Source: Arthrobacter sp. EM1
GTDB taxonomy: Bacteria > Actinomycetota > Actinomycetes > Actinomycetales > Micrococcaceae
Assembly: GCF_029964055.1 (NCBI RefSeq)
Contig: NZ_CP124836.1
Span: forward strand, 806,001 to 870,000
Direction: 5' to 3'
DNA length: 64,000 nt
Numbering within the stretch: the first letter of the stretch is position 1; every line of letters starts with the position of its first letter. The translations under genes and the position numbers were made by a program. This document shows, piece after piece, positions 1 through 64,000 of this stretch. A model generated the notes under the pieces. That model searched no databases, was not told the DNA's origin, and saw only the letters and a list, made by a program, of their open reading frames with translations.

Positions 1-1
1 C

Positions 2-3000
2 GCCCTGCTGCCCAGCGGCGGCAGCGTCCTGGTGGATGTGCTCGGCAACGACTCCGATCCCTCGGGCGGTGTGCTGGTGGTGCAATCCGTGACCGCGGCA
101 GACGGCCTGCCCGTGAACGTTGCCGTGCTGGACCACTCCGTTGTCCGGATCACCGACATCCGCGCGCAGGGCCAGCTCAACATCACTTACACCATCTCCA
201 ACGGCAAATCCTCCGCCAGCGGGGAGATCGCCGTACTGGTGGTCCCGGCCCCGACCAAGCTCCAGGCCCCGCAGGCGAAACCGGACGAAGCGACCGTGCG
301 GGCCGGGGACGTCGTGACCATCCCGGTCCTGGCGAACGACACCGACCCCAACGGTGGAAAACTCACCCTGGAACCGGTGCTCGCGCAACAACCGGATGCC
401 GCGGACGGCCGCATCTTCACCGCCGGTAACTCCCTGCGCTTCATTGCCGGTGAAGTTCCGAAGACCGTCTACGCGATCTACAAGGTCACCAACGCCTCCG
501 GGCAGTCGGACTCCCAGCAGGTCACCATCCGGGTCCGGGGCCGCGACGACGAGCGGAACACCCGCCCCGAGCCGAAGAACCTCACGGCCCGCGTGGTGGC
601 AGGGATGACCGTCCGGATCCCCGTGCCGCTAGACGGTGTTGATGCCGACGGCGACTCCGTCCAGCTGACCGGCGTGGAGAAGGCCCCCGCCATGGGAACA
701 GCCTTGGTCAAGGACGGCTACCTCGAATTCACCGCGGCCGGCAAGGCGGCCGGAACAGACACCTTCAGCTACCGCGTCCGGGACCGGATCGGCGCCGAAA
801 ACACCGGCACGGTCATCATCGGCATCGCGCCGCAGGAGGCAAACAACCAGAAGCCCATCGCCGTCGATGACGGGGTGGACGTCAGGCCCGGCCGCAAGAT
901 CGCCGTCGAGGCCCTCCAGAACGATTCGGACCCGGACGGGGACCCGATCAGCCTGGTCGGCAACGGCTTTGAGGCCCGCGGCGAACTCGCGGTCGAGGCG
1001 GCCGAGGGTGGCAAGGTGCTCCTTACAGCCCCCGGCGCCGCCAGCAACGAGAGCGTCAGCTACAAGATCCAGGACGACAAAAAAGCTCAGGGCAGCGCCG
1101 TCATCCGGGTCCGGGTCAGCCCGGACGCCGCCCTGAAACTGCCCATCGCGAGGGACGACGTGGTGACCCCCGCCGAAACACTTGGCAAGGCCGCCGTCGA
1201 CGTCCCCGTCCTGAAGAACGACTCGGATCCCGACGGCGTCGGGTCCGACCTTAGGATCAGCCTGCCCGACGGCAACCCGAACGCCCGGGTGGGCGACGGC
1301 AGTGTCCGGGTGGCCCTCGCGCCGACGGACCAGCTGGTCCCCTACACAGTTACCGACGTCGACGGCCAAAGCGCGACGGCGGTCATTTGGGTCCCCGGCC
1401 AGGGCGAAGAGCACCCCACGCTGGCCAAAACCGACGTCGTCGAAGTGATGGCCGGCAAGCAAATCGACCTGGACCTGAACGACTACGTCCGGGTCCGGGA
1501 GGGCCGCACGCCCCGGATCACCCAGCTGGACAACGTCCGTGTGCAGGGCGCTGACCCGCAGAACGTCGTGGCAGGCAACGGCAGCGCGCTGCGCTACGCC
1601 GCGCTCAAGGACTATGTGGGCCCCGGCTCCGTCACCTTCGAAGTCACCGACGGCACCGGACCGGACGATCCGCAGGGCCTCAAATCCACCCTCAGTATCA
1701 TCACCACTGTGATTCCCGATCCGAACGCGAACCACCAGCCGAGCTTCAGCGGAGCCACCCTGGAGGTGCCCAAGGCTGAGTCCGCGAGCCTGGAGCTGGG
1801 CAACCTGGCCAAGGACGTTGACTCCGGGGACCAGGAGAAGCTCACGTTCGAACTCGACGGCACCCTGCCCGAAGGCTTCAAGGCATCCATGGATGGCGGG
1901 ACCCTGAAGGTCACCGCAGACTCCGCCAAGGCCGCCGGCTGGAAGGGCAGCATCCCGGTCAAGGTCACCGATGGCCGCTCCGAGCCGGTCAAGGCAAGCA
2001 TCACGGCGACCGTCGTGGCCTCCAACCGTCCGCTGCCGGTCGCGAACGAGGACGTCATCGAGAAAGCCAACGCCGGCAAGACCGAGACCATCAATGTGCT
2101 CGCCAACGATTTCAACCCCTTCAGCGACACCCCGCTGAAGATTGTCGCCGCCACCGTGGAAACCGGCTCCGCAGCCGGACAGCCAGTAGTTGCCGGGGAC
2201 TCGATCACGCTCACCCCGGCCGCCGGTTTCAAGGGCGTGCTGGTGCTGCGCTACACCGTGATGGACAAAACCAACGACGTGTCCCGGCAGACCGATGGCC
2301 GGGTCCGGATCACGGTCCGGGACAAGCCGGATGCCCCCTCGGCGCCGGCCGCCACCGACGTGCGCAGCCGGACAGCTGTGCTCAAATGGGCGCCGCCCTC
2401 GGACAATGGTGCCACCATCAGCAAATACGCGGTGCGCTCCAGCAACGGCTTCAGCCAGGAGTGCCCGACCACCACCTGCACACTCAGCGGACTGACCAAC
2501 GACGTTAAGTACGTCTTCACCGTAACCGCCACCAACGAGGTGGGGGAGTCCGTGCCCTCGCCGGCCTCCAACGAGATCAGGCCGGACGAGAAGCCCTCGC
2601 CGCCGGAGGCCCCCACGGTCAAAGCCGGGGACAAGAACATGGTGATCGCCTGGCCCGCGGCCAAGTCCGAAGGCTCGGCCGTGAAGAGCTACAACCTGGA
2701 GATCTCCCCGCCGCCGGCCAGCGGAATCGCCGTGAAAAACGGTGTGGCCGGCCTCGGCTACACCTGGCCCGGGCTGACCAACGGCGTGCGGTACAAGGTC
2801 CGCGCCCAGGCCGTCAACGAACTCGGCCCCTCTGAGTGGGGCCTCTACTCGGCCGAAGACAACCCCGCCGGCATGCCGGCCGCCCCGGCAGCCCCGACGA
2901 CGGCTGTGGCATCCGCCGTCGGGAGCTCCAACCAGCTGAAGGTGAACTGGACCGAGCCGAACACCAACGGCGACGCCATCAAGAACTACTACGTCACCAT

Positions 3001-4069
3001 GAGCGGCGGCGGCGGCACCACCCAGACCCAGCTGGTCGCCGGAACGGTGCGGACCGCGAACTTCACCGCGAACAACTCCGAGGCCGGCTACACCTTCACG
3101 GTCCAGGCCGAGAACAAAGCGGGTAAAGGCGCGGTCAGTGCGGCCTCGGCACCGCGCCGTGCCACCGGCAAGCTCAGCCCGGTCTCCGGCGTGAGCGCGA
3201 CGCCGGCGGACACCGGCGGCGCGGGCCGGGCCGTGGTCATCAACTTCCGCGAACTCGACGCGGCCGGGCGCAACGGCTCCCAGCCCGGGGAGGTCAGCTA
3301 CACGTACTACGCGAGCCCCAGCGGAAAGACCGGGGCAGTGACGCCGGGCCAGAAGGTCGGCGGCTTCACCAACGGCCAGGCCGGCACCATTACCGTGACG
3401 GCCAACTCGTCCGTCGCGCCGAGCTCCGACGCCAGTACCGGGGCCGCCGCCACACCGTACGGCGCACCCGGAACGCCCGCGGCGTCCGGGCAGAACGGCG
3501 CCGAGAACCAGAAGAACCTCAGCTTCAACTGGAGCTCGCCGTCCACAACGGGCAACGACGTCGCCTACACGCAAATCAAGATCGACACCGGAGGCTGGGA
3601 ACGGGTCGCCGCCTCGGGCAGCCGGACCATCAACACCGGCGGCTTCAGTGAACCGCACCAGATCCAGGTCCAGACCGTCAACTCAGTCGGTACCGGCGGT
3701 CCGATCGCGTCGGCCTCGGCCCGGTCCGGGACCGAGAAGACCCGTTGGACCACCAGGCTCAACACGGGCATGACCCGCAGCTGCACCGACCTGCCCGGCG
3801 CGACGTCGTACGACAACAGCCAGCCGGGGAACTTCACCTGCGACGGCCAGGGCGGCACCAACCGGCCGTGGATGGCAGCGTCCGACGTCTTCGACATCAT
3901 GTGCTGGAAGCCGCACGGCACCCCGTACAGCGGGAACGGCGAGTGGTACTACATCGTGCGCGGTTCGCCGAACCAGACGCGCTGGATCGATTCGCGGCAC
4001 ACGACTATCGGACCACCCGGGCAGAGCGGCGTTCCGCTGTGCACCTTCCCGGTCGGAGCAACACCATAG
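2..4069 (+). CDS. Giant Ig-like/fibronectin-III surface protein, 5' end missing
   Basis: The frame is open from base 2, so the N-terminus lies outside the window; the first internal ATG (base 32) is not the real start. About 1355 residues are visible. They begin inside an Ig-like module and continue through about eight cadherin/Big_9-type Ig modules, recognisable by the recurring acidic motif NDSDPDGD or its variants (probable calcium-binding or inter-module turns). About five fibronectin-III-like modules follow, starting near base 2320 (motif KPDAPSAPAATDV). The C-terminal cap of about 110 residues has several cysteines (RSCTDLPG, DIMCWKP, PLCTFP), probably disulphide bonded outside the cell. 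The order matches the C-terminal two thirds of the next gene module for module, so the two are tandem paralogues. Expected to be membrane anchored and extracellular. It is the 5'-most visible member of a PFNA-like cluster. The ligand is unknown. Confidence 0.85.
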   Translation, partial: ALLPSGGSVLVDVLGNDSDPSGGVLVVQSVTAADGLPVNVAVLDHSVVRITDIRAQGQLNITYTISNGKSSASGEIAVLVVPAPTKLQAPQAKPDEATVRAGDVVTIPVLANDTDPNGGKLTLEPVLAQQPDAADGRIFTAGNSLRFIAGEVPKTVYAIYKVTNASGQSDSQQVTIRVRGRDDERNTRPEPKNLTARVVAGMTVRIPVPLDGVDADGDSVQLTGVEKAPAMGTALVKDGYLEFTAAGKAAGTDTFSYRVRDRIGAENTGTVIIGIAPQEANNQKPIAVDDGVDVRPGRKIAVEALQNDSDPDGDPISLVGNGFEARGELAVEAAEGGKVLLTAPGAASNESVSYKIQDDKKAQGSAVIRVRVSPDAALKLPIARDDVVTPAETLGKAAVDVPVLKNDSDPDGVGSDLRISLPDGNPNARVGDGSVRVALAPTDQLVPYTVTDVDGQSATAVIWVPGQGEEHPTLAKTDVVEVMAGKQIDLDLNDYVRVREGRTPRITQLDNVRVQGADPQNVVAGNGSALRYAALKDYVGPGSVTFEVTDGTGPDDPQGLKSTLSIITTVIPDPNANHQPSFSGATLEVPKAESASLELGNLAKDVDSGDQEKLTFELDGTLPEGFKASMDGGTLKVTADSAKAAGWKGSIPVKVTDGRSEPVKASITATVVASNRPLPVANEDVIEKANAGKTETINVLANDFNPFSDTPLKIVAATVETGSAAGQPVVAGDSITLTPAAGFKGVLVLRYTVMDKTNDVSRQTDGRVRITVRDKPDAPSAPAATDVRSRTAVLKWAPPSDNGATISKYAVRSSNGFSQECPTTTCTLSGLTNDVKYVFTVTATNEVGESVPSPASNEIRPDEKPSPPEAPTVKAGDKNMVIAWPAAKSEGSAVKSYNLEISPPPASGIAVKNGVAGLGYTWPGLTNGVRYKVRAQAVNELGPSEWGLYSAEDNPAGMPAAPAAPTTAVASAVGSSNQLKVNWTEPNTNGDAIKNYYVTMSGGGGTTQTQLVAGTVRTANFTANNSEAGYTFTVQAENKAGKGAVSAASAPRRATGKLSPVSGVSATPADTGGAGRAVVINFRELDAAGRNGSQPGEVSYTYYASPSGKTGAVTPGQKVGGFTNGQAGTITVTANSSVAPSSDASTGAAATPYGAPGTPAASGQNGAENQKNLSFNWSSPSTTGNDVAYTQIKIDTGGWERVAASGSRTINTGGFSEPHQIQVQTVNSVGTGGPIASASARSGTEKTRWTTRLNTGMTRSCTDLPGATSYDNSQPGNFTCDGQGGTNRPWMAASDVFDIMCWKPHGTPYSGNGEWYYIVRGSPNQTRWIDSRHTTIGPPGQSGVPLCTFPVGATP

Positions 4070-4136
4070 CCGCCGGCCCGGGCCGGGAACCGCTCGACGG
4101 GCAGTCCTCCCCATCGCATGCCGCCGGATCATTGGG

Positions 4137-4142
4137 TAGGCT
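4137..4142 (+). promoter_or_regulatory. Possible -10 box upstream of the second giant protein gene
   Basis: The 145-base gap between the two giant-protein genes holds TAGGCT, fitting the actinobacterial TANNNT -10 pattern, about 70 bases before the GTG start. No convincing -35 was found. It would allow the downstream operon to be transcribed separately from the upstream paralogue. Confidence 0.3.
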
Positions 4143-4214
4143 GTGGCGGGAAGTGCGCGGCCCTGTCTCGGGTCTGCCGGGGAACCACAACGCAATCTTG
4201 AAGGAATCTGAGCT

Positions 4215-7200
4215 GTGACACGTCTGCTCGCCACGCTGGAATCCAAAATGCCGGGATCCAAGAAACCCGGATCAACGAAGCCGCGATCCGGCCATCCTGG
4301 GTCCAACGCACGGCGCAAGAAGCTTATTGCTGGTGCCGCTATTGTGTCTGCTGCGGCCGTCCTGGTTGCTGCTGCCATCATTTATCCGGGGTTTAAGACC
4401 GCTGAGGTTCAGTTGAACGATGGCGGGGTGTGGGTGGTGTCGAAGTCGAAGAATGCGGTGGGTCGGTTGAATTATCCGTCCCGGGTTTTGGATGGTGCGG
4501 TGACGCCGGCGAGTTCGACTTTTGATGTGTTGCAGGATGCCGGGACTGTGTTTGTTGATGATAGTGCGGGTTCGACGTTGAATCAGGTGTCGGCGGCGCA
4601 GATGCGGTTGGGTGGGGATAAGAAGTTGCCGGGTTCGGCGGCGGTGAGTTTTGGTTCGGCGGTTATTGCGGTGACGGATCCGGCGAAGGGTACGGTGTGG
4701 GCGCTCTCGCCCTCGACGGTGAATGGTTTTGATGCTGAGGAGTCCGAGCCGGTGCTGGCTGGTTCGGCCGGGACGGTCTCTGCGGTGGGTTCCGATGACC
4801 GGATTTACAGTGCGGATCCGAAGACCGGTCAGGTGACTGTGACCTCGGTGGATGCTGAGGGCAAGGTGGAGCGCTCGAGCGTCAGCGTCTGGGACGGGCT
4901 GAAGGGTGCGGGGGATTTGCAACTGAGCGTGGTGGGGGATGCGCCGGTGGTCCTGGATGCGGGGCGGGGAAAGTTGTTCCTGCCGGGCGGGCGTGAGTTG
5001 GCGTTGGAGCAGGCGCGGGATGCGAAGTTGCAGCTTTCGGGTCCGGCTGCGGACTCGGTCGCCGTTGCCACGCCGAAGGCGTTGTTGAAACAGCCGCTGG
5101 ACGGGTCGACGGCGAAGACTGTCAGCTTTGGCGGGCAGGGTGTGCCGGCGGCGCCGGTGCAGCTTGCGGGGTGCATTCATGCGGCGTGGTCGGGGGCGAA
5201 TAAGTATGTCCGTGAGTGTGTTAATGATGCTGATGACAAGAGCGTGGATGTGCCGAAGGCGAGTGCTTCGCCGTCGTATGTGTTCCGGGTGAACCGGGAT
5301 TTGGTGGTCCTGAACGATGTGAATTCGGGCAATGTGTGGCTGGTGAACCAGAACATGCAGCTGGTCAACAACTGGGACGACGTTATCCCGCCCAAGAACC
5401 AGTCCGATGACCAGGACCAGGAGTCGGCGGACAACAACACCATCAATATCCTGCCGGACCGCACCAAACCCAACCGGCCGCCGGAAACCAAACCGGACGC
5501 CGTCGGCGTCCGTCCGGGCCGCACCACAGTCCTGTCCGTACTCGATAACGATTCCGACCCCGACGGCGACGTCCTCACGGCCTCCGTGGGCGACAAAGGC
5601 CCCGCCTCCGGCGGCCTCGAGAACATCTACGGCGGCACAGCTTTCCAGGTCACAGTGCCGGCCGACGCGAAACCGGGCACCGAAACGTTCGGCTACAGCG
5701 CCGCAGACGGCCGCGGTCTCTCCGCCGCCGGCAGCATCACCCTCAGCGTCGTGGGCCCGGACGAGAACAGGCCGCCCTTGTTCAAACGCGGAGACCCCAC
5801 CACCATGCTGGTGGAGCAGGGCAAAACCGTCAGCCAGAACATCCTCACCGACTGGACTGATCCCGACGGCGATGACCTGGTGCTGATGGACGCCAAGGCG
5901 GACAACGAACAGGACCAGGTCAAGGTCCGCCGCGACGGCCTGCTCACGTACCAGGACTCCGGCGCCGCGCCCGGTAAAAAATCCGTTACGGTGTCCATCT
6001 GGGACGGGCGCGCCACCACCACTGCCAAAGTCATCGTCAACGTCCAGCCCCCCGGCGCCCTGCAGCCGGTGGTCAACGCGGACCACGTCACCGCCGTCGT
6101 CGGCCAGGACCTCCTGATCGCGCCGCTGAAAAACGACGTCGACCCCAACGGCGGCGCCCTGCGCCTCGCCCAGGTGGAAGGCGCCGGAACCGCCCAGCTG
6201 GGACCCGTGACGGACGGTGGCACTTTCACCTTCCGCAGCGACACCCCCGGACCGGTTTACCTGACGTACATTGCCAGCAACGGCCCGCAGAGCAGCCAGG
6301 GCCTGATTCGTGTAGACGTTGAATCCGGCAAGGACTCCGGCAAGCCGGTGGCCGTCCACGACGTCGCGCTGCTGCCGGTCGGCGGCAGTGTGCTCCTGGA
6401 CCCGCTGGCCAATGACTCGGACCCGTCCGGGGGAGTGCTGGTGCTGCAGTCCGTCCAGCTGCCGGAGAACACAACAGCCTCTGTCAGCGTGATCGATCAC
6501 AGCATGCTGCGGATCACTGACGTTGTGGGCACCAAGGAACCCTTTACCTTCAGTTACACCATGTCCAACGGCACCAGGTCGGCCACGGGCAGCGTCGCCG
6601 TGGTCCCGGTCCCGGCCCCCGCCGTCGTCGAGGCCCCCCAGCCCAAACCGGACGAAGTGAACGTGCGGGTCAACGACGTTGTCACCATCCCGGTGCTGGC
6701 CAACGACACGCACCCGCAGGGCGAAAAGCTGAGCGTGGACCCGGTGCTCCCGCAGCCCGTCCCGTCGGCCGACGGCAAGAGTTTTATCTCCGAAAACACG
6801 CTGCGCTTCATCGCCGGCGCCGAGCCCAAGACGGTCCGCGCCATCTATAACGCCGTGGACCCGCAGGGCCAAAAGAGCGCCGCTGCCGTCACCATCCACA
6901 TCCTGCCGCTCGACGGCGCCCAAAACACCCGGCCGCAGCCGAAAAACCTCACCGCCCGCGTCGTGGCGACCGGGTCCGTGCGGATCCCGGTGGAACTCGA
7001 CGGGATCGACCCCGACGGCGACTCGGTCCAGCTGACCGGCATCGACAGCACCCCCGCCATGGGCACAGCCACAGCGGGCAGCAACTTCATTGACTTCACG
7101 GCAGCCGGGGACGGCGCCGGAACGGACAGTTTCCGCTACAAAGTCGTGGACCGGCAGGGAGCCATCAACACCGGCACCGTGACCGTCGGGATCGCCCCGC

Positions 7201-10200
7201 GCGGTGACACCAACCAAAAGCCGACCCCTGTCGATGACGAGGTCAAGGTCCGGCCCGGGCGGCAGATCGCGGTGGACGCCATGCGCAACGATACCGATCC
7301 CGACGGCGACCCCATCCGGATCGCCGGCGACGGCATCGAGGCCGCCCCGGAGCTGCAGGCGACAGTCAGCAAGCAGAGCTCCCGCATCATCCTGCTTGCA
7401 CCAGGCGGGGAAGGCACCGTTAACGTGCGCTACTCGGTGGCGGACGACCGCGGCGCGACGGCCCAGGCGGCCATTTCCGTCAAGGTCGACAAGAACGTCC
7501 CGCTGCTGGCTCCGGTTGCCCGGGATGACCGGGTGACCTCTGCCCAGACGCTCGGGAAAACGGCCGTCGACGTCCCCGTCCTGAAGAACGACGAGGACCC
7601 TGACGGCGTGGGCGAGAACCTCAAGATCGCCTCTGAGGTGCCCACGGCGAAGCCCGGCACCGACGGCAACATGATCGTGGAGCTGACGGAGCAGCCGCAG
7701 CTGATCCCCTACACCGTCGAAGACGTGGACGGCCAGCAGTCCACCGCCATCATCTGGGTCCCGGGGCTGGGCCAGCAGGTACCCACCCTGGCCAAGGACG
7801 AGGTCATCGAGGTTATCGCCGGGCAGTCCGTGCCAGTGGACCTCAAGGAGTGGGTCAAGGTCCGCGAGGGCCGCACGCCGCGCCTGACCCAGACGGACCG
7901 GATCAAACTTATTGGCGCCGACGGCTCCGACCCCGTGGCCGGCAACGGCACTGCCCTGAAATACAGTGCGGGCAAGGACTATGCGGGTCCCGGTTCCCTC
8001 AGCTTCGAGGTCACCGACGGCTCCGGCCCGGACGACCCCGCCGGCCTGAAAGCAACCCTCAGCATCCGCACCAGGGTGCTGCCGGACCCCAACCGCAACA
8101 ACCCGCCAGTGCTGCTGGGCAGCCAGGTGGACGTGCCCAAGGCTGACTCCGCCACGACCGACCTGGCCAAGTTGACCACCGATCCGGATGACGGCGACGT
8201 CGACACGATGAAATACGAGCTCGTCGGCAGCGTGCCGGCCGGCTTCGATGCCAGCATCGACGGCAAGACCCTAAGAGCCGCCGCCAAGGACGGCACCAAT
8301 GCCGGGACCGCGGGCGCCGTCCAGGTCAAGGCCAAGGACCCCCGGGGACTCGAGGCGACGGCCACCTACCAGCTCACCGTGACCGCCTCCAACAGGCCCA
8401 AACCGGTCGCCAACGACGACGTCGAAACCAACGCCGCCGCCGGGAAGCCCGTCACCGTCAGGGTGCTCGACAACGATGCCAACCCGTTTCCGGAGACCGC
8501 GCTGAAGATTGTCTCGGCAGTGACCGAGACGGGCCAGGGCACCGCCGCCGCCACCGGCGACACCGTCACGGTGACCCCTGCCGACGGGTTCTCGGGAACC
8601 ATGATCGTGGCCTACACGGTGGCGGATAAGACCGGCGAGTCCTCGCGCTACGCCACGGCCCGGATCCGGCTGACGGTCAAGGACAAGCCGCTGGCGCCGA
8701 CCACGCCGCAGGCCGCGAGCGTGGGGGACAGCACTGCGTTGCTGAACTGGGCCGCGCCAGCGGACCGCGGCTCGGCCATCACCAAATACACGGTGTTTGG
8801 GGAGGGCGGCTACAGCCAGGACTGCCCGGCCAACTCCTGCACGCTGACCGGACTGACCAACAACACCAAATACCATTTCCAGGTCACGGCCACCAACGCC
8901 CTGGGCACCTCGGAGCGGTCCCCGGCATCGGCCGAGGTACGCCCCGACGTTAAGCCGGACACCCCGGCCGCGCCGGCCCTGAAGTTCGGCGACACCCAGC
9001 TCGCCGTGGCCTGGACGGCCCCCGCGTCCAAGGGCTCGCCGGTCAAGTCCTACGACCTGGAAATCTCGCCGGCGCCGGCAGGCCAGAACGCCCAGATCCA
9101 GAACCTCACCTCGGTGAGCTACCTCTGGAAGGGCCTCAAAAACGGTGTCGCCTACAAGGTCCGCGTCCTGGCCCGGAACGATGCGAAGGAGCCCTCCGAG
9201 TGGAGCGCCTATTCGGCCGCCGAGACTCCGGCAGGGGTCCCGGTGACCCCGGCGGCACCGAGCGCCAGCCAGGCCGGTTCCGTGGGGAACCAGAGCCAGC
9301 TTAAGATTTCCTGGGCGGCGCCGAACAACAACGGCGACGCGGTCTCGGCCTATACGCTGACTACCCTGAACGGCGGCGCGCCGGTATCGACCCAACAGGT
9401 CGCCGGCACCTCGCAAAACGTCACGGTGGCGAATTCGGAAGCGGATTACACCTTTACTGTTTCGGCAACCAACAAGGCCGGGACCTCCGGAGTGAGTCCG
9501 CAGTCAGCCCGGATCCGGGCCGCAGGCAAGCCCGGCACGGTCAGCAGCGGGACCGTAAAGGAGACCGGCACCAGCGGCCAGTTGGCCGTGACGTTCACGC
9601 CGCTCACGCAGGCCCAGCGCAACGGCTCCCAGGCCACGGAGATCACCTACCGCTGGTCCACCGCCAGTGGCTCCGGCCCGATCAACGCCGGCGGCGGCAC
9701 CATCGGCGGCCAGCCGAACGGCCAGAACGTCACCGTCAACATCATCGCCGCCTCCACCAAAAACAATGTCGCCGGGGACGCGAACGCGATCGGTACGGGC
9801 AATCCATACGCCCCGCCGAACGCCCCCAACGTCAACGGCGGCAAGTCAGGTGCCGGGGATGGCCAGGTCCACTGGACGTGGAACAACCCCAGCACCAACG
9901 GCCGGCCCCTGGCCCGGTATGAAGTGAACCTCGACGGCGGCGGCTGGACATCCGTTGGCACGGCCAACAGGTTCGATGCTGCCGGGGGCGGCTGGGACAA
10001 GACCAGGACCCTGCAGGTGAGGGCCTTCACAGTGGCCTACGGCGGGGCGGGACAGGCATCGGCCACGTCCGGGAACGATCCCACACCGCCGCCGCCTGCC
10101 TCGCAGATCCAGGTCGATGCCTCAAGCGTCCGGACGTGCCCGGGCCAGCCGGGAAAGCCTGATTCCTTCGTCCCCGGTTCCCCCTCGAGCTGCGGTGTCG

Positions 10201-10361
10201 GTTGGGTGGATCGGGCCGAGGGCAAGCTCACCATCAACTGCACCAAGGACATTTACGGCAACGGCACACCCTGGTTCCGTGTGACCCAGGGCAGCCACCC
10301 AAATTGGTTCGTCAAGTCCACCACAGTGGATCTGTACGGACCCCGGCCCGGCGGCTGCTGA
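4215..10361 (+). CDS. Giant membrane-anchored Ig-like/fibronectin-III protein (2048 aa)
   Basis: GTG start preceded by AAGGA at 4201-4205. Layout: a short basic, Ser/Pro-rich cytoplasmic tail (residues 1-36), one membrane helix (about 37-57, IAGAAIVSAAAVLVAAAIIY), a beta-propeller-like or otherwise beta-rich region (about 60-400), about 11 Ig-like modules from about residue 420 (motifs NDSDPDGD, KNDVDPNGG, KNDEDPDGV), about five FN3-like modules from about residue 1490, and a C-terminal cap with paired cysteines (RTCPGQP, SSCGVGW, INCTKD, final Cys). It corresponds to the fn3 gene of the bifidobacterial PFNA cluster, whose FN3 proteins are regarded as surface ligand binders. MoxR and DUF58 genes follow, a pairing often linked to folding or assembly of extracytoplasmic proteins. 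The cytoplasmic tail could be reached by the cluster kinase. Codon use from about 4320 to 5340 differs sharply from the rest of the gene. Confidence 0.88.
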   Translation: MTRLLATLESKMPGSKKPGSTKPRSGHPGSNARRKKLIAGAAIVSAAAVLVAAAIIYPGFKTAEVQLNDGGVWVVSKSKNAVGRLNYPSRVLDGAVTPASSTFDVLQDAGTVFVDDSAGSTLNQVSAAQMRLGGDKKLPGSAAVSFGSAVIAVTDPAKGTVWALSPSTVNGFDAEESEPVLAGSAGTVSAVGSDDRIYSADPKTGQVTVTSVDAEGKVERSSVSVWDGLKGAGDLQLSVVGDAPVVLDAGRGKLFLPGGRELALEQARDAKLQLSGPAADSVAVATPKALLKQPLDGSTAKTVSFGGQGVPAAPVQLAGCIHAAWSGANKYVRECVNDADDKSVDVPKASASPSYVFRVNRDLVVLNDVNSGNVWLVNQNMQLVNNWDDVIPPKNQSDDQDQESADNNTINILPDRTKPNRPPETKPDAVGVRPGRTTVLSVLDNDSDPDGDVLTASVGDKGPASGGLENIYGGTAFQVTVPADAKPGTETFGYSAADGRGLSAAGSITLSVVGPDENRPPLFKRGDPTTMLVEQGKTVSQNILTDWTDPDGDDLVLMDAKADNEQDQVKVRRDGLLTYQDSGAAPGKKSVTVSIWDGRATTTAKVIVNVQPPGALQPVVNADHVTAVVGQDLLIAPLKNDVDPNGGALRLAQVEGAGTAQLGPVTDGGTFTFRSDTPGPVYLTYIASNGPQSSQGLIRVDVESGKDSGKPVAVHDVALLPVGGSVLLDPLANDSDPSGGVLVLQSVQLPENTTASVSVIDHSMLRITDVVGTKEPFTFSYTMSNGTRSATGSVAVVPVPAPAVVEAPQPKPDEVNVRVNDVVTIPVLANDTHPQGEKLSVDPVLPQPVPSADGKSFISENTLRFIAGAEPKTVRAIYNAVDPQGQKSAAAVTIHILPLDGAQNTRPQPKNLTARVVATGSVRIPVELDGIDPDGDSVQLTGIDSTPAMGTATAGSNFIDFTAAGDGAGTDSFRYKVVDRQGAINTGTVTVGIAPRGDTNQKPTPVDDEVKVRPGRQIAVDAMRNDTDPDGDPIRIAGDGIEAAPELQATVSKQSSRIILLAPGGEGTVNVRYSVADDRGATAQAAISVKVDKNVPLLAPVARDDRVTSAQTLGKTAVDVPVLKNDEDPDGVGENLKIASEVPTAKPGTDGNMIVELTEQPQLIPYTVEDVDGQQSTAIIWVPGLGQQVPTLAKDEVIEVIAGQSVPVDLKEWVKVREGRTPRLTQTDRIKLIGADGSDPVAGNGTALKYSAGKDYAGPGSLSFEVTDGSGPDDPAGLKATLSIRTRVLPDPNRNNPPVLLGSQVDVPKADSATTDLAKLTTDPDDGDVDTMKYELVGSVPAGFDASIDGKTLRAAAKDGTNAGTAGAVQVKAKDPRGLEATATYQLTVTASNRPKPVANDDVETNAAAGKPVTVRVLDNDANPFPETALKIVSAVTETGQGTAAATGDTVTVTPADGFSGTMIVAYTVADKTGESSRYATARIRLTVKDKPLAPTTPQAASVGDSTALLNWAAPADRGSAITKYTVFGEGGYSQDCPANSCTLTGLTNNTKYHFQVTATNALGTSERSPASAEVRPDVKPDTPAAPALKFGDTQLAVAWTAPASKGSPVKSYDLEISPAPAGQNAQIQNLTSVSYLWKGLKNGVAYKVRVLARNDAKEPSEWSAYSAAETPAGVPVTPAAPSASQAGSVGNQSQLKISWAAPNNNGDAVSAYTLTTLNGGAPVSTQQVAGTSQNVTVANSEADYTFTVSATNKAGTSGVSPQSARIRAAGKPGTVSSGTVKETGTSGQLAVTFTPLTQAQRNGSQATEITYRWSTASGSGPINAGGGTIGGQPNGQNVTVNIIAASTKNNVAGDANAIGTGNPYAPPNAPNVNGGKSGAGDGQVHWTWNNPSTNGRPLARYEVNLDGGGWTSVGTANRFDAAGGGWDKTRTLQVRAFTVAYGGAGQASATSGNDPTPPPPASQIQVDASSVRTCPGQPGKPDSFVPGSPSSCGVGWVDRAEGKLTINCTKDIYGNGTPWFRVTQGSHPNWFVKSTTVDLYGPRPGGC

Positions 10362-10452
10362 TGCCTGCCACTGTCCCCAACGCCGCCCCCCGCGGGGCTC
10401 CCCGCCGCCGGCACCCCACGCAATTCCACCCAGAACAGAACAGGACCACCCC

Positions 10453-11427
10453 ATGACCATGACCACCGAACAGGCCGAATGGTTTTCCGGCACCTTCGAA
10501 AAACTCGTCGCCAACGTCGGCCAGGCCGTCCTGGGCAAGGCCCACGTCATCCGGTTGACTTTTACCGCGATGCTGGCCGAGGGGCATGTCCTCTTCGAAG
10601 ACGCCCCGGGGACCGGCAAAACCTCGCTTGCACGCGCCCTCGCGGCCACCGTGCAGGGCTCCAACAACCGCATCCAGTTCACCCCCGACCTGCTGCCCTC
10701 GGACGTCACAGGCGTGACCATCTATGACCAGAAGACGCAGAAGTTCGAGTTCCACAAGGGACCGATCTTCAACAACATCGTGCTGGCCGATGAAATCAAC
10801 CGGGCCTCGCCCAAGACGCAGTCGGCGCTGCTTGAGGTGATGGAAGAATCCCGTGTCACGGTGGACGGCACCACCTACGAGGCGGGACGGCCGTTTATGG
10901 TGATGGCCACCCAGAACCCGATCGAACAAGCCGGCACCTACCGGCTGCCGGAGGCCCAGCTGGACCGCTTCCTGATCAAGACCTCCATCGGCTACCCGGA
11001 CCACGCCTCCACGGTGCAGTTGCTCGGCGGCGCCAACCTGAAGGACCGGTCCAAGGGAATGACCGCAATCATCACCACCCAGGCGATCGCGGACATGGCG
11101 GACCTCGCCGCCACCACCCACGTGGACACCGCCGTGCTGGAGTACATCTCCCGGCTCTGCGAGGAAACCCGCAACGCCCCGGAAACCCGCCTCGGCGTTT
11201 CCGTCCGCGGTGCCCTCGCCATGGTCCGTGCCGCAAAAGTCTGGGCCGCCAGCCAGGGCCGGAACTTCGTGCTCCCGGACGACGTCAAGGACCTGGCCGC
11301 CGTCGTCTGGACCCACCGCCTGGTCATGGACCCGGAAGCCGAATTCTCCGGCGCCAGCCCCGAGGCCGTCCTGGCCCGGGTACTGGGCGAAGTTGCCGCA
11401 CCGCAGCAACGCGCCGCCGCGCTGTAG
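10453..11427 (+). CDS. moxR: MoxR-family AAA+ ATPase
   Basis: 324 residues, the usual MoxR length. Walker A is APGTGKT (51-57), Walker B is LADE (111-114) followed by INRASPKTQSALLEVMEE, and sensor 1 is in MATQNPIEQAGTYRLPEAQLDRF. MoxR ATPases act as chaperone-like remodellers, commonly with a DUF58/vWA partner, to mature or assemble protein complexes. Here the partner gene follows 49 bases downstream. It equals the aaa-atp gene of the PFNA cluster. Starts at 10453 or 10459 (MTMTT) are both possible; the first is given, and the ribosome site is weak. The likely client is the giant Ig/FN3 protein encoded just upstream, which is inference from position. Confidence 0.95.
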   Translation: MTMTTEQAEWFSGTFEKLVANVGQAVLGKAHVIRLTFTAMLAEGHVLFEDAPGTGKTSLARALAATVQGSNNRIQFTPDLLPSDVTGVTIYDQKTQKFEFHKGPIFNNIVLADEINRASPKTQSALLEVMEESRVTVDGTTYEAGRPFMVMATQNPIEQAGTYRLPEAQLDRFLIKTSIGYPDHASTVQLLGGANLKDRSKGMTAIITTQAIADMADLAATTHVDTAVLEYISRLCEETRNAPETRLGVSVRGALAMVRAAKVWAASQGRNFVLPDDVKDLAAVVWTHRLVMDPEAEFSGASPEAVLARVLGEVAAPQQRAAAL

Positions 11428-11476
11428 CGGCACCGAGTAGCGCTCCCCGTCACCCCGAACGAACAAAGGCACCCAT

Positions 11477-12808
11477 ATGTCCTCCAGCACTCCGCTGGCC
11501 CGGCTTGCTGAACGCCTGCAACGGCCCTTCCACCGGGACGGCAGGCCGACCCGGCTGCACCCGGCCTCCCTCTGGGCCGAGGCCGGGAGCACCGCGGGCC
11601 TTGCCCTGGCCCCGGCCCGCCGCAGCCTGCGGGCGCTCTGGCTGCGCTACGCGTGGCCGGTGCTCTCCCTGGTGAGCGTGCTGGGCTGGTTCGTGCTGGC
11701 TGCCGCGGCCCTGCTGTGGACCGTCGGGCAGGCCTTTGGCTGGCAGGAAGCCAAGGCGGCCGCGATCGCCGCGTTTGTCCTGTTTGTGCTTGCTGTCGGC
11801 TTCGTCCTGGGCCGCTCGTCCTACGGCGTCGTGCTGGACCTGGCCCGGAGCAGGGTGGCAGTCGGCGACAGCGCCGTCGGCAGCATCTCGGTCTCCAACA
11901 CCTCCGTCCGGCCCCTGCTGCCGGCGGACCTGGAACTTCCGGTCGGTGCCGCCACCGCCGTTTTCCACTTGCCCCGGATGAAACCGCAGCAGACCCATGA
12001 GGACCTGTTCACCATCCCCACCGCACGCCGCGCCGTGATTGTTGTGGGCCCGGTCCGGTCGGTCCGCGCCGATCCGCTGCACCTGCTGCGCCGCCAGGTG
12101 CTGTGGACGGAACCAGAGGACTTGTTTGTGCACCCGAAAACCGTGGCACTGGCCGGCTCGGCTGCCGGTTTCATCCGAGACCTCGAGGGTATGCCCACCA
12201 CTGACCTTTCCAGCGCCGACGTCTCCTTCCATGCCCTGCGCGACTATGTGCCCGGCGATGACCGGAGGCACATCCACTGGAAAACCACAGCCCGCACCAA
12301 CAAGCTGATGGTCCGGCAGTTCGAGGAAACCCGCCGAGCCCACCTCGCCATCTCGCTGTCCATCAACACAAACGAATACGCCTCCGAGGAGGAATTCGAG
12401 CTCGCCGTCTCAGCGGCGGCCTCGATCGGACGGCAGGCCATCCGCGAACAACGCGACCTCGACGTTTTGACCCAAAAAGGACCGCTGCGCTGCGAAACGG
12501 GCCGCAACATGCTCGATGACATGACCCGGATCGTCGGCGCACCCCAGCGCAAAACCGCCGTCGACCTGGCCCGCAGCCTGGCGGACACCGTCCCCAATGC
12601 CTCCGTTGTGTTCCTGCTCGTCGGCAGCAACGTCACCCCCACCCAGCTGCGCTCCGCCTCGGCCTCGGTGCCGCTGGGTGTCCGCAGCCTCGCGGTCCGG
12701 CTCCAGTCCGGAGCCGCGCCGGCCAGGGCCAACATCGGGGACCTGACCGTGCTGACCCTCGGAGACCTCTCAGACCTGGCCGCAGTGCTGCGGAAGGCGG
12801 CAGCATGA
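11477..12808 (+). CDS. DUF58-domain membrane protein, MoxR partner
   Basis: 443 residues. Two membrane helices lie near the N-terminus (about 57-79 and 89-111), followed by a beta-rich stretch and the DUF58 signature FHALRDYVPGDDRRHIHWKT plus KLMVRQFEE near residues 253-285. The region after it has a vWA-like pattern (HLAISLSINTNEY). DUF58 proteins are almost always encoded next to MoxR and are thought to act with it as a membrane-bound metal-ion-binding adaptor. The last four bases (ATGA) overlap the start of the next gene, so translation is probably coupled. It corresponds to duf58 of the PFNA cluster. Confidence 0.92.
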   Translation: MSSSTPLARLAERLQRPFHRDGRPTRLHPASLWAEAGSTAGLALAPARRSLRALWLRYAWPVLSLVSVLGWFVLAAAALLWTVGQAFGWQEAKAAAIAAFVLFVLAVGFVLGRSSYGVVLDLARSRVAVGDSAVGSISVSNTSVRPLLPADLELPVGAATAVFHLPRMKPQQTHEDLFTIPTARRAVIVVGPVRSVRADPLHLLRRQVLWTEPEDLFVHPKTVALAGSAAGFIRDLEGMPTTDLSSADVSFHALRDYVPGDDRRHIHWKTTARTNKLMVRQFEETRRAHLAISLSINTNEYASEEEFELAVSAAASIGRQAIREQRDLDVLTQKGPLRCETGRNMLDDMTRIVGAPQRKTAVDLARSLADTVPNASVVFLLVGSNVTPTQLRSASASVPLGVRSLAVRLQSGAAPARANIGDLTVLTLGDLSDLAAVLRKAAA

Positions 12809-15363
12809 GCACCGCCACAACGGCCCGGCGGCGCAGCAACGCCGCCGCGCCGAAACGTTCCGGATTCGCCGGCGGCCAGCCGCTATGGCATCTCGCGCTC
12901 GACGCCGGTGCCCTCACCGTGCTGCTGGGCCTCGGCGTGCTGGGCTTCGGCCTCAGCTTCGGCGGCGACCCGTACTACCTGGTCGCGGGCTTCGGCGGCA
13001 TCCTGCTGGGCCTCGCCCTGGCCGCGGCCACAGTGCACTACCGGCTCGGGCTCCTGATTACCGCCGCCCTGACACTTACTGTATACCTCGTTTTCGGCAC
13101 GGCACTGGCGGTCCCGGAGGCCTCGTTCGCCGGCGTCCTGCCCACCCTCGCCTCGCTGCGCACCCTGCTGCTGGGCGTTGTGTTCGCCTGGAAGGATATG
13201 CTCACCGTCGGCGTTCCGGTCGGCACCGCCGGTGGAACGTTGATTGTGCCGTTCCTGAGCTCGCTCCTCACCGCGCTGGCCGCCGGGCTGCTGATTTGGC
13301 GGCTGAAAAGCCCGTACTGGCCGCTGTTGCCGGTGCTGGTGCTGTTCATCACGGGCATTGCGTTCAGCACAAACGCCAGTTTCCTCACGGTCGAACGCGG
13401 TATCTCACTCACGGTTGTCGCTATCGCCTGGGCCACCTTTCGCCGCGACGCGCTGCGCCGCAGCGACACCCGCAAGGTCTCCGTGAACCGGCTGGAGACG
13501 GACCCGGCCAACGCCCGCTCCGCCACCCTTCGCCGGCTGGGCACCGCCGCGGCCGTGATCGCCGTCGCCGTCGGGGTCACCGCCGTCGCGTCCCCGCTGG
13601 TCACCGCGGGCGAGGACCGCCGGGTGCTGCGCAACACAATCGTTCCGCCGTTCGACCCCAAGGACTACGTCACCCCGCTGGCGAGCTTTCGGAACTTCGT
13701 CAAGGACAAAAAGGACGACAACCTCTTTGTCGTCAAGGGCCTGCCCAAGGACGCCCGGGTCCGGCTCGCCGCCCTCGACTCCTTCAACGGCACCAACTAC
13801 AACATGGATCCCAACGGCTCCGGCAGCTTCAGCAAGGTCGGCGACGCCAAGTCCATCAACACCCTGGCCGACGCCGGCGGGATCGTCCCGAGCAACAATT
13901 ACGCCCTGGACATCACGATCGGGGACTACCAGGGCTACTTCTTGCCCGGCGGCCGCAAAACCACCGGGATCAGCTTTGTCCGCGACGGCTCCGGCGCGGC
14001 GTCCGGCCTGTACTTTAATGCCGGCACGGACACCGCTGTGACGACCAAGGGGCTTGCCAAGGGCGACTCCTACCGGGTCCAGGTAGCAGATCCCGCCACC
14101 TTGGAACACGGCCAGCTGACGCAGTACGACTTCGCCAAGATAGCCCTGCCGGATGCCGCCGAGGTACCGCCGGTTGTCGGGTCCCAGGCCAACGAGCTGG
14201 CGGCCGACGCCCCTACGGCCATTGACCGGGTGCGCCAGGTCGAGGCTCACTTCCAGAAGAAGGGCGCCTTCAGCAACGGCCTGATCGCCGACGGCCAGCT
14301 GCCCAGCGTCTCCGGTCACAGCGCGAACCGGATCCGGAGCCTGCTCACCGCCAAACAGATGCTCGGCGACGACGAACAGTACGCCGTCGCGATGTCCCTG
14401 ATGCTCCGGCACCTCGGCATCCCGTCCCGGGTAGTGATGGGGTTCTACCCGGACCCGAAAAGCCCGGAAAACGGTGCCGGCGAGGTGAAGATCACCGGCA
14501 AGGACGTTCACGCCTGGGTTGAGGTCGCCTTCGACCGTGTGGGCTGGGTGTCCTTCGACCCGACGCCGCCGAAGGACAATGTGCCGATCCCGCCGGACCC
14601 GGAAAACAAGTCCAAACCCAAGCCGCAGGTGCTGCAGCCGCCGCCCCCGCCGCAGGAACCCGCGGACCTTCCGCCGGACTCTTCACCGGATGCGCTGGAC
14701 GCGGATGAGAAGAAAAACAACCCCTGGCTGTTCTGGGGACCGCTCCTGACGGCGATCGGGTTCGCGCTGATCCCGGTGGGGATCCTCGCGCTGCCGTTGC
14801 TGCTGATCGCGCTGCTGAAGTCGCGGCGCCGGAAGGCGCGCTTCAGTGACGGACCGGCTGCGCAGCGTGTCGGCGGTGGCTGGCGCGAAGTGGTGAGCCT
14901 CGCGGCCGACCTCGGCGCCGAAGTGGACAGCCGCGCGACCCGCCGGGAGTCCGCCGTTGTGCTTGCCGAGGCGTTTCCGTCCGCCCGGGGGACCACCATC
15001 CTGCTCGCCAACCGGGCCGATGCCGCAATCTTCGGCGCCGGCCAGCCCAGTGAGGACCAGGTGCGGCAGTACTGGGAAATCGTGGACGGCTCGCTGCAGG
15101 AGATGACCGGAGCGCTCGGGTTTTGGGGACGGCAGCGGGCCCGGTTCTCGCCGCGCTCCCTGCTGGCTGACGGCCGGGCGGCGCTCACCCTGCGGGGCCT
15201 CAAACCCCGCGTTCCGGGCACAAAACGCGGCCGGCAGGCAGCTCCGGCAACACCGGCAGGTACAGTGGAGTCCGGCCCGGTGCAGGCAGCCTCCGTTGCT
15301 GCTGCCGCCGACTCTGCAGCCGACGCCAGCCAGACCGCCAGGAAGAACCACAACGAGCCATGA
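12805..15363 (+). CDS. Multi-pass transglutaminase-fold protein lacking the catalytic cysteine
   Basis: 852 residues. The N-terminal half has about six to seven membrane helices (residues about 30-260), then an extracytoplasmic domain with the transglutaminase core, a Pro-rich linker (about 610-635), another membrane helix (about 640-670) and a cytoplasmic tail. The core reads LGDDEQYAVAMSLMLRHLGI, HAWVEV and SFDPTPP. His569 and Asp585 of the usual Cys-His-Asp triad are present, but Asp523 sits where the family normally has Cys (GDCEQYA-like), so cysteine-type catalysis is not expected. It matches tgm of the PFNA cluster by position and fold. A role as a binding or scaffold domain is inference. 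It overlaps the flanking genes by four bases at both ends. Confidence 0.85.
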   Translation: MSTATTARRRSNAAAPKRSGFAGGQPLWHLALDAGALTVLLGLGVLGFGLSFGGDPYYLVAGFGGILLGLALAAATVHYRLGLLITAALTLTVYLVFGTALAVPEASFAGVLPTLASLRTLLLGVVFAWKDMLTVGVPVGTAGGTLIVPFLSSLLTALAAGLLIWRLKSPYWPLLPVLVLFITGIAFSTNASFLTVERGISLTVVAIAWATFRRDALRRSDTRKVSVNRLETDPANARSATLRRLGTAAAVIAVAVGVTAVASPLVTAGEDRRVLRNTIVPPFDPKDYVTPLASFRNFVKDKKDDNLFVVKGLPKDARVRLAALDSFNGTNYNMDPNGSGSFSKVGDAKSINTLADAGGIVPSNNYALDITIGDYQGYFLPGGRKTTGISFVRDGSGAASGLYFNAGTDTAVTTKGLAKGDSYRVQVADPATLEHGQLTQYDFAKIALPDAAEVPPVVGSQANELAADAPTAIDRVRQVEAHFQKKGAFSNGLIADGQLPSVSGHSANRIRSLLTAKQMLGDDEQYAVAMSLMLRHLGIPSRVVMGFYPDPKSPENGAGEVKITGKDVHAWVEVAFDRVGWVSFDPTPPKDNVPIPPDPENKSKPKPQVLQPPPPPQEPADLPPDSSPDALDADEKKNNPWLFWGPLLTAIGFALIPVGILALPLLLIALLKSRRRKARFSDGPAAQRVGGGWREVVSLAADLGAEVDSRATRRESAVVLAEAFPSARGTTILLANRADAAIFGAGQPSEDQVRQYWEIVDGSLQEMTGALGFWGRQRARFSPRSLLADGRAALTLRGLKPRVPGTKRGRQAAPATPAGTVESGPVQAASVAAAADSAADASQTARKNHNEP

Positions 15364-16826
15364 CCGACGACGTCGAACGCTGCCCGCGCTGCCAACAGCC
15401 GCTCCGGCCGGGGGCTGCCTTTTGTACCTCCTGCGGGACGCCGCTGAGCAACCGTTCCGCGCGGAACGCGCACAACTTACGGGAGCCTTCGCATGCGCAC
15501 GGGATCCCCGGTAGGATCCCCGTAACGCAGGGCCCCGCCCCGGCCCGCGGACAAGGGGGAGGTCCTTCGGTGCCACACAAGCTGGAGCTGGTACCCGCGG
15601 CTGCCGGGAAACGGCTGGGTGCGGCAGTGCTGGACTGGCTGGCGCCGGTGACCATCCTGACTGTGCTGCTGGCCATCGGGCTGGCCGGTATTACCCGGAG
15701 CCAGAGCGGCGGCTTTATCGTGTACAACACCTCGTCCCTGGTGCTGTTCGGCGGCATTGGTGCAGGCCTCACCCTGATCTACACAGTGGTTCTTGCCGTG
15801 CTTGAGGGCCGTTCCGGCGTGACGGCCGGCAACAGCCTGATGGGCATCCGCAGCTCGGACGCCGATGGTTTCGCGCCGGGCGGGGGAGCGGTGTTCCTGC
15901 GTGGCCTTATCACCGGGGCCGGTCTGCTGCTCGCCGTGATCGCTGCGGCTGCCGTGGTGATTTTCCAGTGGTTTGGTGTGGCCTTGGTGGTGCTGGGGCC
16001 CCTCGTGTTCCTCGGCGCTGCCTGGGCTGTCCTGGTGGTCCTGTCCAGCTCGTGGGATCGGAACGGGAAGCTCCGCGGCTGGCACGACGCTGCCGCGAAG
16101 ACCTTGGTCTTCGATGTAAAGGCCGGACGCAACCCGATCACGACCGGTGGGATCCAAGGCCCTTACAGCTTCGCGCCCCTTGACCTTCCAGCGGTCCGGC
16201 AGGTCGCTTCGCCGTTGGCCGGAGCCATGGCCGCCGCGCCGCCCGCGTCCGCCCGGCCCGCCCCGGCCGCAGCCGCGGCGCCCGCGTCCGCCCCGGCCGC
16301 AGCCGCGGCGCCCGCCGCCGGCCAATGGCAGCCGCCGGTGCTCGGGCCGCAGCCCGGGCCAGCCCATCAGCCCGGGCCAGCACCGCGGCCCGGCCCAGCA
16401 CCGGAGGCCGCCGTCGCAAGCGTCCTGCCGGCCGCGCACCCCGACGAGGACCACGACCGTACCCAGGTCCGCGACACGCAGGCCCCGATCACCGTGGCGA
16501 TGCTCCGGATCCGGCTTGATGACGGCCGTGAGATTGAGCTGGACCGCACGGTGCTGGTCGGCCGGAACCCCGCCGGGCACCCCGGCGAGGGGCCGGTGCA
16601 GCTTATCCCGGTCGCCGATCCCGGGCGTTCCATTTCCAAGACCCACCTCCATCTGCACGCCGGAAACGGGGGCGTCTGGGTGACAGACCGCAACTCCACC
16701 AACGGCAGCGCCGTCAGCACCCCGGACGGTACCCATGCCGTCCTCGCGGCGGGGGTACCCACCCACGTCCGCCCAGGTTCCACCGTGCACTTCGGTGACC
16801 GCTCCTTCTACCTAGGACAGGCATGA
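15360..16826 (+). CDS. Zinc-ribbon, RDD membrane and FHA domain protein
   Basis: 488 residues. A zinc ribbon lies at the N-terminus (Cys8, Cys11, Cys22, Cys25: CPRCQ and CTSCG). An RDD-type membrane region follows (about 75-235, three or four helices; AAAGKRLGAAVLDWLAP begins it and LRGWHDAAAKTLVFD ends it). A Pro/Ala-rich linker (about 280-375) then leads to an FHA domain (about 385-488: LVGRNPAGH, SISKTHLHLH, DRNSTNGS). FHA domains bind phosphothreonine, so this protein probably recruits partners phosphorylated by the kinase encoded five kilobases downstream to the membrane. The ATGA overlap with the transglutaminase-fold gene and another with the phosphatase gene show tight operon coupling. 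Confidence 0.9.
   Translation: MTDDVERCPRCQQPLRPGAAFCTSCGTPLSNRSARNAHNLREPSHAHGIPGRIPVTQGPAPARGQGGGPSVPHKLELVPAAAGKRLGAAVLDWLAPVTILTVLLAIGLAGITRSQSGGFIVYNTSSLVLFGGIGAGLTLIYTVVLAVLEGRSGVTAGNSLMGIRSSDADGFAPGGGAVFLRGLITGAGLLLAVIAAAAVVIFQWFGVALVVLGPLVFLGAAWAVLVVLSSSWDRNGKLRGWHDAAAKTLVFDVKAGRNPITTGGIQGPYSFAPLDLPAVRQVASPLAGAMAAAPPASARPAPAAAAAPASAPAAAAAPAAGQWQPPVLGPQPGPAHQPGPAPRPGPAPEAAVASVLPAAHPDEDHDRTQVRDTQAPITVAMLRIRLDDGREIELDRTVLVGRNPAGHPGEGPVQLIPVADPGRSISKTHLHLHAGNGGVWVTDRNSTNGSAVSTPDGTHAVLAAGVPTHVRPGSTVHFGDRSFYLGQA
16261..16320 (+). repeat. Two 30-base direct repeats in the Ala/Pro linker
   Basis: Two identical 30-base units (16261-16290 and 16291-16320) encode a repeated Ala/Pro decapeptide in the linker of the RDD-FHA protein. 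The repeat preserves frame, so copy-number change would only alter linker length. Confidence 0.75.
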
Positions 16827-17818
16827 TTCCCCAGCCGGCCGCCGTTCCCTCCCCAGCCACCCCAGGCACCGCCCCCGACGGGCCCCCCAGCGGTACCTCC
16901 GGACTCCGGCTGAGCTGCGGCTACGGCACGGACCGGGGCCTGCGGCGCGAGATGAACGAGGATTCCTACATCGCCGCCGATCCCGTCTTCGCCGTCGCGG
17001 ACGGCATGGGCGGGCACGAGGCCGGCGAAATCGCCAGCGGCATCTGCGTCCGCACCCTTGCCCGGATCCCGCAGCTGGCGAGCGGCGGGCGTGATGCCAC
17101 CGCCGGCGTTGTGCAGGAATACCTGCTGCTGGCCGACGAAAGTATCCGGGAAGCCACCGGTTCCCGCGCCGGGACCACACTTTCCGGGGTTGTGGTGGTG
17201 GAGCAGACGGGCGTGCCTTACTGGCTGGTCCTGAACATCGGTGACTCCCGGACCTACCGGCTCAGTCAGGGCCAACTAAGCCAGGTCAGCGTGGACCATT
17301 CCGAAGTCCAGGAACTTGTTGATGCCGGGCAGATCAGCCCGGCGCAGGCCGCCGTGCATCCGCGCCGGCACGTTGTCACCCGGGCCTTGGGCACCGGCGA
17401 CGAAATCGAAGCCGACTACTGGCTGCTGCCGATTGAGGAAGGCGACCGCATCCTGGTCTGTTCCGACGGGCTCAATGGCGAACTCGACGACGAGCACATC
17501 GGCAGTATCCTGCGCTCCCGGGCGGACCCGCAGGCAGCCGTGGATGAGCTCATCCAGGCGGCCCTGCGCAGCGGCGGCAGGGACAACGTCACCTGCATTG
17601 TGCTGGACGCCACCGATGTCAGCAACGACGACGGCGTCGTCCGGACAGCGCCGCGCAGTGCGTCCGCAGCGGAAGACGAAGACACCCTGCCCAGGGCCGA
17701 TGCGCGCGAACATGCTGTTGAGCGACAAGCTGTTGATGGACCGGCTGTTGGTGGACCGGCTGTTGGTGGACCGGCTGTTGGTGGACCGGGCAAGGACCCC
17801 AACGATGCCAAGCACTAA
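16823..17818 (+). CDS. PP2C-family Ser/Thr protein phosphatase
   Basis: 331 residues, soluble. PP2C motifs are all visible: RREMNED (41-47), VADGMGGH (58-65), NIGDSRTYR (138-144), CSDGLNGE (213-220) and GGRDNVT (251-257); the metal-binding aspartates D60, D215 and D254 are intact. It should remove phosphates placed by the kinase encoded in the same operon, and equals prpC of the PFNA cluster. The C-terminal tail (about 265-331) is acidic and then becomes a Gly-Pro-Ala-Val repeat encoded by a 15-base tandem repeat. Membrane attachment, found in some PP2C proteins, is absent here. It overlaps the RDD-FHA gene by ATGA and the following FHA gene by 14 bases. Confidence 0.95.
   Translation: MIPQPAAVPSPATPGTAPDGPPSGTSGLRLSCGYGTDRGLRREMNEDSYIAADPVFAVADGMGGHEAGEIASGICVRTLARIPQLASGGRDATAGVVQEYLLLADESIREATGSRAGTTLSGVVVVEQTGVPYWLVLNIGDSRTYRLSQGQLSQVSVDHSEVQELVDAGQISPAQAAVHPRRHVVTRALGTGDEIEADYWLLPIEEGDRILVCSDGLNGELDDEHIGSILRSRADPQAAVDELIQAALRSGGRDNVTCIVLDATDVSNDDGVVRTAPRSASAAEDEDTLPRADAREHAVERQAVDGPAVGGPAVGGPAVGGPGKDPNDAKH
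17714..17788 (+). repeat. 15-base tandem repeat at the end of the phosphatase gene
   Basis: Three identical units GCTGTTGGTGGACCG (17744-17788) follow a one-mismatch unit (17729-17743) and a degenerate one (17714-17728). They encode the AVGGP repeat of the phosphatase tail. Fifteen bases keeps the reading frame, so slippage would change only tail length. Confidence 0.85.
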
Positions 17819-19517
17819 CGCCACCGCTGCAGTGCGCTACACACCGGGCAGCTGGCTCGGGGTGGTGCGCTCGGGAACCGTGGTGCTGCTGCACCCGGAC
17901 AGCACACCGGCCCTCGTTGAGTCGCTGTGGGAACTTCTGGGCACCGGACCGGAAGCGCCCGAAGTCCTCGATACCTTGTCCGCGGCCTCGGGCGGGTCAC
18001 TTGCCCGGCTGCCGTGGTTTGCGATAGTGGCCGGCACCGGTTCTCTCCAGTTGTTCCTGCGCGGCGGGATCGACCTGACGGTGGAGCTGCCCGGCGGCCC
18101 GGTGGAACTGAGCGGCCGAGACGTGACCACGTGGACCGAACGGCGGTTCGAAGCTGCCGACGGATTCAGCCTGAGAATTCCCGGTGCGGAGGCCGCAGGT
18201 GCGCCCCGCGCCGCCGCGGAGCTGCGGCTGGCAGACGGGGTGGTTCTGCTCAAGGGCCTGCGGATGGACCTTCGTGCGGCTGCCCTGCCGGGTGCACTGA
18301 CGGCCGCCGGGGCGGGCGCCGACGGTGCGTCGGCAGAGACCGTGCTGGCATATCCCGTCGAGGACCTGGAGCTGGAGCGGACGCTGCACGGGGAACCGGA
18401 ACCGGAACCGGAACCGGAACCGGCGGCCGCAGCGCCGGCCGAACCGGAACCGGCGGCCGCTGAACCGGAACCCGAACCGGAACCGGCGGCCGCAGGCCGG
18501 GAACCCGCCGGTCCGGATCAGGATCAGGAAGCCTCCGGAGCGCAAAAGCCCGCCGCATCGGAGCCCGCCGAACAGGAGCCGACAGGCAGCTACGATCACC
18601 TTTGGGAACAAACGGTGATGCGGAATATCGAAGACGCAGCCGTCCGCGAGGACCCGGACGCCGACTCGGAACTCTCCGGTGACTTTGCCGAAACGCCCCC
18701 AGGGCCGACGCCTGAGCCGGCCGCGGCGGTGGCGGTGGCGGAACCAGCAGCCGCTCCCGCCCCTGCCCCGGATCCACCCGCGGCCCCGCACCCGGTGTCC
18801 ACCGGACTGATCGATTCCGTCCCCTGGCACACCGGCGGGGCCCGTTCCTCGCCGGCTGCGCCCGCGCCGGCACCTGCGCTTGCGCCACTGCCGGCGGTCC
18901 CCCTGCCGACGGCGGCACAGCAGCACGTTCCGATGCTCCCGGCCGCCCGCACCGAAACGGACGCCGACCACGACGGCCAGACCATCATCAAGGGCGACCT
19001 CGCCGGTGCCGGCCCGCAGCCGCCCAGCACCCAGCGCGCGGCGGCGGAACAGGCTACCGGACCGATGGTGCTTGCCCGGGTCTGCCCGCAGGGCCACGCC
19101 AACCCGTCCACGTGCGCCCAGTGCGGCCGCTGCGGCCAGCCGCTGCCCGGTGACGGCGTCCAGGTCAGGCGGCCCCGCCTCGGCCAGATGCGCCTGTCCA
19201 CCGGTGAGCTGATCGACCTGACCCAGTCCCTCATCGTGGGACGCCAGCCTTCGGTGTCCCGCGTCCAGGGCGCCGTGATGCCCAAGCTGATTCAAGTAGC
19301 GAGCCCCAGCGGAGACATCTCCCGCTCGCATGTGGAGGTCCGGCTAGAAGGCTGGCACGTGATGCTGTGTGATTTGAAGGCGACCAACGGCACGGTACTG
19401 GTCCGCGAAGGACAACCCCCGCGCCGGCTCGCCCAGGGCGAAATGGCAATCGTGCTGGACGGTGACATCGCCGAGGTCGGCGACGGCATCTCGCTGCGTT
19501 TTGAGGAGATCCCGTGA
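17805..19517 (+). CDS. FHA-domain protein with Glu-Pro-rich linker and Cys-rich knuckle
   Basis: The chosen ATG at 17805 has AAGGA at 17792-17796, giving 570 residues; in-frame upstream codons fall inside the phosphatase gene and were not used. The N-terminal domain (about 1-190) is beta-rich and unrecognised. A long disordered Glu/Pro/Ala linker follows (about 195-440). Near 425-455 a cysteine cluster (CPQGHANPSTCAQCGRCG) looks like a small zinc knuckle. The C-terminal FHA domain (about 465-570) shows LIVGRQPSVSRV, ISRSHVEV and LKATNGT. It is probably a cytoplasmic phosphothreonine reader for the neighbouring kinase, corresponding to fha of the PFNA cluster. Its stop overlaps the kinase start (GTGA). 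Confidence 0.87.
   Translation: MPSTNATAAVRYTPGSWLGVVRSGTVVLLHPDSTPALVESLWELLGTGPEAPEVLDTLSAASGGSLARLPWFAIVAGTGSLQLFLRGGIDLTVELPGGPVELSGRDVTTWTERRFEAADGFSLRIPGAEAAGAPRAAAELRLADGVVLLKGLRMDLRAAALPGALTAAGAGADGASAETVLAYPVEDLELERTLHGEPEPEPEPEPAAAAPAEPEPAAAEPEPEPEPAAAGREPAGPDQDQEASGAQKPAASEPAEQEPTGSYDHLWEQTVMRNIEDAAVREDPDADSELSGDFAETPPGPTPEPAAAVAVAEPAAAPAPAPDPPAAPHPVSTGLIDSVPWHTGGARSSPAAPAPAPALAPLPAVPLPTAAQQHVPMLPAARTETDADHDGQTIIKGDLAGAGPQPPSTQRAAAEQATGPMVLARVCPQGHANPSTCAQCGRCGQPLPGDGVQVRRPRLGQMRLSTGELIDLTQSLIVGRQPSVSRVQGAVMPKLIQVASPSGDISRSHVEVRLEGWHVMLCDLKATNGTVLVREGQPPRRLAQGEMAIVLDGDIAEVGDGISLRFEEIP
18392..18500 (+). repeat. GAACCG hexanucleotide-rich low-complexity tract
   Basis: Reiterated GAACCG units encode Glu-Pro dipeptides interrupted by Ala-rich blocks in the linker of the FHA protein. 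Six-base slippage stays in frame. Confidence 0.75.
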
Positions 19518-21145
19518 GCTCCAAACGGCCGGTAGCCCCGCCGCCGGTGATTCCGGGCTTCAATTACATCAGCCTGCTCGGCTCCGGCGGATTCTCCGAC
19601 GTCTATCTCTACGGGCAGGAGCGGCCGCGCCGCAATGTCGCCGTCAAGGTACTGCTTTCGGACCTGAAGACCGAGGGTGCCCGCCGCCGCTTCGAATCCG
19701 AAGCAAACTTGATGGCGCAGTTGTCCTCGCACCCTTACATCGTGACGATCTTCGAAGCCGAAATCACCGACGCCGGGCATTCCTACCTCGCGATGGAGTA
19801 CTGCTCGCGGCCCAGCCTGGACGTCCGCTACCGTCGGCAGCCCTTCAGCGTGGACGAGGTGCTCGCAGTCGGCATCCAGGTGGCGTCCGCCGTCGAGACC
19901 GCCCACCGGGCCGGGATAGCGCACCGCGACATCAAGCCGGCGAACATCCTCGTCACCGACTACAACCGGCCGGCCCTGACTGACTTCGGGATCTCCGGAA
20001 CCCTCGCCGGCGACTCGGACGAGGACGCCGGCATGTCCATCCCGTGGTCGCCGCCCGAGCAGTTCACCGGCCACCATGTCGACGGGGTCCTGGTGGACGT
20101 CTGGGCGCTCGGCGCCACGCTGTACACCCTGCTGGCCGGCCGGTCCCCGTTTGTGCTGCCGGGGGCGGACAACTCCCAGCGGGAGCTGATCTCACGGATC
20201 ACCAACTTGCCGGTGCCCAAGCTGGGCCGCGCCGATGTCCCGGAATCCCTGGAACTGGCGCTCGCGACGGCGATGGCCAAGGCCGCACCATCCCGATACT
20301 CCTCGGCGCACGCTTTCGCACTGGCCCTGCAGCGGATCCAGGCCGAGCTGAACCTCTCCGTGACACCGTTCGAGGTCCTGGAGGAACCGCGCGCGGAGGA
20401 AAACCATCCGGACGACGGCTTCGAAGAAACCAGGGTCCGCAGCGTCGCCGCGATCGACCCGGACGCCACCGGCAACACACCGACCTTCCCGGCCCGGTTC
20501 GGCGGCGCTGACACCAGTTCCACAGTGGACAACGCAACAACGTTCAACAACGCAACCATCCACCGCCCGCCGGCGCTGCCGGCCTTCGAGGCCCCCGTAA
20601 CCGGAGCCGCCGAAGGAGCTGCGGCCCCCGAAGATGACCTTGCGGCCACGGTCAACCGCTCCAGCACGGCCCCCGCGGCCAGCCCAAACGACGGCGCGGA
20701 GGCCCACCCGGCCGGCCACGGCCGACGCACGCTGCTGCTCTCGATTGTCGGCGGCACCGTCCTGGTGGCCGCCGCCGTGCTCGGAATAGTTGCGTCAACC
20801 ACCGGGTCCGAGCCGGCTCCGAAAGCCACCGACCAGGTCAGCAAACCGCCCGCCGACGCCCTGGACAACGGCACAGTGCCCGACGTCACCGCGCTGGCCG
20901 GGGTGGCCGGGGCGGCCGGGAAGGTCAGCTTCACTTGGACCAACCCGCAGCCGAAACCCGGCGACAGCTACAAGTGGCGGGTCCACACTCTCAAGGGTGA
21001 CGGGGACTACCAGTCGTCCGCCGGGCCGGCCGCTGAAATTGCCGCGAATCCGGCCGAACCCAGCTGCATTCAGGTGATGATCGTCCGCACCGACGGGGCG
21101 TCTTCGCCGCTGGGTCCGGATTCGATCGCCTGCGTCAGCAAATAG
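19514..21145 (+). CDS. Transmembrane Ser/Thr protein kinase with FN3-like sensor domain
   Basis: 543 residues, GTG start overlapping the previous stop. The Hanks-type kinase domain (about 15-275) has a glycine loop GSGGFSDV (23-30), Lys45 in VAVKV, HRDIKPAN with catalytic Asp139, and DFG at 157-159, so it should be active. A 130-residue juxtamembrane linker leads to one membrane helix (406-428, LLLSIVGGTVLVAAAVLGIV) and a short extracellular domain of about 110 residues with an FN3-like pattern (KVSFTWTNPQPKPGDSYKWRVH) and two cysteines. PASTA repeats, found in many actinobacterial kinases, are absent. It corresponds to pkb2 of the PFNA cluster. Substrates are likely cluster proteins recognised by the three FHA readers. 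Confidence 0.95.
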   Translation: MSSKRPVAPPPVIPGFNYISLLGSGGFSDVYLYGQERPRRNVAVKVLLSDLKTEGARRRFESEANLMAQLSSHPYIVTIFEAEITDAGHSYLAMEYCSRPSLDVRYRRQPFSVDEVLAVGIQVASAVETAHRAGIAHRDIKPANILVTDYNRPALTDFGISGTLAGDSDEDAGMSIPWSPPEQFTGHHVDGVLVDVWALGATLYTLLAGRSPFVLPGADNSQRELISRITNLPVPKLGRADVPESLELALATAMAKAAPSRYSSAHAFALALQRIQAELNLSVTPFEVLEEPRAEENHPDDGFEETRVRSVAAIDPDATGNTPTFPARFGGADTSSTVDNATTFNNATIHRPPALPAFEAPVTGAAEGAAAPEDDLAATVNRSSTAPAASPNDGAEAHPAGHGRRTLLLSIVGGTVLVAAAVLGIVASTTGSEPAPKATDQVSKPPADALDNGTVPDVTALAGVAGAAGKVSFTWTNPQPKPGDSYKWRVHTLKGDGDYQSSAGPAAEIAANPAEPSCIQVMIVRTDGASSPLGPDSIACVSK

Positions 21146-21174
21146 CAGCAACAATGTCCAGAAAGGCATGGCAT

Positions 21175-21906
21175 ATGGGGGATCTGGCGATAGATTTCTG
21201 CGGCGAGTGGCATGAGCCCGCGGACGATGACATCTTCAGCATCGGCCGCGAAGGCGACCTTGAGGTGGATGACAATCCGTACCTGCACCGGCAGTTCCTG
21301 CAGATCGCCCGCTACGACGGCATCTGGTGGCTGAACAATGTCGGCAGCAGGCTCTCGGCCACCATCGCTGACGCCTCCGGCGGGATGCAGGCCTGGCTCT
21401 CGCCGGGCGCACGGATTCCACTGGTCTTTAGCCTGACCAACGTCATCTTCACCGCAGGCCCCACCACCTACGAGTTTGCCGTCCACCTGCGGACTCCTGC
21501 GTTTCGGCAGGAATCCCGCGACGCGGACAGCAGCGGAGACACCACTATCGGCCCGGTGCTTTTTACCGACTCGCAGAAGGCCCTGATCGTGGCCCTCGCC
21601 GAACCCATGCTGCGCCGCGACGGGACCGGCTTCAGCGCCATCCCGTCCTCGGCAGAGGCCGCCAGGTCGCTGGGCTGGGCCCTGACCCGGTTCAACAGAA
21701 AGCTGGACAATGTGTGCGACAAGCTCGACAAAGCGGGGGTCGCCGGCCTGCGTGGAGGCGGCGGAAAACTTGCGAGCAACCGCCGCGCACGGCTCGTTGA
21801 ACATGCCATCACCTCACACCTGGTGACGGCGGCGGACCTGCACCTGCTGGGCGGGCCCGGCCTGGGCCAGCCCGCTCATGACCTGAACGGAGTTGAGGAA
21901 GCGTGA
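21175..21906 (+). CDS. FHA-like protein with C-terminal helix-turn-helix-like region
   Basis: The start at 21175 (MGDLAIDFCGE) is preferred because AGAAAGG lies eight bases upstream; an in-frame ATG at 21154 is possible. About 243 residues. The first about 110 are beta-rich with an FHA-like pattern (FSIGREGDLEVDDNPYLHRQ, then WWLNNVG), although the usual SxxH is replaced by LHRQ. From about residue 130 the protein is helical (FTDSQKALIVALAEPMLRR, AARSLGWALTRFNRKLDNVC), resembling the winged-helix segment of FHA-HTH proteins. The function is unknown; it might link the phospho-signal to transcription or dock on the adjacent motor. Its last four bases overlap the FtsK/EssC-type gene. Confidence 0.75.
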   Translation: MGDLAIDFCGEWHEPADDDIFSIGREGDLEVDDNPYLHRQFLQIARYDGIWWLNNVGSRLSATIADASGGMQAWLSPGARIPLVFSLTNVIFTAGPTTYEFAVHLRTPAFRQESRDADSSGDTTIGPVLFTDSQKALIVALAEPMLRRDGTGFSAIPSSAEAARSLGWALTRFNRKLDNVCDKLDKAGVAGLRGGGGKLASNRRARLVEHAITSHLVTAADLHLLGGPGLGQPAHDLNGVEEA

Positions 21907-24900
21907 GAATCCGACTGACGCTGCGCCGCGACCCGGCCGAAGCGAAAGACCTTGCCGTCACCGTTGACGGGCTAGCCACCGTGGCTGACATCGCCACCCA
22001 GCTTTGGGCGGCCGACCCCTCCCGGCGGGGCACTGCGCCGCCGCCAAACCTGTCCTTGAGCATCGAGGAAGCCTTCGCCGCCGGCGGCATGAAGGGCAGC
22101 GTCCTGGACCGCGGGGACAACCTGCTCGAATCCGGGCTGCGGCCGGGCTCCATTGTCTCGCTCGCCCGGCTCAGCGAGCAGTTCGGGACGCCCGGGGCGA
22201 GCCGCGGTCCGGCGGCGGCAACGCTGCGTGTGCTCTCCGGACCCGACGTCGGACGCGAATTCTCGCTGCCCTCGGGCACCAGCTACCTCGGCCGCGGCCG
22301 CGACGCCGACGTCCGGCTCACGGACCCCCTGACTTCCAAGCGGCACGCCCGCATCACTGTCGGCGAGACAGTCGAGATCGTGGACACAAATTCGGCCAAC
22401 GGGCTGTTGATGGACGGGCTGCCGGTCACCCGCGCGACGCTTAACTCCTCGGACACGGTGGCCCTGGGCGACACAACCGTCTCCGTGGTCTCCCTTGGCA
22501 CCGGGCACAGCTCCGCGCCAAGCTCCCCGTTGATCGACTTCAACCGCTCCCCGCGGGTGGTGCCGCGCTTCGAACTGCAAAAACGGATGCTCCCGGCCGG
22601 ACCCAAGCGCCAGGAGCACCACGCCTTCCCGTACATCATGCTGCTGGCGCCGCTGATGATGGGCGGAATCCTGTTTGCCGTCACCCAAAATGTGCTCTCG
22701 GTGGTGTTTATGCTGATGATGCCGTTGTTCATCGTGGGCCATTACGTAGACCAGAAGCTGCAGGCCAAACGGGAACGGAAGGAACAGCTAAAGCAGTTCC
22801 GCGAGTCGATGGCGGCGTTCCGGGCCGAAACTACGCGGCTGCAGAACGTGGAACGCTCCGTCCGGCTGCAGGAAACACCCTCGGTCAGTGACACCGTGGA
22901 CTCGATCTACAAGCTCGGCCCGCTGCTCTGGACCCACCGGCCCGAGCACACCGGATTCCTGGGACTTCGCTTCGGCCTGGGCACCGCGCCCTCAAGGATC
23001 CAGTTCGAAGAGCCCAACAGCAGCGATACCGAAGCCGAGTACATGGCCGAAATCCAGCAGTGCCTGGCACAGTTCCGGGACATCGAAGGTGTGCCGATCG
23101 TCTCGCAGTTGCGCTCCGCCGGCTCCTTCGGCCTCGCCGGTCCCCGCGGCCTGGTCGACGATGTTGCCCGCGGGATGGTCTTGCAGCTCGCGGGCCTGCA
23201 TTCGCCAGCGGAAGTGGTGCTGGCCGCCATCACCTCGGCGCAATCCAAGGAACGCTGGGAGTGGCTGCAGTGGCTCCCGCACGTCGGCTCCGGCCACAGC
23301 CCGCTCAGCGGCGACCATCTTGCCGCCGGCCCGGGGGGCGGCTCGGCCCTGCTGTCAAGGCTGGAAGACCTGATCGACCAGCGCGAGGCAGCATCCCAGA
23401 CGCCCCGCCCCGTCCTGCGGCCCGGCGTCGACCCGCTCAGCACCGACCTTGCCGGGCCGCTGCTGCCCACCGTGCTGGTGGTCGTCGAGGACGACGCCCC
23501 GGTGGACCGCGGCAGGCTCACCCGGATGCTCGAACGCGGCCCCGACTCGGGGGTACACGTGATGTGGGTGGCTTCGTCGGTGCAGCAACTGCCGGCCGCG
23601 TGCCGGGACTTTATGGCCATCGACGGCGAGCACGGAACCACCACCGGCCAGGTCCGGCTCGGCCGGCACACCTTCCCGGTGAGCTGCGAAAGCCTCGATG
23701 CCGGCCTGGCAGCCCAACTGGCGCGGATGCTCACCCCCGTTGTGGACGTCGGCAAGCCGCTCGAGGACGAATCCGACCTGCCCCGGGCAGTTTCCTACGC
23801 CACCTTGATCGGCAAGGATTTCCTGGACAAGCCGGCCGTCGTGGCCGAACGCTGGACCGAGAACAACTCCGTCCGGGCCTCCGCGGTGCCCAACCGCAAG
23901 GACAACGGCACGCTCCGGGCACTGGTCGGCTCCAAAGGCATCGAACCGCTCTACCTCGACCTCAAAAACGAGGGACCGCACGCACTTGTTGGCGGCACCA
24001 CCGGCGCCGGAAAATCCGAGTTCCTGCAGTCCTGGGTGATGGGAATGGCCGCAGCGTACAGCCCGGACCGGGTAAGTTTCCTTTTCGTTGACTACAAGGG
24101 CGGCGCCGCGTTCGCGGACTGCCTGCAGCTGCCGCACACCGTGGGCTTGGTCACCGACCTGTCCCAGCACCTTGTCCGCCGTGCCTTGACCTCCCTGCGG
24201 GCCGAACTGCACTACCGCGAACGGCTGTTGAACCGGAAAAAGGCCAAGGACCTGCTGGAGCTCCAGCGCGAAGCGGACCCGGACGCGCCGCCGTACCTGA
24301 TCATCATTGTGGACGAGTTCGCGGCGTTGGCCACCGAAGTCCCGGAGTTTGTCGACGGCGTGGTGGACGTCGCCGCCCGCGGCCGCTCCCTGGGCCTGCA
24401 CCTGATCCTGGCCACCCAGCGCCCGGCCGGGGTGATCAAGGAAAGCCTGCGCGCCAACACCAACCTGCGGGTGGCGCTGCGGATGGCCGATGAGGATGAC
24501 GCGATCGACATCCTCGGCGTGCCGACGGCTGCGTACTTCGACCCCTCCATTCCCGGACGCGGCGCCGCCAAGACCGGTCCCGGCCGGATCCAGGGCTTCC
24601 AGACCGGTTACGCCGGCGGCTGGACCACCGAGAAGCCGCAGCGGCCGCAGATCGAGATCGTCGAGATGGCCTTCGGCTCAGGTCCGGCCTGGGCCGCGCC
24701 GGTACCCGAGAACCCGGTGCAGGAAGAAGCGGCGGGTCTGAACGACATCGCCAGGATGACGGCGAACATCATCAAAGCCGCCGACGTACTCTCCATCGAG
24801 CCTCCCCGCAAACCCTGGCTCGACGAACTCGCCACGACCTATGACTTCTCCCGGCTGCCCAACCCCCGCACTGACGAACGGCTGCTCTTGGGCGTCGCGG

Positions 24901-26348
24901 ACGACCCGGCGCACCAGGACCAGCCCACGGTGTTCTACGAGCCGGACCGGGACGGCAACATGGCCATCTACGGCACCGGCGGATCCGGCAAGTCCGCTGC
25001 CCTGCGCGGCATCGCGATCGCCGCCGCTGTCACCCCGCGCGGCGGCCCGGTAAACATCTATGGCATCGATTGCGGCTCCTCGGGGCTGAAGATGCTCGAC
25101 GGACTGCCGCACGTCGGCGAAATCATCAACGGCGACGACGTCGAGCGGGTCGGCCGGCTGCTGCGCTGGCTCCGGGACCTGGCCGACGACCGGGCGGCCC
25201 GCTACTCGGAGGTCCGGGCGTCGACCATCGTGGAGTACCGGACCCTGGCGGAGCAGCCGGCGGAAAAGCGGATCTTTGTGCTGGTGGACGGTATGTCCGC
25301 CTTCCGGGAAGCCTACGAATACAGCAAGCTCTCCGCGTTATGGGACATCTTCCTGCAGCTCGCCACCGACGGCCGTCCGCTCGGCATCCACCTTGTCATC
25401 AGCGGGGACCGGCCCAACTCGGTGCCGGCGTCGCTGCTGGCCTCGATCCAGCGCCGGCTGGTGCTGCGGCTGTCCTCCGAGGACGACTACCTCTCGATGG
25501 ATGTGCCCAAGGACGTCCTGGGCCAGGCCTCGCCTCCGGGGCGCGGCCTGCTGGGCAACCTCGAAGTGCAGCTCGCCGTGCTTGGCGGCAACTCCAACCT
25601 GGCCGTGCAGGCCCGCGAGGTCAACAAACTCAGCCAGGCCATGCTGCGCCAAGGCGTCGAACCGGCCCCGCAGATTGAACGCCTGCCGGACCACATCGAC
25701 CTCGACATCCTGCCCGCCGGCAGCCCTGACCTGCCGGTCATCGGCGTCGACGACGAAACGCTCCAGCCCGCCGAGATCCTGGCCAAGGGCCCGCTGCTCC
25801 TCGCCGGCCCTCCCGGTGCCGGCCGCACCGTGGCACTGGTGACCCTTGCCTACGCGCTGCGCCGGTCAAACCCCGGCGTCGAACTTTTCTACATCGGTTC
25901 CCGCCGCTCGGCGGCAGCGTCCCTGAAGCTCTGGGACCGTTCCGTGGTGGGCGCCGACGACGTCGAGGAGGCACTTGACGAACTGGTGGACTACTCCACC
26001 GGCACCCCGGGCAAGCTCGCAATCTTCATCGAGGGGCTGACCGACTTCACCGACACAGGGGCGGAATCCGGGATCGAACGGCTCGTCACGGCCTCGATCA
26101 AGGCCGAACAGTGGGTGGTGGGCGAGTCCGAAACCTCCACCTGGTCCTCGGCCTGGTCCCTCGCGCAACCGTTCAAGTCCGGCCGCCGGGGCCTGCTGCT
26201 GAACCCGGGCGACATCGACGGCGACAGCCTGCTCAGCACCTCGCTGGGCCGGATCAGCACCGACTTCGTCCCCGGCCGCGGCTACATCGTGGGCCGCGGC
26301 AAGGTCCGCAAACTCCAGCTCGCGCTGCCGCCGGAGAACCGGAACTAG
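21903..26348 (+). CDS. FHA-FtsK/SpoIIIE ATPase, EssC/EccC-like secretion motor
   Basis: 1481 residues, GTG start overlapping the upstream stop, with GAGGAA before it. Layout: an N-terminal small beta domain (1-85, possibly ubiquitin- or FHA-like), an FHA domain (about 105-200: YLGRGRDADVRL, SKRHARI, NSANGLL), two membrane helices (about 242-285), an EssC-type linker, then three ATPase domains. Domain 1 is canonical (GGTTGAGKS 697-705; IIIVDEFAAL with D804 E805). Domain 2 has Walker A GTGGSGKS (1024-1031), but its Walker B reads VLVDGMS, without Glu. Domain 3 has GPPGAGRT with Arg1308 in place of Lys. This matches type VII secretion motors, where only the first ATPase is fully active. No WXG100 substrate or other core secretion gene is visible. 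It is the last gene of the cluster. Confidence 0.9.
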   Translation: MRIRLTLRRDPAEAKDLAVTVDGLATVADIATQLWAADPSRRGTAPPPNLSLSIEEAFAAGGMKGSVLDRGDNLLESGLRPGSIVSLARLSEQFGTPGASRGPAAATLRVLSGPDVGREFSLPSGTSYLGRGRDADVRLTDPLTSKRHARITVGETVEIVDTNSANGLLMDGLPVTRATLNSSDTVALGDTTVSVVSLGTGHSSAPSSPLIDFNRSPRVVPRFELQKRMLPAGPKRQEHHAFPYIMLLAPLMMGGILFAVTQNVLSVVFMLMMPLFIVGHYVDQKLQAKRERKEQLKQFRESMAAFRAETTRLQNVERSVRLQETPSVSDTVDSIYKLGPLLWTHRPEHTGFLGLRFGLGTAPSRIQFEEPNSSDTEAEYMAEIQQCLAQFRDIEGVPIVSQLRSAGSFGLAGPRGLVDDVARGMVLQLAGLHSPAEVVLAAITSAQSKERWEWLQWLPHVGSGHSPLSGDHLAAGPGGGSALLSRLEDLIDQREAASQTPRPVLRPGVDPLSTDLAGPLLPTVLVVVEDDAPVDRGRLTRMLERGPDSGVHVMWVASSVQQLPAACRDFMAIDGEHGTTTGQVRLGRHTFPVSCESLDAGLAAQLARMLTPVVDVGKPLEDESDLPRAVSYATLIGKDFLDKPAVVAERWTENNSVRASAVPNRKDNGTLRALVGSKGIEPLYLDLKNEGPHALVGGTTGAGKSEFLQSWVMGMAAAYSPDRVSFLFVDYKGGAAFADCLQLPHTVGLVTDLSQHLVRRALTSLRAELHYRERLLNRKKAKDLLELQREADPDAPPYLIIIVDEFAALATEVPEFVDGVVDVAARGRSLGLHLILATQRPAGVIKESLRANTNLRVALRMADEDDAIDILGVPTAAYFDPSIPGRGAAKTGPGRIQGFQTGYAGGWTTEKPQRPQIEIVEMAFGSGPAWAAPVPENPVQEEAAGLNDIARMTANIIKAADVLSIEPPRKPWLDELATTYDFSRLPNPRTDERLLLGVADDPAHQDQPTVFYEPDRDGNMAIYGTGGSGKSAALRGIAIAAAVTPRGGPVNIYGIDCGSSGLKMLDGLPHVGEIINGDDVERVGRLLRWLRDLADDRAARYSEVRASTIVEYRTLAEQPAEKRIFVLVDGMSAFREAYEYSKLSALWDIFLQLATDGRPLGIHLVISGDRPNSVPASLLASIQRRLVLRLSSEDDYLSMDVPKDVLGQASPPGRGLLGNLEVQLAVLGGNSNLAVQAREVNKLSQAMLRQGVEPAPQIERLPDHIDLDILPAGSPDLPVIGVDDETLQPAEILAKGPLLLAGPPGAGRTVALVTLAYALRRSNPGVELFYIGSRRSAAASLKLWDRSVVGADDVEEALDELVDYSTGTPGKLAIFIEGLTDFTDTGAESGIERLVTASIKAEQWVVGESETSTWSSAWSLAQPFKSGRRGLLLNPGDIDGDSLLSTSLGRISTDFVPGRGYIVGRGKVRKLQLALPPENRN

Positions 26349-26376
26349 GCCGCTGCCAACGGCGTGCCGGTCCTGC

Positions 26377-26405
26377 TTAAGGTTATCGATGATTGTCGAT
26401 ACGCT
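26377..26405 (+). promoter_or_regulatory. Putative promoter with ArsR-like operator upstream of the arsD-like/arsA genes
   Basis: TTAAGG (26377-26382) and TACGCT (26400-26405) are 17 bases apart. Between them lies a perfect dyad, TATCGA-N6-TCGATA (26384-26401), placed where a repressor would block RNA polymerase. Similar ATCGAT/ATCAAT half-sites occur before arsC. Binding by the local ArsR is inference. Confidence 0.5.
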
Positions 26406-26434
26406 AGGGGGAGTTACCGTCTAGGGAGAACCAC

Positions 26435-26575
26435 ATGCCTGCTATCCGAACCTGCGAATCCACCTCCTGCTGCGGCCCGGGTGCCTGCGGCCCGGTGCCG
26501 CATCTCCGGGGCCCGGGCGCCGGCATTGCGCGCCACAACCTGGCCAGCGAACCCACGGGGGAGTTGCCGGCGTGA
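26435..26575 (+). CDS. Miniature ArsD-like arsenic metallochaperone peptide (46 aa)
   Basis: ATG preceded by AGGGAGA. The peptide contains SCCGPGACGP near residues 11-20, matching the ArsD As(III)-binding motif CC-x4-C followed by Gly, and later ARHNLASEP, resembling the ArsD segment ERFNLAQQP. ArsD is normally about 110-120 residues; here the intervening helix and the whole C-terminal half are missing. ArsD passes As(III) to the ArsA ATPase, and this gene is directly coupled to arsA: its TGA overlaps the GTG start of arsA (GTGA). It may be a minimal working chaperone or a decayed remnant retained as a coupling leader. The call rests on motif and context. Confidence 0.6.
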   Translation: MPAIRTCESTSCCGPGACGPVPHLRGPGAGIARHNLASEPTGELPA

Positions 26576-28338
26576 AGTTTCTTGAGAACACGCCCCGTTT
26601 TTTGTTCTTTACCGGCAAGGGCGGCGTGGGCAAGACCTCCGTAGCATGCGCAACAGCGCTCACCCTGGCCAGGGCCGGCAAGGCAGTCATGCTGGTCAGC
26701 ACCGACCCCGCCTCCAATGTTGGCCAGGTCTTCGGCATAAGAATCGGGAACAGTGTCACTCCCATCCCGGCCGTGCCGGGACTCTCCGCCTTGGAAATTG
26801 ACCCGGAGCAGGCGGCCGAGGCCTACCGCGAGCGGATCATTGCCCCCGTCCGCGGCCTCCTTCCCGAGACCGAACTGGCCGGCATCGCCGAGAGCCTGTC
26901 CGGTTCCTGCACCACGGAGATTGCCTCCTTCGATGAGTTCACCAGCCTGCTCGCCGACGACACGGCCTACGGGGACTACGACCACATCATCTTCGATACC
27001 GCCCCGACGGGTCACACGATCCGGCTGCTGCAGCTGCCCGGCTCGTGGACCGATTTCCTCGAGGCCGGCAAAGGCGATCCGTCCTGCCTCGGACCCCTCT
27101 CAGGGCTGGAAAAGCACAAGCAGGTCTACGCCAAGGCGGTCCAGGCACTCACTGACCCGGCGAGGACCCGGCTTGTCCTGGTCAGCCGGGCGCAGACCTC
27201 GTCGCTGACCGAGATCGAGCGGACCTATCGGGAACTGAACCAGATCGGAATCGGGGGAGGTTACGTCGTTGTCAACGGCGTCCTGCCGCCTGCCGCCGGT
27301 GCGGAGCAGCTCGCACAGGCCCTGCGCGCCCGGGAAGCCGCGGCCCTCGCTGCCATTCCCGAGGCGGTCGCCGGCCTGCCACGCGATGTCCTGGATCTGA
27401 AGCCGGGGAACATGGTCGGCATTGCGGCGCTTGAATCCCTGTTCGCGCCCACTTCCGGCGCCGCGATCACTGGTGATGCCGCGCTGCTCCCCGAGATTGC
27501 GGACGCCCCGCTGGCTGCCCTGGTGGACGACGTCGAGCTCGACGGCCACGGCCTCGTGATGTGCATGGGCAAGGGCGGCGTCGGGAAGACCACCGTCGCT
27601 GCGGCCATTGCGGTTGCCCTGGCCAGGCGCGGGCATGCGGTCCACCTCACCACGACCGATCCGGCAGCGCACCTGACCGAAACCCTCCATGGCTCCATTC
27701 CGGGCCTGACGGTTTCGCGCATCGATCCGGAGGCAGCCATCCAGGAGTACCGCGAACACGTGATGGCGACCAAGGGCAGGAGCCTGGACGATGACGGACG
27801 CGCGGCCCTGGCCGAGGACCTGATGTCCCCGTGCACGGACGAAGTTGCGGTGTTCCGGCAGTTCTCCAGGGTGGTCCAGGAGTCCCGCCGGCACTTTGTG
27901 GTGATCGACACGGCACCGACCGGCCACACCCTGCTGCTGCTGGACGCCACCGGTTCGTACCACCGGGAGATCGCCCGCCAGGTTGGCGACACCATGGGAT
28001 TCGTAACACCGCTTATGCGGCTGCAGGACCCGGCCCAGACCAAGGTTGTCCTCGTTACGCTGGCCGAAACCACACCGGTCCTGGAAGCCGAAGAGCTGCA
28101 GAAAGACCTGGAAAGGGCGGGAATCCACCCGTGGGCCTGGGTCATCAACAACTCGATCGCCGCAGCACACCCGCAGACGCCGTTCCTGCGGGCCCGCGCC
28201 GCGAGCGAAATCGAACAGATCACGAAGGTGCACACCCTGACGGACCGGTTCGCCCTCATTCCGTTGCTGCCCGAAGAACCCATTGGTGAAGAGAAGTTGT
28301 CGGCCCTGACCGCCCTCAGCTCCCCACCCGCCGTGTAG
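26572..28338 (+). CDS. arsA: ArsA arsenite-stimulated ATPase, two-domain
   Basis: 588 residues, full length for bacterial ArsA. Both halves carry a P-loop (GKGGVGKTS 15-23; GKGGVGKTT 333-341) and the DTAPTGHT signature (142-149 and 446-453). The three metalloid-binding cysteines known from plasmid R773 ArsA are all present at equivalent places: Cys113 (GSCTTEIASFDEF), Cys172 (SCLGPLSGLEK) and Cys421 (SPCTDEVAVF). ArsA normally energises the ArsB or Acr3 efflux pump at the membrane, but neither is encoded here, so the pump must be elsewhere or ArsA acts otherwise. GTG start coupled to the arsD-like peptide gene. Convergent with the aquaporin gene 33 bases downstream. Confidence 0.95.
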   Translation: MKFLENTPRFLFFTGKGGVGKTSVACATALTLARAGKAVMLVSTDPASNVGQVFGIRIGNSVTPIPAVPGLSALEIDPEQAAEAYRERIIAPVRGLLPETELAGIAESLSGSCTTEIASFDEFTSLLADDTAYGDYDHIIFDTAPTGHTIRLLQLPGSWTDFLEAGKGDPSCLGPLSGLEKHKQVYAKAVQALTDPARTRLVLVSRAQTSSLTEIERTYRELNQIGIGGGYVVVNGVLPPAAGAEQLAQALRAREAAALAAIPEAVAGLPRDVLDLKPGNMVGIAALESLFAPTSGAAITGDAALLPEIADAPLAALVDDVELDGHGLVMCMGKGGVGKTTVAAAIAVALARRGHAVHLTTTDPAAHLTETLHGSIPGLTVSRIDPEAAIQEYREHVMATKGRSLDDDGRAALAEDLMSPCTDEVAVFRQFSRVVQESRRHFVVIDTAPTGHTLLLLDATGSYHREIARQVGDTMGFVTPLMRLQDPAQTKVVLVTLAETTPVLEAEELQKDLERAGIHPWAWVINNSIAAAHPQTPFLRARAASEIEQITKVHTLTDRFALIPLLPEEPIGEEKLSALTALSSPPAV

Positions 28339-28371
28339 CGGGGGCGATGCCCCGCCCGGAGCCGGCGAAGG

Positions 28372-29112
28372 CTAGGAACTGGTCGGTTCGGAACTGTGGG
28401 GGAGGACGACGGCGTCCGCGGTGCGGGCTGCGGAAGGGAACAGGACCAGGATCAGGCCAAGGCCGACTGCCGCGCCGACAAGCTGCGCCAGGACAAATCC
28501 CGGAACGGATGCCGGGGCGATTCCGGCGAAGGTGTCACTGAAGACGCGGCCGGCGGTCACTGCCGGGTTCGCGAACGACGTTGAGGACGTGAACCAGTAC
28601 GCGGCGCCGATGTAGGCGCCCACGGCCGGCGCGGCGAGGACACCGCGTTTGGTGGCTGCGAGGGCGAAGATCAGCAGGATGAGACCGGCGGTAGCTACGA
28701 CCTCACCCAGCAGATGCCCCGGAGTTGCGCGCTCCTTGGCGGAGATGGAGGTGCCCACCTCAAACATGGCGTTAGCGACCACACTGCCACCGACCGCGCC
28801 CAGGACCTGGGCAAAGACGTAGGTGCCAAGCTCCGGCAGGCTCAGCCCGGTACCGCTGCGCCGGCCCAGGATCCAGTCGGCAAGGGAGACCACGGGATTA
28901 AAATGTGCGCCGCTCACGGGCCCGAGCATCAGAATCAGCACCGTCAGGCCCAACACCGTCGCTGTGCTGTTCTGCAGCAGCTGCAGGCCAACGTCGTTGG
29001 GGGAGAGCTGCTGCGCGGCGATGCCGGAGCCGACCACTATGGCTACGAGCAAACTGGTGCCGAGGAATTCGGCCACGGCACGGCGCCACAGCGGCGGCTG
29101 GTTGAAAGTCAT
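28372..29112 (-). CDS. MIP-family aquaglyceroporin, AqpS-like
   Basis: The ATG at 29112 gives 246 residues (MTFNQPPLWRR). Six membrane helices and two re-entrant loops are expected: the first pore motif is NPV (72-74, SGAHFNPVVSLADW) and the second NPA (182-184, SFANPAVTAGRV). The Asn residues that matter are kept. In some ars operons (for example AqpS of Sinorhizobium) such a channel lets As(III) made by arsenate reductase flow out passively; its place between arsA and the arsR fusion supports that role here. It is transcribed divergently from the arsR fusion across a 45-base gap, so it is probably controlled by the same operator. Confidence 0.88.
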   Translation of the reverse strand: MTFNQPPLWRRAVAEFLGTSLLVAIVVGSGIAAQQLSPNDVGLQLLQNSTATVLGLTVLILMLGPVSGAHFNPVVSLADWILGRRSGTGLSLPELGTYVFAQVLGAVGGSVVANAMFEVGTSISAKERATPGHLLGEVVATAGLILLIFALAATKRGVLAAPAVGAYIGAAYWFTSSTSFANPAVTAGRVFSDTFAGIAPASVPGFVLAQLVGAAVGLGLILVLFPSAARTADAVVLPHSSEPTSS

Positions 29113-29121
29113 GGCAACAGC

Positions 29122-29153
29122 TTGACCCAAAGAATTAACTCAGTCAAAATTGA
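29122..29153 (+). promoter_or_regulatory. Promoter and ArsR-like operator before the arsR fusion gene
   Basis: TTGACC (29122-29127), 18 bases, then AAAATT (29146-29151), which ends six bases before the ATG, suggesting a leaderless mRNA. The dyad TCAAAATTGA (29144-29153) covers the -10, consistent with autorepression and with shared control of the divergent aquaporin gene. Confidence 0.5.
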
Positions 29154-29157
29154 ACCA

Positions 29158-29829
29158 ATGAATATTGAGACAGTAGGCTTTAGGGCCCGGGTGGCCAAGC
29201 ATGCGGCCCTGGCCGATCCTGCGCGGCTGCGCATCGTGGATCTGCTGACCCTGGGCGACTTTTCCCCGACGGAGCTGCAGGCAGAATTGGGAATGCCGTC
29301 AAATCTGCTCTCCCACCACCTGCGCGCGCTGGAAGAGGCCGGGCTGGCCGCCCGCCGCCGCTCCGAAGCCGACGGGCGGCGCAGCTATATCCGGCTTGCA
29401 GCCGGAGCCCTGGCGGGCCTGGTGCCGGGAGCCGGGCACGGGGCACGCCGCGTTGTGTTCGTCTGCACGCGAAACAGTGCCAGGTCCCAGCTGGCCGCCG
29501 CCCTCTGGCAGCAGGCCAGCGAAATTCCCTCGACGTCGGCGGGGACACACCCCGCGGACCGCATCGCACAAGGCGCTATCGACGTCGCCAGCCGGCACGG
29601 CGTGGACCTGGCAGACTGTCGTCCACGCAGCCTGCAGCAGGTGGCGGGAGAAGGTGACTTGCTGGTGACCGTGTGCGACAACGCCCATGAGGAACTGACC
29701 GGCCTGGGTGGTGTGCACTGGTCGGTGCCGGACCCGCTTCGCCTGGGCACCGAGGATGCCTTCGAGAAGGCTTTCGATGACATCGCCCACCGGGTCAATG
29801 GCCTCGCGCCGCGCGTGCTCGCAGCCTAA
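29158..29829 (+). CDS. arsR: ArsR-type repressor fused to arsenate-reductase/LMW-phosphatase domain
   Basis: 223 residues from ATG 29158; longer upstream frames are antisense to the aquaporin gene and were not used. Residues 1-90 form an ArsR winged helix (ARLRIVDLLTLGDFSPTEL, then SNLLSHHLRALEEAGL). Residues 97-223 form a low-molecular-weight phosphatase/ArsC fold with P-loop CTRNSAR (Cys103 to Arg109) and PDP near 191. Such ArsR-ArsC fusions occur in actinobacteria. The DNA-binding half contains no cysteine at all, so the usual ArsR thiol sensor is missing; the only cysteines are 103, 154 and 173 in the enzyme half. It may sense metalloid through that half. It could be a repressor, a reductase or both. 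Confidence 0.88.
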   Translation: MNIETVGFRARVAKHAALADPARLRIVDLLTLGDFSPTELQAELGMPSNLLSHHLRALEEAGLAARRRSEADGRRSYIRLAAGALAGLVPGAGHGARRVVFVCTRNSARSQLAAALWQQASEIPSTSAGTHPADRIAQGAIDVASRHGVDLADCRPRSLQQVAGEGDLLVTVCDNAHEELTGLGGVHWSVPDPLRLGTEDAFEKAFDDIAHRVNGLAPRVLAA

Positions 29830-29877
29830 CCGGGCCGCGACACCAGGCGGGACGGCCAAGCCGACATAAGCAAGAAA

Positions 29878-29931
29878 TTGACATTCATCAATCTAAAGTC
29901 CAATACTTTCTACATCGATTCTTATCAATGT
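29878..29931 (+). promoter_or_regulatory. arsC promoter region with ArsR-like dyad
   Basis: A consensus -35, TTGACA (29878-29883), is followed by a weak -10 candidate near 29902-29907. Just downstream lies the dyad ACATCGAT-TCTT-ATCAATGT (29912-29931), with 8-base arms and one mismatch. The region is AT-rich compared with its surroundings. It probably controls arsC-trxB in response to arsenic. Confidence 0.5.
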
Positions 29932-30016
29932 TCCGCCGAGGGCCATACGTGCCGGGCGCAGGACCGCAAACGGGCCGCGATGCACCCGTCACACAGCTGA
30001 TTTTCAGGAGAAACCC

Positions 30017-30439
30017 GTGAGCACCGAAACCGCAAAAAAGCCTTCCGTTCTGTTCGTCTGCGTCCACAATGCCGGCCGCTCCCAGATGGCCGCAGCCTTC
30101 CTCACCACCCTGTCCAAGGGCGGGATTGAAGTCCGTTCAGCCGGTTCCGCGCCGGCGGAGCAGGTCAACCCGGCCGCCGTCGAGGCCATGGCCGAGCTCG
30201 GCATCGACATGTCCGCCGAGATCCCCAAGGTCCTCACCACCGAGGCCGTGAAGGAATCCGACGTTGTCATTACCATGGGCTGCGGCGATACCTGCCCGAT
30301 CTTCCCGGGCAAACGCTACGAGGACTGGGAACTCGAAGATCCGGCCGGTCAGGGCGTGGACTCGGTCCGTCCCATCCGCGACGACATCAAGGCCCGCATC
30401 GAGGCCCTGATTTCCGAACTCCTTCCCGCCGGAAAGTAG
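30017..30439 (+). CDS. arsC: Arsenate reductase, LMW-phosphatase type
   Basis: 140 residues, GTG start with AGGAG at 30006-30010. The P-loop CVHNAGRS (Cys15 to Arg21) is the arsenate-binding site. Other cysteines are only Cys89 and Cys93 ([18 protein letters not shown]), four apart, unlike the wider-spaced pair of the Bacillus thioredoxin-dependent enzyme. That, with the actinobacterial host, favours the mycothiol/mycoredoxin-linked type, although the adjacent thioredoxin reductase gene (10 bases downstream) keeps thioredoxin coupling possible. It converts As(V) to As(III) in the cytoplasm. Confidence 0.93.
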
Positions 30440-30449
30440 GAGCACGACC

Positions 30450-31424
30450 ATGACGGAACAGCTCATCATCATCGGGTCCGGCCCTGCCGGCTACACCGCC
30501 GCGATCTACGCCGCACGGGCCGGGCTGGCGCCGCTGGTCATCGCCGGGGCGGTCACGGCCGGAGGTGCGCTGATGAACACCACCGAGGTGGAGAACTTCC
30601 CCGGCTTCCCCGCCGGCGTCCAGGGCCCCGAGCTGATGGACGGACTCCAACAGCAGGCCGAAAAGTTCGGCGCGCGGGTGGTGTTCGACGACGTCACCGA
30701 GGTGACGCTCACCGGGCACACTAAGCGTGTGGTCACCGGGGCCGGGGAGATCCACGAAGCCACCGCCGTCATCCTCGCCACCGGCTCGGCCTACAAGGAA
30801 CTCGGCCTGCCCGAAGAGAAAAAGTTCAGCGGGCACGGGCTCTCCTGGTGCGCTACCTGCGACGGGTTCTTCTTCCGCGACCAGGACATCATCGTCGTCG
30901 GCGGCGGCGACTCGGCCATGGAGGAAGCGACCTTCCTGACCCGGTTCGGAAAGTCCGTGACAGTTGTGGTCCGCAAGGGCGAGCTCCGCGCCTCGCGGAT
31001 CATGGCCCAGCGGGCCAAGGACAACCCCAAGATCCGCTTCGCCTGGAATTCCGCCGTCACCGCGATCCACGGCGACGCGAAGGTCACCGGCGTCACCCTG
31101 ACCGACACCGGCACGGGCGAAACCCGGGAACAGGCTGCCACCGGGATCTTCGTCGCGATCGGCCACGTCCCGCGCACCGAACTGCTCACCGGCCAGGTAG
31201 AGCTGGACGCCGAGGGCTACATCAGGGTCGATTCACCCACCACGGTCACCAACCTGACCGGGGTTTTCGCCTGCGGGGACGCGGTGGACCACCGCTACCG
31301 GCAGGCCATCACCGCCGCGGGCACCGGCTGCGCGGCCGCCCTGGACGCCGAACGCTACCTCGCCGCACTCGAGGACGCGGACAGCATCGCCACAGCCCTC
31401 GTCGAGGAACCCACCCACTCCTGA
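30450..31424 (+). CDS. trxB: Thioredoxin reductase (NADPH), ars-linked copy
   Basis: 324 residues. FAD-binding [16 protein letters not shown] is at the N-terminus, the redox pair is Cys134/Cys137 in WCATCDG, the NADPH site is GGGDSAMEE, and the C-terminal FAD motif is [17 protein letters not shown]. It reduces thioredoxin-like partners with NADPH. Its place directly after arsC suggests it supplies reducing power for arsenate reduction, and it is probably additional to a housekeeping trxB elsewhere. The gene is followed by a long inverted repeat. Confidence 0.95.
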
Positions 31425-31437
31425 ACCCCAACCGGCC

Positions 31438-31505
31438 GCCCAACAAGGTAGCAGCTAAGGCCGTTTTGAGCCCTCAAAACGGCCTTAGCTGCGAGTTGGT
31501 TGGGC
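31438..31505. repeat. Long inverted repeat after trxB, possible terminator or REP-like element
   Basis: Two 33-base arms (31438-31470 and 31473-31505) agree except for four mismatches inside one six-base block. The inner arm contains GCAGCTAAGGCCGTTTTGAG. The design and outer sequence (CCCAAC, ACTCGCAG, CGTTTTG) are shared with the element at 43590-43655. It could act as a transcription terminator after trxB. Confidence 0.75.
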
Positions 31506-31564
31506 AGCGGCCGCCGCGCGTCGCGGGCACCCCTCCCGGGGCGACTGCTCCGGGGTAATCCTGA

Positions 31565-34749
<3,185 letters not shown>

Positions 34750-34763
34750 CCCCCGGTGCCTGC

Positions 34764-34811
34764 CCGGCCGTTCTGATTTCCGACCGTTCTGATTTCCGGC
34801 CGTTCTGATAG
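34764..34811 (+). repeat. Three tandem 16-base repeats
   Basis: Three units of CCGGCCGTTCTGATTT with minor changes (34764-34779, 34780-34795, 34796-34811) lie in the gap before the acetyltransferase gene. They might bind a regulator or be neutral slippage products. Confidence 0.75.
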
Positions 34812-34860
34812 TTCAGTCACGGAAAACGCCGTTCCGGGGCCAGGGCGGCCCGCGCGCGCT

Positions 34861-34866
34861 TAGCAT
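34861..34866 (+). promoter_or_regulatory. -10 box, leaderless acetyltransferase gene
   Basis: TAGCAT fits TANNNT and ends six bases before GTG 34873. No ribosome-binding site is visible between them, supporting leaderless transcription. Confidence 0.5.
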
Positions 34867-34872
34867 GGATAA

Positions 34873-35376
34873 GTGCATCCCCAGATCCTTATCCGTCCCG
34901 CAGTTCCGGCCGACTACGACGCCATCGCGCGCATTACCCGTGACGCCTACCTCGCGGCAGGCTATTTCCAGAGCGCCGACCACCCGTACATGCGGCAAAT
35001 CCAGGACGTCGCCCGGCGGGCCGCACACGCGACCATCTGGGTCGCGGAGCGTGCCGGACAGATCGTAGGCTCCGTGACCCTGGCCGTCGCCGGGGAACCC
35101 TATGCGGACATCGCCCAAAGCGACGAGCTGGAATTCCGGATGCTTGTGGTGGACCCTGAAGTCCAGCGCAGCGGTGCAGGCAAGGCCATGGTCCAGGCCA
35201 TCCTCGAACATGCCCGGCTGTTGGCCGGGATCAATGCCGTGGCGCTGACCACGGGCCTGACCTGGGAAAGCGCTCACGGGCTCTACCTCAAGACCGGTTT
35301 CCAGCGGGCCCCCGAACGCGATTGGGTTGTGCCGGACACCGACATCAAGCTGCTGGTCTACCGCCAGGAGTTGTAG
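34873..35376 (+). CDS. GNAT-family N-acetyltransferase
   Basis: 167 residues, GTG start with no Shine-Dalgarno but a -10 box six bases upstream. The acetyl-CoA loop is visible as VDPEVQRSGAGKAMVQAILEHA, with the preceding core strand ELEFRMLVV. The C-terminus (GLYLKTGFQRAPERDW) is typical of the family. The substrate cannot be read from sequence; small-molecule or protein N-acetylation are both possible. The gene stands alone before a small helical protein. Confidence 0.88.
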   Translation: MHPQILIRPAVPADYDAIARITRDAYLAAGYFQSADHPYMRQIQDVARRAAHATIWVAERAGQIVGSVTLAVAGEPYADIAQSDELEFRMLVVDPEVQRSGAGKAMVQAILEHARLLAGINAVALTTGLTWESAHGLYLKTGFQRAPERDWVVPDTDIKLLVYRQEL

Positions 35377-35465
35377 CCCGGCCGGACGGGCAGGACTCCT
35401 CCTTGCGGCGCTCACCCTGGGGTAGGTTAGTGTCAATCGAAACGCTTAGGCACTCTGGAGGACCC

Positions 35466-35984
35466 ATGGCAGCGCGCATCCCCGCCTCAATCGATGCAAA
35501 GCTCCTCGGCCTGTATCTCTCGGACCACCTGACCGGCTCCACCGCCGGAGTCTCCCGGATCCGACGCATGGCTGAGGCCTACGCCGACACCCCGGTGGCG
35601 GGCGAGCTCTCCCGGATCAGCCAGGAGATCAGCAGCGAACGCGAGGTGCTCCGGGGCATCATCAAGGATCTTGGGTTGCGGCCGCGCCGTCACCGTCAAG
35701 CCGCCGCCTGGCTGGGCGAGCACGCCGGCCGGCTCAAACTCAACGGCCGCATCGTCAGCCGGTCCCCGATGACCATGGTGCTGGAGGCTGAACTGATGCG
35801 CTCCGCAATCCTGGGAAAGCTTGGCGGCTGGCAGGTCCTGGCGGAGCTGGCGCCGGACCTCGGAGTCGACCCTGTTACGTTGGCCGCGCTGGCCGACGAC
35901 GCCCGCAACCAGATCGAGGCTCTCACCCGCGTGCACGAGCACGCCCGCAGCAACGCCTTCCACCTGCACGGGGACCTGGGCTAG
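35466..35984 (+). CDS. Small helical protein of unknown function
   Basis: The ATG at 35466 has GGAGG eight bases upstream and gives 172 residues (MAARIPASIDAKLLGLYLSDHL). An upstream in-frame extension runs into the acetyltransferase gene and was rejected. The protein is almost entirely alpha-helical with a four-helix-bundle look (AGVSRIRRMAEAYADTPVAG, VLEAELMRSAILGKLGGWQV). No catalytic motif was recognised. A TAGGTT -10-like box lies near 35423. It ends four bases inside the convergent response-regulator gene, so the two 3' ends overlap. Confidence 0.8.
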   Translation: MAARIPASIDAKLLGLYLSDHLTGSTAGVSRIRRMAEAYADTPVAGELSRISQEISSEREVLRGIIKDLGLRPRRHRQAAAWLGEHAGRLKLNGRIVSRSPMTMVLEAELMRSAILGKLGGWQVLAELAPDLGVDPVTLAALADDARNQIEALTRVHEHARSNAFHLHGDLG

Positions 35985-36652
35985 CCGGCGGCGCCGGCCG
36001 CCAGCCCGTAGCGGTGCTCCGGGCGCCCGGTGCTGCCGTACCGCAACTGGATGTCGACGGCGCCGTCGTCGGCGAGCGCTGACAGATACCGCTGTGCGGT
36101 GGCCCGGGAAACGCCTACCCGGGTGGCGACCTCGGCCGCGGAGTACTGCTCACCCGGTGCCAACGATTCCAGCACCGCTGCCTCGGTGGCGGACCTGGGC
36201 TTAGCGGAGGCCATCACATCGCCCGGGATGAGCGCCCGCTTGGCCCGTTCCACAGTGTCCTGGGTGACGTTCCCGGGCTGGGCCAGGATCCGCCGGTAGC
36301 GCGCGTACGAGCGCAGCTGCTGCGACAACGACTCGGCAGTAAATGGCTTGAGCAGATACGCCAGCGCCCCGCGCCGGAACGCGAGCCGGAGCGAGACCGC
36401 GTCCGCGGCGGCGCTGAGGATCATGGTGTCCACGTCCAGCTGGTGGAGCAGGTCCAGGCCGGAAGCGTCCGGCAGGTACACGTCCAGCAGCACCAGATCC
36501 GGGCGCAGGCTGTGGATGGCCTGCAGCGCCTGCGACGCGGAACCCGCCGGGGCCAGGGCCAGGAATCCCGCCACCGAGTCCACGTAGGCCGCGTGCAGCT
36601 TGGCGACGTGGAAATCGTCGTCCACAATCAACACCCTGATGTCCTCAGGCAT
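35981..36652 (-). CDS. CitB/DcuR-type response regulator
   Basis: 223 residues from ATG 36652 (MPEDIRVLIVDDDFH); the longer frame upstream is inside the kinase gene. The receiver domain has acidic residues DDD (11-13), phospho-acceptor Asp57 (LVLLDVYLPD) and the conserved Lys in AYLLKPF. The C-terminal helix-turn-helix is YSAAEVATRVGVSRATAQRYL. This is the CitB family, paired with CitA/DcuS kinases that sense di- or tricarboxylates. It overlaps the kinase gene by eight bases, and its likely target is the divergent CitMHS transporter gene. Confidence 0.93.
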   Translation of the reverse strand: MPEDIRVLIVDDDFHVAKLHAAYVDSVAGFLALAPAGSASQALQAIHSLRPDLVLLDVYLPDASGLDLLHQLDVDTMILSAAADAVSLRLAFRRGALAYLLKPFTAESLSQQLRSYARYRRILAQPGNVTQDTVERAKRALIPGDVMASAKPRSATEAAVLESLAPGEQYSAAEVATRVGVSRATAQRYLSALADDGAVDIQLRYGSTGRPEHRYGLAAGAAG

Positions 36653-38366
36653 CGTTGTCCCTTTCGTTAGGCTTCGTCTCAGTGGGCACAATGGTCCCCG
36701 GCAGGGTCGCCATAAAAACCGCGCCGGGGCCGCCGGCGGAGCCCGGGTCAAGTACGCGCACGTCGCCGCCGCGCCGTCGAGCCAGCTGGCGGGCCAGCGC
36801 GAGGCCCAGGCCCTGGCCGGCGCCCGCCCGCGCCGGACGGCCGGCGGTGGTGAATCCGTCCTCGAACACGTCATCAGCACCGCCGGCCGCAGCGGCAGGC
36901 AGCCCGTCGCCGGAATCCCCGACGACAATCAACAGCGTGCCGCCGTTGCCTCCGGTGCCGGGCTCGTCGAGCACTTCCACCTCGACCCAGCGGTCCGGTG
37001 ACGGGCCCGCGACGGCGGCGTTCACGGCGTTGTCGATCAGGTTGCCGAGCACGGTGGTGACGTCCTGCGGCTCGGTGACCTGTCCCCGGACCAGGGTTTC
37101 CGGTCCGAGCCGCAGGCTCACGCCCCGCTCGTCCGCTTCCACCCCTTTGGCGCCGAGGAAGGCCTGCAGATAGGGGTCCTGGAGCAGTTCGGCCTGGTCC
37201 ACGGGAAATTTCAGCGGACCGGTGGCAGCCAGCCGGGCCAGGTAATCACGGGCCTGCTGGTGCTCGCCGATGCTTATGAACCCGGCGATGGTGTGCAGCT
37301 GGTTGGCGAACTCGTGCCGCTGGGCCCGGAGCGCGGTGGACATGGTTCCCACGGCGTCGAGCTGGCGGGTCAACTGCTGAAGTTCGGTCCGGTCCCGCAG
37401 CATCAGCACCCAGCCCAGGTCCTCCCGGCCGTGCAGGGCCTTGCGGGCGCTGGCCACCAGCACCCGCCCGCCGACAACAAGTTCCACGGCGTCCCCTTCA
37501 GCGGCGTCGGACTTGGTCAGCGCCAGCAGCCGGGCCGGCACCGGAGCATCGGACCACGGCGTGCCGGTGAGATCAGGCTGGCCCAGCAGTCGCCGGGCGG
37601 CGGAGTTGAACACGCTGATCCGGCCGTCCGCGGCGACGCCGATCACGCCGTCGTCGACCCCTTGCAGCACCGCCACCTGGTCGTGGACCAGGGTGCTGAT
37701 TTCCTCCGGTTCCAGGCCCAGCGTCAGCCGCTGGAGCCGGCGCCGGAGCAGGAACGAGGCGAGGACGCCGACCAGCAGGGCGCCGGCCGCGGTCAGGGCG
37801 ATCGGAACGATGTCCCGGCCCAGGCTCTGGCTGACGCTTTCGGTAGAGTAGCCCACACTGACTTCGCCCACCACGGTGTCCGATTCCGGGGCGAACACCG
37901 GGACCTTGGCCCCGGCCGAGGGGCCCAGGGTTCCGGTGTTCCGGGTGGTGACTTCCTTGCCGGCGAGCGCCTCGGACGGGTCAGTGCTCACGCGCTCGCC
38001 CAGCCGCTCGGCCTCGGGGTGCGCCAGCCGCAGTCCGGTCTCGTCGGTGATGACCACAAAAAGTGCTCCGGTGCGGGTGCGGGCGCCCTCGGCTGCTGCC
38101 ATCAGCGGCCCGGCCAGCAGTTCGGCCGGCGGGGGAGTGCCTGGCTGGGCGCTGATCTGCTGCACCGCGGCCCGCACCTGCGGATCGGAAGCGACGGTCC
38201 TGGCCAGTGTAAGGGCCTGGTTTTCGGCCTCGCGGCCCAGCCGGTCATAGGTGAGCCAGCCGTGCACGGCGCTCGTCAGGAGCACCACCAGGGCCACCAC
38301 CGCCAGCTGGAGCAGCAGGGTCTGGGTAGCGAACCGCAGCGGCGTGCGGCCGGTTAAGCGTGGCAC
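36645..38366 (-). CDS. CitA/DcuS-type sensor histidine kinase
   Basis: 573 residues, GTG start with AGGAGGG just upstream. Two membrane helices (14-34 and 186-207) flank an extracytoplasmic PASp/CitA-like sensor (about 40-185). A cytoplasmic PAS domain follows (about 226-330), then a dimerisation helix with phospho-accepting His351 (QRHEFANQLHTIAGF, the SpoOB-like form of this family) and the ATPase domain (NLIDNAVNAA, GDSGDGLP, GQGLGLALARQLA). The ligand is probably citrate or another carboxylate, judging from the divergent CitMHS gene 159 bases away. It forms an operon with the response regulator. Confidence 0.94.
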   Translation of the reverse strand: MPRLTGRTPLRFATQTLLLQLAVVALVVLLTSAVHGWLTYDRLGREAENQALTLARTVASDPQVRAAVQQISAQPGTPPPAELLAGPLMAAAEGARTRTGALFVVITDETGLRLAHPEAERLGERVSTDPSEALAGKEVTTRNTGTLGPSAGAKVPVFAPESDTVVGEVSVGYSTESVSQSLGRDIVPIALTAAGALLVGVLASFLLRRRLQRLTLGLEPEEISTLVHDQVAVLQGVDDGVIGVAADGRISVFNSAARRLLGQPDLTGTPWSDAPVPARLLALTKSDAAEGDAVELVVGGRVLVASARKALHGREDLGWVLMLRDRTELQQLTRQLDAVGTMSTALRAQRHEFANQLHTIAGFISIGEHQQARDYLARLAATGPLKFPVDQAELLQDPYLQAFLGAKGVEADERGVSLRLGPETLVRGQVTEPQDVTTVLGNLIDNAVNAAVAGPSPDRWVEVEVLDEPGTGGNGGTLLIVVGDSGDGLPAAAAGGADDVFEDGFTTAGRPARAGAGQGLGLALARQLARRRGGDVRVLDPGSAGGPGAVFMATLPGTIVPTETKPNERDNDA

Positions 38367-38525
38367 GTTGACCCTCCTTCGGGTGTGAGCACAATGCGCA
38401 CAATGCGTCCAACAAGCAGTATGCCAATCAAATGCGGCAAAGACCCGGCCGTGACGCCCGCCACCCTAGCGTCTGTAGTGCGCATCACACCGGAGTGGTG
38501 CACTTCACTGCAGAAGGAGCCGGCT

Positions 38526-39989
38526 GTGCTGGTATTACTAGGTTTCGCCATGATCACGGTTTTTATGGTGCTGATCATGACGAAAAGACTGACGCCCGTT
38601 CTGGCGCTTATTATTGTTCCCACCGTTTTCGGGCTTTTCGCCGGCGCCGGACTTGGCATCGGCGACATGGTGCTTGATTCCATGAAGTCGATGACCTCCA
38701 CCGCGGCCCTGCTGATGTTCGCGATCATCTACTTTGGCCTGATGATCGACGTCGGGCTCTTCGACCCGCTGGTCCGGTTCATCCTGCGCCGGCTGGGCAA
38801 CGACCCCGCCAAGGTGGTCCTCGGCACCGCCGTCCTCGCCGCGGCGGTCTCGCTCGACGGTGACGGATCCACCACCTTCATCCTGACCACCGCTGCGATG
38901 CTGCCGGTGTACCTGCGCCTGAAGATGAGTCCCGTGATCCTGACCTGCGTGGCTGGCCTGGCCAACGGCACCATGAACATCCTGCCGTGGGGCGGCCCCA
39001 CCGCCCGCGCCGCCTCCGCACTGAAGATCAGCGTCTCGGAGGTGTTCGTCCCGATGATCCCCTCGCTGATCGCGGGCCTCGTCGTTGTGTTCGTCTTCGC
39101 CTGGCTGCTGGGCCTGCAGGAGCGCAACCGGCTGCGCACCGTCGCCCCCGAGATCTGGGGTTCTGCGGATACCCCCGGCGACAGCTACACCGGTACCGGT
39201 ACCGGCACCGGCTTCGGCCGGCTCGGCTTCGGCCGCAAGCCGTCCGGTCCCGGCGGAAGCCCCGCCGCGGCACGGTCGGCAGTGGCGGTCCTGGAACACA
39301 CCGGGGACCTCGCCGATGAACGCGATTCGGCCATGGCGGATACCGCGCTGGATCCCAACCGGTCCACGCTTCGGCCGAAGCTGCAGTGGTTCAACTTGGG
39401 CTTGACGGTTGCCATTATGGTGCTGCTGGTCGCCGACCTCGTGCCGCTGCCCTTTGTCTTTATGGTCGGCTCCGCCATCGCGCTGCTGGTGAACTTTCCC
39501 CGGCTCAAGGACCAGGGCGCGCAGCTGATCGCGCACGCACCTTCGATCGTCGCCGTCGTCAGCATGGTGATGGCCGCAGCGGTCCTGACCGGAGTGCTGA
39601 ACGGGACCGGAATGGTCAAGGCCATGTCCCAGTGGCTCGTGGCCATCATTCCCGCCGACATGGGCCCGTTTATGGCCGTCATCACCGGCGTGCTCAGCAT
39701 CCCCATGACGTTTTTTATGAGCAACGATGCCTTCTACTTCGGCGTCCTGCCGGTGCTCAGTGAAACGGCCGGCCACTACGGCATCAGCGCCGCGGACATG
39801 GCCCGCGCCTCCATCACCGGCCAGCCCTTCCACCTGCAGAGCCCGCTGGTACCGGCGATCCTGCTGCTGGTCTCCCTCGCCAAGGTGGACCTGGGCGACC
39901 ACCACAAGAAGGTCCTCTGGCGCACGGCAGTTATCTCCCTGGTCATGCTGGCCACCGGAGTACTCACCGGAGCCATCGGCATCGGCTGA
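38526..39989 (+). CDS. CitMHS-family citrate/metal transporter
   Basis: The GTG at 38526 is chosen because AAGGAG (38514-38519) precedes it; an ATG at 38385 would add an implausible soluble leader. 487 residues with about 11-12 membrane helices. The conserved CitMHS segments are visible (SLDGDGSTTFILTTAAMLPV, GTMNILPWGGPTARAA, PMTFFMSNDAFYFGVLPVL). Members take up citrate complexed to Mg or Ca with protons. A cytoplasmic loop in the middle carries a Thr-Gly repeat (YTGTGTGTGFGR). It is transcribed away from the citrate-type two-component system, which probably induces it. A hairpin follows the stop. Confidence 0.93.
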   Translation: MLVLLGFAMITVFMVLIMTKRLTPVLALIIVPTVFGLFAGAGLGIGDMVLDSMKSMTSTAALLMFAIIYFGLMIDVGLFDPLVRFILRRLGNDPAKVVLGTAVLAAAVSLDGDGSTTFILTTAAMLPVYLRLKMSPVILTCVAGLANGTMNILPWGGPTARAASALKISVSEVFVPMIPSLIAGLVVVFVFAWLLGLQERNRLRTVAPEIWGSADTPGDSYTGTGTGTGFGRLGFGRKPSGPGGSPAAARSAVAVLEHTGDLADERDSAMADTALDPNRSTLRPKLQWFNLGLTVAIMVLLVADLVPLPFVFMVGSAIALLVNFPRLKDQGAQLIAHAPSIVAVVSMVMAAAVLTGVLNGTGMVKAMSQWLVAIIPADMGPFMAVITGVLSIPMTFFMSNDAFYFGVLPVLSETAGHYGISAADMARASITGQPFHLQSPLVPAILLLVSLAKVDLGDHHKKVLWRTAVISLVMLATGVLTGAIGIG

Positions 39990-40003
39990 CAAAACAAAAC
40001 TGT

Positions 40004-40044
40004 GAGACTGTCGAGTTCGGAAATTTTCCGGACTCGGCAGTCTC
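40004..40044 (+). terminator. Hairpin after the CitMHS gene
   Basis: GAGACTGTCGAGTTCGGAAA pairs with the downstream arm ending GGCAGTCTC. The two sequence differences become G-U pairs in RNA. There is no clear poly-U tail. Confidence 0.6.
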
Positions 40045-40169
40045 GTTCGGTGAGCGCAGCACATCGGCGACGGGACGGACATCCGGAAGCGTGCGTCTAA
40101 GCGAGGAACGAGCGAGCACGCGGAGGATCGTCCGGCCCGCCGCCGACGGCGGAAGGGCTTAGGGCCACG

Positions 40170-40175
40170 TAGACT
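40170..40175 (+). promoter_or_regulatory. -10 box for gatCAB
   Basis: TAGACT matches TANNNT and lies 36 bases before the gatC ATG, leaving a short leader that contains the AGGGGAG ribosome site. Confidence 0.45.
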
Positions 40176-40211
40176 GGGACGGAAAATAATCCGAACTTGC
40201 AGGGGAGATCC

Positions 40212-40508
40212 ATGGCTGCGATCAACCGCGACGACGTCGCGCATCTCGCGCGTCTCGCGCACATCGAGATGAGTGCTGAAGAGCTGGACACGATGGCAGG
40301 CGAACTCGCCGTCATCGTCGATTCAGTGAAGTCCGTAAGTGAAGCCGCCGGTGATGACGTCCCGGCCACGTCCCACCCGATCCCGCTGACGAATGTGTTC
40401 CGCGAGGACGTAGTAGGCCACACTTTCACGGCCGAACAGGCACTCTCCGGCGCTCCCGATGCGTACGAAGGCCGCTTCAAGGTCCCCGCAATCCTGGATG
40501 AGGGCTAA
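40212..40508 (+). CDS. gatC: Asp/Glu-tRNA amidotransferase subunit C
   Basis: 98 residues from ATG 40212, after AGGGGAG. It is a typical GatC ([22 protein letters not shown] at the start and VFREDVVG near the end). GatC wraps around GatA and stabilises the GatCAB complex that converts mischarged Glu-tRNA(Gln) or Asp-tRNA(Asn) to the correct amide. It is first in the gatCAB operon, four bases before gatA. Confidence 0.96.
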
Positions 40509-40512
40509 GAAC

Positions 40513-42078
40513 ATGACTGAGAACAACGAACTGATCCGTTCCTCCGCCGCGGCGCTCGCCGGCAAGCTCGCCGCCCGTGAGGTCTCCGCCGTCGAGGTCA
40601 CCCAGGCGCACCTGGACCGCATCGCCGCCGTCGACGGCAAGGTCCACGCCTTCCTGCACGTCAACACCGACGAAGCGCTCGCCGTCGCCGCCGAAGTGGA
40701 CGCGATCCGCGCCGCCGGCGGCGCCGCCGCCGAAGGGCTGCACGCGCTCGCCGGTGTGCCGATCGCCGTCAAGGACCTCATTGTTACGATCGGCCAGCCC
40801 ACCACTGCCGGCTCGAAGATCCTCGAAGGCTGGCGCAGTCCCTACGACGCCACAGTCGTGGAGCGCCTGCGCGCCGCCAAAATGCCGATCCTGGGCAAAA
40901 CGAACCTGGACGAATTCGCGATGGGCTCCTCCACCGAGCACTCCGCTTTTGGCCCCACCCACAACCCCTGGGACCTGGACCGGATCCCCGGCGGCTCCGG
41001 CGGCGGCTCGGCTGCTGCCGTGGCGGCCTTCGAAGCGCCGCTGGCCCTGGGCACCGACACCGGCGGCTCGATCCGCCAGCCCGGCGCCGTCACCGGCACC
41101 GTGGGCGTCAAGCCGACGTACGGCGGAGTGTCCCGCTACGGTGCGATCGCCATGGCGTCCTCGCTGGACCAGATCGGCCCGGTCTCGCGCACCGTACTGG
41201 ACTCCGCACTGCTGCACCAGGTCATCGGCGGGCACGACCCGCGCGACTCCACCTCGCTGCCGGACCCGCTGGAGGACCTCGTGGCCGCCGCGTCGATCGG
41301 CAACGTGACCGGCATGAAGATCGGCATCATCAAGGAACTTCACGGCGAGGGCTACCAGGCCGGCGTCGAGAACCGTTTTAACGAATCCCTTGAGCTGCTC
41401 AAGGGCGCCGGCGCGGAAATCGTCGAGGTGTCCTGCCCCAACTTCAAGTACGCCCTCGGCGCCTACTACCTGATCATGCCCTCCGAGGCCTCCTCCAACC
41501 TGGCCAAGTTCGACGGCGTCCGGTATGGCCTGCGGGTCCTGCCCGAAGAGGGCCCGATGACGATTGAGCGCGTGATGGCTGCGACCCGTGCCGCCGGCTT
41601 CGGCGACGAGGTCAAGCGCCGGATCATCCTGGGTACCTATGCGCTGAGCGCCGGCTACTACGACGCCTACTACGGCTCGGCCCAGAAGGTGCGCACCCTG
41701 ATCCAGCGCGACTTCGACGCCGCGTTCGCCAAGGCCGACGTGCTGATCTCCCCAACGGCGCCCACCACGGCGTTTAAGCTCGGCGAGAAGCTCAACGACC
41801 CGCTGGCGATGTACCTCAACGACGTCGCCACCATCCCCGCCAACATGGCCGGCGTGCCGGGGCTGTCCCTGCCCGGCGGCCTGGCCGACGAGGACGGCCT
41901 GCCGGTCGGTGTCCAGCTGCTGGCCCCGGCCCGCCAGGATGCCCGGCTGTACCGGGTCGGTGCGGTGCTCGAATCCCTGCTGGAGGCGCAGTGGGGCGGC
42001 CCGCTGCTGGATAAGGCTCCTTCCCTGACGGCCCCATCCCTTAACGACGCTGTCGCGAGCCACGGAGGTTCCCACTAA
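40513..42078 (+). CDS. gatA: Asp/Glu-tRNA amidotransferase subunit A
   Basis: 521 residues from ATG 40513. The amidase-signature catalytic triad is Lys87 (AVKDLIV), Ser162 ([11 protein letters not shown]) and Ser186 ([10 protein letters not shown]). It releases ammonia from glutamine and feeds it to GatB for tRNA transamidation. Its stop overlaps the gatB start (TAATG). This is the middle gene of the operon and looks entirely normal. Confidence 0.97.
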
Positions 42079-43583
42079 TGACTGACGCAACCCTCAGCTT
42101 CGAAGAGGCGATGGAGAAGTACGATCCCGTCCTGGGCTTCGAAGTCCATGTGGAGCTCAACACCAAAACGAAGATGTTCTCCTCCGCGCCGAACGTCTTC
42201 GGCGACGAGCCCAACACCAACGTCAACGAGGTGGACCTCGGGATGCCCGGCGTGCTGCCCGTGGTAAACAAGGCCGCGATCGAGTCCTCGATCAAAATCG
42301 GCCTGGCACTGAACTGCACAATTGCCGAAACCTGCCGTTTCGCCCGGAAGAACTACTTCTACCCGGACACCCCGAAGAACTTCCAGACCTCCCAGTACGA
42401 CGAGCCCATCGCGTACGACGGCTACCTGGACATCGAGCTCGCCGACGGGACAGTGTTCCGGGTCGAGATCGAGCGCGCCCACATGGAGGAGGACGCCGGC
42501 AAGCTGACCCACATGGGCGGCGCCACCGGACGTATCCAGGGCGCGGACTACTCGCTTGTGGACTACAACCGCTCCGGGGTGCCGCTGGTGGAGATCGTCA
42601 CCAAGCCGATCGAGGGTGCCGGGTCCCGCGCCCCCGAACTCGCCAAGGCCTACGTGGCTGCGGTCCGCGAGATCGTCAAGAACCTCGGCGTCTCGGACGC
42701 CAAGATGGAGCGCGGCAACGTCCGCTGCGACGCCAACGTCTCGCTGCGCCCGCACGGCCGCGAACGCTTCGGCATCCGCTCCGAGACCAAAAACGTCAAC
42801 TCGCTGCGCGCCGTCGAACACGCGGTCCGCTACGAGATCCAGCGGCACGCCGCCGTGCTGGACTCCGGCGAGCCCGTCACCCAGGAAACCCGCCACTGGC
42901 ACGAGGACACCCGCTCCACCACCTCGGGCCGGCCCAAGTCCGACGCCGACGACTACCGCTACTTCCCGGAACCGGACCTGGTGCCGATTGTTGCGTCACG
43001 CGCCTGGGTCGAGGAACTCCGGGCCACGCTGCCCGAGCCGCCGGCCGCCCGCCGTAAGCGCCTGCAGGCCGACTGGGGCTATTCGGACCTGGAGTTCCGC
43101 GACGTTGTTAACGCCGGCGTAATGGACGAAATCGAGGAAACCATCGCCGCCGGCGCCACGGCCACGGTGGCCCGCAAGTGGTGGATGGGCGAGATCGTCG
43201 GACGCGCCAAGAACGCCGACGTCGATCCCGGCCAGCTCGGCGTGTCACCGGCCACCATAGTGGAACTGAACACGATGGTCGAGGACGGCAAAATCAACAA
43301 CAAGATGGCCACCGAGGTCCTGGACGGCGTACTCGCCGGCGAAGGTACCCCGGCGGAGATCGTCGAGCAGCGCGGCCTCGCAGTGGTCTCCGACGACGGC
43401 CCGCTCCTGGAAGCCATCGACGCGGCCCTCGCCGCGCAGCCCGGCGTTGCGGACAAGATCCGCGGCGGCAAGATCCAAGCAATTGGTGCGATCGTCGGCG
43501 GCGTGATGAAGGCCACCCGCGGCCAGGCCGACGCCGGCCGCGTCCGGGAGCTGATCCTGCAGCGCCTCGGCGTCGAAGGCTAG
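42078..43583 (+). CDS. gatB: Asp/Glu-tRNA amidotransferase subunit B
   Basis: 501 residues. The kinase-like cradle domain ([54 protein letters not shown]) and C-terminal YqeY-like tail ([20 protein letters not shown]) are intact. It phosphorylates the mischarged aminoacyl group and accepts ammonia from GatA. The [13 protein letters not shown] segment is the normal metal/ATP region. It is followed by a 30-base-arm inverted repeat shared in style with the one after trxB. Confidence 0.97.
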
Positions 43584-43589
43584 GCCCCG

Positions 43590-43655
43590 CCCAACTGACT
43601 CGCAGTTGTGGTCGTTTTGCCCCCTCAAAACGACCACAACTGCGAGTCAGTTGGG
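43590..43655. terminator. Perfect 30-base-arm inverted repeat between gatB and the convergent LysR gene
   Basis: Arms 43590-43619 and 43626-43655 are perfectly complementary, with the six-base loop CCCCCT. The arm starts CCCAACTGACTCGCAG and ends CGTTTTG. It lies between two convergent genes, so it probably terminates both. A partial copy of the outer arm (CAGTTGGGTTA) follows at 43660-43670. It shares its consensus with 31438-31505. Confidence 0.8.
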
Positions 43656-43667
43656 TTATCAGTTGGG

Positions 43668-44573
43668 TTAACGGACCAGTTCGGTCATGATCGTCTGCAA
43701 TGCTTCGCAGACGATCATGACCGATCTGCGTTTAAGGTTCTCCGGCCGGGCCAGCACGTCGATCCGCCGCCGGGTGCTGATGCCCTCCAGCGGCCGCAGC
43801 ACAATCCCCGGGTTCAGGGCAGGCCGGGCGGTGTAGCGGGGAAGCAGCCCGATCACACCCCCGGTCGCCACGAGCGCCGCCACAGTGGAGTAATCGTTGA
43901 TCCGGTGGACGATGTTCAGCTCCCGGCTGGAGACGGCCGCGAGCGCGGCCAGGACGTCCGCGGGGGAGTAGCCCGCGCGGCTCGTCACCCAGGGTTCGCC
44001 CACGACGTCGTCCGCGGTCACCGCCGCCTGGCCTGCCAGCCGGTGCCCGGCCGGCAGCGCGACATCCAGCGGCTCGTGCGCGAGCGGGATTACCGCGACG
44101 CGCTCCTGGGGCCAGCCCGGGCTGTGGTCCATCCGGTGCGCGAGCACCAGGTCATACCGGGCCGTCAGCGCCGGGAAGTCCTGCTGGGCCACGTCCTCGT
44201 CCGTGAGCAGGATCCGCGGTTGCCCCGGCCCGGCCAGGCGCCGGGCGAGCGGGGCGAACAACGCCTGCCCGGCGCTGTGGAAACCGCTCAGCGTAACCGG
44301 CGCCACCGCCGAGCCGTGATAGGCGCCGATAGCAGTCCGGGCATCGGCCATGGCGCTGACGACGGCGGCCCCGGCGTCGGCGAGCACCTGCCCGGCCTCG
44401 GTCAGGACCAGGTTCCTGCCCTCCTTGCGGGTCAGCGGCACGTCCACGGATTTCTGCAGGGCGGCCAGCTGCTGCGACACCGCCGAGGGTGTAACGAGCA
44501 GGGTTTCGGCGACGGCCTTGACGCTCCCGAGGGCCCCGAGCTCGCGGAGCATCTCCAGCTGGTGGATTTCCAT
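43668..44573 (-). CDS. LysR-type transcriptional regulator
   Basis: 301 residues. The N-terminal winged helix is LGSVKAVAETLLVTPSAVSQQLAALQKSV, followed by a normal LysR effector-binding domain (PVTLSGFHSAGQALFAPLARR). The gene is divergent from tdh-kbl, and the gap contains a LysR-type AATC-N9-GATT box. It is therefore a likely regulator of threonine or glycine metabolism; the effector is unknown. Confidence 0.92.
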   Translation of the reverse strand: MEIHQLEMLRELGALGSVKAVAETLLVTPSAVSQQLAALQKSVDVPLTRKEGRNLVLTEAGQVLADAGAAVVSAMADARTAIGAYHGSAVAPVTLSGFHSAGQALFAPLARRLAGPGQPRILLTDEDVAQQDFPALTARYDLVLAHRMDHSPGWPQERVAVIPLAHEPLDVALPAGHRLAGQAAVTADDVVGEPWVTSRAGYSPADVLAALAAVSSRELNIVHRINDYSTVAALVATGGVIGLLPRYTARPALNPGIVLRPLEGISTRRRIDVLARPENLKRRSVMIVCEALQTIMTELVR

Positions 44574-44597
44574 GCCGCCCAGTCTATGCGCAAGGGG

Positions 44598-44614
44598 AAT
44601 CTAAATCGTCGATT
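44598..44614. promoter_or_regulatory. LysR-type operator between the LysR gene and tdh
   Basis: AATC-N9-GATT contains the classical T-N11-A arrangement, placed 25 bases from the LysR start codon, as expected for an autoregulatory and tdh-activating site. Confidence 0.55.
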
Positions 44615-44729
44615 GAGAAAAGTACGGTTGTGCTAATGCTTTTCACCGGCTCTAATGGGGTGAGTTGTCCCACACCCGCTGTCCGAGGCAGCGCACCCAA
44701 CGTGCCGAACGGCACAGTGAGGAAGGCCC

Positions 44730-45776
44730 ATGAAGGCTCTCTACAAGGCCGGCGCGCACGCAGGATTCGAACTCGTTGACCGTCCCGAACCGGAGGCAGG
44801 CCCCGGGGACGTCAAGATCCGGGTCATGACCACGGGCATCTGCGGCACCGACCTGCACATCCAGTCCTGGGACGCGTGGGCGCAGGGCATCATCAACACC
44901 CCGCTGATCGCCGGCCACGAGTTCTACGGCGAAGTCGTCGAGACCGGCGAGGACGTCCTGGACGTCAAGGTCGGGGACCGGGTGTCCGGTGAAGGCCACA
45001 TCGTCTGCGGCATCTGCCGCAACTGCCGCGCCGGCCGCAAGCAGATGTGCATCAACACCGTCAGCGTCGGCGTGCAGCGCGACGGCGCGTTCGCCGAGTA
45101 CGTTGTTATCCCCGAGACCAACGTCTGGGTGCATCAGGACTCCTCCGTGACGCCGGAACTCGGTGCCATCTTCGACCCCTTCGGGAACGCCGTGCACACC
45201 GCGCTGAGCTTCCCGCTGGTCGGCGAGGACGTGCTGATCACCGGCGCCGGGCCCATCGGATTGATGGCGATCGCCGTCGCCCGCCATGCCGGCGCCCGCA
45301 GGATCGCCATCACCGATGTCTCCGCACCGCGGCTGGAACTCGCGCGGACCCTCGGCGTCGACCTCGCCATCGACGTCTCGAAGACGCGGGTCAAGGACGC
45401 CCAGCGGGAACTGGGCCTGCGCGAAGGATTCGACATCGGCATGGAAATGTCGGGACACCCCACGGCGTTGCCTGAGATGATCGAGAACATGAACCACGGC
45501 GGCAGGATCGCGATGCTGGGACTGCCCAGCCAGTCCATCGACATCGACTGGGGCAAAGTGGTCACGCACATGCTGACCATGAAGGGCATCTACGGCCGGG
45601 AAATGTTCGAGACCTGGTACGCCATGAGCGCCATGCTGTCCTCCAACCCGGTCCTGCACGCCAACATCTCCGCCGTTGTCACGGACACCCTTCCCGCCAC
45701 CGATTGGGACCGGGGATTCGAGATCGCCCGGGCCGGCGTCGGCGGCAAAGTGGTCCTCGACTGGACCTGCTTCTAA
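44730..45776 (+). CDS. tdh: L-threonine 3-dehydrogenase (zinc type)
   Basis: 348 residues, with GAGGAAGG before the ATG. Medium-chain dehydrogenase: catalytic zinc ligands in [10 protein letters not shown] and [10 protein letters not shown], structural zinc cysteines in [15 protein letters not shown], and the NAD-binding motif [10 protein letters not shown]. It oxidises threonine to 2-amino-3-ketobutyrate. The next gene, kbl, cleaves that product, so the pair is the standard threonine-to-glycine route. Expression is probably governed by the divergent LysR protein. Confidence 0.95.
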
Positions 45777-45825
45777 CCCCCCACCGTTTCGGCCCACCGA
45801 CCCCACCAGCGCAGGAGCCCACACC

Positions 45826-47034
45826 ATGTATTCAGCCATTAAGAACCAGCTGCAGCACGAACTGGAAGAGATCCGCGGCGCCGGCCTGTTCAAGACCGAG
45901 CGGCACATTGACTCGCCCCAGGCAAACCACATCAAGGCGGGCCAGATCGGCGGGGCCAGCGCGGACGTGCTGAACTTCTGCGCCAACAACTACCTGGGCC
46001 TCGCGGACCACCCCGAAATCATTGCCGCAGCCAAGTCCGCGATGGACGAGCGGGGCTTCGGCATGGCCAGCGTGCGGTTCATCTGCGGCACCCAGGACCT
46101 GCACCTGGCCCTGGAGGAACGCGTCTCGGCGTTCCTCGGCACCGAGGACACCATCTTGTTCTCGAGCTGCTTCGACGCTAACGGCGGTGTGTTCGAGTCC
46201 CTCTTTGGCCCGGAAGACGCCGTCATCTCCGACGCCCTGAACCACGCCTCGATCATCGACGGCATCCGGCTCTGCAAGGCCCAGCGGTTCCGCTACGCCA
46301 ACCAGGACATGGCGGACCTCGAATCGAAACTGATCGAGGCCAGCACGCAGGAGAACCCGGCCCGCCGCAAGATCATTGTCACGGACGGCGTCTTTTCGAT
46401 GGACGGCTTCCTGGCCCCGCTGGAAGCGATCTGCGACCTCGCCGAAAGATACGACGCCATGGTCATGGTGGACGACTCACACGCCGTCGGTTTTATGGGC
46501 GCCAGCGGAGCCGGCACGCCGGAACACGCCGGCGTCTCGGACCGCGTGGACATCTACACCGGCACCTTCGGCAAGGCCCTGGGCGGCGCCTCCGGCGGTT
46601 ACGTCTCCGGCCGCCGCGAAGTCGTCGCCATGCTCCGGCAGAAGGCCCGTCCCTACCTGTTCTCCAACTCGCTGGCCCCGGCCATCGTCGCTGCTACCCT
46701 CAAGGCCCTGGACCTGGTGGAGAACTCCGGCGAACTGCGCAGCAAACTCTTTGACAACGCCGCGCTGTTCCGCCGCCGGATGGCCGAGGAAGGCTTTGAG
46801 CTGCTCCCGGGCGAGCACGCCATCGTCCCGGTGATGTTCGGGGACGCCGTCCTGGCCGCCAAGGTCGCGGACGCGATGCTGGAGCACGGCGTCTTCGTCA
46901 CGGCGTTCAGCTACCCGGTAGTTCCCAAGGGTGCGGCCCGGATCCGGGTACAGCTCTCCGCGGCGCACAGCGCCGAAGACGTCGAGGCCTGTGTGCAGGC
47001 CTTTGTGCGCAGCCGCGCCGCCGTCGCGGGCTAA
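45826..47034 (+). CDS. kbl: 2-amino-3-ketobutyrate CoA ligase (glycine C-acetyltransferase)
   Basis: 402 residues from ATG 45826 ([20 protein letters not shown]), with GCAGGAG upstream; the longer in-frame extension lies inside tdh. A PLP enzyme of the alpha-oxoamine synthase family with Schiff-base Lys250 in [13 protein letters not shown], and the conserved [10 protein letters not shown]. It splits aminoketobutyrate with CoA to glycine and acetyl-CoA. It is followed by a strong GC-rich hairpin. Confidence 0.96.
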
Positions 47035-47048
47035 GCGGCACCGGAGGA

Positions 47049-47080
47049 AGCCTGCGGCGCCGGGAACGGCGCCGCAGGCT
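47049..47080 (+). terminator. GC-rich hairpin after kbl
   Basis: AGCCTGCGGCGCCG, loop GGAA, then the perfect complement: a 14-base stem 14 bases after the kbl stop. No poly-U follows, as is common in actinobacteria. Confidence 0.7.
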
Positions 47081-47090
47081 CTCCGTCTGC

Positions 47091-47096
47091 GAGGAT
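47091..47096 (+). promoter_or_regulatory. -10-like box, leaderless flavoprotein gene
   Basis: GAGGAT ends six bases before ATG 47103. The same geometry recurs at other single genes in the window. Confidence 0.4.
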
Positions 47097-47102
47097 GGAA
47101 CC

Positions 47103-48212
47103 ATGTCAGCTAATTACGATGTTGTGATTGTCGGCGGCGGGATCGCCGGCTTGTCCCTTGCCTCAGCCCTCGCCGGGAAGTGCAGCGTCGCGTTGGTGGA
47201 AGCCGAGCAGAGCCTGGCTTACCACACCTCGGCACGCTCGGCGCGGCAGCTGATCCCCAGTTACGGTCCGGCAGTTGTCCAGGAGCTCACGCTGCGGACC
47301 CTCGCGCTGATCGCCGCCCGGGACGCCGAACTGCCGGAGCCGGTGCTCTCGCCCCGCAGCTTTATGCTGATCGGCGACGACGAGGCTGTCCGCGGCGAGT
47401 CCAGCGGGCAGATGGTGCCGATTAGCCACGCCGCGGCGATGGAGCTCTGCCCGGCACTGCTCCCCGGCTCCTTCTCCGCCGCGGGCCTGGACACCGGCTC
47501 CTTCGGCTGTGACGCACCCCTGCTGCTCGAGGACCACCGCCGGCGCGCGGCCGCCGGCGGCGTGGACATCATTACCGGCGCAAAGGTCCACTCGGCCCAG
47601 CGGCTCGGGTCCGGCTGGGAACTCGGAGCCGGGCAGGAAGGCTTCGCAGCCGCCGTTGTGGTCAATGCCGCCGGCGCGTGGGCGGACGAACTGGCAGTAC
47701 TCAGCGGGGTCGAGAAAGTCCAGCTGCAGCCGTACCGGCGCACCGCGGCTATCGTCGACGTCGAGCATCCCCTTCCGGAGTCCAGCCCCATGGTGTGCGC
47801 GGCCGACAACTCCTTCTACTTCCGCCGGGACGGCGGGCAGGTGCTGATCTCGCCCTCGGAATCGGTGCCCAGCGGCCCCGAGGACGCGCAGCCGCACCCG
47901 GGGGACATCGAGGCGCTGAGCGCCCGGCTTAATACCCTGACCACCCTCGGCATCCGCGGTGTCCGCCGGGCCTGGACCGGATTGCGGACGGAGGCGGCCG
48001 ACGGTGTGCCCGTGGTGGGATTCGACGCCGAAGCCCGGGGCTTTTTCTGGCTGGCCGGGCAGGGCGGCTATGGCTTCCAGACCTCCTCCGGCATCGCCGA
48101 GCTGGCCGCGGACCTTATCCTCGCAGGCCAGGGCGCCGGATCCACTGCCGCCGGTCCGGTATCCCGGACAGCGGCGCCGCTGGCGGCTACGCGCTGGTCC
48201 ATCCGGCACTGA
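47103..48212 (+). CDS. FAD-dependent oxidoreductase (DAO family)
   Basis: 369 residues. The FAD-binding motif DVVIVGGGIAGLSLASALAG is at the N-terminus, and the C-terminal glycine-rich FAD contact is FFWLAGQGGYGFQTSSGIAEL. It is related to glycine/D-amino-acid oxidases and dye-linked amino-acid dehydrogenases. The substrate is not determinable; neighbouring tdh-kbl and hutI suggest amino-acid catabolism. The hutI promoter-like box overlaps its stop codon. Confidence 0.88.
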   Translation: MSANYDVVIVGGGIAGLSLASALAGKCSVALVEAEQSLAYHTSARSARQLIPSYGPAVVQELTLRTLALIAARDAELPEPVLSPRSFMLIGDDEAVRGESSGQMVPISHAAAMELCPALLPGSFSAAGLDTGSFGCDAPLLLEDHRRRAAAGGVDIITGAKVHSAQRLGSGWELGAGQEGFAAAVVVNAAGAWADELAVLSGVEKVQLQPYRRTAAIVDVEHPLPESSPMVCAADNSFYFRRDGGQVLISPSESVPSGPEDAQPHPGDIEALSARLNTLTTLGIRGVRRAWTGLRTEAADGVPVVGFDAEARGFFWLAGQGGYGFQTSSGIAELAADLILAGQGAGSTAAGPVSRTAAPLAATRWSIRH

Positions 48213-48217
48213 AGAAT
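48212..48217 (+). promoter_or_regulatory. -10-like box, leaderless hutI
   Basis: AAGAAT ends six bases before ATG 48224 and overlaps the end of the preceding gene. Confidence 0.35.
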
Positions 48218-48223
48218 GGTCTT

Positions 48224-49453
48224 ATGAGCACCCTGATCACAAACATTGCCGAGCTGATGACCCAGGACCGGGACCACCGGGTGCTGAAGGACGCCGCGCT
48301 GGTGATCGACGGCGAACGGATCGCCTGGCTGGGCCGGGCGTCCGACGCGCCGGCCGCCGACGGCACCGTCGACGCCGGCGGCCGTGCCCTGCTGCCGGGC
48401 TGGGTCGATTCGCACACCCACCTCATCTTTGCGGGTGACCGGACCGCCGAATTCGAGGCCCGGATGGCGGGGGAGAGCTACACTGCGGGCGGGATCGCCG
48501 CAACCACCGGGGCCACCCGCGCCACCGGAGACTTCGACCTCACCCGGCTGGCGATGGGCCGGGTAGCCGAAGCTGTTTCGCAGGGCACCACCTATCTTGA
48601 AACCAAAACCGGCTACGGCCTGGACGTTGACAACGAGGCCCGCAGCGCGCGGATCGCTTCCACAGTCGTCGACGAGGTCACGTACCTCGGCGCGCACCTT
48701 GTCCCCGCGGGGATTGACGCCGAGGAATACACGGAGCTCGTGTGCGGCCCGATGCTCTCCGCCGTCCGGCCGTTTGTGCGCTGGGCCGACGTCTTCTGCG
48801 AACGGGGAGCGTTCACCGAGGACCAGTCCCGGCGCGTGCTCCAGGCCTGCCGGGACGCCGGGCTGGGCCTGCGTGTGCACGGCAACCAGCTCGGCGAGGG
48901 CCCCGGCGTCAGGCTCGCCGTGGAGTTCGGCGCTGCCAGCGTGGACCACGTCAACTACCTGTCCGCCGCCGACGTCGACGCCCTCGCGGGCAGCTGGTCC
49001 GGCTGGGACGGCGGTAACGGCGGGAAGCGCCCCGGCACTGGCGCCGGACGCGGGACTGTGGCGACCTGCCTGCCGGCCTGCGACCTGTCCACCCGGCAGC
49101 CGCTGGCGCCGGGCCGGGAACTGCTTGACGCCGGCGTGCAAATCGCCCTGGCCACGAACTGCAACCCGGGCACCTCCTATACCAGCTCGATGGCGTTTTG
49201 CGTCACCACGGCGGTGCTGCAGATGCGGCTCAGCGTCCATGAGGCCGTGCGCGCCGCAACGTACGGCGGTGCGCTGGCCCTTGGCCGGGAGTCCGGTAAC
49301 GACGCCGACGGAGAACGCGCTGTCGGTTCGATCGCCGTCGGGCACCGCGCGGACCTCCATCTGCTGAACGCGCCGTCCGCCACCCATCTGGCTTACCGGC
49401 CCGGCATCCCGTTGACCCACGCGGTCTGGCGGGCCGGGGTCCGGGCGCGCTGA
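48224..49453 (+). CDS. hutI: Imidazolonepropionase
   Basis: 409 residues. Amidohydrolase motifs: metal ligands in WVDSHTHLIFAGDR, family signature YLETKTGYGLD, further ligands in RVHGNQLGEGPG and VDHVNYL, and ATNCNPGTSYTSSM near the C-terminus. It opens imidazolone propionate to formiminoglutamate in histidine breakdown. A loop with a Gly-rich insertion (SWSGWDGGNGGKRPGTGAG) lies before the TVATCLPACDL strand. No other hut genes are in the window. Convergent with the phosphatase-family gene 18 bases away. Confidence 0.94.
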   Translation: MSTLITNIAELMTQDRDHRVLKDAALVIDGERIAWLGRASDAPAADGTVDAGGRALLPGWVDSHTHLIFAGDRTAEFEARMAGESYTAGGIAATTGATRATGDFDLTRLAMGRVAEAVSQGTTYLETKTGYGLDVDNEARSARIASTVVDEVTYLGAHLVPAGIDAEEYTELVCGPMLSAVRPFVRWADVFCERGAFTEDQSRRVLQACRDAGLGLRVHGNQLGEGPGVRLAVEFGAASVDHVNYLSAADVDALAGSWSGWDGGNGGKRPGTGAGRGTVATCLPACDLSTRQPLAPGRELLDAGVQIALATNCNPGTSYTSSMAFCVTTAVLQMRLSVHEAVRAATYGGALALGRESGNDADGERAVGSIAVGHRADLHLLNAPSATHLAYRPGIPLTHAVWRAGVRAR

Positions 49454-49471
49454 CGCCTGCCGCTGCGGCCG

Positions 49472-50152
49472 CTAGAACACCATCCGCGGAGCGTTCAGCA
49501 CGGTCTCATCAACACGCCGGGCCTCCCACTGGCTGAACGGTTTGTCGAGTTCATACTTTTTCTCTGCGGTGCGGTACAGGGTGCGGACCTCGGCGTTGTC
49601 CGGGTTGTTGAGTGATTCGAAGTACTCCACGGACCAGTGGAACCAGCGCATGCAGAACAGCCGCATGGTCAGCCCGTGGGTCACAAACAGCGCATTGGGG
49701 GCGTAGCTGGGTTTGGACCAGTGCCGGTACAGCGTTTCCATAAATGAGGAGATCCGGTCATAGACATCGGAGCCGGATTCGCCTTCGCGGAAGCGGTAGA
49801 AGAAGTGGCCGTAGGCGTTGCGGAGTTCCTTCTGGTCTTCGATCTCACCGGCGATCTGGAAGTTGGCCCAGTCCTGCTCACGCAGCCGCGGCTCCTCGAT
49901 CACGCGTTCAACCAGCGCGCCGAGGTTCATCGCCTCCAGGGTCTGATAGGCGCGCAGGTACGGGGAGACGTAGACGCAGGCCGGCTGCCCGTCCAGCAGC
50001 CGCCGTACCCGTTCGCCGGCTGCCCGTGCCTGGTCGATGCCAAGCCCGGTCAGCGGGATCCGGTAGTCGGGCACCCGGTTGTAGATCGAGGTGTCGGCAT
50101 TGGCGGCGGACTGGCCGTGCCGGATCATGATGATTTTCCCGGGCGCACTCAT
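49472..50152 (-). CDS. Histidine phosphatase (phosphoglycerate-mutase-like) family protein
   Basis: The ATG at 50152 gives 226 residues (MSAPGKIIMIRHG); the longer frame lacks support. The catalytic RHG motif (MIRHGQSAAN) is at the N-terminus and a second His in LFVTHGLTMRLF, as in histidine phosphatases. The protein is longer than simple phosphatases, with an aromatic-rich C-terminal part (MRWFHWSVEYFESLNN). Substrate unknown; not a glycolytic mutase by clear signature. A TATGCT box lies eight bases before the start. Confidence 0.85.
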   Translation of the reverse strand: MSAPGKIIMIRHGQSAANADTSIYNRVPDYRIPLTGLGIDQARAAGERVRRLLDGQPACVYVSPYLRAYQTLEAMNLGALVERVIEEPRLREQDWANFQIAGEIEDQKELRNAYGHFFYRFREGESGSDVYDRISSFMETLYRHWSKPSYAPNALFVTHGLTMRLFCMRWFHWSVEYFESLNNPDNAEVRTLYRTAEKKYELDKPFSQWEARRVDETVLNAPRMVF

Positions 50153-50191
50153 AAACCCCAAGCATAGGCGTGACGACCGGGAAAAACCGGG

Positions 50192-50197
50192 CAAGAT
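50192..50197 (+). promoter_or_regulatory. -10-like box, leaderless CPBP gene
   Basis: CAAGAT ends six bases before ATG 50204, with no ribosome site between. Confidence 0.4.
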
Positions 50198-50203
50198 AGG
50201 ACC

Positions 50204-50977
50204 ATGCTGGTTCCCTCCCGCCGTCGCCTGCGGCTAGAAGTCTGGATCGTCCTGGGCCTGTCCCTGGGCCAATCCGCCGTGTACTCGGTCGTTCAGCTGC
50301 TGGACAAGCTGACCCGGGGGCCGCTGGCGGAGGGGACTTCCACCCTGAACCGCTCCCAAAGCAGCCGCGAATACTTTGACCTGAGCTACCAGCTGCTGGA
50401 CATTGTCTTCGCGCTGGTACCGGTGGTCCTGGTGTTCTATTTCCTCACCGAACACCGGGTGTCCGGTGCGGCCGGCAGCGGGGCCACGGCGTTCGGGAAA
50501 CTGGGATTCACGTTTGCCCGCCCGGGCAGGGACCTGATCCAGGGCCTCGGGCTGGCGGCCCTGATCGGTGTACCTTCCCTGGGCCTGTACGCTGCGGGCC
50601 GGGCGCTGGGGATCACCACGGCGATTATCCCCAGTGCCCTCGATTCCTACTGGTGGACGGTGCCGGTGCTCATCCTCTCCGCGGTCCGGCACGGGATCGT
50701 GGAGGAAGTGATTGTGGTGGGCTACCTGCTGGACCGGCTCGGCAAGTTCGGCTGGAGCCTGCCGCTGGCCATCTTCGCCAGTTCCATGCTGCGCGGAAGC
50801 TACCACTTGTACCAGGGCTTCGGCCCGTTCATCGGCAACGCGATCATGGGCGTCGTTTTTGCACTGGTGTACACCCGAACGCGGCGCGTGATGCCGCTGG
50901 TGATCGCCCACGCGCTGCTGGACACCGTGGCCTTCGTCGGCTTCAGCCTCTTTGGCAAGGCCATCGGCCTGGGCTGA
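50204..50977 (+). CDS. CPBP-family intramembrane protease-like protein
   Basis: 257 residues with about seven or eight membrane helices. The CPBP/Abi signature appears as GIVEEVIVVGYLLDRLG, then SSMLRGSYHLYQG and PLVIAHALLDTVAF. The paired Glu and the two His needed for activity are present, although the usual Arg after the EExxx stretch is replaced by a hydrophobic residue. Members process prenylated or signal-like proteins or bacteriocins in the membrane; the target here is unknown. Convergent with the VOC gene, with an imperfect hairpin between. Confidence 0.85.
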   Translation: MLVPSRRRLRLEVWIVLGLSLGQSAVYSVVQLLDKLTRGPLAEGTSTLNRSQSSREYFDLSYQLLDIVFALVPVVLVFYFLTEHRVSGAAGSGATAFGKLGFTFARPGRDLIQGLGLAALIGVPSLGLYAAGRALGITTAIIPSALDSYWWTVPVLILSAVRHGIVEEVIVVGYLLDRLGKFGWSLPLAIFASSMLRGSYHLYQGFGPFIGNAIMGVVFALVYTRTRRVMPLVIAHALLDTVAFVGFSLFGKAIGLG

Positions 50978-51049
50978 GCCGCCGGAGGGGTTCTGCGCGG
51001 AGGGGATCTGCGGGGCACGGCTGCGGCGGCCCATACGTGCTTTAAGAAA

Positions 51050-51101
51050 TTCGGCCACCATCGGTGGGTGACGTCGTTGACACCCGCTGATGGCGGCCGA
51101 A
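51050..51101. terminator. Imperfect hairpin between convergent CPBP and VOC genes
   Basis: Arms 51050-51070 and 51081-51101 (left arm TTCGGCCACCATCGGTGGG) pair with three mismatches and a ten-base loop. A run of A/T flanks the left arm. Probably a bidirectional terminator. Confidence 0.5.
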
Positions 51102-51119
51102 GTGCGGGGCGGTGAAGCC

Positions 51120-51758
51120 TCAGATCGTGACGGCTCCGGACGCCGTCTCAAACGTGACGGAGAGGATGCCGGGTGTCCCGCGCGGAGCAATCCAGTGCAC
51201 GGCCACGTCTTCGAGCGGCTTCTCCACCGGGACGCCGAGCCATTCGGTGACGCGCTCGGCCGAACCGGCAATCGTGAGGGCGGACATTTTGACGTTGCCC
51301 TCGTAGGCCTTCGACGGGTGGAGTTCCGGATCGCCTTCCCATTTGAGCATGTACGGGACCTGGGGATCGGCGATGAGCCCAAGGATGCCAATCTGCTTCC
51401 AGACCAGCTCCCGGCCGTCCGGGAACTTGCGGTTGCCGTTGACGGCGGCGCGGCCGAGCCGGACTTCGAACGGGGCGAGGTCGTCGACCTCCACACACCA
51501 GCCCATCCAGCCGCCGCCGGCTTCGGAGCGGGCGCGGACGGCCTGGCCGAAGGGGGCCTTGTCGGAGGCCGGGTGGTTCAGGACCTCCACCACCTCGAGG
51601 TACTTGTGTCCCGCTAGCGGGATGATCATGTTGCGGGTCCCGAATCGGGGGTGTACTCCGCCCTTCACGGCTTCCACGCCGAGGGCAGACGCAATTCGTT
51701 CGGTGGTGGCAGCGAGGCCATCTTGTTCACAGGCGTAAGAGACGTGATCCATGCGCAT
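51120..51758 (-). CDS. VOC-superfamily glyoxalase-like protein
   Basis: 212 residues starting MRMDHVSYACEQDGLA. The two-module glyoxalase/dioxygenase fold is suggested by MDHVSYA at the N-terminus, NMIIPLAGHKYLEVVEVLNH and GGWMGWCVEVDDL. It most resembles the glyoxalase-like (Glyoxalase_3) group, which has no assigned reaction. The start at 51758 is favoured over 51752 because a CAAGAT box lies exactly six bases upstream. Confidence 0.8.
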   Translation of the reverse strand: MRMDHVSYACEQDGLAATTERIASALGVEAVKGGVHPRFGTRNMIIPLAGHKYLEVVEVLNHPASDKAPFGQAVRARSEAGGGWMGWCVEVDDLAPFEVRLGRAAVNGNRKFPDGRELVWKQIGILGLIADPQVPYMLKWEGDPELHPSKAYEGNVKMSALTIAGSAERVTEWLGVPVEKPLEDVAVHWIAPRGTPGILSVTFETASGAVTI

Positions 51759-51764
51759 GCCATC

Positions 51765-51770
51765 ATCTTG
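51765..51770 (-). promoter_or_regulatory. -10-like box, leaderless VOC gene
   Basis: CAAGAT on the minus strand ends six bases before the ATG. The next 190 bases (to 51961) hold no feature I can support beyond a possible -35 region for metY. Confidence 0.4.
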
Positions 51771-51961
51771 GCACTTTGTGATGCGCCTCTCAGCTTAGGG
51801 TACCCTTACTGGCAGTTGGGGTCGGATCCGGACTGTTCCGGCCACACTCTCGGCAGCACACTTGGCAGCACACGTGGCCGCATTGGCATGGCATCAGCAG
51901 CGCCGCGGCCGGGCCAGCTTCATCTTTGTCACAAAGCTATCCACCGCCTGCAACCGGTTCC

Positions 51962-51967
51962 TAGACT
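51962..51967 (+). promoter_or_regulatory. -10 box of metY
   Basis: TAGACT (TANNNT) lies seven bases before the first stem of the riboswitch, so transcription should start at the aptamer edge. The -35 is unclear. Confidence 0.5.
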
Positions 51968-51973
51968 GGGGTG

Positions 51974-52054
51974 AGGTCATGAGTGCCAGCGCACAGCCCC
52001 GGCTCGCTGGCCGGCAACCCTCGTATCGCGGTGGGGTGCCCCGGGTGAGGACCT
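51974..52054 (+). ncRNA. SAM-IV-like riboswitch upstream of metY
   Basis: Outer stem AGGTC (51974-51978) pairs with GACCT (52050-52054). Inside are the conserved runs ATGAGTGCCAGC, GCTGGCCGGCAACCC and GGGGTGCCCCGGGTGA, typical of the actinobacterial SAM-IV class (SAM-I-like core, different periphery). The element probably extends some tens of bases 3' into a GC-rich region ending near the metY ribosome site. High S-adenosylmethionine should switch metY off. The second copy before metX is nearly identical in the core. Confidence 0.85.
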
Positions 52055-52154
52055 GGCCGTCCGGCGCCCGCCGGGAGGCAAGCGCGGCGCCAGCACGGGC
52101 CCGGGCCACGGTGCCCAGGGTCAGGCTGTGCCCGCTCCCCTAAGGAGTGTCCCG

Positions 52155-53471
52155 ATGTCCAGTGCCTGGTCCTTCGAAACCCGTCAGATCCATGCCGGCC
52201 AGGAGCCCGACAGCGCCACCGGCGCCCGCTCGCTGCCGATTTACCAGACGACGTCGTTTGTGTTCCCCAGCGCCGAGAGTGCCGCGAACCGCTTTGCCCT
52301 GGCGGAGCTGGCCCCCATTTACACCAGGATCGGCAACCCTACCCAGGATGCCGTGGAGCAGCGGGTTGCCAGCCTGGAAGGCGGACTCGCGGCTCTGCTG
52401 CTGAGCTCCGGACAGGCGGCGGAGACCCTGGCCATCCTGAATGTCGCAGAAGCCGGAGACCACGTGGTGGCAAGTCCCAGCCTTTACGGCGGTACTTACA
52501 ACCTGCTGGCGCACACACTGAAGAAGTTTGGCATTTCCGTGACCTTCGTGGCGGACCCGGACAACCTGGCGCAGTGGCGTGACGCCGTGCAGCCCAATAC
52601 CAAACTCTTTTTTGGCGAAGTGGTCTCCAACCCGCGCCAGGACGTGCTGGATCTTGAGGGCATCTCCCAGGTGGCCCACGCGGCCGGTGTCCCGCTGATC
52701 GTAGACAACACCCTCGCCACGCCGTACCTTATCCGGCCGATTGAGTGGGGTGCGGACATTGTGGTGCATTCGGCCACCAAGTACCTTGGCGGCCATGGAA
52801 CCGCGATCGCCGGCGTGATTGTGGACTCGGGCAATTTCGACTTCGGCAAGGACCCGGAACGGTTCCCCGGCTTCAACACCCCGGATCCCAGCTACAACGG
52901 GCTGGTCTACGCCCGGGACCTCGGCGCGGACGGTGCGCTCGGCGCGAACCTCTCCTATATCCTCAAGGCGCGTGTGCAGTTGTTGCGCGACCTGGGCTCT
53001 GCGGTGTCCCCGTTCAACGCCTTCCTTATCGCCCAAGGCATCGAAACCCTGAGCCTGCGGATGGAGCGGCACGTTGCCAACGCCGGCCGGGTCGCCGAAT
53101 GGCTGGAGGCCAGGGACGACGTCGAATCCGTCGCCTATGCCGGCCTGCCGTCCAGCCCTTGGTTCGAGCGCGGCCGCAAGTACGGACCGAAGGGGACCGG
53201 CGCCGTTGTGTCCTTTAACATCGCCGGCGGAGCCGAGGCCGGCAAGAGCTTTGTGGACGCGCTGGAATTGCACTCGCACGTCGCCAATATCGGCGATGTG
53301 CGCTCCCTGGTCATTCACCCGGCCTCGACCACACACAGCCAACTCTCGCCGGAGCAGCAGGTCGTCGCCGGGGTGAACCCCGGCCTGGTGCGGCTCTCCG
53401 TGGGCCTGGAGCACATCGATGACATCCTCGCCGACCTGGATGCCGGTTTCCGCGCCGCCAAGACCGTCTGA
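52155..53471 (+). CDS. metY: O-acetylhomoserine sulfhydrylase
   Basis: 438 residues from ATG 52155, after AAGGAG (52142-52147). A PLP Cys/Met-metabolism enzyme with Schiff-base Lys209 in VVHSATKYLGGHGTAIAG, the start WSFETRQIHAGQEPDSATGA and the PLP-ring stretch SSGQAAETLAI. It condenses O-acetylhomoserine with sulfide to homocysteine. Its partner MetX, which makes the substrate, is encoded next, and both have their own SAM riboswitch. Confidence 0.95.
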   Translation: MSSAWSFETRQIHAGQEPDSATGARSLPIYQTTSFVFPSAESAANRFALAELAPIYTRIGNPTQDAVEQRVASLEGGLAALLLSSGQAAETLAILNVAEAGDHVVASPSLYGGTYNLLAHTLKKFGISVTFVADPDNLAQWRDAVQPNTKLFFGEVVSNPRQDVLDLEGISQVAHAAGVPLIVDNTLATPYLIRPIEWGADIVVHSATKYLGGHGTAIAGVIVDSGNFDFGKDPERFPGFNTPDPSYNGLVYARDLGADGALGANLSYILKARVQLLRDLGSAVSPFNAFLIAQGIETLSLRMERHVANAGRVAEWLEARDDVESVAYAGLPSSPWFERGRKYGPKGTGAVVSFNIAGGAEAGKSFVDALELHSHVANIGDVRSLVIHPASTTHSQLSPEQQVVAGVNPGLVRLSVGLEHIDDILADLDAGFRAAKTV

Positions 53472-53548
53472 CCAACCGTTCCCCGGGGGAAGTCACACGG
53501 GCGTCACATTCTTCGCCACCGGGCGCCGGCATTTCGTACACTCAGGGG

Positions 53549-53628
53549 AGGTCATGAGTGCCAGCGACAGCCCCGGCTTGCTGGCCGGCAACCCTCCATT
53601 TGCGGCGGGGTGCCCCGGGTGAAGACCT
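53549..53628 (+). ncRNA. SAM-IV-like riboswitch upstream of metX
   Basis: AGGTC (53549-53553) pairs with GACCT (53624-53628). The conserved core is the same as the metY copy (GTCATGAGTGCCAGCG, GCTGGCCGGCAACCC, GGGGTGCCCCGGGTGA), with a shorter variable arm. TACACT at 53537-53542 is a -10 that places the start at the aptamer. metX is thus independently controlled although it follows metY by only 200 bases. Confidence 0.87.
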
Positions 53629-53676
53629 GGCCTGCCGGTGAGCTGCCGGCGGGCAAGCGCGAAGTTAGGTCCTCAC

Positions 53677-54861
53677 ATGACGATTGCCGCCACCCGCCAG
53701 GGTGAATCCGCAAGCAAGACCTCCCATCCCCATGCCCCGGACCCCGGCGGCAGCGTCGCCGCGGACGGCGCGGCTGTGCCGGACGGAACCGTCCGGCACC
53801 TCCGGATCGGTGACCTGGTGCTCGAATCCGGTGCCCGGCTGCCTGACGCCACCCTCGGCTACGAAACATGGGGGACCCTCAACGCTGAACGCTCCAATGC
53901 CGTGCTGATCGAGCACGCGTTGACGGGGGACACCCACGTCACGCGAGGCGCCAGTGCGGAACCGGGCTGGTGGGAGCAGCTCGCGGGCCCGGGCGCCCCG
54001 GTGGACACGGGGAAGTACTTCGTCGTCTCGATCAATATCCTGGGCGGCTGCTACGGCTCCACCGGACCCTCATCGACGGCACCCGACGGGAAGCCCTGGG
54101 GCTCACGGTTCCCGCTGGTCACGCTGCGCGATACCACCGACGCCGAGGCCCGGCTCGCGGATGCGCTGGGAATCCGGAGCTGGTACGCCGTGCTCGGCGG
54201 TTCCCTGGGCGGGGCGCGTGCCCTCGAATGGGCCGTCAGCTACCCGGACCGGGTCCGGCGCTGCGGGGTTATTTCAATCGGAGCCAGCAGCACCGCCGAG
54301 CAGATTGCCTTCGCCCAGGCGCAAACACTCGCCATCCGGCAGGACCCCAACTTCAACGGCGGCGATTACTACGGCGGTCCCGGGCCGGAGGCGGGACTGG
54401 CCCTGGCCCGGCGGATAGCGCATATCACCTACCGTTCGGCCGCAGAGCTTGATGGACGCTTCGGCCGGAACGCCCAGGACTCCGAGGCTCCGCTGCGTGC
54501 CGGGTCACTCGCCGGGCGCGGGCGTTACCAGGTGGAGAGCTACCTCGACCACCAGGGCAACAAGCTGGTCCGCCGCTTCGATGCGAACAGCTACATCGCC
54601 ATCACCGAGGCGCTGATGAGCCATGACGTCTGCCGGGGCCGCGGCGCGCTGACGGAAGCGCTGGCCCCGGCTACGGCGGCTTTCCTTGTGGCGGCCGTCG
54701 ACTCGGACCGGCTGTACTTCCCGGACCAGTCCCGGGCGCTCGCGGCTGCCCTGCCGGGCGACGTTGCGGTGCACACCATCGAGGCGCCCATCGGCCACGA
54801 CGGCTTCCTGACCGAGATCGGGCAGCTCAACACCCAGCTCCGACAGCACTTCTTCGGGTAG
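53677..54861 (+). CDS. metX: Homoserine O-acetyltransferase
   Basis: 394 residues from ATG 53677 (MTIAATRQGES). Alpha/beta hydrolase fold with nucleophile Ser176 in LGGSLGGARALEW. ALTGDTHVTRG and INILGGCYGSTGPSS are typical MetX segments, and the catalytic Asp and His are in VDSDRLYFPDQ and IGHDGFL. It acetylates homoserine for the MetY reaction. The ribosome site is weak, and the start could instead be reached through riboswitch-controlled folding of the leader. Confidence 0.94.
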   Translation: MTIAATRQGESASKTSHPHAPDPGGSVAADGAAVPDGTVRHLRIGDLVLESGARLPDATLGYETWGTLNAERSNAVLIEHALTGDTHVTRGASAEPGWWEQLAGPGAPVDTGKYFVVSINILGGCYGSTGPSSTAPDGKPWGSRFPLVTLRDTTDAEARLADALGIRSWYAVLGGSLGGARALEWAVSYPDRVRRCGVISIGASSTAEQIAFAQAQTLAIRQDPNFNGGDYYGGPGPEAGLALARRIAHITYRSAAELDGRFGRNAQDSEAPLRAGSLAGRGRYQVESYLDHQGNKLVRRFDANSYIAITEALMSHDVCRGRGALTEALAPATAAFLVAAVDSDRLYFPDQSRALAAALPGDVAVHTIEAPIGHDGFLTEIGQLNTQLRQHFFG

Positions 54862-55041
54862 TCCAGCAGCCAAAAGCCGCCCCGGGTGTGCACTTTTGCA
54901 GATGCGCTCTGCACTAATGGCCGTTGAGGCCCGGGCCGGAACCGGACATACTCGTGGGGAATGGCGCCGCGTGTCTCACCTCACAGGCGCCCTCCTCCCA
55001 ATGGTCCACGAGGCGTCGAAGACGATGCCAAAGGAGTCGAA

Positions 55042-56424
55042 ATGAGCACGGAAAACGCGGCCGCACGGCGCGCAGAAGAGCCCGACGTCAAGACGTCCGG
55101 CCTCAAAAAAGTAGTCGCGGCCTCCATGGCCGGCACGGTCGTCGAGTGGTATGAGTTTTTCCTCTACGCCTCCGCGGCGACCCTCGTCTTCGGCAAGACC
55201 TTCTTCCCCAACTCCGGCTCGGAGCTGGACGGTATCATCGCAGCTTTCCTCACCTATGCAGTTGGCTTCGTTGCCCGCCCCATCGGCGGCATCGTGTTTG
55301 GGCACTTCGGCGACAAGTTCGGCCGCAAGCAGCTGCTCCAGCTCAGCATCATCCTGGTCGGCGTTGCCACCTTCCTGATGGGCTGCCTGCCGACCTTCCA
55401 GCAGATCGGCTACTGGGCTCCGGCCCTCCTCGTGTTCCTGCGGTTCGCCCAGGGCTTCGCCGTCGGCGGTGAATGGGGCGGCGCAGTCCTCCTCGTCGCG
55501 GAGCACAGCCCGAACAAATCCCGCGGCTTCTGGGCCAGCTGGCCGCAGTCCGCTGTTCCGCTGGGCAACCTGCTGGCCACTGCGGTGCTGTTCATCCTCT
55601 CCTCGACGCTGTCCTCCGCGGACTTCCTCAGCTGGGGCTGGCGCGTGGCCTTCTGGCTCTCCGCGGTGATTGTGCTGATCGGCTACTACATCCGGACCAA
55701 GGTCACCGACGCCCCCATCTTCCTGGAGGCCCAGAAGGAAGTCACCGTCGAGAAGAAGGGCTACGGCGTGGGCGAAGTCTTCCGCCGGTACCCGCGCGGC
55801 GTGTTCACCGCCATGGGCCTGCGCTTCGCGGAGAATATCCTCTACTACCTGGTCGTCACCTTCTCGATCACGTACCTGAAGGTGGTTGTCCAGACTGACA
55901 CCTCACGGATCCTGCTGCTGCTGCTCGTCGCACACGTTGTCCACTTCGCCGTGGTTCCGATGGTCGGCCGCCTGTCGGACCGCCTCGGCCGCAAACCGGT
56001 CTACATGGCCGGCGCCATCCTGGGCGGCACCTGGGGCTTCTTCGCCTTCCCGATGATGGACACCAAAAACGACATCATCATCCTGGCCGCCATCACCATC
56101 GGCTTGCTCTTCCACGCACTGATGTATGCCGGCCAGCCTGCCATTATGGCCGAGATGTTCCCCACCCGGATGCGCTACTCGGGCGTCTCGCTCGGCTACC
56201 AGGTCACCTCGATCGTGGCCGGATCGATGGCTCCGATCATCGCCGCCTCGCTGCTGAGCACGTTCAAGTCCTCCACCCCGGTGGCCATCTACCTGCTCGG
56301 CGCCTGCCTGGTCACGATTGTGGCGGTGTACTTCCTCAAGGAAACCCGCGGCATCTCGCTCCACGACGTCGACGCCGCCGACGCCCGGGGCACCGCCGAC
56401 CTCCTCGCCGCGGGCAAGAACTAA
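55042..56424 (+). CDS. MFS transporter, metabolite:H+ symporter (MHS) family
   Basis: The ATG at 55042 has AAAGGAG upstream and gives 460 residues with 12 membrane helices. MHS signatures: GTVVEWYEFFLYASAATLVF, FGHFGDKFGRKQLL and RFAQGFAVGGEWGGAVLLVAEH, with a second Major-Facilitator loop GRLSDRLGRKPVY. Relatives carry proline/betaine, shikimate, alpha-ketoglutarate or other organic acids. The nearby mmsB-mmsA genes suggest a branched-chain or beta-hydroxy-acid substrate, but that is inference. The 180-base gap before it shows only a possible leader. Confidence 0.92.
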   Translation: MSTENAAARRAEEPDVKTSGLKKVVAASMAGTVVEWYEFFLYASAATLVFGKTFFPNSGSELDGIIAAFLTYAVGFVARPIGGIVFGHFGDKFGRKQLLQLSIILVGVATFLMGCLPTFQQIGYWAPALLVFLRFAQGFAVGGEWGGAVLLVAEHSPNKSRGFWASWPQSAVPLGNLLATAVLFILSSTLSSADFLSWGWRVAFWLSAVIVLIGYYIRTKVTDAPIFLEAQKEVTVEKKGYGVGEVFRRYPRGVFTAMGLRFAENILYYLVVTFSITYLKVVVQTDTSRILLLLLVAHVVHFAVVPMVGRLSDRLGRKPVYMAGAILGGTWGFFAFPMMDTKNDIIILAAITIGLLFHALMYAGQPAIMAEMFPTRMRYSGVSLGYQVTSIVAGSMAPIIAASLLSTFKSSTPVAIYLLGACLVTIVAVYFLKETRGISLHDVDAADARGTADLLAAGKN

Positions 56425-56470
56425 CGGGCAAGAAGTAACTGCAAGAAGTAACTGCAACGAAATAGCAGCA

Positions 56471-56521
56471 ACAACAACGGCCCTTGTCCCCGCACCGCGG
56501 GGACAAGGGCCGTTGTTGTTG
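56471..56521. terminator. Perfect 24-base-stem hairpin between convergent MFS and LysR genes
   Basis: Arms 56471-56494 and 56498-56521, loop ACC; the arm begins AACAACAACGGCCCTTGTCC. The A-rich left and T-rich right edges make it a good intrinsic terminator in both directions. Confidence 0.9.
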
Positions 56522-56531
56522 GCCGCCGGGC

Positions 56532-57437
56532 TCAGCCCAGCAGGACATCCTGGCGCTCGGAGATCTCGGTCCGGACGGCCGCCAGGACGGCCTGCACCGG
56601 CGCGGAGCGCAGCGATTCCGCGCGGGCCACCGCCCAGATCGGAAGTTGGCGCTGGAAGTCCGCCGGCAGGACCGGCACAAAGCCGGGGTCGCCGACCGCC
56701 AGGAAGTTCGGCAACAGCCCGATGCCCGCACCCCGGCGGACCGCCTCCAGCTGGGCAAAGATGCTGGTGGCCTGGAAGCTGGACCGCGGGACGGGAAGCT
56801 GGGTGGAGCGGTGGCCAAGTTCGGCGACCTGCAGCGCCGATTCGACGTAGGACACAAAACCATGCTGCCGGACGTCGTCGAGCGTCACCGGAAGTCCGCG
56901 GTCCCGGGCGTACTGCGGGCTGGCATACAGCCGGAGAAAGTAGTTGGCCAGGAAAATGGGCTGCGCATTGCTGACGTCGAGGTTGCCGACCACCACCTCC
57001 AGGTCCACGCCGGAGCGGTTCCGGCTGACCTTGCGCGTGGCGCTGAGCATTTCGACGTTCAGCAGCGGATGCTGACGTTGCATCCGGACGAGCGCCGGTG
57101 CAACGAATTCTGCCCCGAAGCCGTCGGGTGTGCTGACCCGGACCAGGCCCGAGAGTACGTCTTCGGACTGCGCGATGCGGTTTGTGAGCGCACCGAGGGT
57201 GCCCTCGATCGCCTCGGCGGCGGCCACGGCCTCGTTGCCAAGGTCCGTCAGTTCCCAGCCGTGCGGACTCCGCTCCAGGGTGCGCCCGCCCAGCTGTTTG
57301 TCCAGCGCCAGGATGCGGCGGGAGATGGTTGTGTGGGTTGTGCCGAGGGTCTCTGCCACCGCGTTGAACCGGCCCAGCCGGGCTACCGTCAGCAGGATCA
57401 GCAGATCGTCCGGGCTCGGCAGCCGCCTCACGTCCAT
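56532..57437 (-). CDS. LysR-type transcriptional regulator
   Basis: 301 residues from ATG 57437 (MDVRRLPSPDDLLILLTVAR), with GGGAG just upstream; a longer frame to 57539 exists but would cross two operator-like palindromes. HTH: FNAVAETLGTTHTTISRRILAL. The effector domain starts VRVSTPDGFGAEFVAPAL. It is divergent from mmsB-mmsA and convergent with the MHS transporter gene, so it is a likely regulator of either or both. Confidence 0.9.
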   Translation of the reverse strand: MDVRRLPSPDDLLILLTVARLGRFNAVAETLGTTHTTISRRILALDKQLGGRTLERSPHGWELTDLGNEAVAAAEAIEGTLGALTNRIAQSEDVLSGLVRVSTPDGFGAEFVAPALVRMQRQHPLLNVEMLSATRKVSRNRSGVDLEVVVGNLDVSNAQPIFLANYFLRLYASPQYARDRGLPVTLDDVRQHGFVSYVESALQVAELGHRSTQLPVPRSSFQATSIFAQLEAVRRGAGIGLLPNFLAVGDPGFVPVLPADFQRQLPIWAVARAESLRSAPVQAVLAAVRTEISERQDVLLG

Positions 57438-57457
57438 GGGTCTCCCTCGCAACTCTG

Positions 57458-57477
57458 TATGTGCATCCGTGCACATA
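57458..57477. promoter_or_regulatory. 20-base operator-like palindrome between LysR and mmsB genes
   Basis: TATGTGCA-TCCG-TGCACATA is a perfect 8-base dyad just upstream of the LysR start. Its even symmetry does not fit a standard T-N11-A LysR site, so another regulator may bind. Confidence 0.55.
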
Positions 57478-57520
57478 GCATCTGTGGTTTTTTCCCTTGA
57501 TTGCACTGTAGCAGGGGTGT

Positions 57521-57540
57521 GATGCTTAACACTGAGCATC
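57521..57540. promoter_or_regulatory. Second dyad upstream of mmsB
   Basis: GATGCT-N8-AGCATC, six-base perfect arms, about 75 bases before the mmsB start. Possible activator or repressor site. Confidence 0.4.
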
Positions 57541-57613
57541 CGGCCACGGCCGGAACCCGGGCGCTGCGTTTGGCGGCGCGCACGGGATGACCCAAAGCAA
57601 AGGAGCTTATGCC

Positions 57614-58516
57614 ATGGCAGATATCGCCTGGATCGGACTGGGGAACATGGGCGGGTCCATGTCCGTGAACCTCGCCGCGGCCGGCCACAACGTCCGCGGT
57701 TTCGACCTCAACCCTGAGGCCGTTGCCACCGCCGCCGCAGGCGGTGTCAAGCCCGCCGGAAGCATCGCCGAGGCGGTTGACGGCGCCGACGTTGTGTTCA
57801 CCATGCTTCCCAAGGGCGAACATGCCCGCGCCGTGTACCTGGGCGAAGACGGCGTGCTGGCCCACGCCGACACCAAGACCCTGCTGGTGGACTCCTCCAC
57901 GATCGACATCGCCTCGGCCCAGGCCCTTCACGACGCCGCCGCTGCGGCGGGCTTCCGCTTTGTCGACGCGCCAGTCTCCGGCGGCATGAGCGGTGCGAAG
58001 GCCGCCACGTTGACGTTTATGATCGGCGGGGAGGCCGGCGCGGTGGCCGACGCCACCGAATACATCAAGCCGATGGCGGCGAACATCATCCCCACCGGCG
58101 GCGCCACCACCGGCCAGGCCGCCAAAATCTGCAACAACCTGATGCTCTTTATCAACCTCGCCTCGACGGCCGAGGGCGCGGTGCTCGCGGACCGTCTGGG
58201 CCTGGACAAGCAGGTCTTCTGGGACATCGCCTCCGTCTCCTCCGGCGACAGCTGGGCGCTGCGGACCTGGTACCCGGTGGCCGGCGTTGTGCCCACCGCC
58301 GCCTCGAACAACGACTTCGCGCCGACGTTCACCGCCGAGCTCGCCAACAAGGACATCGGCCTGGCCATCAGCGCCGCCCGCGACACCGGCACGCCGCTGG
58401 AGATCGGCGAGCACGTCCAGCAGCTTTTCCAGCGGCTCATCGACGGCGGCCAGTCCGGCACGGACTGCTCCGCAATCGTCAAGCTGGTTGACGGCTCGTT
58501 CGAGTCCGCCAAGTAG
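57614..58516 (+). CDS. mmsB: 3-hydroxyisobutyrate dehydrogenase
   Basis: 300 residues from ATG 57614, with AAAGGAG nine bases upstream; an alternative ATG at 57587 has no ribosome site. NAD-binding IAWIGLGNMGGSMSVNLAAAG, substrate loop DAPVSGGMSGAKAATLTFM and catalytic lysine in GQAAKICNNLML. It oxidises 3-hydroxyisobutyrate to methylmalonate semialdehyde, the substrate of the next gene. Part of valine catabolism. Confidence 0.93.
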   Translation: MADIAWIGLGNMGGSMSVNLAAAGHNVRGFDLNPEAVATAAAGGVKPAGSIAEAVDGADVVFTMLPKGEHARAVYLGEDGVLAHADTKTLLVDSSTIDIASAQALHDAAAAAGFRFVDAPVSGGMSGAKAATLTFMIGGEAGAVADATEYIKPMAANIIPTGGATTGQAAKICNNLMLFINLASTAEGAVLADRLGLDKQVFWDIASVSSGDSWALRTWYPVAGVVPTAASNNDFAPTFTAELANKDIGLAISAARDTGTPLEIGEHVQQLFQRLIDGGQSGTDCSAIVKLVDGSFESAK

Positions 58517-58546
58517 CCCTAAACCTTTTAGAAAGAGATCCTCCCC

Positions 58547-60031
<1,485 letters not shown>

Positions 60032-60040
60032 AGTCGGCTT

Positions 60041-60601
60041 ATGAGCACGCTTGAGAACCGGCCCAACACGGCCCTGGTCGTCGTGGACATGCAGCTCGAC
60101 GTCGTCGCGGCGGCCTACCGCCGCGACGACGTCATCGCGGCCATCGCCACCCTCGTGGACAAGGCGCGCGACGCCGGGGCGGCGGTCGTCTGGGTGCAGC
60201 ACAGCGGGGCGGAACTCCCGAGCGGCAGCGCAGGCTGGCGCTATGTTCCCGAGCTCGTCCGGGGCGAGGCGGAGCCTCTGGTGCCCAAGGAGTACAGCGA
60301 CGCCTTCGAAGCGACCGACCTGGAGTCAGTGCTGGCCGGCCGCGGCATCGGCCGTTTGTTCCTGGCCGGAGCGCAGACCGACGAGTGCATTCGCTCGACC
60401 CTCCACGGTGCCATCACCCGCGGATATGACGTCACCTTGGTGGCGGACGCCCACACCACCGAGGACCTTAGTGAATTTGGTGCGCCGCCGCCGGAACTTG
60501 TGGTGGCCCACACGAATCTCTATTGGCGGTACCACCGGGCTCCGGGGCGCACCGCAGGAACCGTGAACGCGGCCGACGTGGACTTCGCTAGCCCTTCATG
60601 A
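60041..60601 (+). CDS. Isochorismatase-like cysteine hydrolase
   Basis: 186 residues. The family triad is visible: Asp in LVVVDMQ, Lys in LVPKEYSDAF and Cys in LAGAQTDECIRST. Such enzymes hydrolyse isochorismate, nicotinamide or other amides; the exact substrate cannot be assigned. The 3' end overlaps the convergent SHOCT gene by 14 bases. Confidence 0.9.
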   Translation: MSTLENRPNTALVVVDMQLDVVAAAYRRDDVIAAIATLVDKARDAGAAVVWVQHSGAELPSGSAGWRYVPELVRGEAEPLVPKEYSDAFEATDLESVLAGRGIGRLFLAGAQTDECIRSTLHGAITRGYDVTLVADAHTTEDLSEFGAPPPELVVAHTNLYWRYHRAPGRTAGTVNAADVDFASPS

Positions 60602-61094
60602 TCTCGGCCCGCTGGGCCATGTAGTCCTCCATGGAGAGCTCGCCGTCGCTGTACCGCTGGTCCAGGTCGGCGAGCTTGCGCGCCCGGAAGCCCTGCGGGG
60701 CCGCCGGCGGTTGAGGCGACGGCTCCGGCGTCGGCTCCGGGGTCGGAATCGGCGCCGGCGGCTGCCATTGCTGCTGCGGCGGGTGATTCAGGTACTCCGG
60801 GCTGTCCTCATACGGGGCGCGGTAGTCCTGCTTCGCGGGAGGCTGCGGTGCGCCGAGCTGTCCGAATCCGCCGTAGTAGTCCCGCTGGGTGAAGCCGTCC
60901 CGCGGCGGGTTTCCCTGCTGGCCGGGGCCGGGGCCGGGGCCGGGGCCGGCGCCGGGGAAGTTGCCGAACCGGTCCGGCAGCCCGCCGGGCATACCCTGGT
61001 TCCGGTTTCGGCCGCGCACCGACTTCTTGTAGTAGCGCATAGCCATCGGGACCAGGAATGACAACACGATGATCCAAAAGAACAGACTGTTCAC
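60588..61094 (-). CDS. SHOCT-domain protein with N-terminal membrane helix
   Basis: 168 residues. One N-terminal helix (MNSLFFWIIVLSFLVPMAM) is followed by a Gly/Pro-rich disordered region (GAGPGPGPGPGQQG, PTPEPTPEPSPQPP) and a C-terminal SHOCT motif (KLADLDQRYSDGELSMEDY). SHOCT is a short oligomerisation or interaction motif. The role is unknown; it is probably a small membrane-tethered accessory protein. Confidence 0.87.
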   Translation of the reverse strand: MNSLFFWIIVLSFLVPMAMRYYKKSVRGRNRNQGMPGGLPDRFGNFPGAGPGPGPGPGQQGNPPRDGFTQRDYYGGFGQLGAPQPPAKQDYRAPYEDSPEYLNHPPQQQWQPPAPIPTPEPTPEPSPQPPAAPQGFRARKLADLDQRYSDGELSMEDYMAQRAEIMKG

Positions 61095-61168
61095 GGCACG
61101 CCTTTCAGGAAGTGTCCTTCCAGCCTAACGCGCAGACCCGTTCCGGGGTGCCCGCGGCCGGGCGCAGG

Positions 61169-62044
61169 TCAGGACCGTACTGGCTCGCCGGTGCCGGGAG
61201 GGCCTTCGCCCGACCCCAGCGGCATGCCGGGTCCGAAGACGGGCCCCGGGAGCGGGCGCTTGGCCGTGACGCCGTCGCCGGAGGAACGGTGCCGGATCCG
61301 CCGGACCACCCACGGTACAAAGTATTCACGGGCCCACACCAAATCACCGGACCGGGCCTGCCGCCAGCTTTGCGGCGGCAGCGGCTTGGGGGAGAGGGGC
61401 TCCAGGGTGTGCTCGACGTTGAGGGATTCCAGGACCATGGCCGCGATGGTGTGATGGCCCAGCGGCGAGAAGTGCAGCCGGTCCGCATCCCACATCTGCG
61501 GGTCGTTCAGCTGCCGCAGGGACCACATGTCCGCGATGATGGCGTCGTGGCGGGCCGCGATGGTGCGGAGGTTCTCGTTATAGATGGCCACCTTGCTCCG
61601 TACCCGGCCCAGCACGGAGGAACCGGTGTCGGGACCGTTGAAGAGGACCACTGTGGCGCCGGCCAGGGCGAGGATCTGCACCACCGAATCCAGTTTCTCG
61701 GCCAGGGCATCCGGGTCTCCGCCGGGGCGGATCAGGTCGTTTCCGCCGGCGGACAAGGTCACAAGGTCGGGCCGCAGGGACAGGCAATGCGCCAGTTGCT
61801 GGTCCACGATCTGCTGCAGGAGACGGCCCCTGACGGCCAGGTTGGCATAGGCGAAGCCGTCGTGGCCGCGGCTCAGTTCCTCGGCCACGCGGTCCGCCCA
61901 GCCCCGGTGTCCACCCGGACTCGCCTGTTCGGGGTCGCCGATGCCCTCGGTAAAGGAGTCACCCATGGCCACGTAGCGGGACCAGGGATGGGCAATGACG
62001 TTGTCCGGGGAGGTCGCGAGGGCTTCAGTTTCGTTCACCTTCAT
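61169..62044 (-). CDS. SGNH/GDSL-family esterase
   Basis: 291 residues from ATG 62044 (MKVNETEALA), with GGAAGAG upstream; the longer frame is not supported. SGNH blocks: YVAMGDSFTEGIGDP (Ser), LAVRGRLLQQI (Gly), LSAGGNDLIRP (Asn) and DRLHFSPLGH (His). No secretion signal is seen, so it is probably cytoplasmic. A Pro/Gly-rich tail follows the domain. Acyl ester hydrolysis is likely; the substrate is unknown. Confidence 0.9.
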   Translation of the reverse strand: MKVNETEALATSPDNVIAHPWSRYVAMGDSFTEGIGDPEQASPGGHRGWADRVAEELSRGHDGFAYANLAVRGRLLQQIVDQQLAHCLSLRPDLVTLSAGGNDLIRPGGDPDALAEKLDSVVQILALAGATVVLFNGPDTGSSVLGRVRSKVAIYNENLRTIAARHDAIIADMWSLRQLNDPQMWDADRLHFSPLGHHTIAAMVLESLNVEHTLEPLSPKPLPPQSWRQARSGDLVWAREYFVPWVVRRIRHRSSGDGVTAKRPLPGPVFGPGMPLGSGEGPPGTGEPVRS

Positions 62045-62102
62045 ATGGTGCACTCTTCCGGTAAAGCCGCGCCACCGGAAATTGTTACTTCCAGGTAACT
62101 GT

Positions 62103-62108
62103 AAGAAT
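62103..62108 (+). promoter_or_regulatory. -10-like box, leaderless carboxylesterase gene
   Basis: AAGAAT ends six bases before ATG 62115. Confidence 0.4.
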
Positions 62109-62114
62109 GGAGCC

Positions 62115-62765
62115 ATGACACACGCTGTTGCCTTCCCCGCCCCTGTTGTCCTGTGGTCCCAACCGGAGCCAGAGCGGGCCGGCAGGCCGCTGCTGGTCCT
62201 GCTGCACGGCTATGGGGCCAACGAAGCGGACCTTATGAGCCTGGCCGAGCTGCTGCCGCCGGAATTCGCCGTCGCGTCGGTGCGCGCCCCGATGGTCTCC
62301 GGTGCAGGCTTCACCTGGTTCCCGTTGTCGGCGTCGATCGGCTACTCCCTGGACGCCGTCAAGGATGCCGCCGGGTACGTCGAGAACTGGCTCGACTCGG
62401 TTCGTCCGAACCACCCGTCCGTGACGCTTTTGGGCTTTTCAATGGGGATGGCGCTCGCCACCGCGCTGTTGCGCCGGCGGCCCGCGGACTACGCCGCCGT
62501 CGTCGGACTCTCCGGTTTTGCGGTCGACGCCGGTGCTGACAGCGGTTTCCGTGACGCGGAGCTGGACGGGACGGTGCCGATGTTCTGGGGCCGCGACCAG
62601 CAGGATCCCGTGATCCCGGCCGAGAAGGTCGACTTCACCCTGGGCTGGGCCCGTCAACACGTTAAGCTCACCAAGGTCCTGTACACCGGAATGTGGCACG
62701 GCATCAACCAGCAGGAAATCGGGCACGTCGGCGAGTTCCTGACCCATGAGGTGCTGAGGAGCTGA
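62115..62765 (+). CDS. Phospholipase/carboxylesterase family hydrolase
   Basis: 216 residues. Alpha/beta hydrolase with nucleophile in LLGFSMGMAL, an oxyanion turn LLVLLHGYGANEADL, catalytic Asp in RDQQDPVIP and His in MWHGINQQE. The family includes acyl-protein thioesterases and small carboxylesterases. It is divergent from the SGNH esterase gene; the two share a 70-base gap. Confidence 0.9.
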   Translation: MTHAVAFPAPVVLWSQPEPERAGRPLLVLLHGYGANEADLMSLAELLPPEFAVASVRAPMVSGAGFTWFPLSASIGYSLDAVKDAAGYVENWLDSVRPNHPSVTLLGFSMGMALATALLRRRPADYAAVVGLSGFAVDAGADSGFRDAELDGTVPMFWGRDQQDPVIPAEKVDFTLGWARQHVKLTKVLYTGMWHGINQQEIGHVGEFLTHEVLRS

Positions 62766-62809
62766 ACCGGCGGCGCCGGGGCGGACTGTGCCCGGCGCCA
62801 GTGTCCGGG

Positions 62810-63046
62810 TTACGCTCCGGCAGGGGTACTGATCCGCACTGTCCTGCCGTTGACGGTTACGGTGTCCCCGTGGTGGAGCTGGCGGCCGCGGCGTTCGTCA
62901 ATATCGCCGTTGACCTTCACGAGTCCGCCCTTGATCAGCTCCGCCGCTTCCACCCCGTCCTCAACCAGGCTGGCCAGCTTCAAGAGCTGGCCGAGCCGGA
63001 TCATGTCGTCGCGGATGGGGACCTCTGCAATTTCCGGTTTGCTCAT
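62810..63046 (-). CDS. S4-domain RNA-binding protein
   Basis: 78 residues from ATG 63046. The S4 fold is clear: IRLGQLLKLASLVEDGVEAA, then IKGGLVKVNGDIDERRGRQL. It resembles YbcJ/YaaA-type small S4 proteins that bind structured RNA such as ribosomal or tRNA elements. A larger reading frame upstream is antisense to the transporter gene and was rejected. Confidence 0.9.
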   Translation of the reverse strand: MSKPEIAEVPIRDDMIRLGQLLKLASLVEDGVEAAELIKGGLVKVNGDIDERRGRQLHHGDTVTVNGRTVRISTPAGA

Positions 63047-63079
63047 AGAAGTAATGATGCCTGACGAAAGGGGCCAGCA

Positions 63080-64000
63080 ATGACCCACACACCCCGGCTT
63101 CCGTTCCTCGCGGGGCTGCCCCTCGCCGTGGCGGCGGGGCTGATGATGCCCGTGCAGGGCAGGATCAACGGCGCCCTGGGGACGGCGCTCGCGGACGGAA
63201 TCGGCGCCGCTGTGGTGAGTTTCTCGACCGGGCTGGTGGTGATGATCGTGATTTCGCTCGTCCTGCCGCGCGGACGGGCCGGGCTGGCGCAGATCCTGCC
63301 GGCCGTCCGGGAGCGCCGGTTCCCGCCCTACTTCGTCCTGGCCGGCTGCATCGGCGCTTTCTTCGTCTTCGCGCAGTCGTTCACGATCGGCGTGCTGGGG
63401 GTAGCCCTGTTCACGGTCGCTGCCGTGACCGGCCAGACCCTCAGCGGGCTGCTTGTCGACCGGATCGGGATTGGCCCGGCCGGCCGGAGATCCATCACCG
63501 GAATCAGGGTGCTGGGCAGCGTCCTGACCGTTGCCGCCGTCGCCTGGGCCGTATCTCCGCGCTTCTCCGGTGCTGAAGCGGGAATGTCCGATCTGCTGGT
63601 TCCGGTCCTGGTCCCCGTCCTGGCCGGCTTCCTGATGAGCTTCCAGCAGGCCATGAACGGCACCGCTGCTGTGCACTACGGCACACCGATCGCCGCTACC
63701 CTGATGAACTTCATCGCCGGCTCGGTCCTGCTCTGGGCCGCGTGGCTGGTCAAGGCCGCCGTCGCGGGTCCAGGCAACGCGCTGCCGGGGGAGTGGTGGT
63801 ACTACCTGGGCGGGCCCATGGGCTGCGTCTTTATCGGCGTCGGGGCCCTGCTGGTGCGCAGCCTGGGCGTGCTGGTGACCGGACTGGGCATGATCGCGGG
63901 CCAGCTGCTGGGTTCGCTGGGACTGGACCTGGCGTTCCCGTCACCCGGCACGGTGGTGGAGCTGCCCACCGTTCTGGGAACACTGCTGACCCTGGCCGCC
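63080..64000 (+). CDS. DMT-superfamily YdcZ/DUF606 transporter, 3' end missing
   Basis: ATG with GAAAGGGG upstream; the frame is open to the window edge, giving 307 visible residues. Two DUF606 halves with about ten membrane helices are visible (PLAVAAGLMMPVQGRINGAL near the start, then VLVPVLAGFLMSFQQAMNGT beginning the second half). Members are poorly characterised exporters or permeases. Only the C-terminus is cut off. Confidence 0.9.
   Translation, partial: MTHTPRLPFLAGLPLAVAAGLMMPVQGRINGALGTALADGIGAAVVSFSTGLVVMIVISLVLPRGRAGLAQILPAVRERRFPPYFVLAGCIGAFFVFAQSFTIGVLGVALFTVAAVTGQTLSGLLVDRIGIGPAGRRSITGIRVLGSVLTVAAVAWAVSPRFSGAEAGMSDLLVPVLVPVLAGFLMSFQQAMNGTAAVHYGTPIAATLMNFIAGSVLLWAAWLVKAAVAGPGNALPGEWWYYLGGPMGCVFIGVGALLVRSLGVLVTGLGMIAGQLLGSLGLDLAFPSPGTVVELPTVLGTLLTLAA

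Follow-up and report, generated by a model that had tools for sequence, protein, structure and literature searches.

The window, a stretch of 64,000 nucleotides from Arthrobacter sp. EM1, opens on a gene cluster located at 0.80-0.83 Mb of the genome in which all genes, mostly overlapping, lie on one strand (Table 1). They follow one another in the order giant 1, giant 2, MoxR, DUF58, TgpA-like, RDD-FHA, PP2C, FHA, kinase, FHA-HTH and EssC/EccC-type motor. Re-examination of the gene content confirmed this compact arrangement, already described in the original prediction, and supported the PFNA-like character ascribed there to the first part. The two giants are predicted to lie at the cell surface, and residues about 100-400 of giant 2 are 96-100% identical to giant 1. 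No Cys was found around the expected catalytic site of the TgpA-like protein, and the kinase continues for about 117 residues beyond its predicted membrane helix. In the alignment rows that were read, three FHA domains keep the R/S/N residues, the PP2C motif is also kept and the HRD/DFG motifs of the kinase are conserved with one exception. Arsenic-type genes fill the interval between the motor and ligA, a place at which some relatives have a WXG100 gene.

Table 1. Features of the cluster; positions refer to the window unless a genome coordinate is given.
Feature	Position	Strand	Remarks
Giant 1, C-terminal part	2..4069	+	Big_9/cadherin-like and fn3 repeats
Giant 1, whole gene	genome C1:803872-810069	+	2065 aa; start 2.1 kb upstream of window
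Giant 2	4215..10361	+	2048 aa; architecture as giant 1
MoxR-family AAA ATPase	10453..11427	+	Pfam AAA_3, 211 bits
DUF58 protein	11477..12808	+	two membrane helices predicted
TgpA-like membrane protein, transglutaminase fold	12805..15363	+	
Zn ribbon-RDD-FHA membrane protein	15360..16826	+	FHA phospho-threonine site R/S/N conserved
PP2C-type phosphatase	16823..17818	+	DGMGG motif intact
C-terminal FHA protein	17805..19517	+	570 aa from an inferred start; conserved phospho-threonine site
Ser/Thr kinase	19514..21145	+	HRD/DFG; one predicted membrane helix, 408-426
FHA-fold protein, helical C-terminus (predicted HTH)	21154..21906	+	
EssC/EccC-type motor	21903..26348	+	1481 aa

The motor carries an FHA domain (residues 102-201), two predicted transmembrane segments at 242-282 and FtsK-type ATPase domains, with intact P-loops at 698 and 1024 and a degenerate third one at 1302. 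The NCBIfam EssC model (TIGR03928) matches residues 212-1224 with 533 bits, EccCa and EccCb score 330 and 277 bits, and comparison with PDB entries gives 224 bits for EccC (4nh0) and 207 bits for YukB (9qks). Jointly, the EssC/EccC models cover residues 212-1338, and the EssC/EccC-type motor proposed originally is supported. Judged on its sequence, the protein is a membrane EccC/EssC ATPase, with all three NCBIfam scores below their curated cut-offs. Its N-terminus is predicted to be ubiquitin-like, a weak assignment; VIA-align rows for the model of the motor mostly span residues 100-201, and no match in the viral library reached E 0.001, the top row (E 0.23) being a ubiquitin. For a ubiquitin-like domain in Bifidobacterium-type motors, hhalign returned a probability of 88% in a local match of 35 columns and of 52% in the global comparison. 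In a motor tree built without Olsenella TsdC, in which the Bifidobacterium/Actinomyces motors were taken for TsdC, the window motor groups with that of G036 (support 1.0) and apart from the Bifidobacterium/Actinomyces motors (support 1.0); its own group, clade A, has a support of 0.65 alone.

As stated originally, the window has no WXG100 gene, and tblastn with the genome's own short WXG100 protein (87 aa) detected no remnant of one. The suggestion to look for such genes outside the window proved fruitful, as two WXG100-domain proteins of a family linked to the motor are encoded at C1:2754705 and C1:3473396. The profile of this family matches EsxB/EsxA structures (E about 1e-7 to 1e-6), and the WxG motif together with a C-terminal Q-x3-S is kept in 41 of 41 distinct stretches picked by profile score. 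The 217-aa protein encoded next to the long WXG100 gene matched no family above its cut-off. The classic WXG100 gene at C1:349930 was rejected as specific partner of the motor because such a gene (54-67 bits) is present in all 25 genus genomes used as control, cluster-less ones included.

The linkage between motor and WXG100 genes was followed across the order, where clade A, the type VII ATPase group of the window motor, is found in 72 of 248 genomes (the frame-broken motor of G148 was left out). Among the matches listed, at least 42 of the 72 motors are followed by a WXG100 gene at a distance of no more than 4.5 kb, and in at least 26 it is an A1-type gene at 115-1393 bp, 3' of the motor and on the same strand in 26/26. 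From the 46 motors without an A1 neighbour, 20 were inspected; downstream of 16 of them a WXG100 gene was seen inside 4.5 kb, and four have no countable one. The tally took in 72 clade-A and 54 of the more distant motor matches, 89 of the listed WXG100 matches, 76 of the DUF58 matches and 98 FHA-HTH matches. The WXG100 profile A1 finds no match in 29/72 clade-A genomes and does find one in 16/176 genomes without a clade-A motor. Linkage was seen in 14 of 51 named loci, and the named-genome scan yielded only genera of the Micrococcaceae. The positions in relatives link WXG100 proteins to the ATPase, the two not being adjacent in this genome.

Within the genus, 21 of 25 genomes possess the motor, DUF58, FHA-HTH and the motor-linked WXG100 family, and the other four possess none of them, so that the WXG100 family tracks the motor (21/21 motor-bearing genomes, 0/4 of those without). 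Conserved absence of the motor from relatives, which would have spoken against the original prediction, was not observed, as all 21 sampled cluster-bearing genus genomes have it; G122 and G263, which belong to different genera of the family, carry the cluster and no motor. The rpoB tree indicates at least two independent losses of the cluster in the genus; two of the four cluster-less members, G010 and G019, have poorly supported positions in it, and G013, with no rpoB match at threshold, lies outside it. G010 carries a distant motor. The WXG100 genes co-vary with the cluster despite their distance from it in the window's genome (2.75 and 3.47 Mb versus 0.80-0.83 Mb).

These observations have to be weighed against other explanations. 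The motor could be a DNA translocase of the FtsK kind with no tie to protein export, in line with the 179 bits of Pfam FtsK_SpoIIIE on it, but the genome has a separate FtsK-like frame of 1054 aa, and the WXG100 linkage and co-loss with the motor, together with the EssC/EccC model coverage on which this identity was rejected, make it extremely improbable. The original prediction favored a motor that serves the assembly or export of the giant Ig/FN3 proteins, with the kinase and the phosphatase as its regulators. The window does have motor and giants in a single run of genes, the motor also adjoins a very large protein in the Bifidobacterium-type loci G105 and G161, and no giant was seen in the fetched stretch of G026, a reduced, motor-less cluster. 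However, giants of 1778-2111 aa are kept in 10 of the 11 examined clusters without a clade-A motor, which weakens the idea that the motor exports them, and for eight of these ten the stretch that was fetched contains no motor-like ORF. In each window giant, moreover, the only hydrophobic helix lies near the N-terminus, Pfam gives no WXG100 match, and the export model is consequently held to be improbable.

Another possibility is that two systems stand side by side, a type VII motor and a PFNA cluster for signalling/adhesion, with common phospho-signals and no common machine. The FHA-HTH protein is present in 97 of the 248 genomes of the order, 37 of which have no clade-A motor, and several genomes (e.g. 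G054, G070, G128, G142 and G198) carry the motor at a distance from the PFNA-like part, which shows that the modules can be separated; the PFNA-like locus of Bifidobacteriaceae-type genomes is likewise separate from a kinase-giant-motor locus. Yet FHA-HTH or DUF58 genes are found within 15 kb of at least 53 of the 72 clade-A motors (49 and 43, respectively), always on the same strand, FHA-HTH lies no more than 600 bp upstream of at least 38 of them, and the cluster parts tested are lost together in the genus sample, all of which renders two side-by-side systems unlikely. Since the WXG100 family is encoded elsewhere in the genome and is missing in the four cluster-less relatives, a secretion system is the likelier function than an export route for the giants. 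The cluster is probably a phospho-threonine-regulated type VII secretion system, set in a PFNA-type cluster, whose motor is predicted to export WXG100-domain proteins.

The cluster was compared with several known systems. As far as the available text of PMC8430577 and PMC6803598 goes, the PFNA cluster of bifidobacteria likewise groups a kinase, an FN3 giant, a MoxR-type ATPase, DUF58, a transglutaminase-fold protein, PP2C and FHA, with an identical fn3-MoxR-DUF58-Tgm order. All five PFNA genes are in the window, which differs in its 3' rather than first kinase, its two giants, its RDD-FHA gene and its motor; the published order was seen in G043 and G027. That text contains no occurrence of FtsK and describes neither an FtsK motor nor an FHA-HTH gene, in agreement with the original prediction. 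T7SSd of Olsenella and Bifidobacterium, as presented in the available text of Garrett, Higginson and Palmer 2024 (PMC11217815), consists of five core genes (WXG100, ATPase, kinase, TsdH and TsdI) and has no ubiquitin-like protein. It shares with the window cluster an actinobacterial host, an FHA-bearing EssC-like ATPase with a phospho-threonine site, a WXG100 protein (encoded outside the window here), a membrane kinase and a very large Ig-like protein, whereas the window cluster has extra MoxR, DUF58, Tgm, RDD-FHA, PP2C and FHA genes and a predicted ubiquitin-like domain at the motor's N-terminus. Out of the T7SSd set of WXG100, FHA-ATPase, kinase and giant Ig-like protein, three of four are in the window, WXG100 being in-locus in some relatives only. 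In G015 the gene after the motor is a Pro-rich ORF that begins like a signal peptide and has a hydrophobic stretch at its C-terminal end.

T7SSb (Ess/Yuk) provides the closest ATPase model, EssC, although the motor stays below its cut-off (533 versus 778 bits), and also has WXG100 and long WXG100-headed proteins. According to the available text of PMC10765036, phosphate-binding residues are missing from both FHA domains of EssC, in contrast to the one canonical FHA of the window motor. EsaA, EssA and EssB had no match among 11 (Pfam) and 6 (NCBIfam) cluster proteins, and these scans recognised no other known type VII membrane partner. T7SSa (ESX) shares an EccC-type ATPase and WXG100 proteins in Actinomycetota, but EccD (TIGR03920) has no match in the genome at E <= 0.001, which sets the cluster apart from T7SSa; it exceeds the cut-off in 3 of 39 genomes, namely G023 and G030, where it lies far from their clade-A motor, and G033, which has no such motor. 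Searches of the open-access literature in PubMed Central turned up no account of a PFNA-type cluster combined with a type VII motor, and PMC7159879 deals with other MoxR systems. The best reading of these sequence comparisons is that actinobacteria have a new type VII variant whose regulatory and envelope module, based on phospho-threonine, is of the PFNA type.

In such a system, the membrane kinase would sense an envelope signal and phosphorylate threonines of partner proteins, on which the FHA domains of the motor, RDD-FHA and FHA2 proteins would dock to assemble or open the motor, with PP2C resetting it. The short WXG100 protein may be the core substrate and the long WXG100-headed proteins the cargo. 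Maturation or anchoring of the giants might fall to MoxR, DUF58 and the pseudo-transglutaminase membrane protein; the giants, themselves presumably exported by Sec, could extend through the wall and act as an arm of the envelope or one that recognises targets, by analogy with TsdI in T7SSd. A bolder and rather doubtful proposal is that the Micrococcaceae cluster represents a new type VII subtype, with a ubiquitin-like-FHA-EssC motor and a Q-x3-S-tailed WXG100 acting through giant Ig/FN3 arms built by MoxR-DUF58-pseudo-transglutaminase; the PFNA operon of bifidobacteria, so far read as a host-signalling operon, would then be a motor-less branch of the same platform.

The cluster connects the literature on PFNA with that on recently described type VII variants, which have been separate, and provides a soil genus with a candidate for phospho-gated secretion whose putative cargo can be named. 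Three questions become directly accessible to experiment: whether threonine phosphorylation can gate type VII secretion, which role MoxR-DUF58-transglutaminase modules have next to giant proteins, and whether actinobacterial type VII motors can carry a fused ubiquitin-like partner.

The partners of the motor in the window's cluster were traced by comparing its neighbourhood across 248 genomes, in 72 of which, among the matches listed, a motor of the same group (clade A, at least 41% identity) is present. On the same strand and within 15 kb, at least 49 of these 72 motors are accompanied by FHA-HTH, at least 43 by DUF58 and at least 53 by one or the other. The A1 profile, built from six WXG100 domains coded behind relatives' motors, matches the solved EsxB and EsxA structures (E about 1e-7 to 1e-6) and places a gene within the same distance and on the same strand at 26 or more of the 72, always 115-1393 bp downstream. 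Among the matches listed, A1 occurs in 43 of the 72 clade-A motor genomes versus 16 of the remaining 176 (p 3e-16 by Fisher's test, without correction for relatedness), and 11 of those 16 bear a more distant motor. From the 46 motors lacking an A1 neighbour, 20 were read; a WXG100 gene lies within 4.5 kb downstream in 16 of those read, four recognized by A1 and 12 falling into four classes whose representatives reach 40-58 bits against PF06013 (cut-off 27.3), while over the same distance two of the remaining four gave matches too weak to count and two had no WXG100. At least 42 of the 72 motors are thus followed by such a gene. Other families also carry WXG100-domain genes directly behind the motor (five in genome G034, two in G030 and three in G031). 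In 41 distinct WXG100 stretches, chosen by profile score, WxG is invariant, as are the Gln and Ser of a C-terminal Q-x3-S. An acidic C-terminal export residue has been demonstrated in EsxA, according to PMC13355648, and Q-x3-S in these profile-picked sequences may be its counterpart.

The window itself, G000:C1:806001-870000, departs from this arrangement. Its lack of WXG100, as originally predicted, was borne out, and a search of the window for a remnant found none. A ligA match stands downstream of the motor in 44 of 51 named loci and a WXG100 gene within about 1.5 kb in 14, four of the 51 covering under 900 bp behind the motor; in relatives the motor-ligA interval holds a WXG100 gene in some and a short gap in others. 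Since the WXG100 gene is also located elsewhere in many other members of the genus, the arsenic-type genes need not be the cause of its absence here. The proposed search beyond the window brought up two A1-type genes in the genome (3.89 Mb, single contig), one long and one short. The gene behind the long one belongs to no known family and is a candidate for a partner or immunity function. Another system may be represented by a second, distant FHA-FtsK motor together with a classic WXG100.

Features in and around the cluster, elsewhere in the genome and in genome G122 (C1, contig; L-numbers, genome stretches)
Feature	Coordinates	Length	Remark
Adenylate/guanylate cyclase-domain gene	L005:2579-3712		directly upstream of giant 1
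Two giants	L005:3872-10069; window 4215-10361		
Tgm	window 12805-15363		
Arsenic-type genes: ArsA, ArsR fused to low-molecular-weight phosphatase, pyridine-disulphide oxidoreductase	window 26572-31424		between motor and ligA
ligA	window 31601-33916		
Classic WXG100	C1:349930		
Second FHA-FtsK motor	C1:2426403-2430413 (L045:8403-12413)	1336 aa	
Long A1-type WXG100 protein	C1:2754699-2755793	364 aa	A1 profile match
Long WXG100-headed gene with the gene behind it	C1:2754699-2756456 (L007:6699-8456)	364 aa, 217 aa	
Short A1-type WXG100 protein	C1:3473396 on	87 aa	A1 profile match
Distant EccC-like motor, G122	L049+L050, joined coordinates 22699-27135		241 bits

The search for relatives covered 39 genomes; 25 of them, counting the window's own, are members of the genus. 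Motor (called at 81% identity or more), DUF58, FHA-HTH and the A1-type family are all present in the same 21 and missing from the same four, and classic WXG100, used as a control, is found in all 25. In an rpoB tree, G012 and G022 group together (support 1.0), and G010 and G019 share a well-supported group with the genome of the window, inside which the places of these two are poorly supported. As the four cluster-less genomes thereby occupy at least two places, the distant WXG100 genes have been lost in parallel with the cluster. Among the 21 motor-bearing genomes, 7 have the short WXG100 gene no more than 1.5 kb behind the motor. Five genomes (G024, G020, G015, G004 and G014) hold two short copies with equal or nearly equal scores, one of which shares a contig with the motor and lies downstream of the motor there; these pairs are possibly concerted copies. 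Among named genomes, the window motor is matched best by that of Arthrobacter sp. H16F315, at 100% over the best segment, and next by Pseudarthrobacter and Arthrobacter at 95%, which makes the window's genome an Arthrobacter-type one.

The original prediction held that the motor assembles or exports the giants, a reading that their distribution weakens. FHA-HTH is present in 97 of the 248 genomes, 37 of them without a clade-A motor among the matches listed, and 10 of 11 such clusters read keep a giant of 1778-2111 aa together with kinase and Tgm, in most cases with MoxR and DUF58 as well. The keeping of the giants therefore does not depend on the clade-A motor. A distant EccC-like motor adjoins the G122 cluster on the opposite strand and G268 retains a motor fragment; in the other eight no motor was seen in the stretch read. 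The eleventh cluster, in G026, shows only PP2C, FHA-HTH and kinase in the stretch read. The giants have one hydrophobic helix near the N-terminus. The window's two are 96-100% identical at residues about 100-400 and 30-64% afterwards, a pattern for which gene conversion, or else a partial duplication involving the N-terminal domain, is a possible cause.

Among the signalling proteins, in the rows read (some genomes gave none for some proteins), the kinase HRD and DFG are conserved, except for HHD in G043, as are DGMGG of PP2C and, within the RDD-FHA and FHA2 domains, the residues R/S/N. Tgm, the transglutaminase-fold protein, was aligned by HMMER to TgpA 6g49 around the expected catalytic site near residue 521, where one column is presumed to hold the catalytic Cys. 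None of 25 sequences, two Bifidobacterium-type ones included, has a Cys in that stretch, and the nearby His is substituted in many. Tgm is thus likely a pseudo-enzyme, contrary to the presumed cysteine protease described for PFNA in PMC8430577.

The cluster is not T7SSa, whose component EccD is absent from the own genome; judged by the EssC cut-off, which the motor does not reach, it is not T7SSb either. Genomes G043, G027, G105 and G161 are taken for Bifidobacteriaceae, a relative of their family's motors being named Bifidobacterium sp. LC6. The first two show a PFNA-like order with no motor in the stretch read, whereas a T7SSd-like locus of kinase, giant, motor and FHA is present in G105 and G161. 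Their motors form a clade separate from clade A, and phylogeny sets the window motor apart from this Bifidobacterium-type group, in a tree without Olsenella TsdC. No description of the cluster's combination was found in the open-access literature searched.

The cluster's composition and conserved sites were observed, as were its linkage to WXG100 genes and the loss of both together. Beyond these observations, we consider a scheme of phospho-controlled WXG100 secretion with Sec-exported giants probable as a whole, a judgement lowered slightly by the G026 case and because 20 of the 46 motors without an A1 neighbour were read. The kinase would phosphorylate cluster proteins, on which FHA domains would dock so that the motor is assembled or opened, and PP2C would reset the system. 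The short WXG100 protein would be the core substrate and long WXG100-headed proteins the cargo, while the giants may act as envelope arms exported by Sec and matured via MoxR, DUF58 and the pseudo-transglutaminase.
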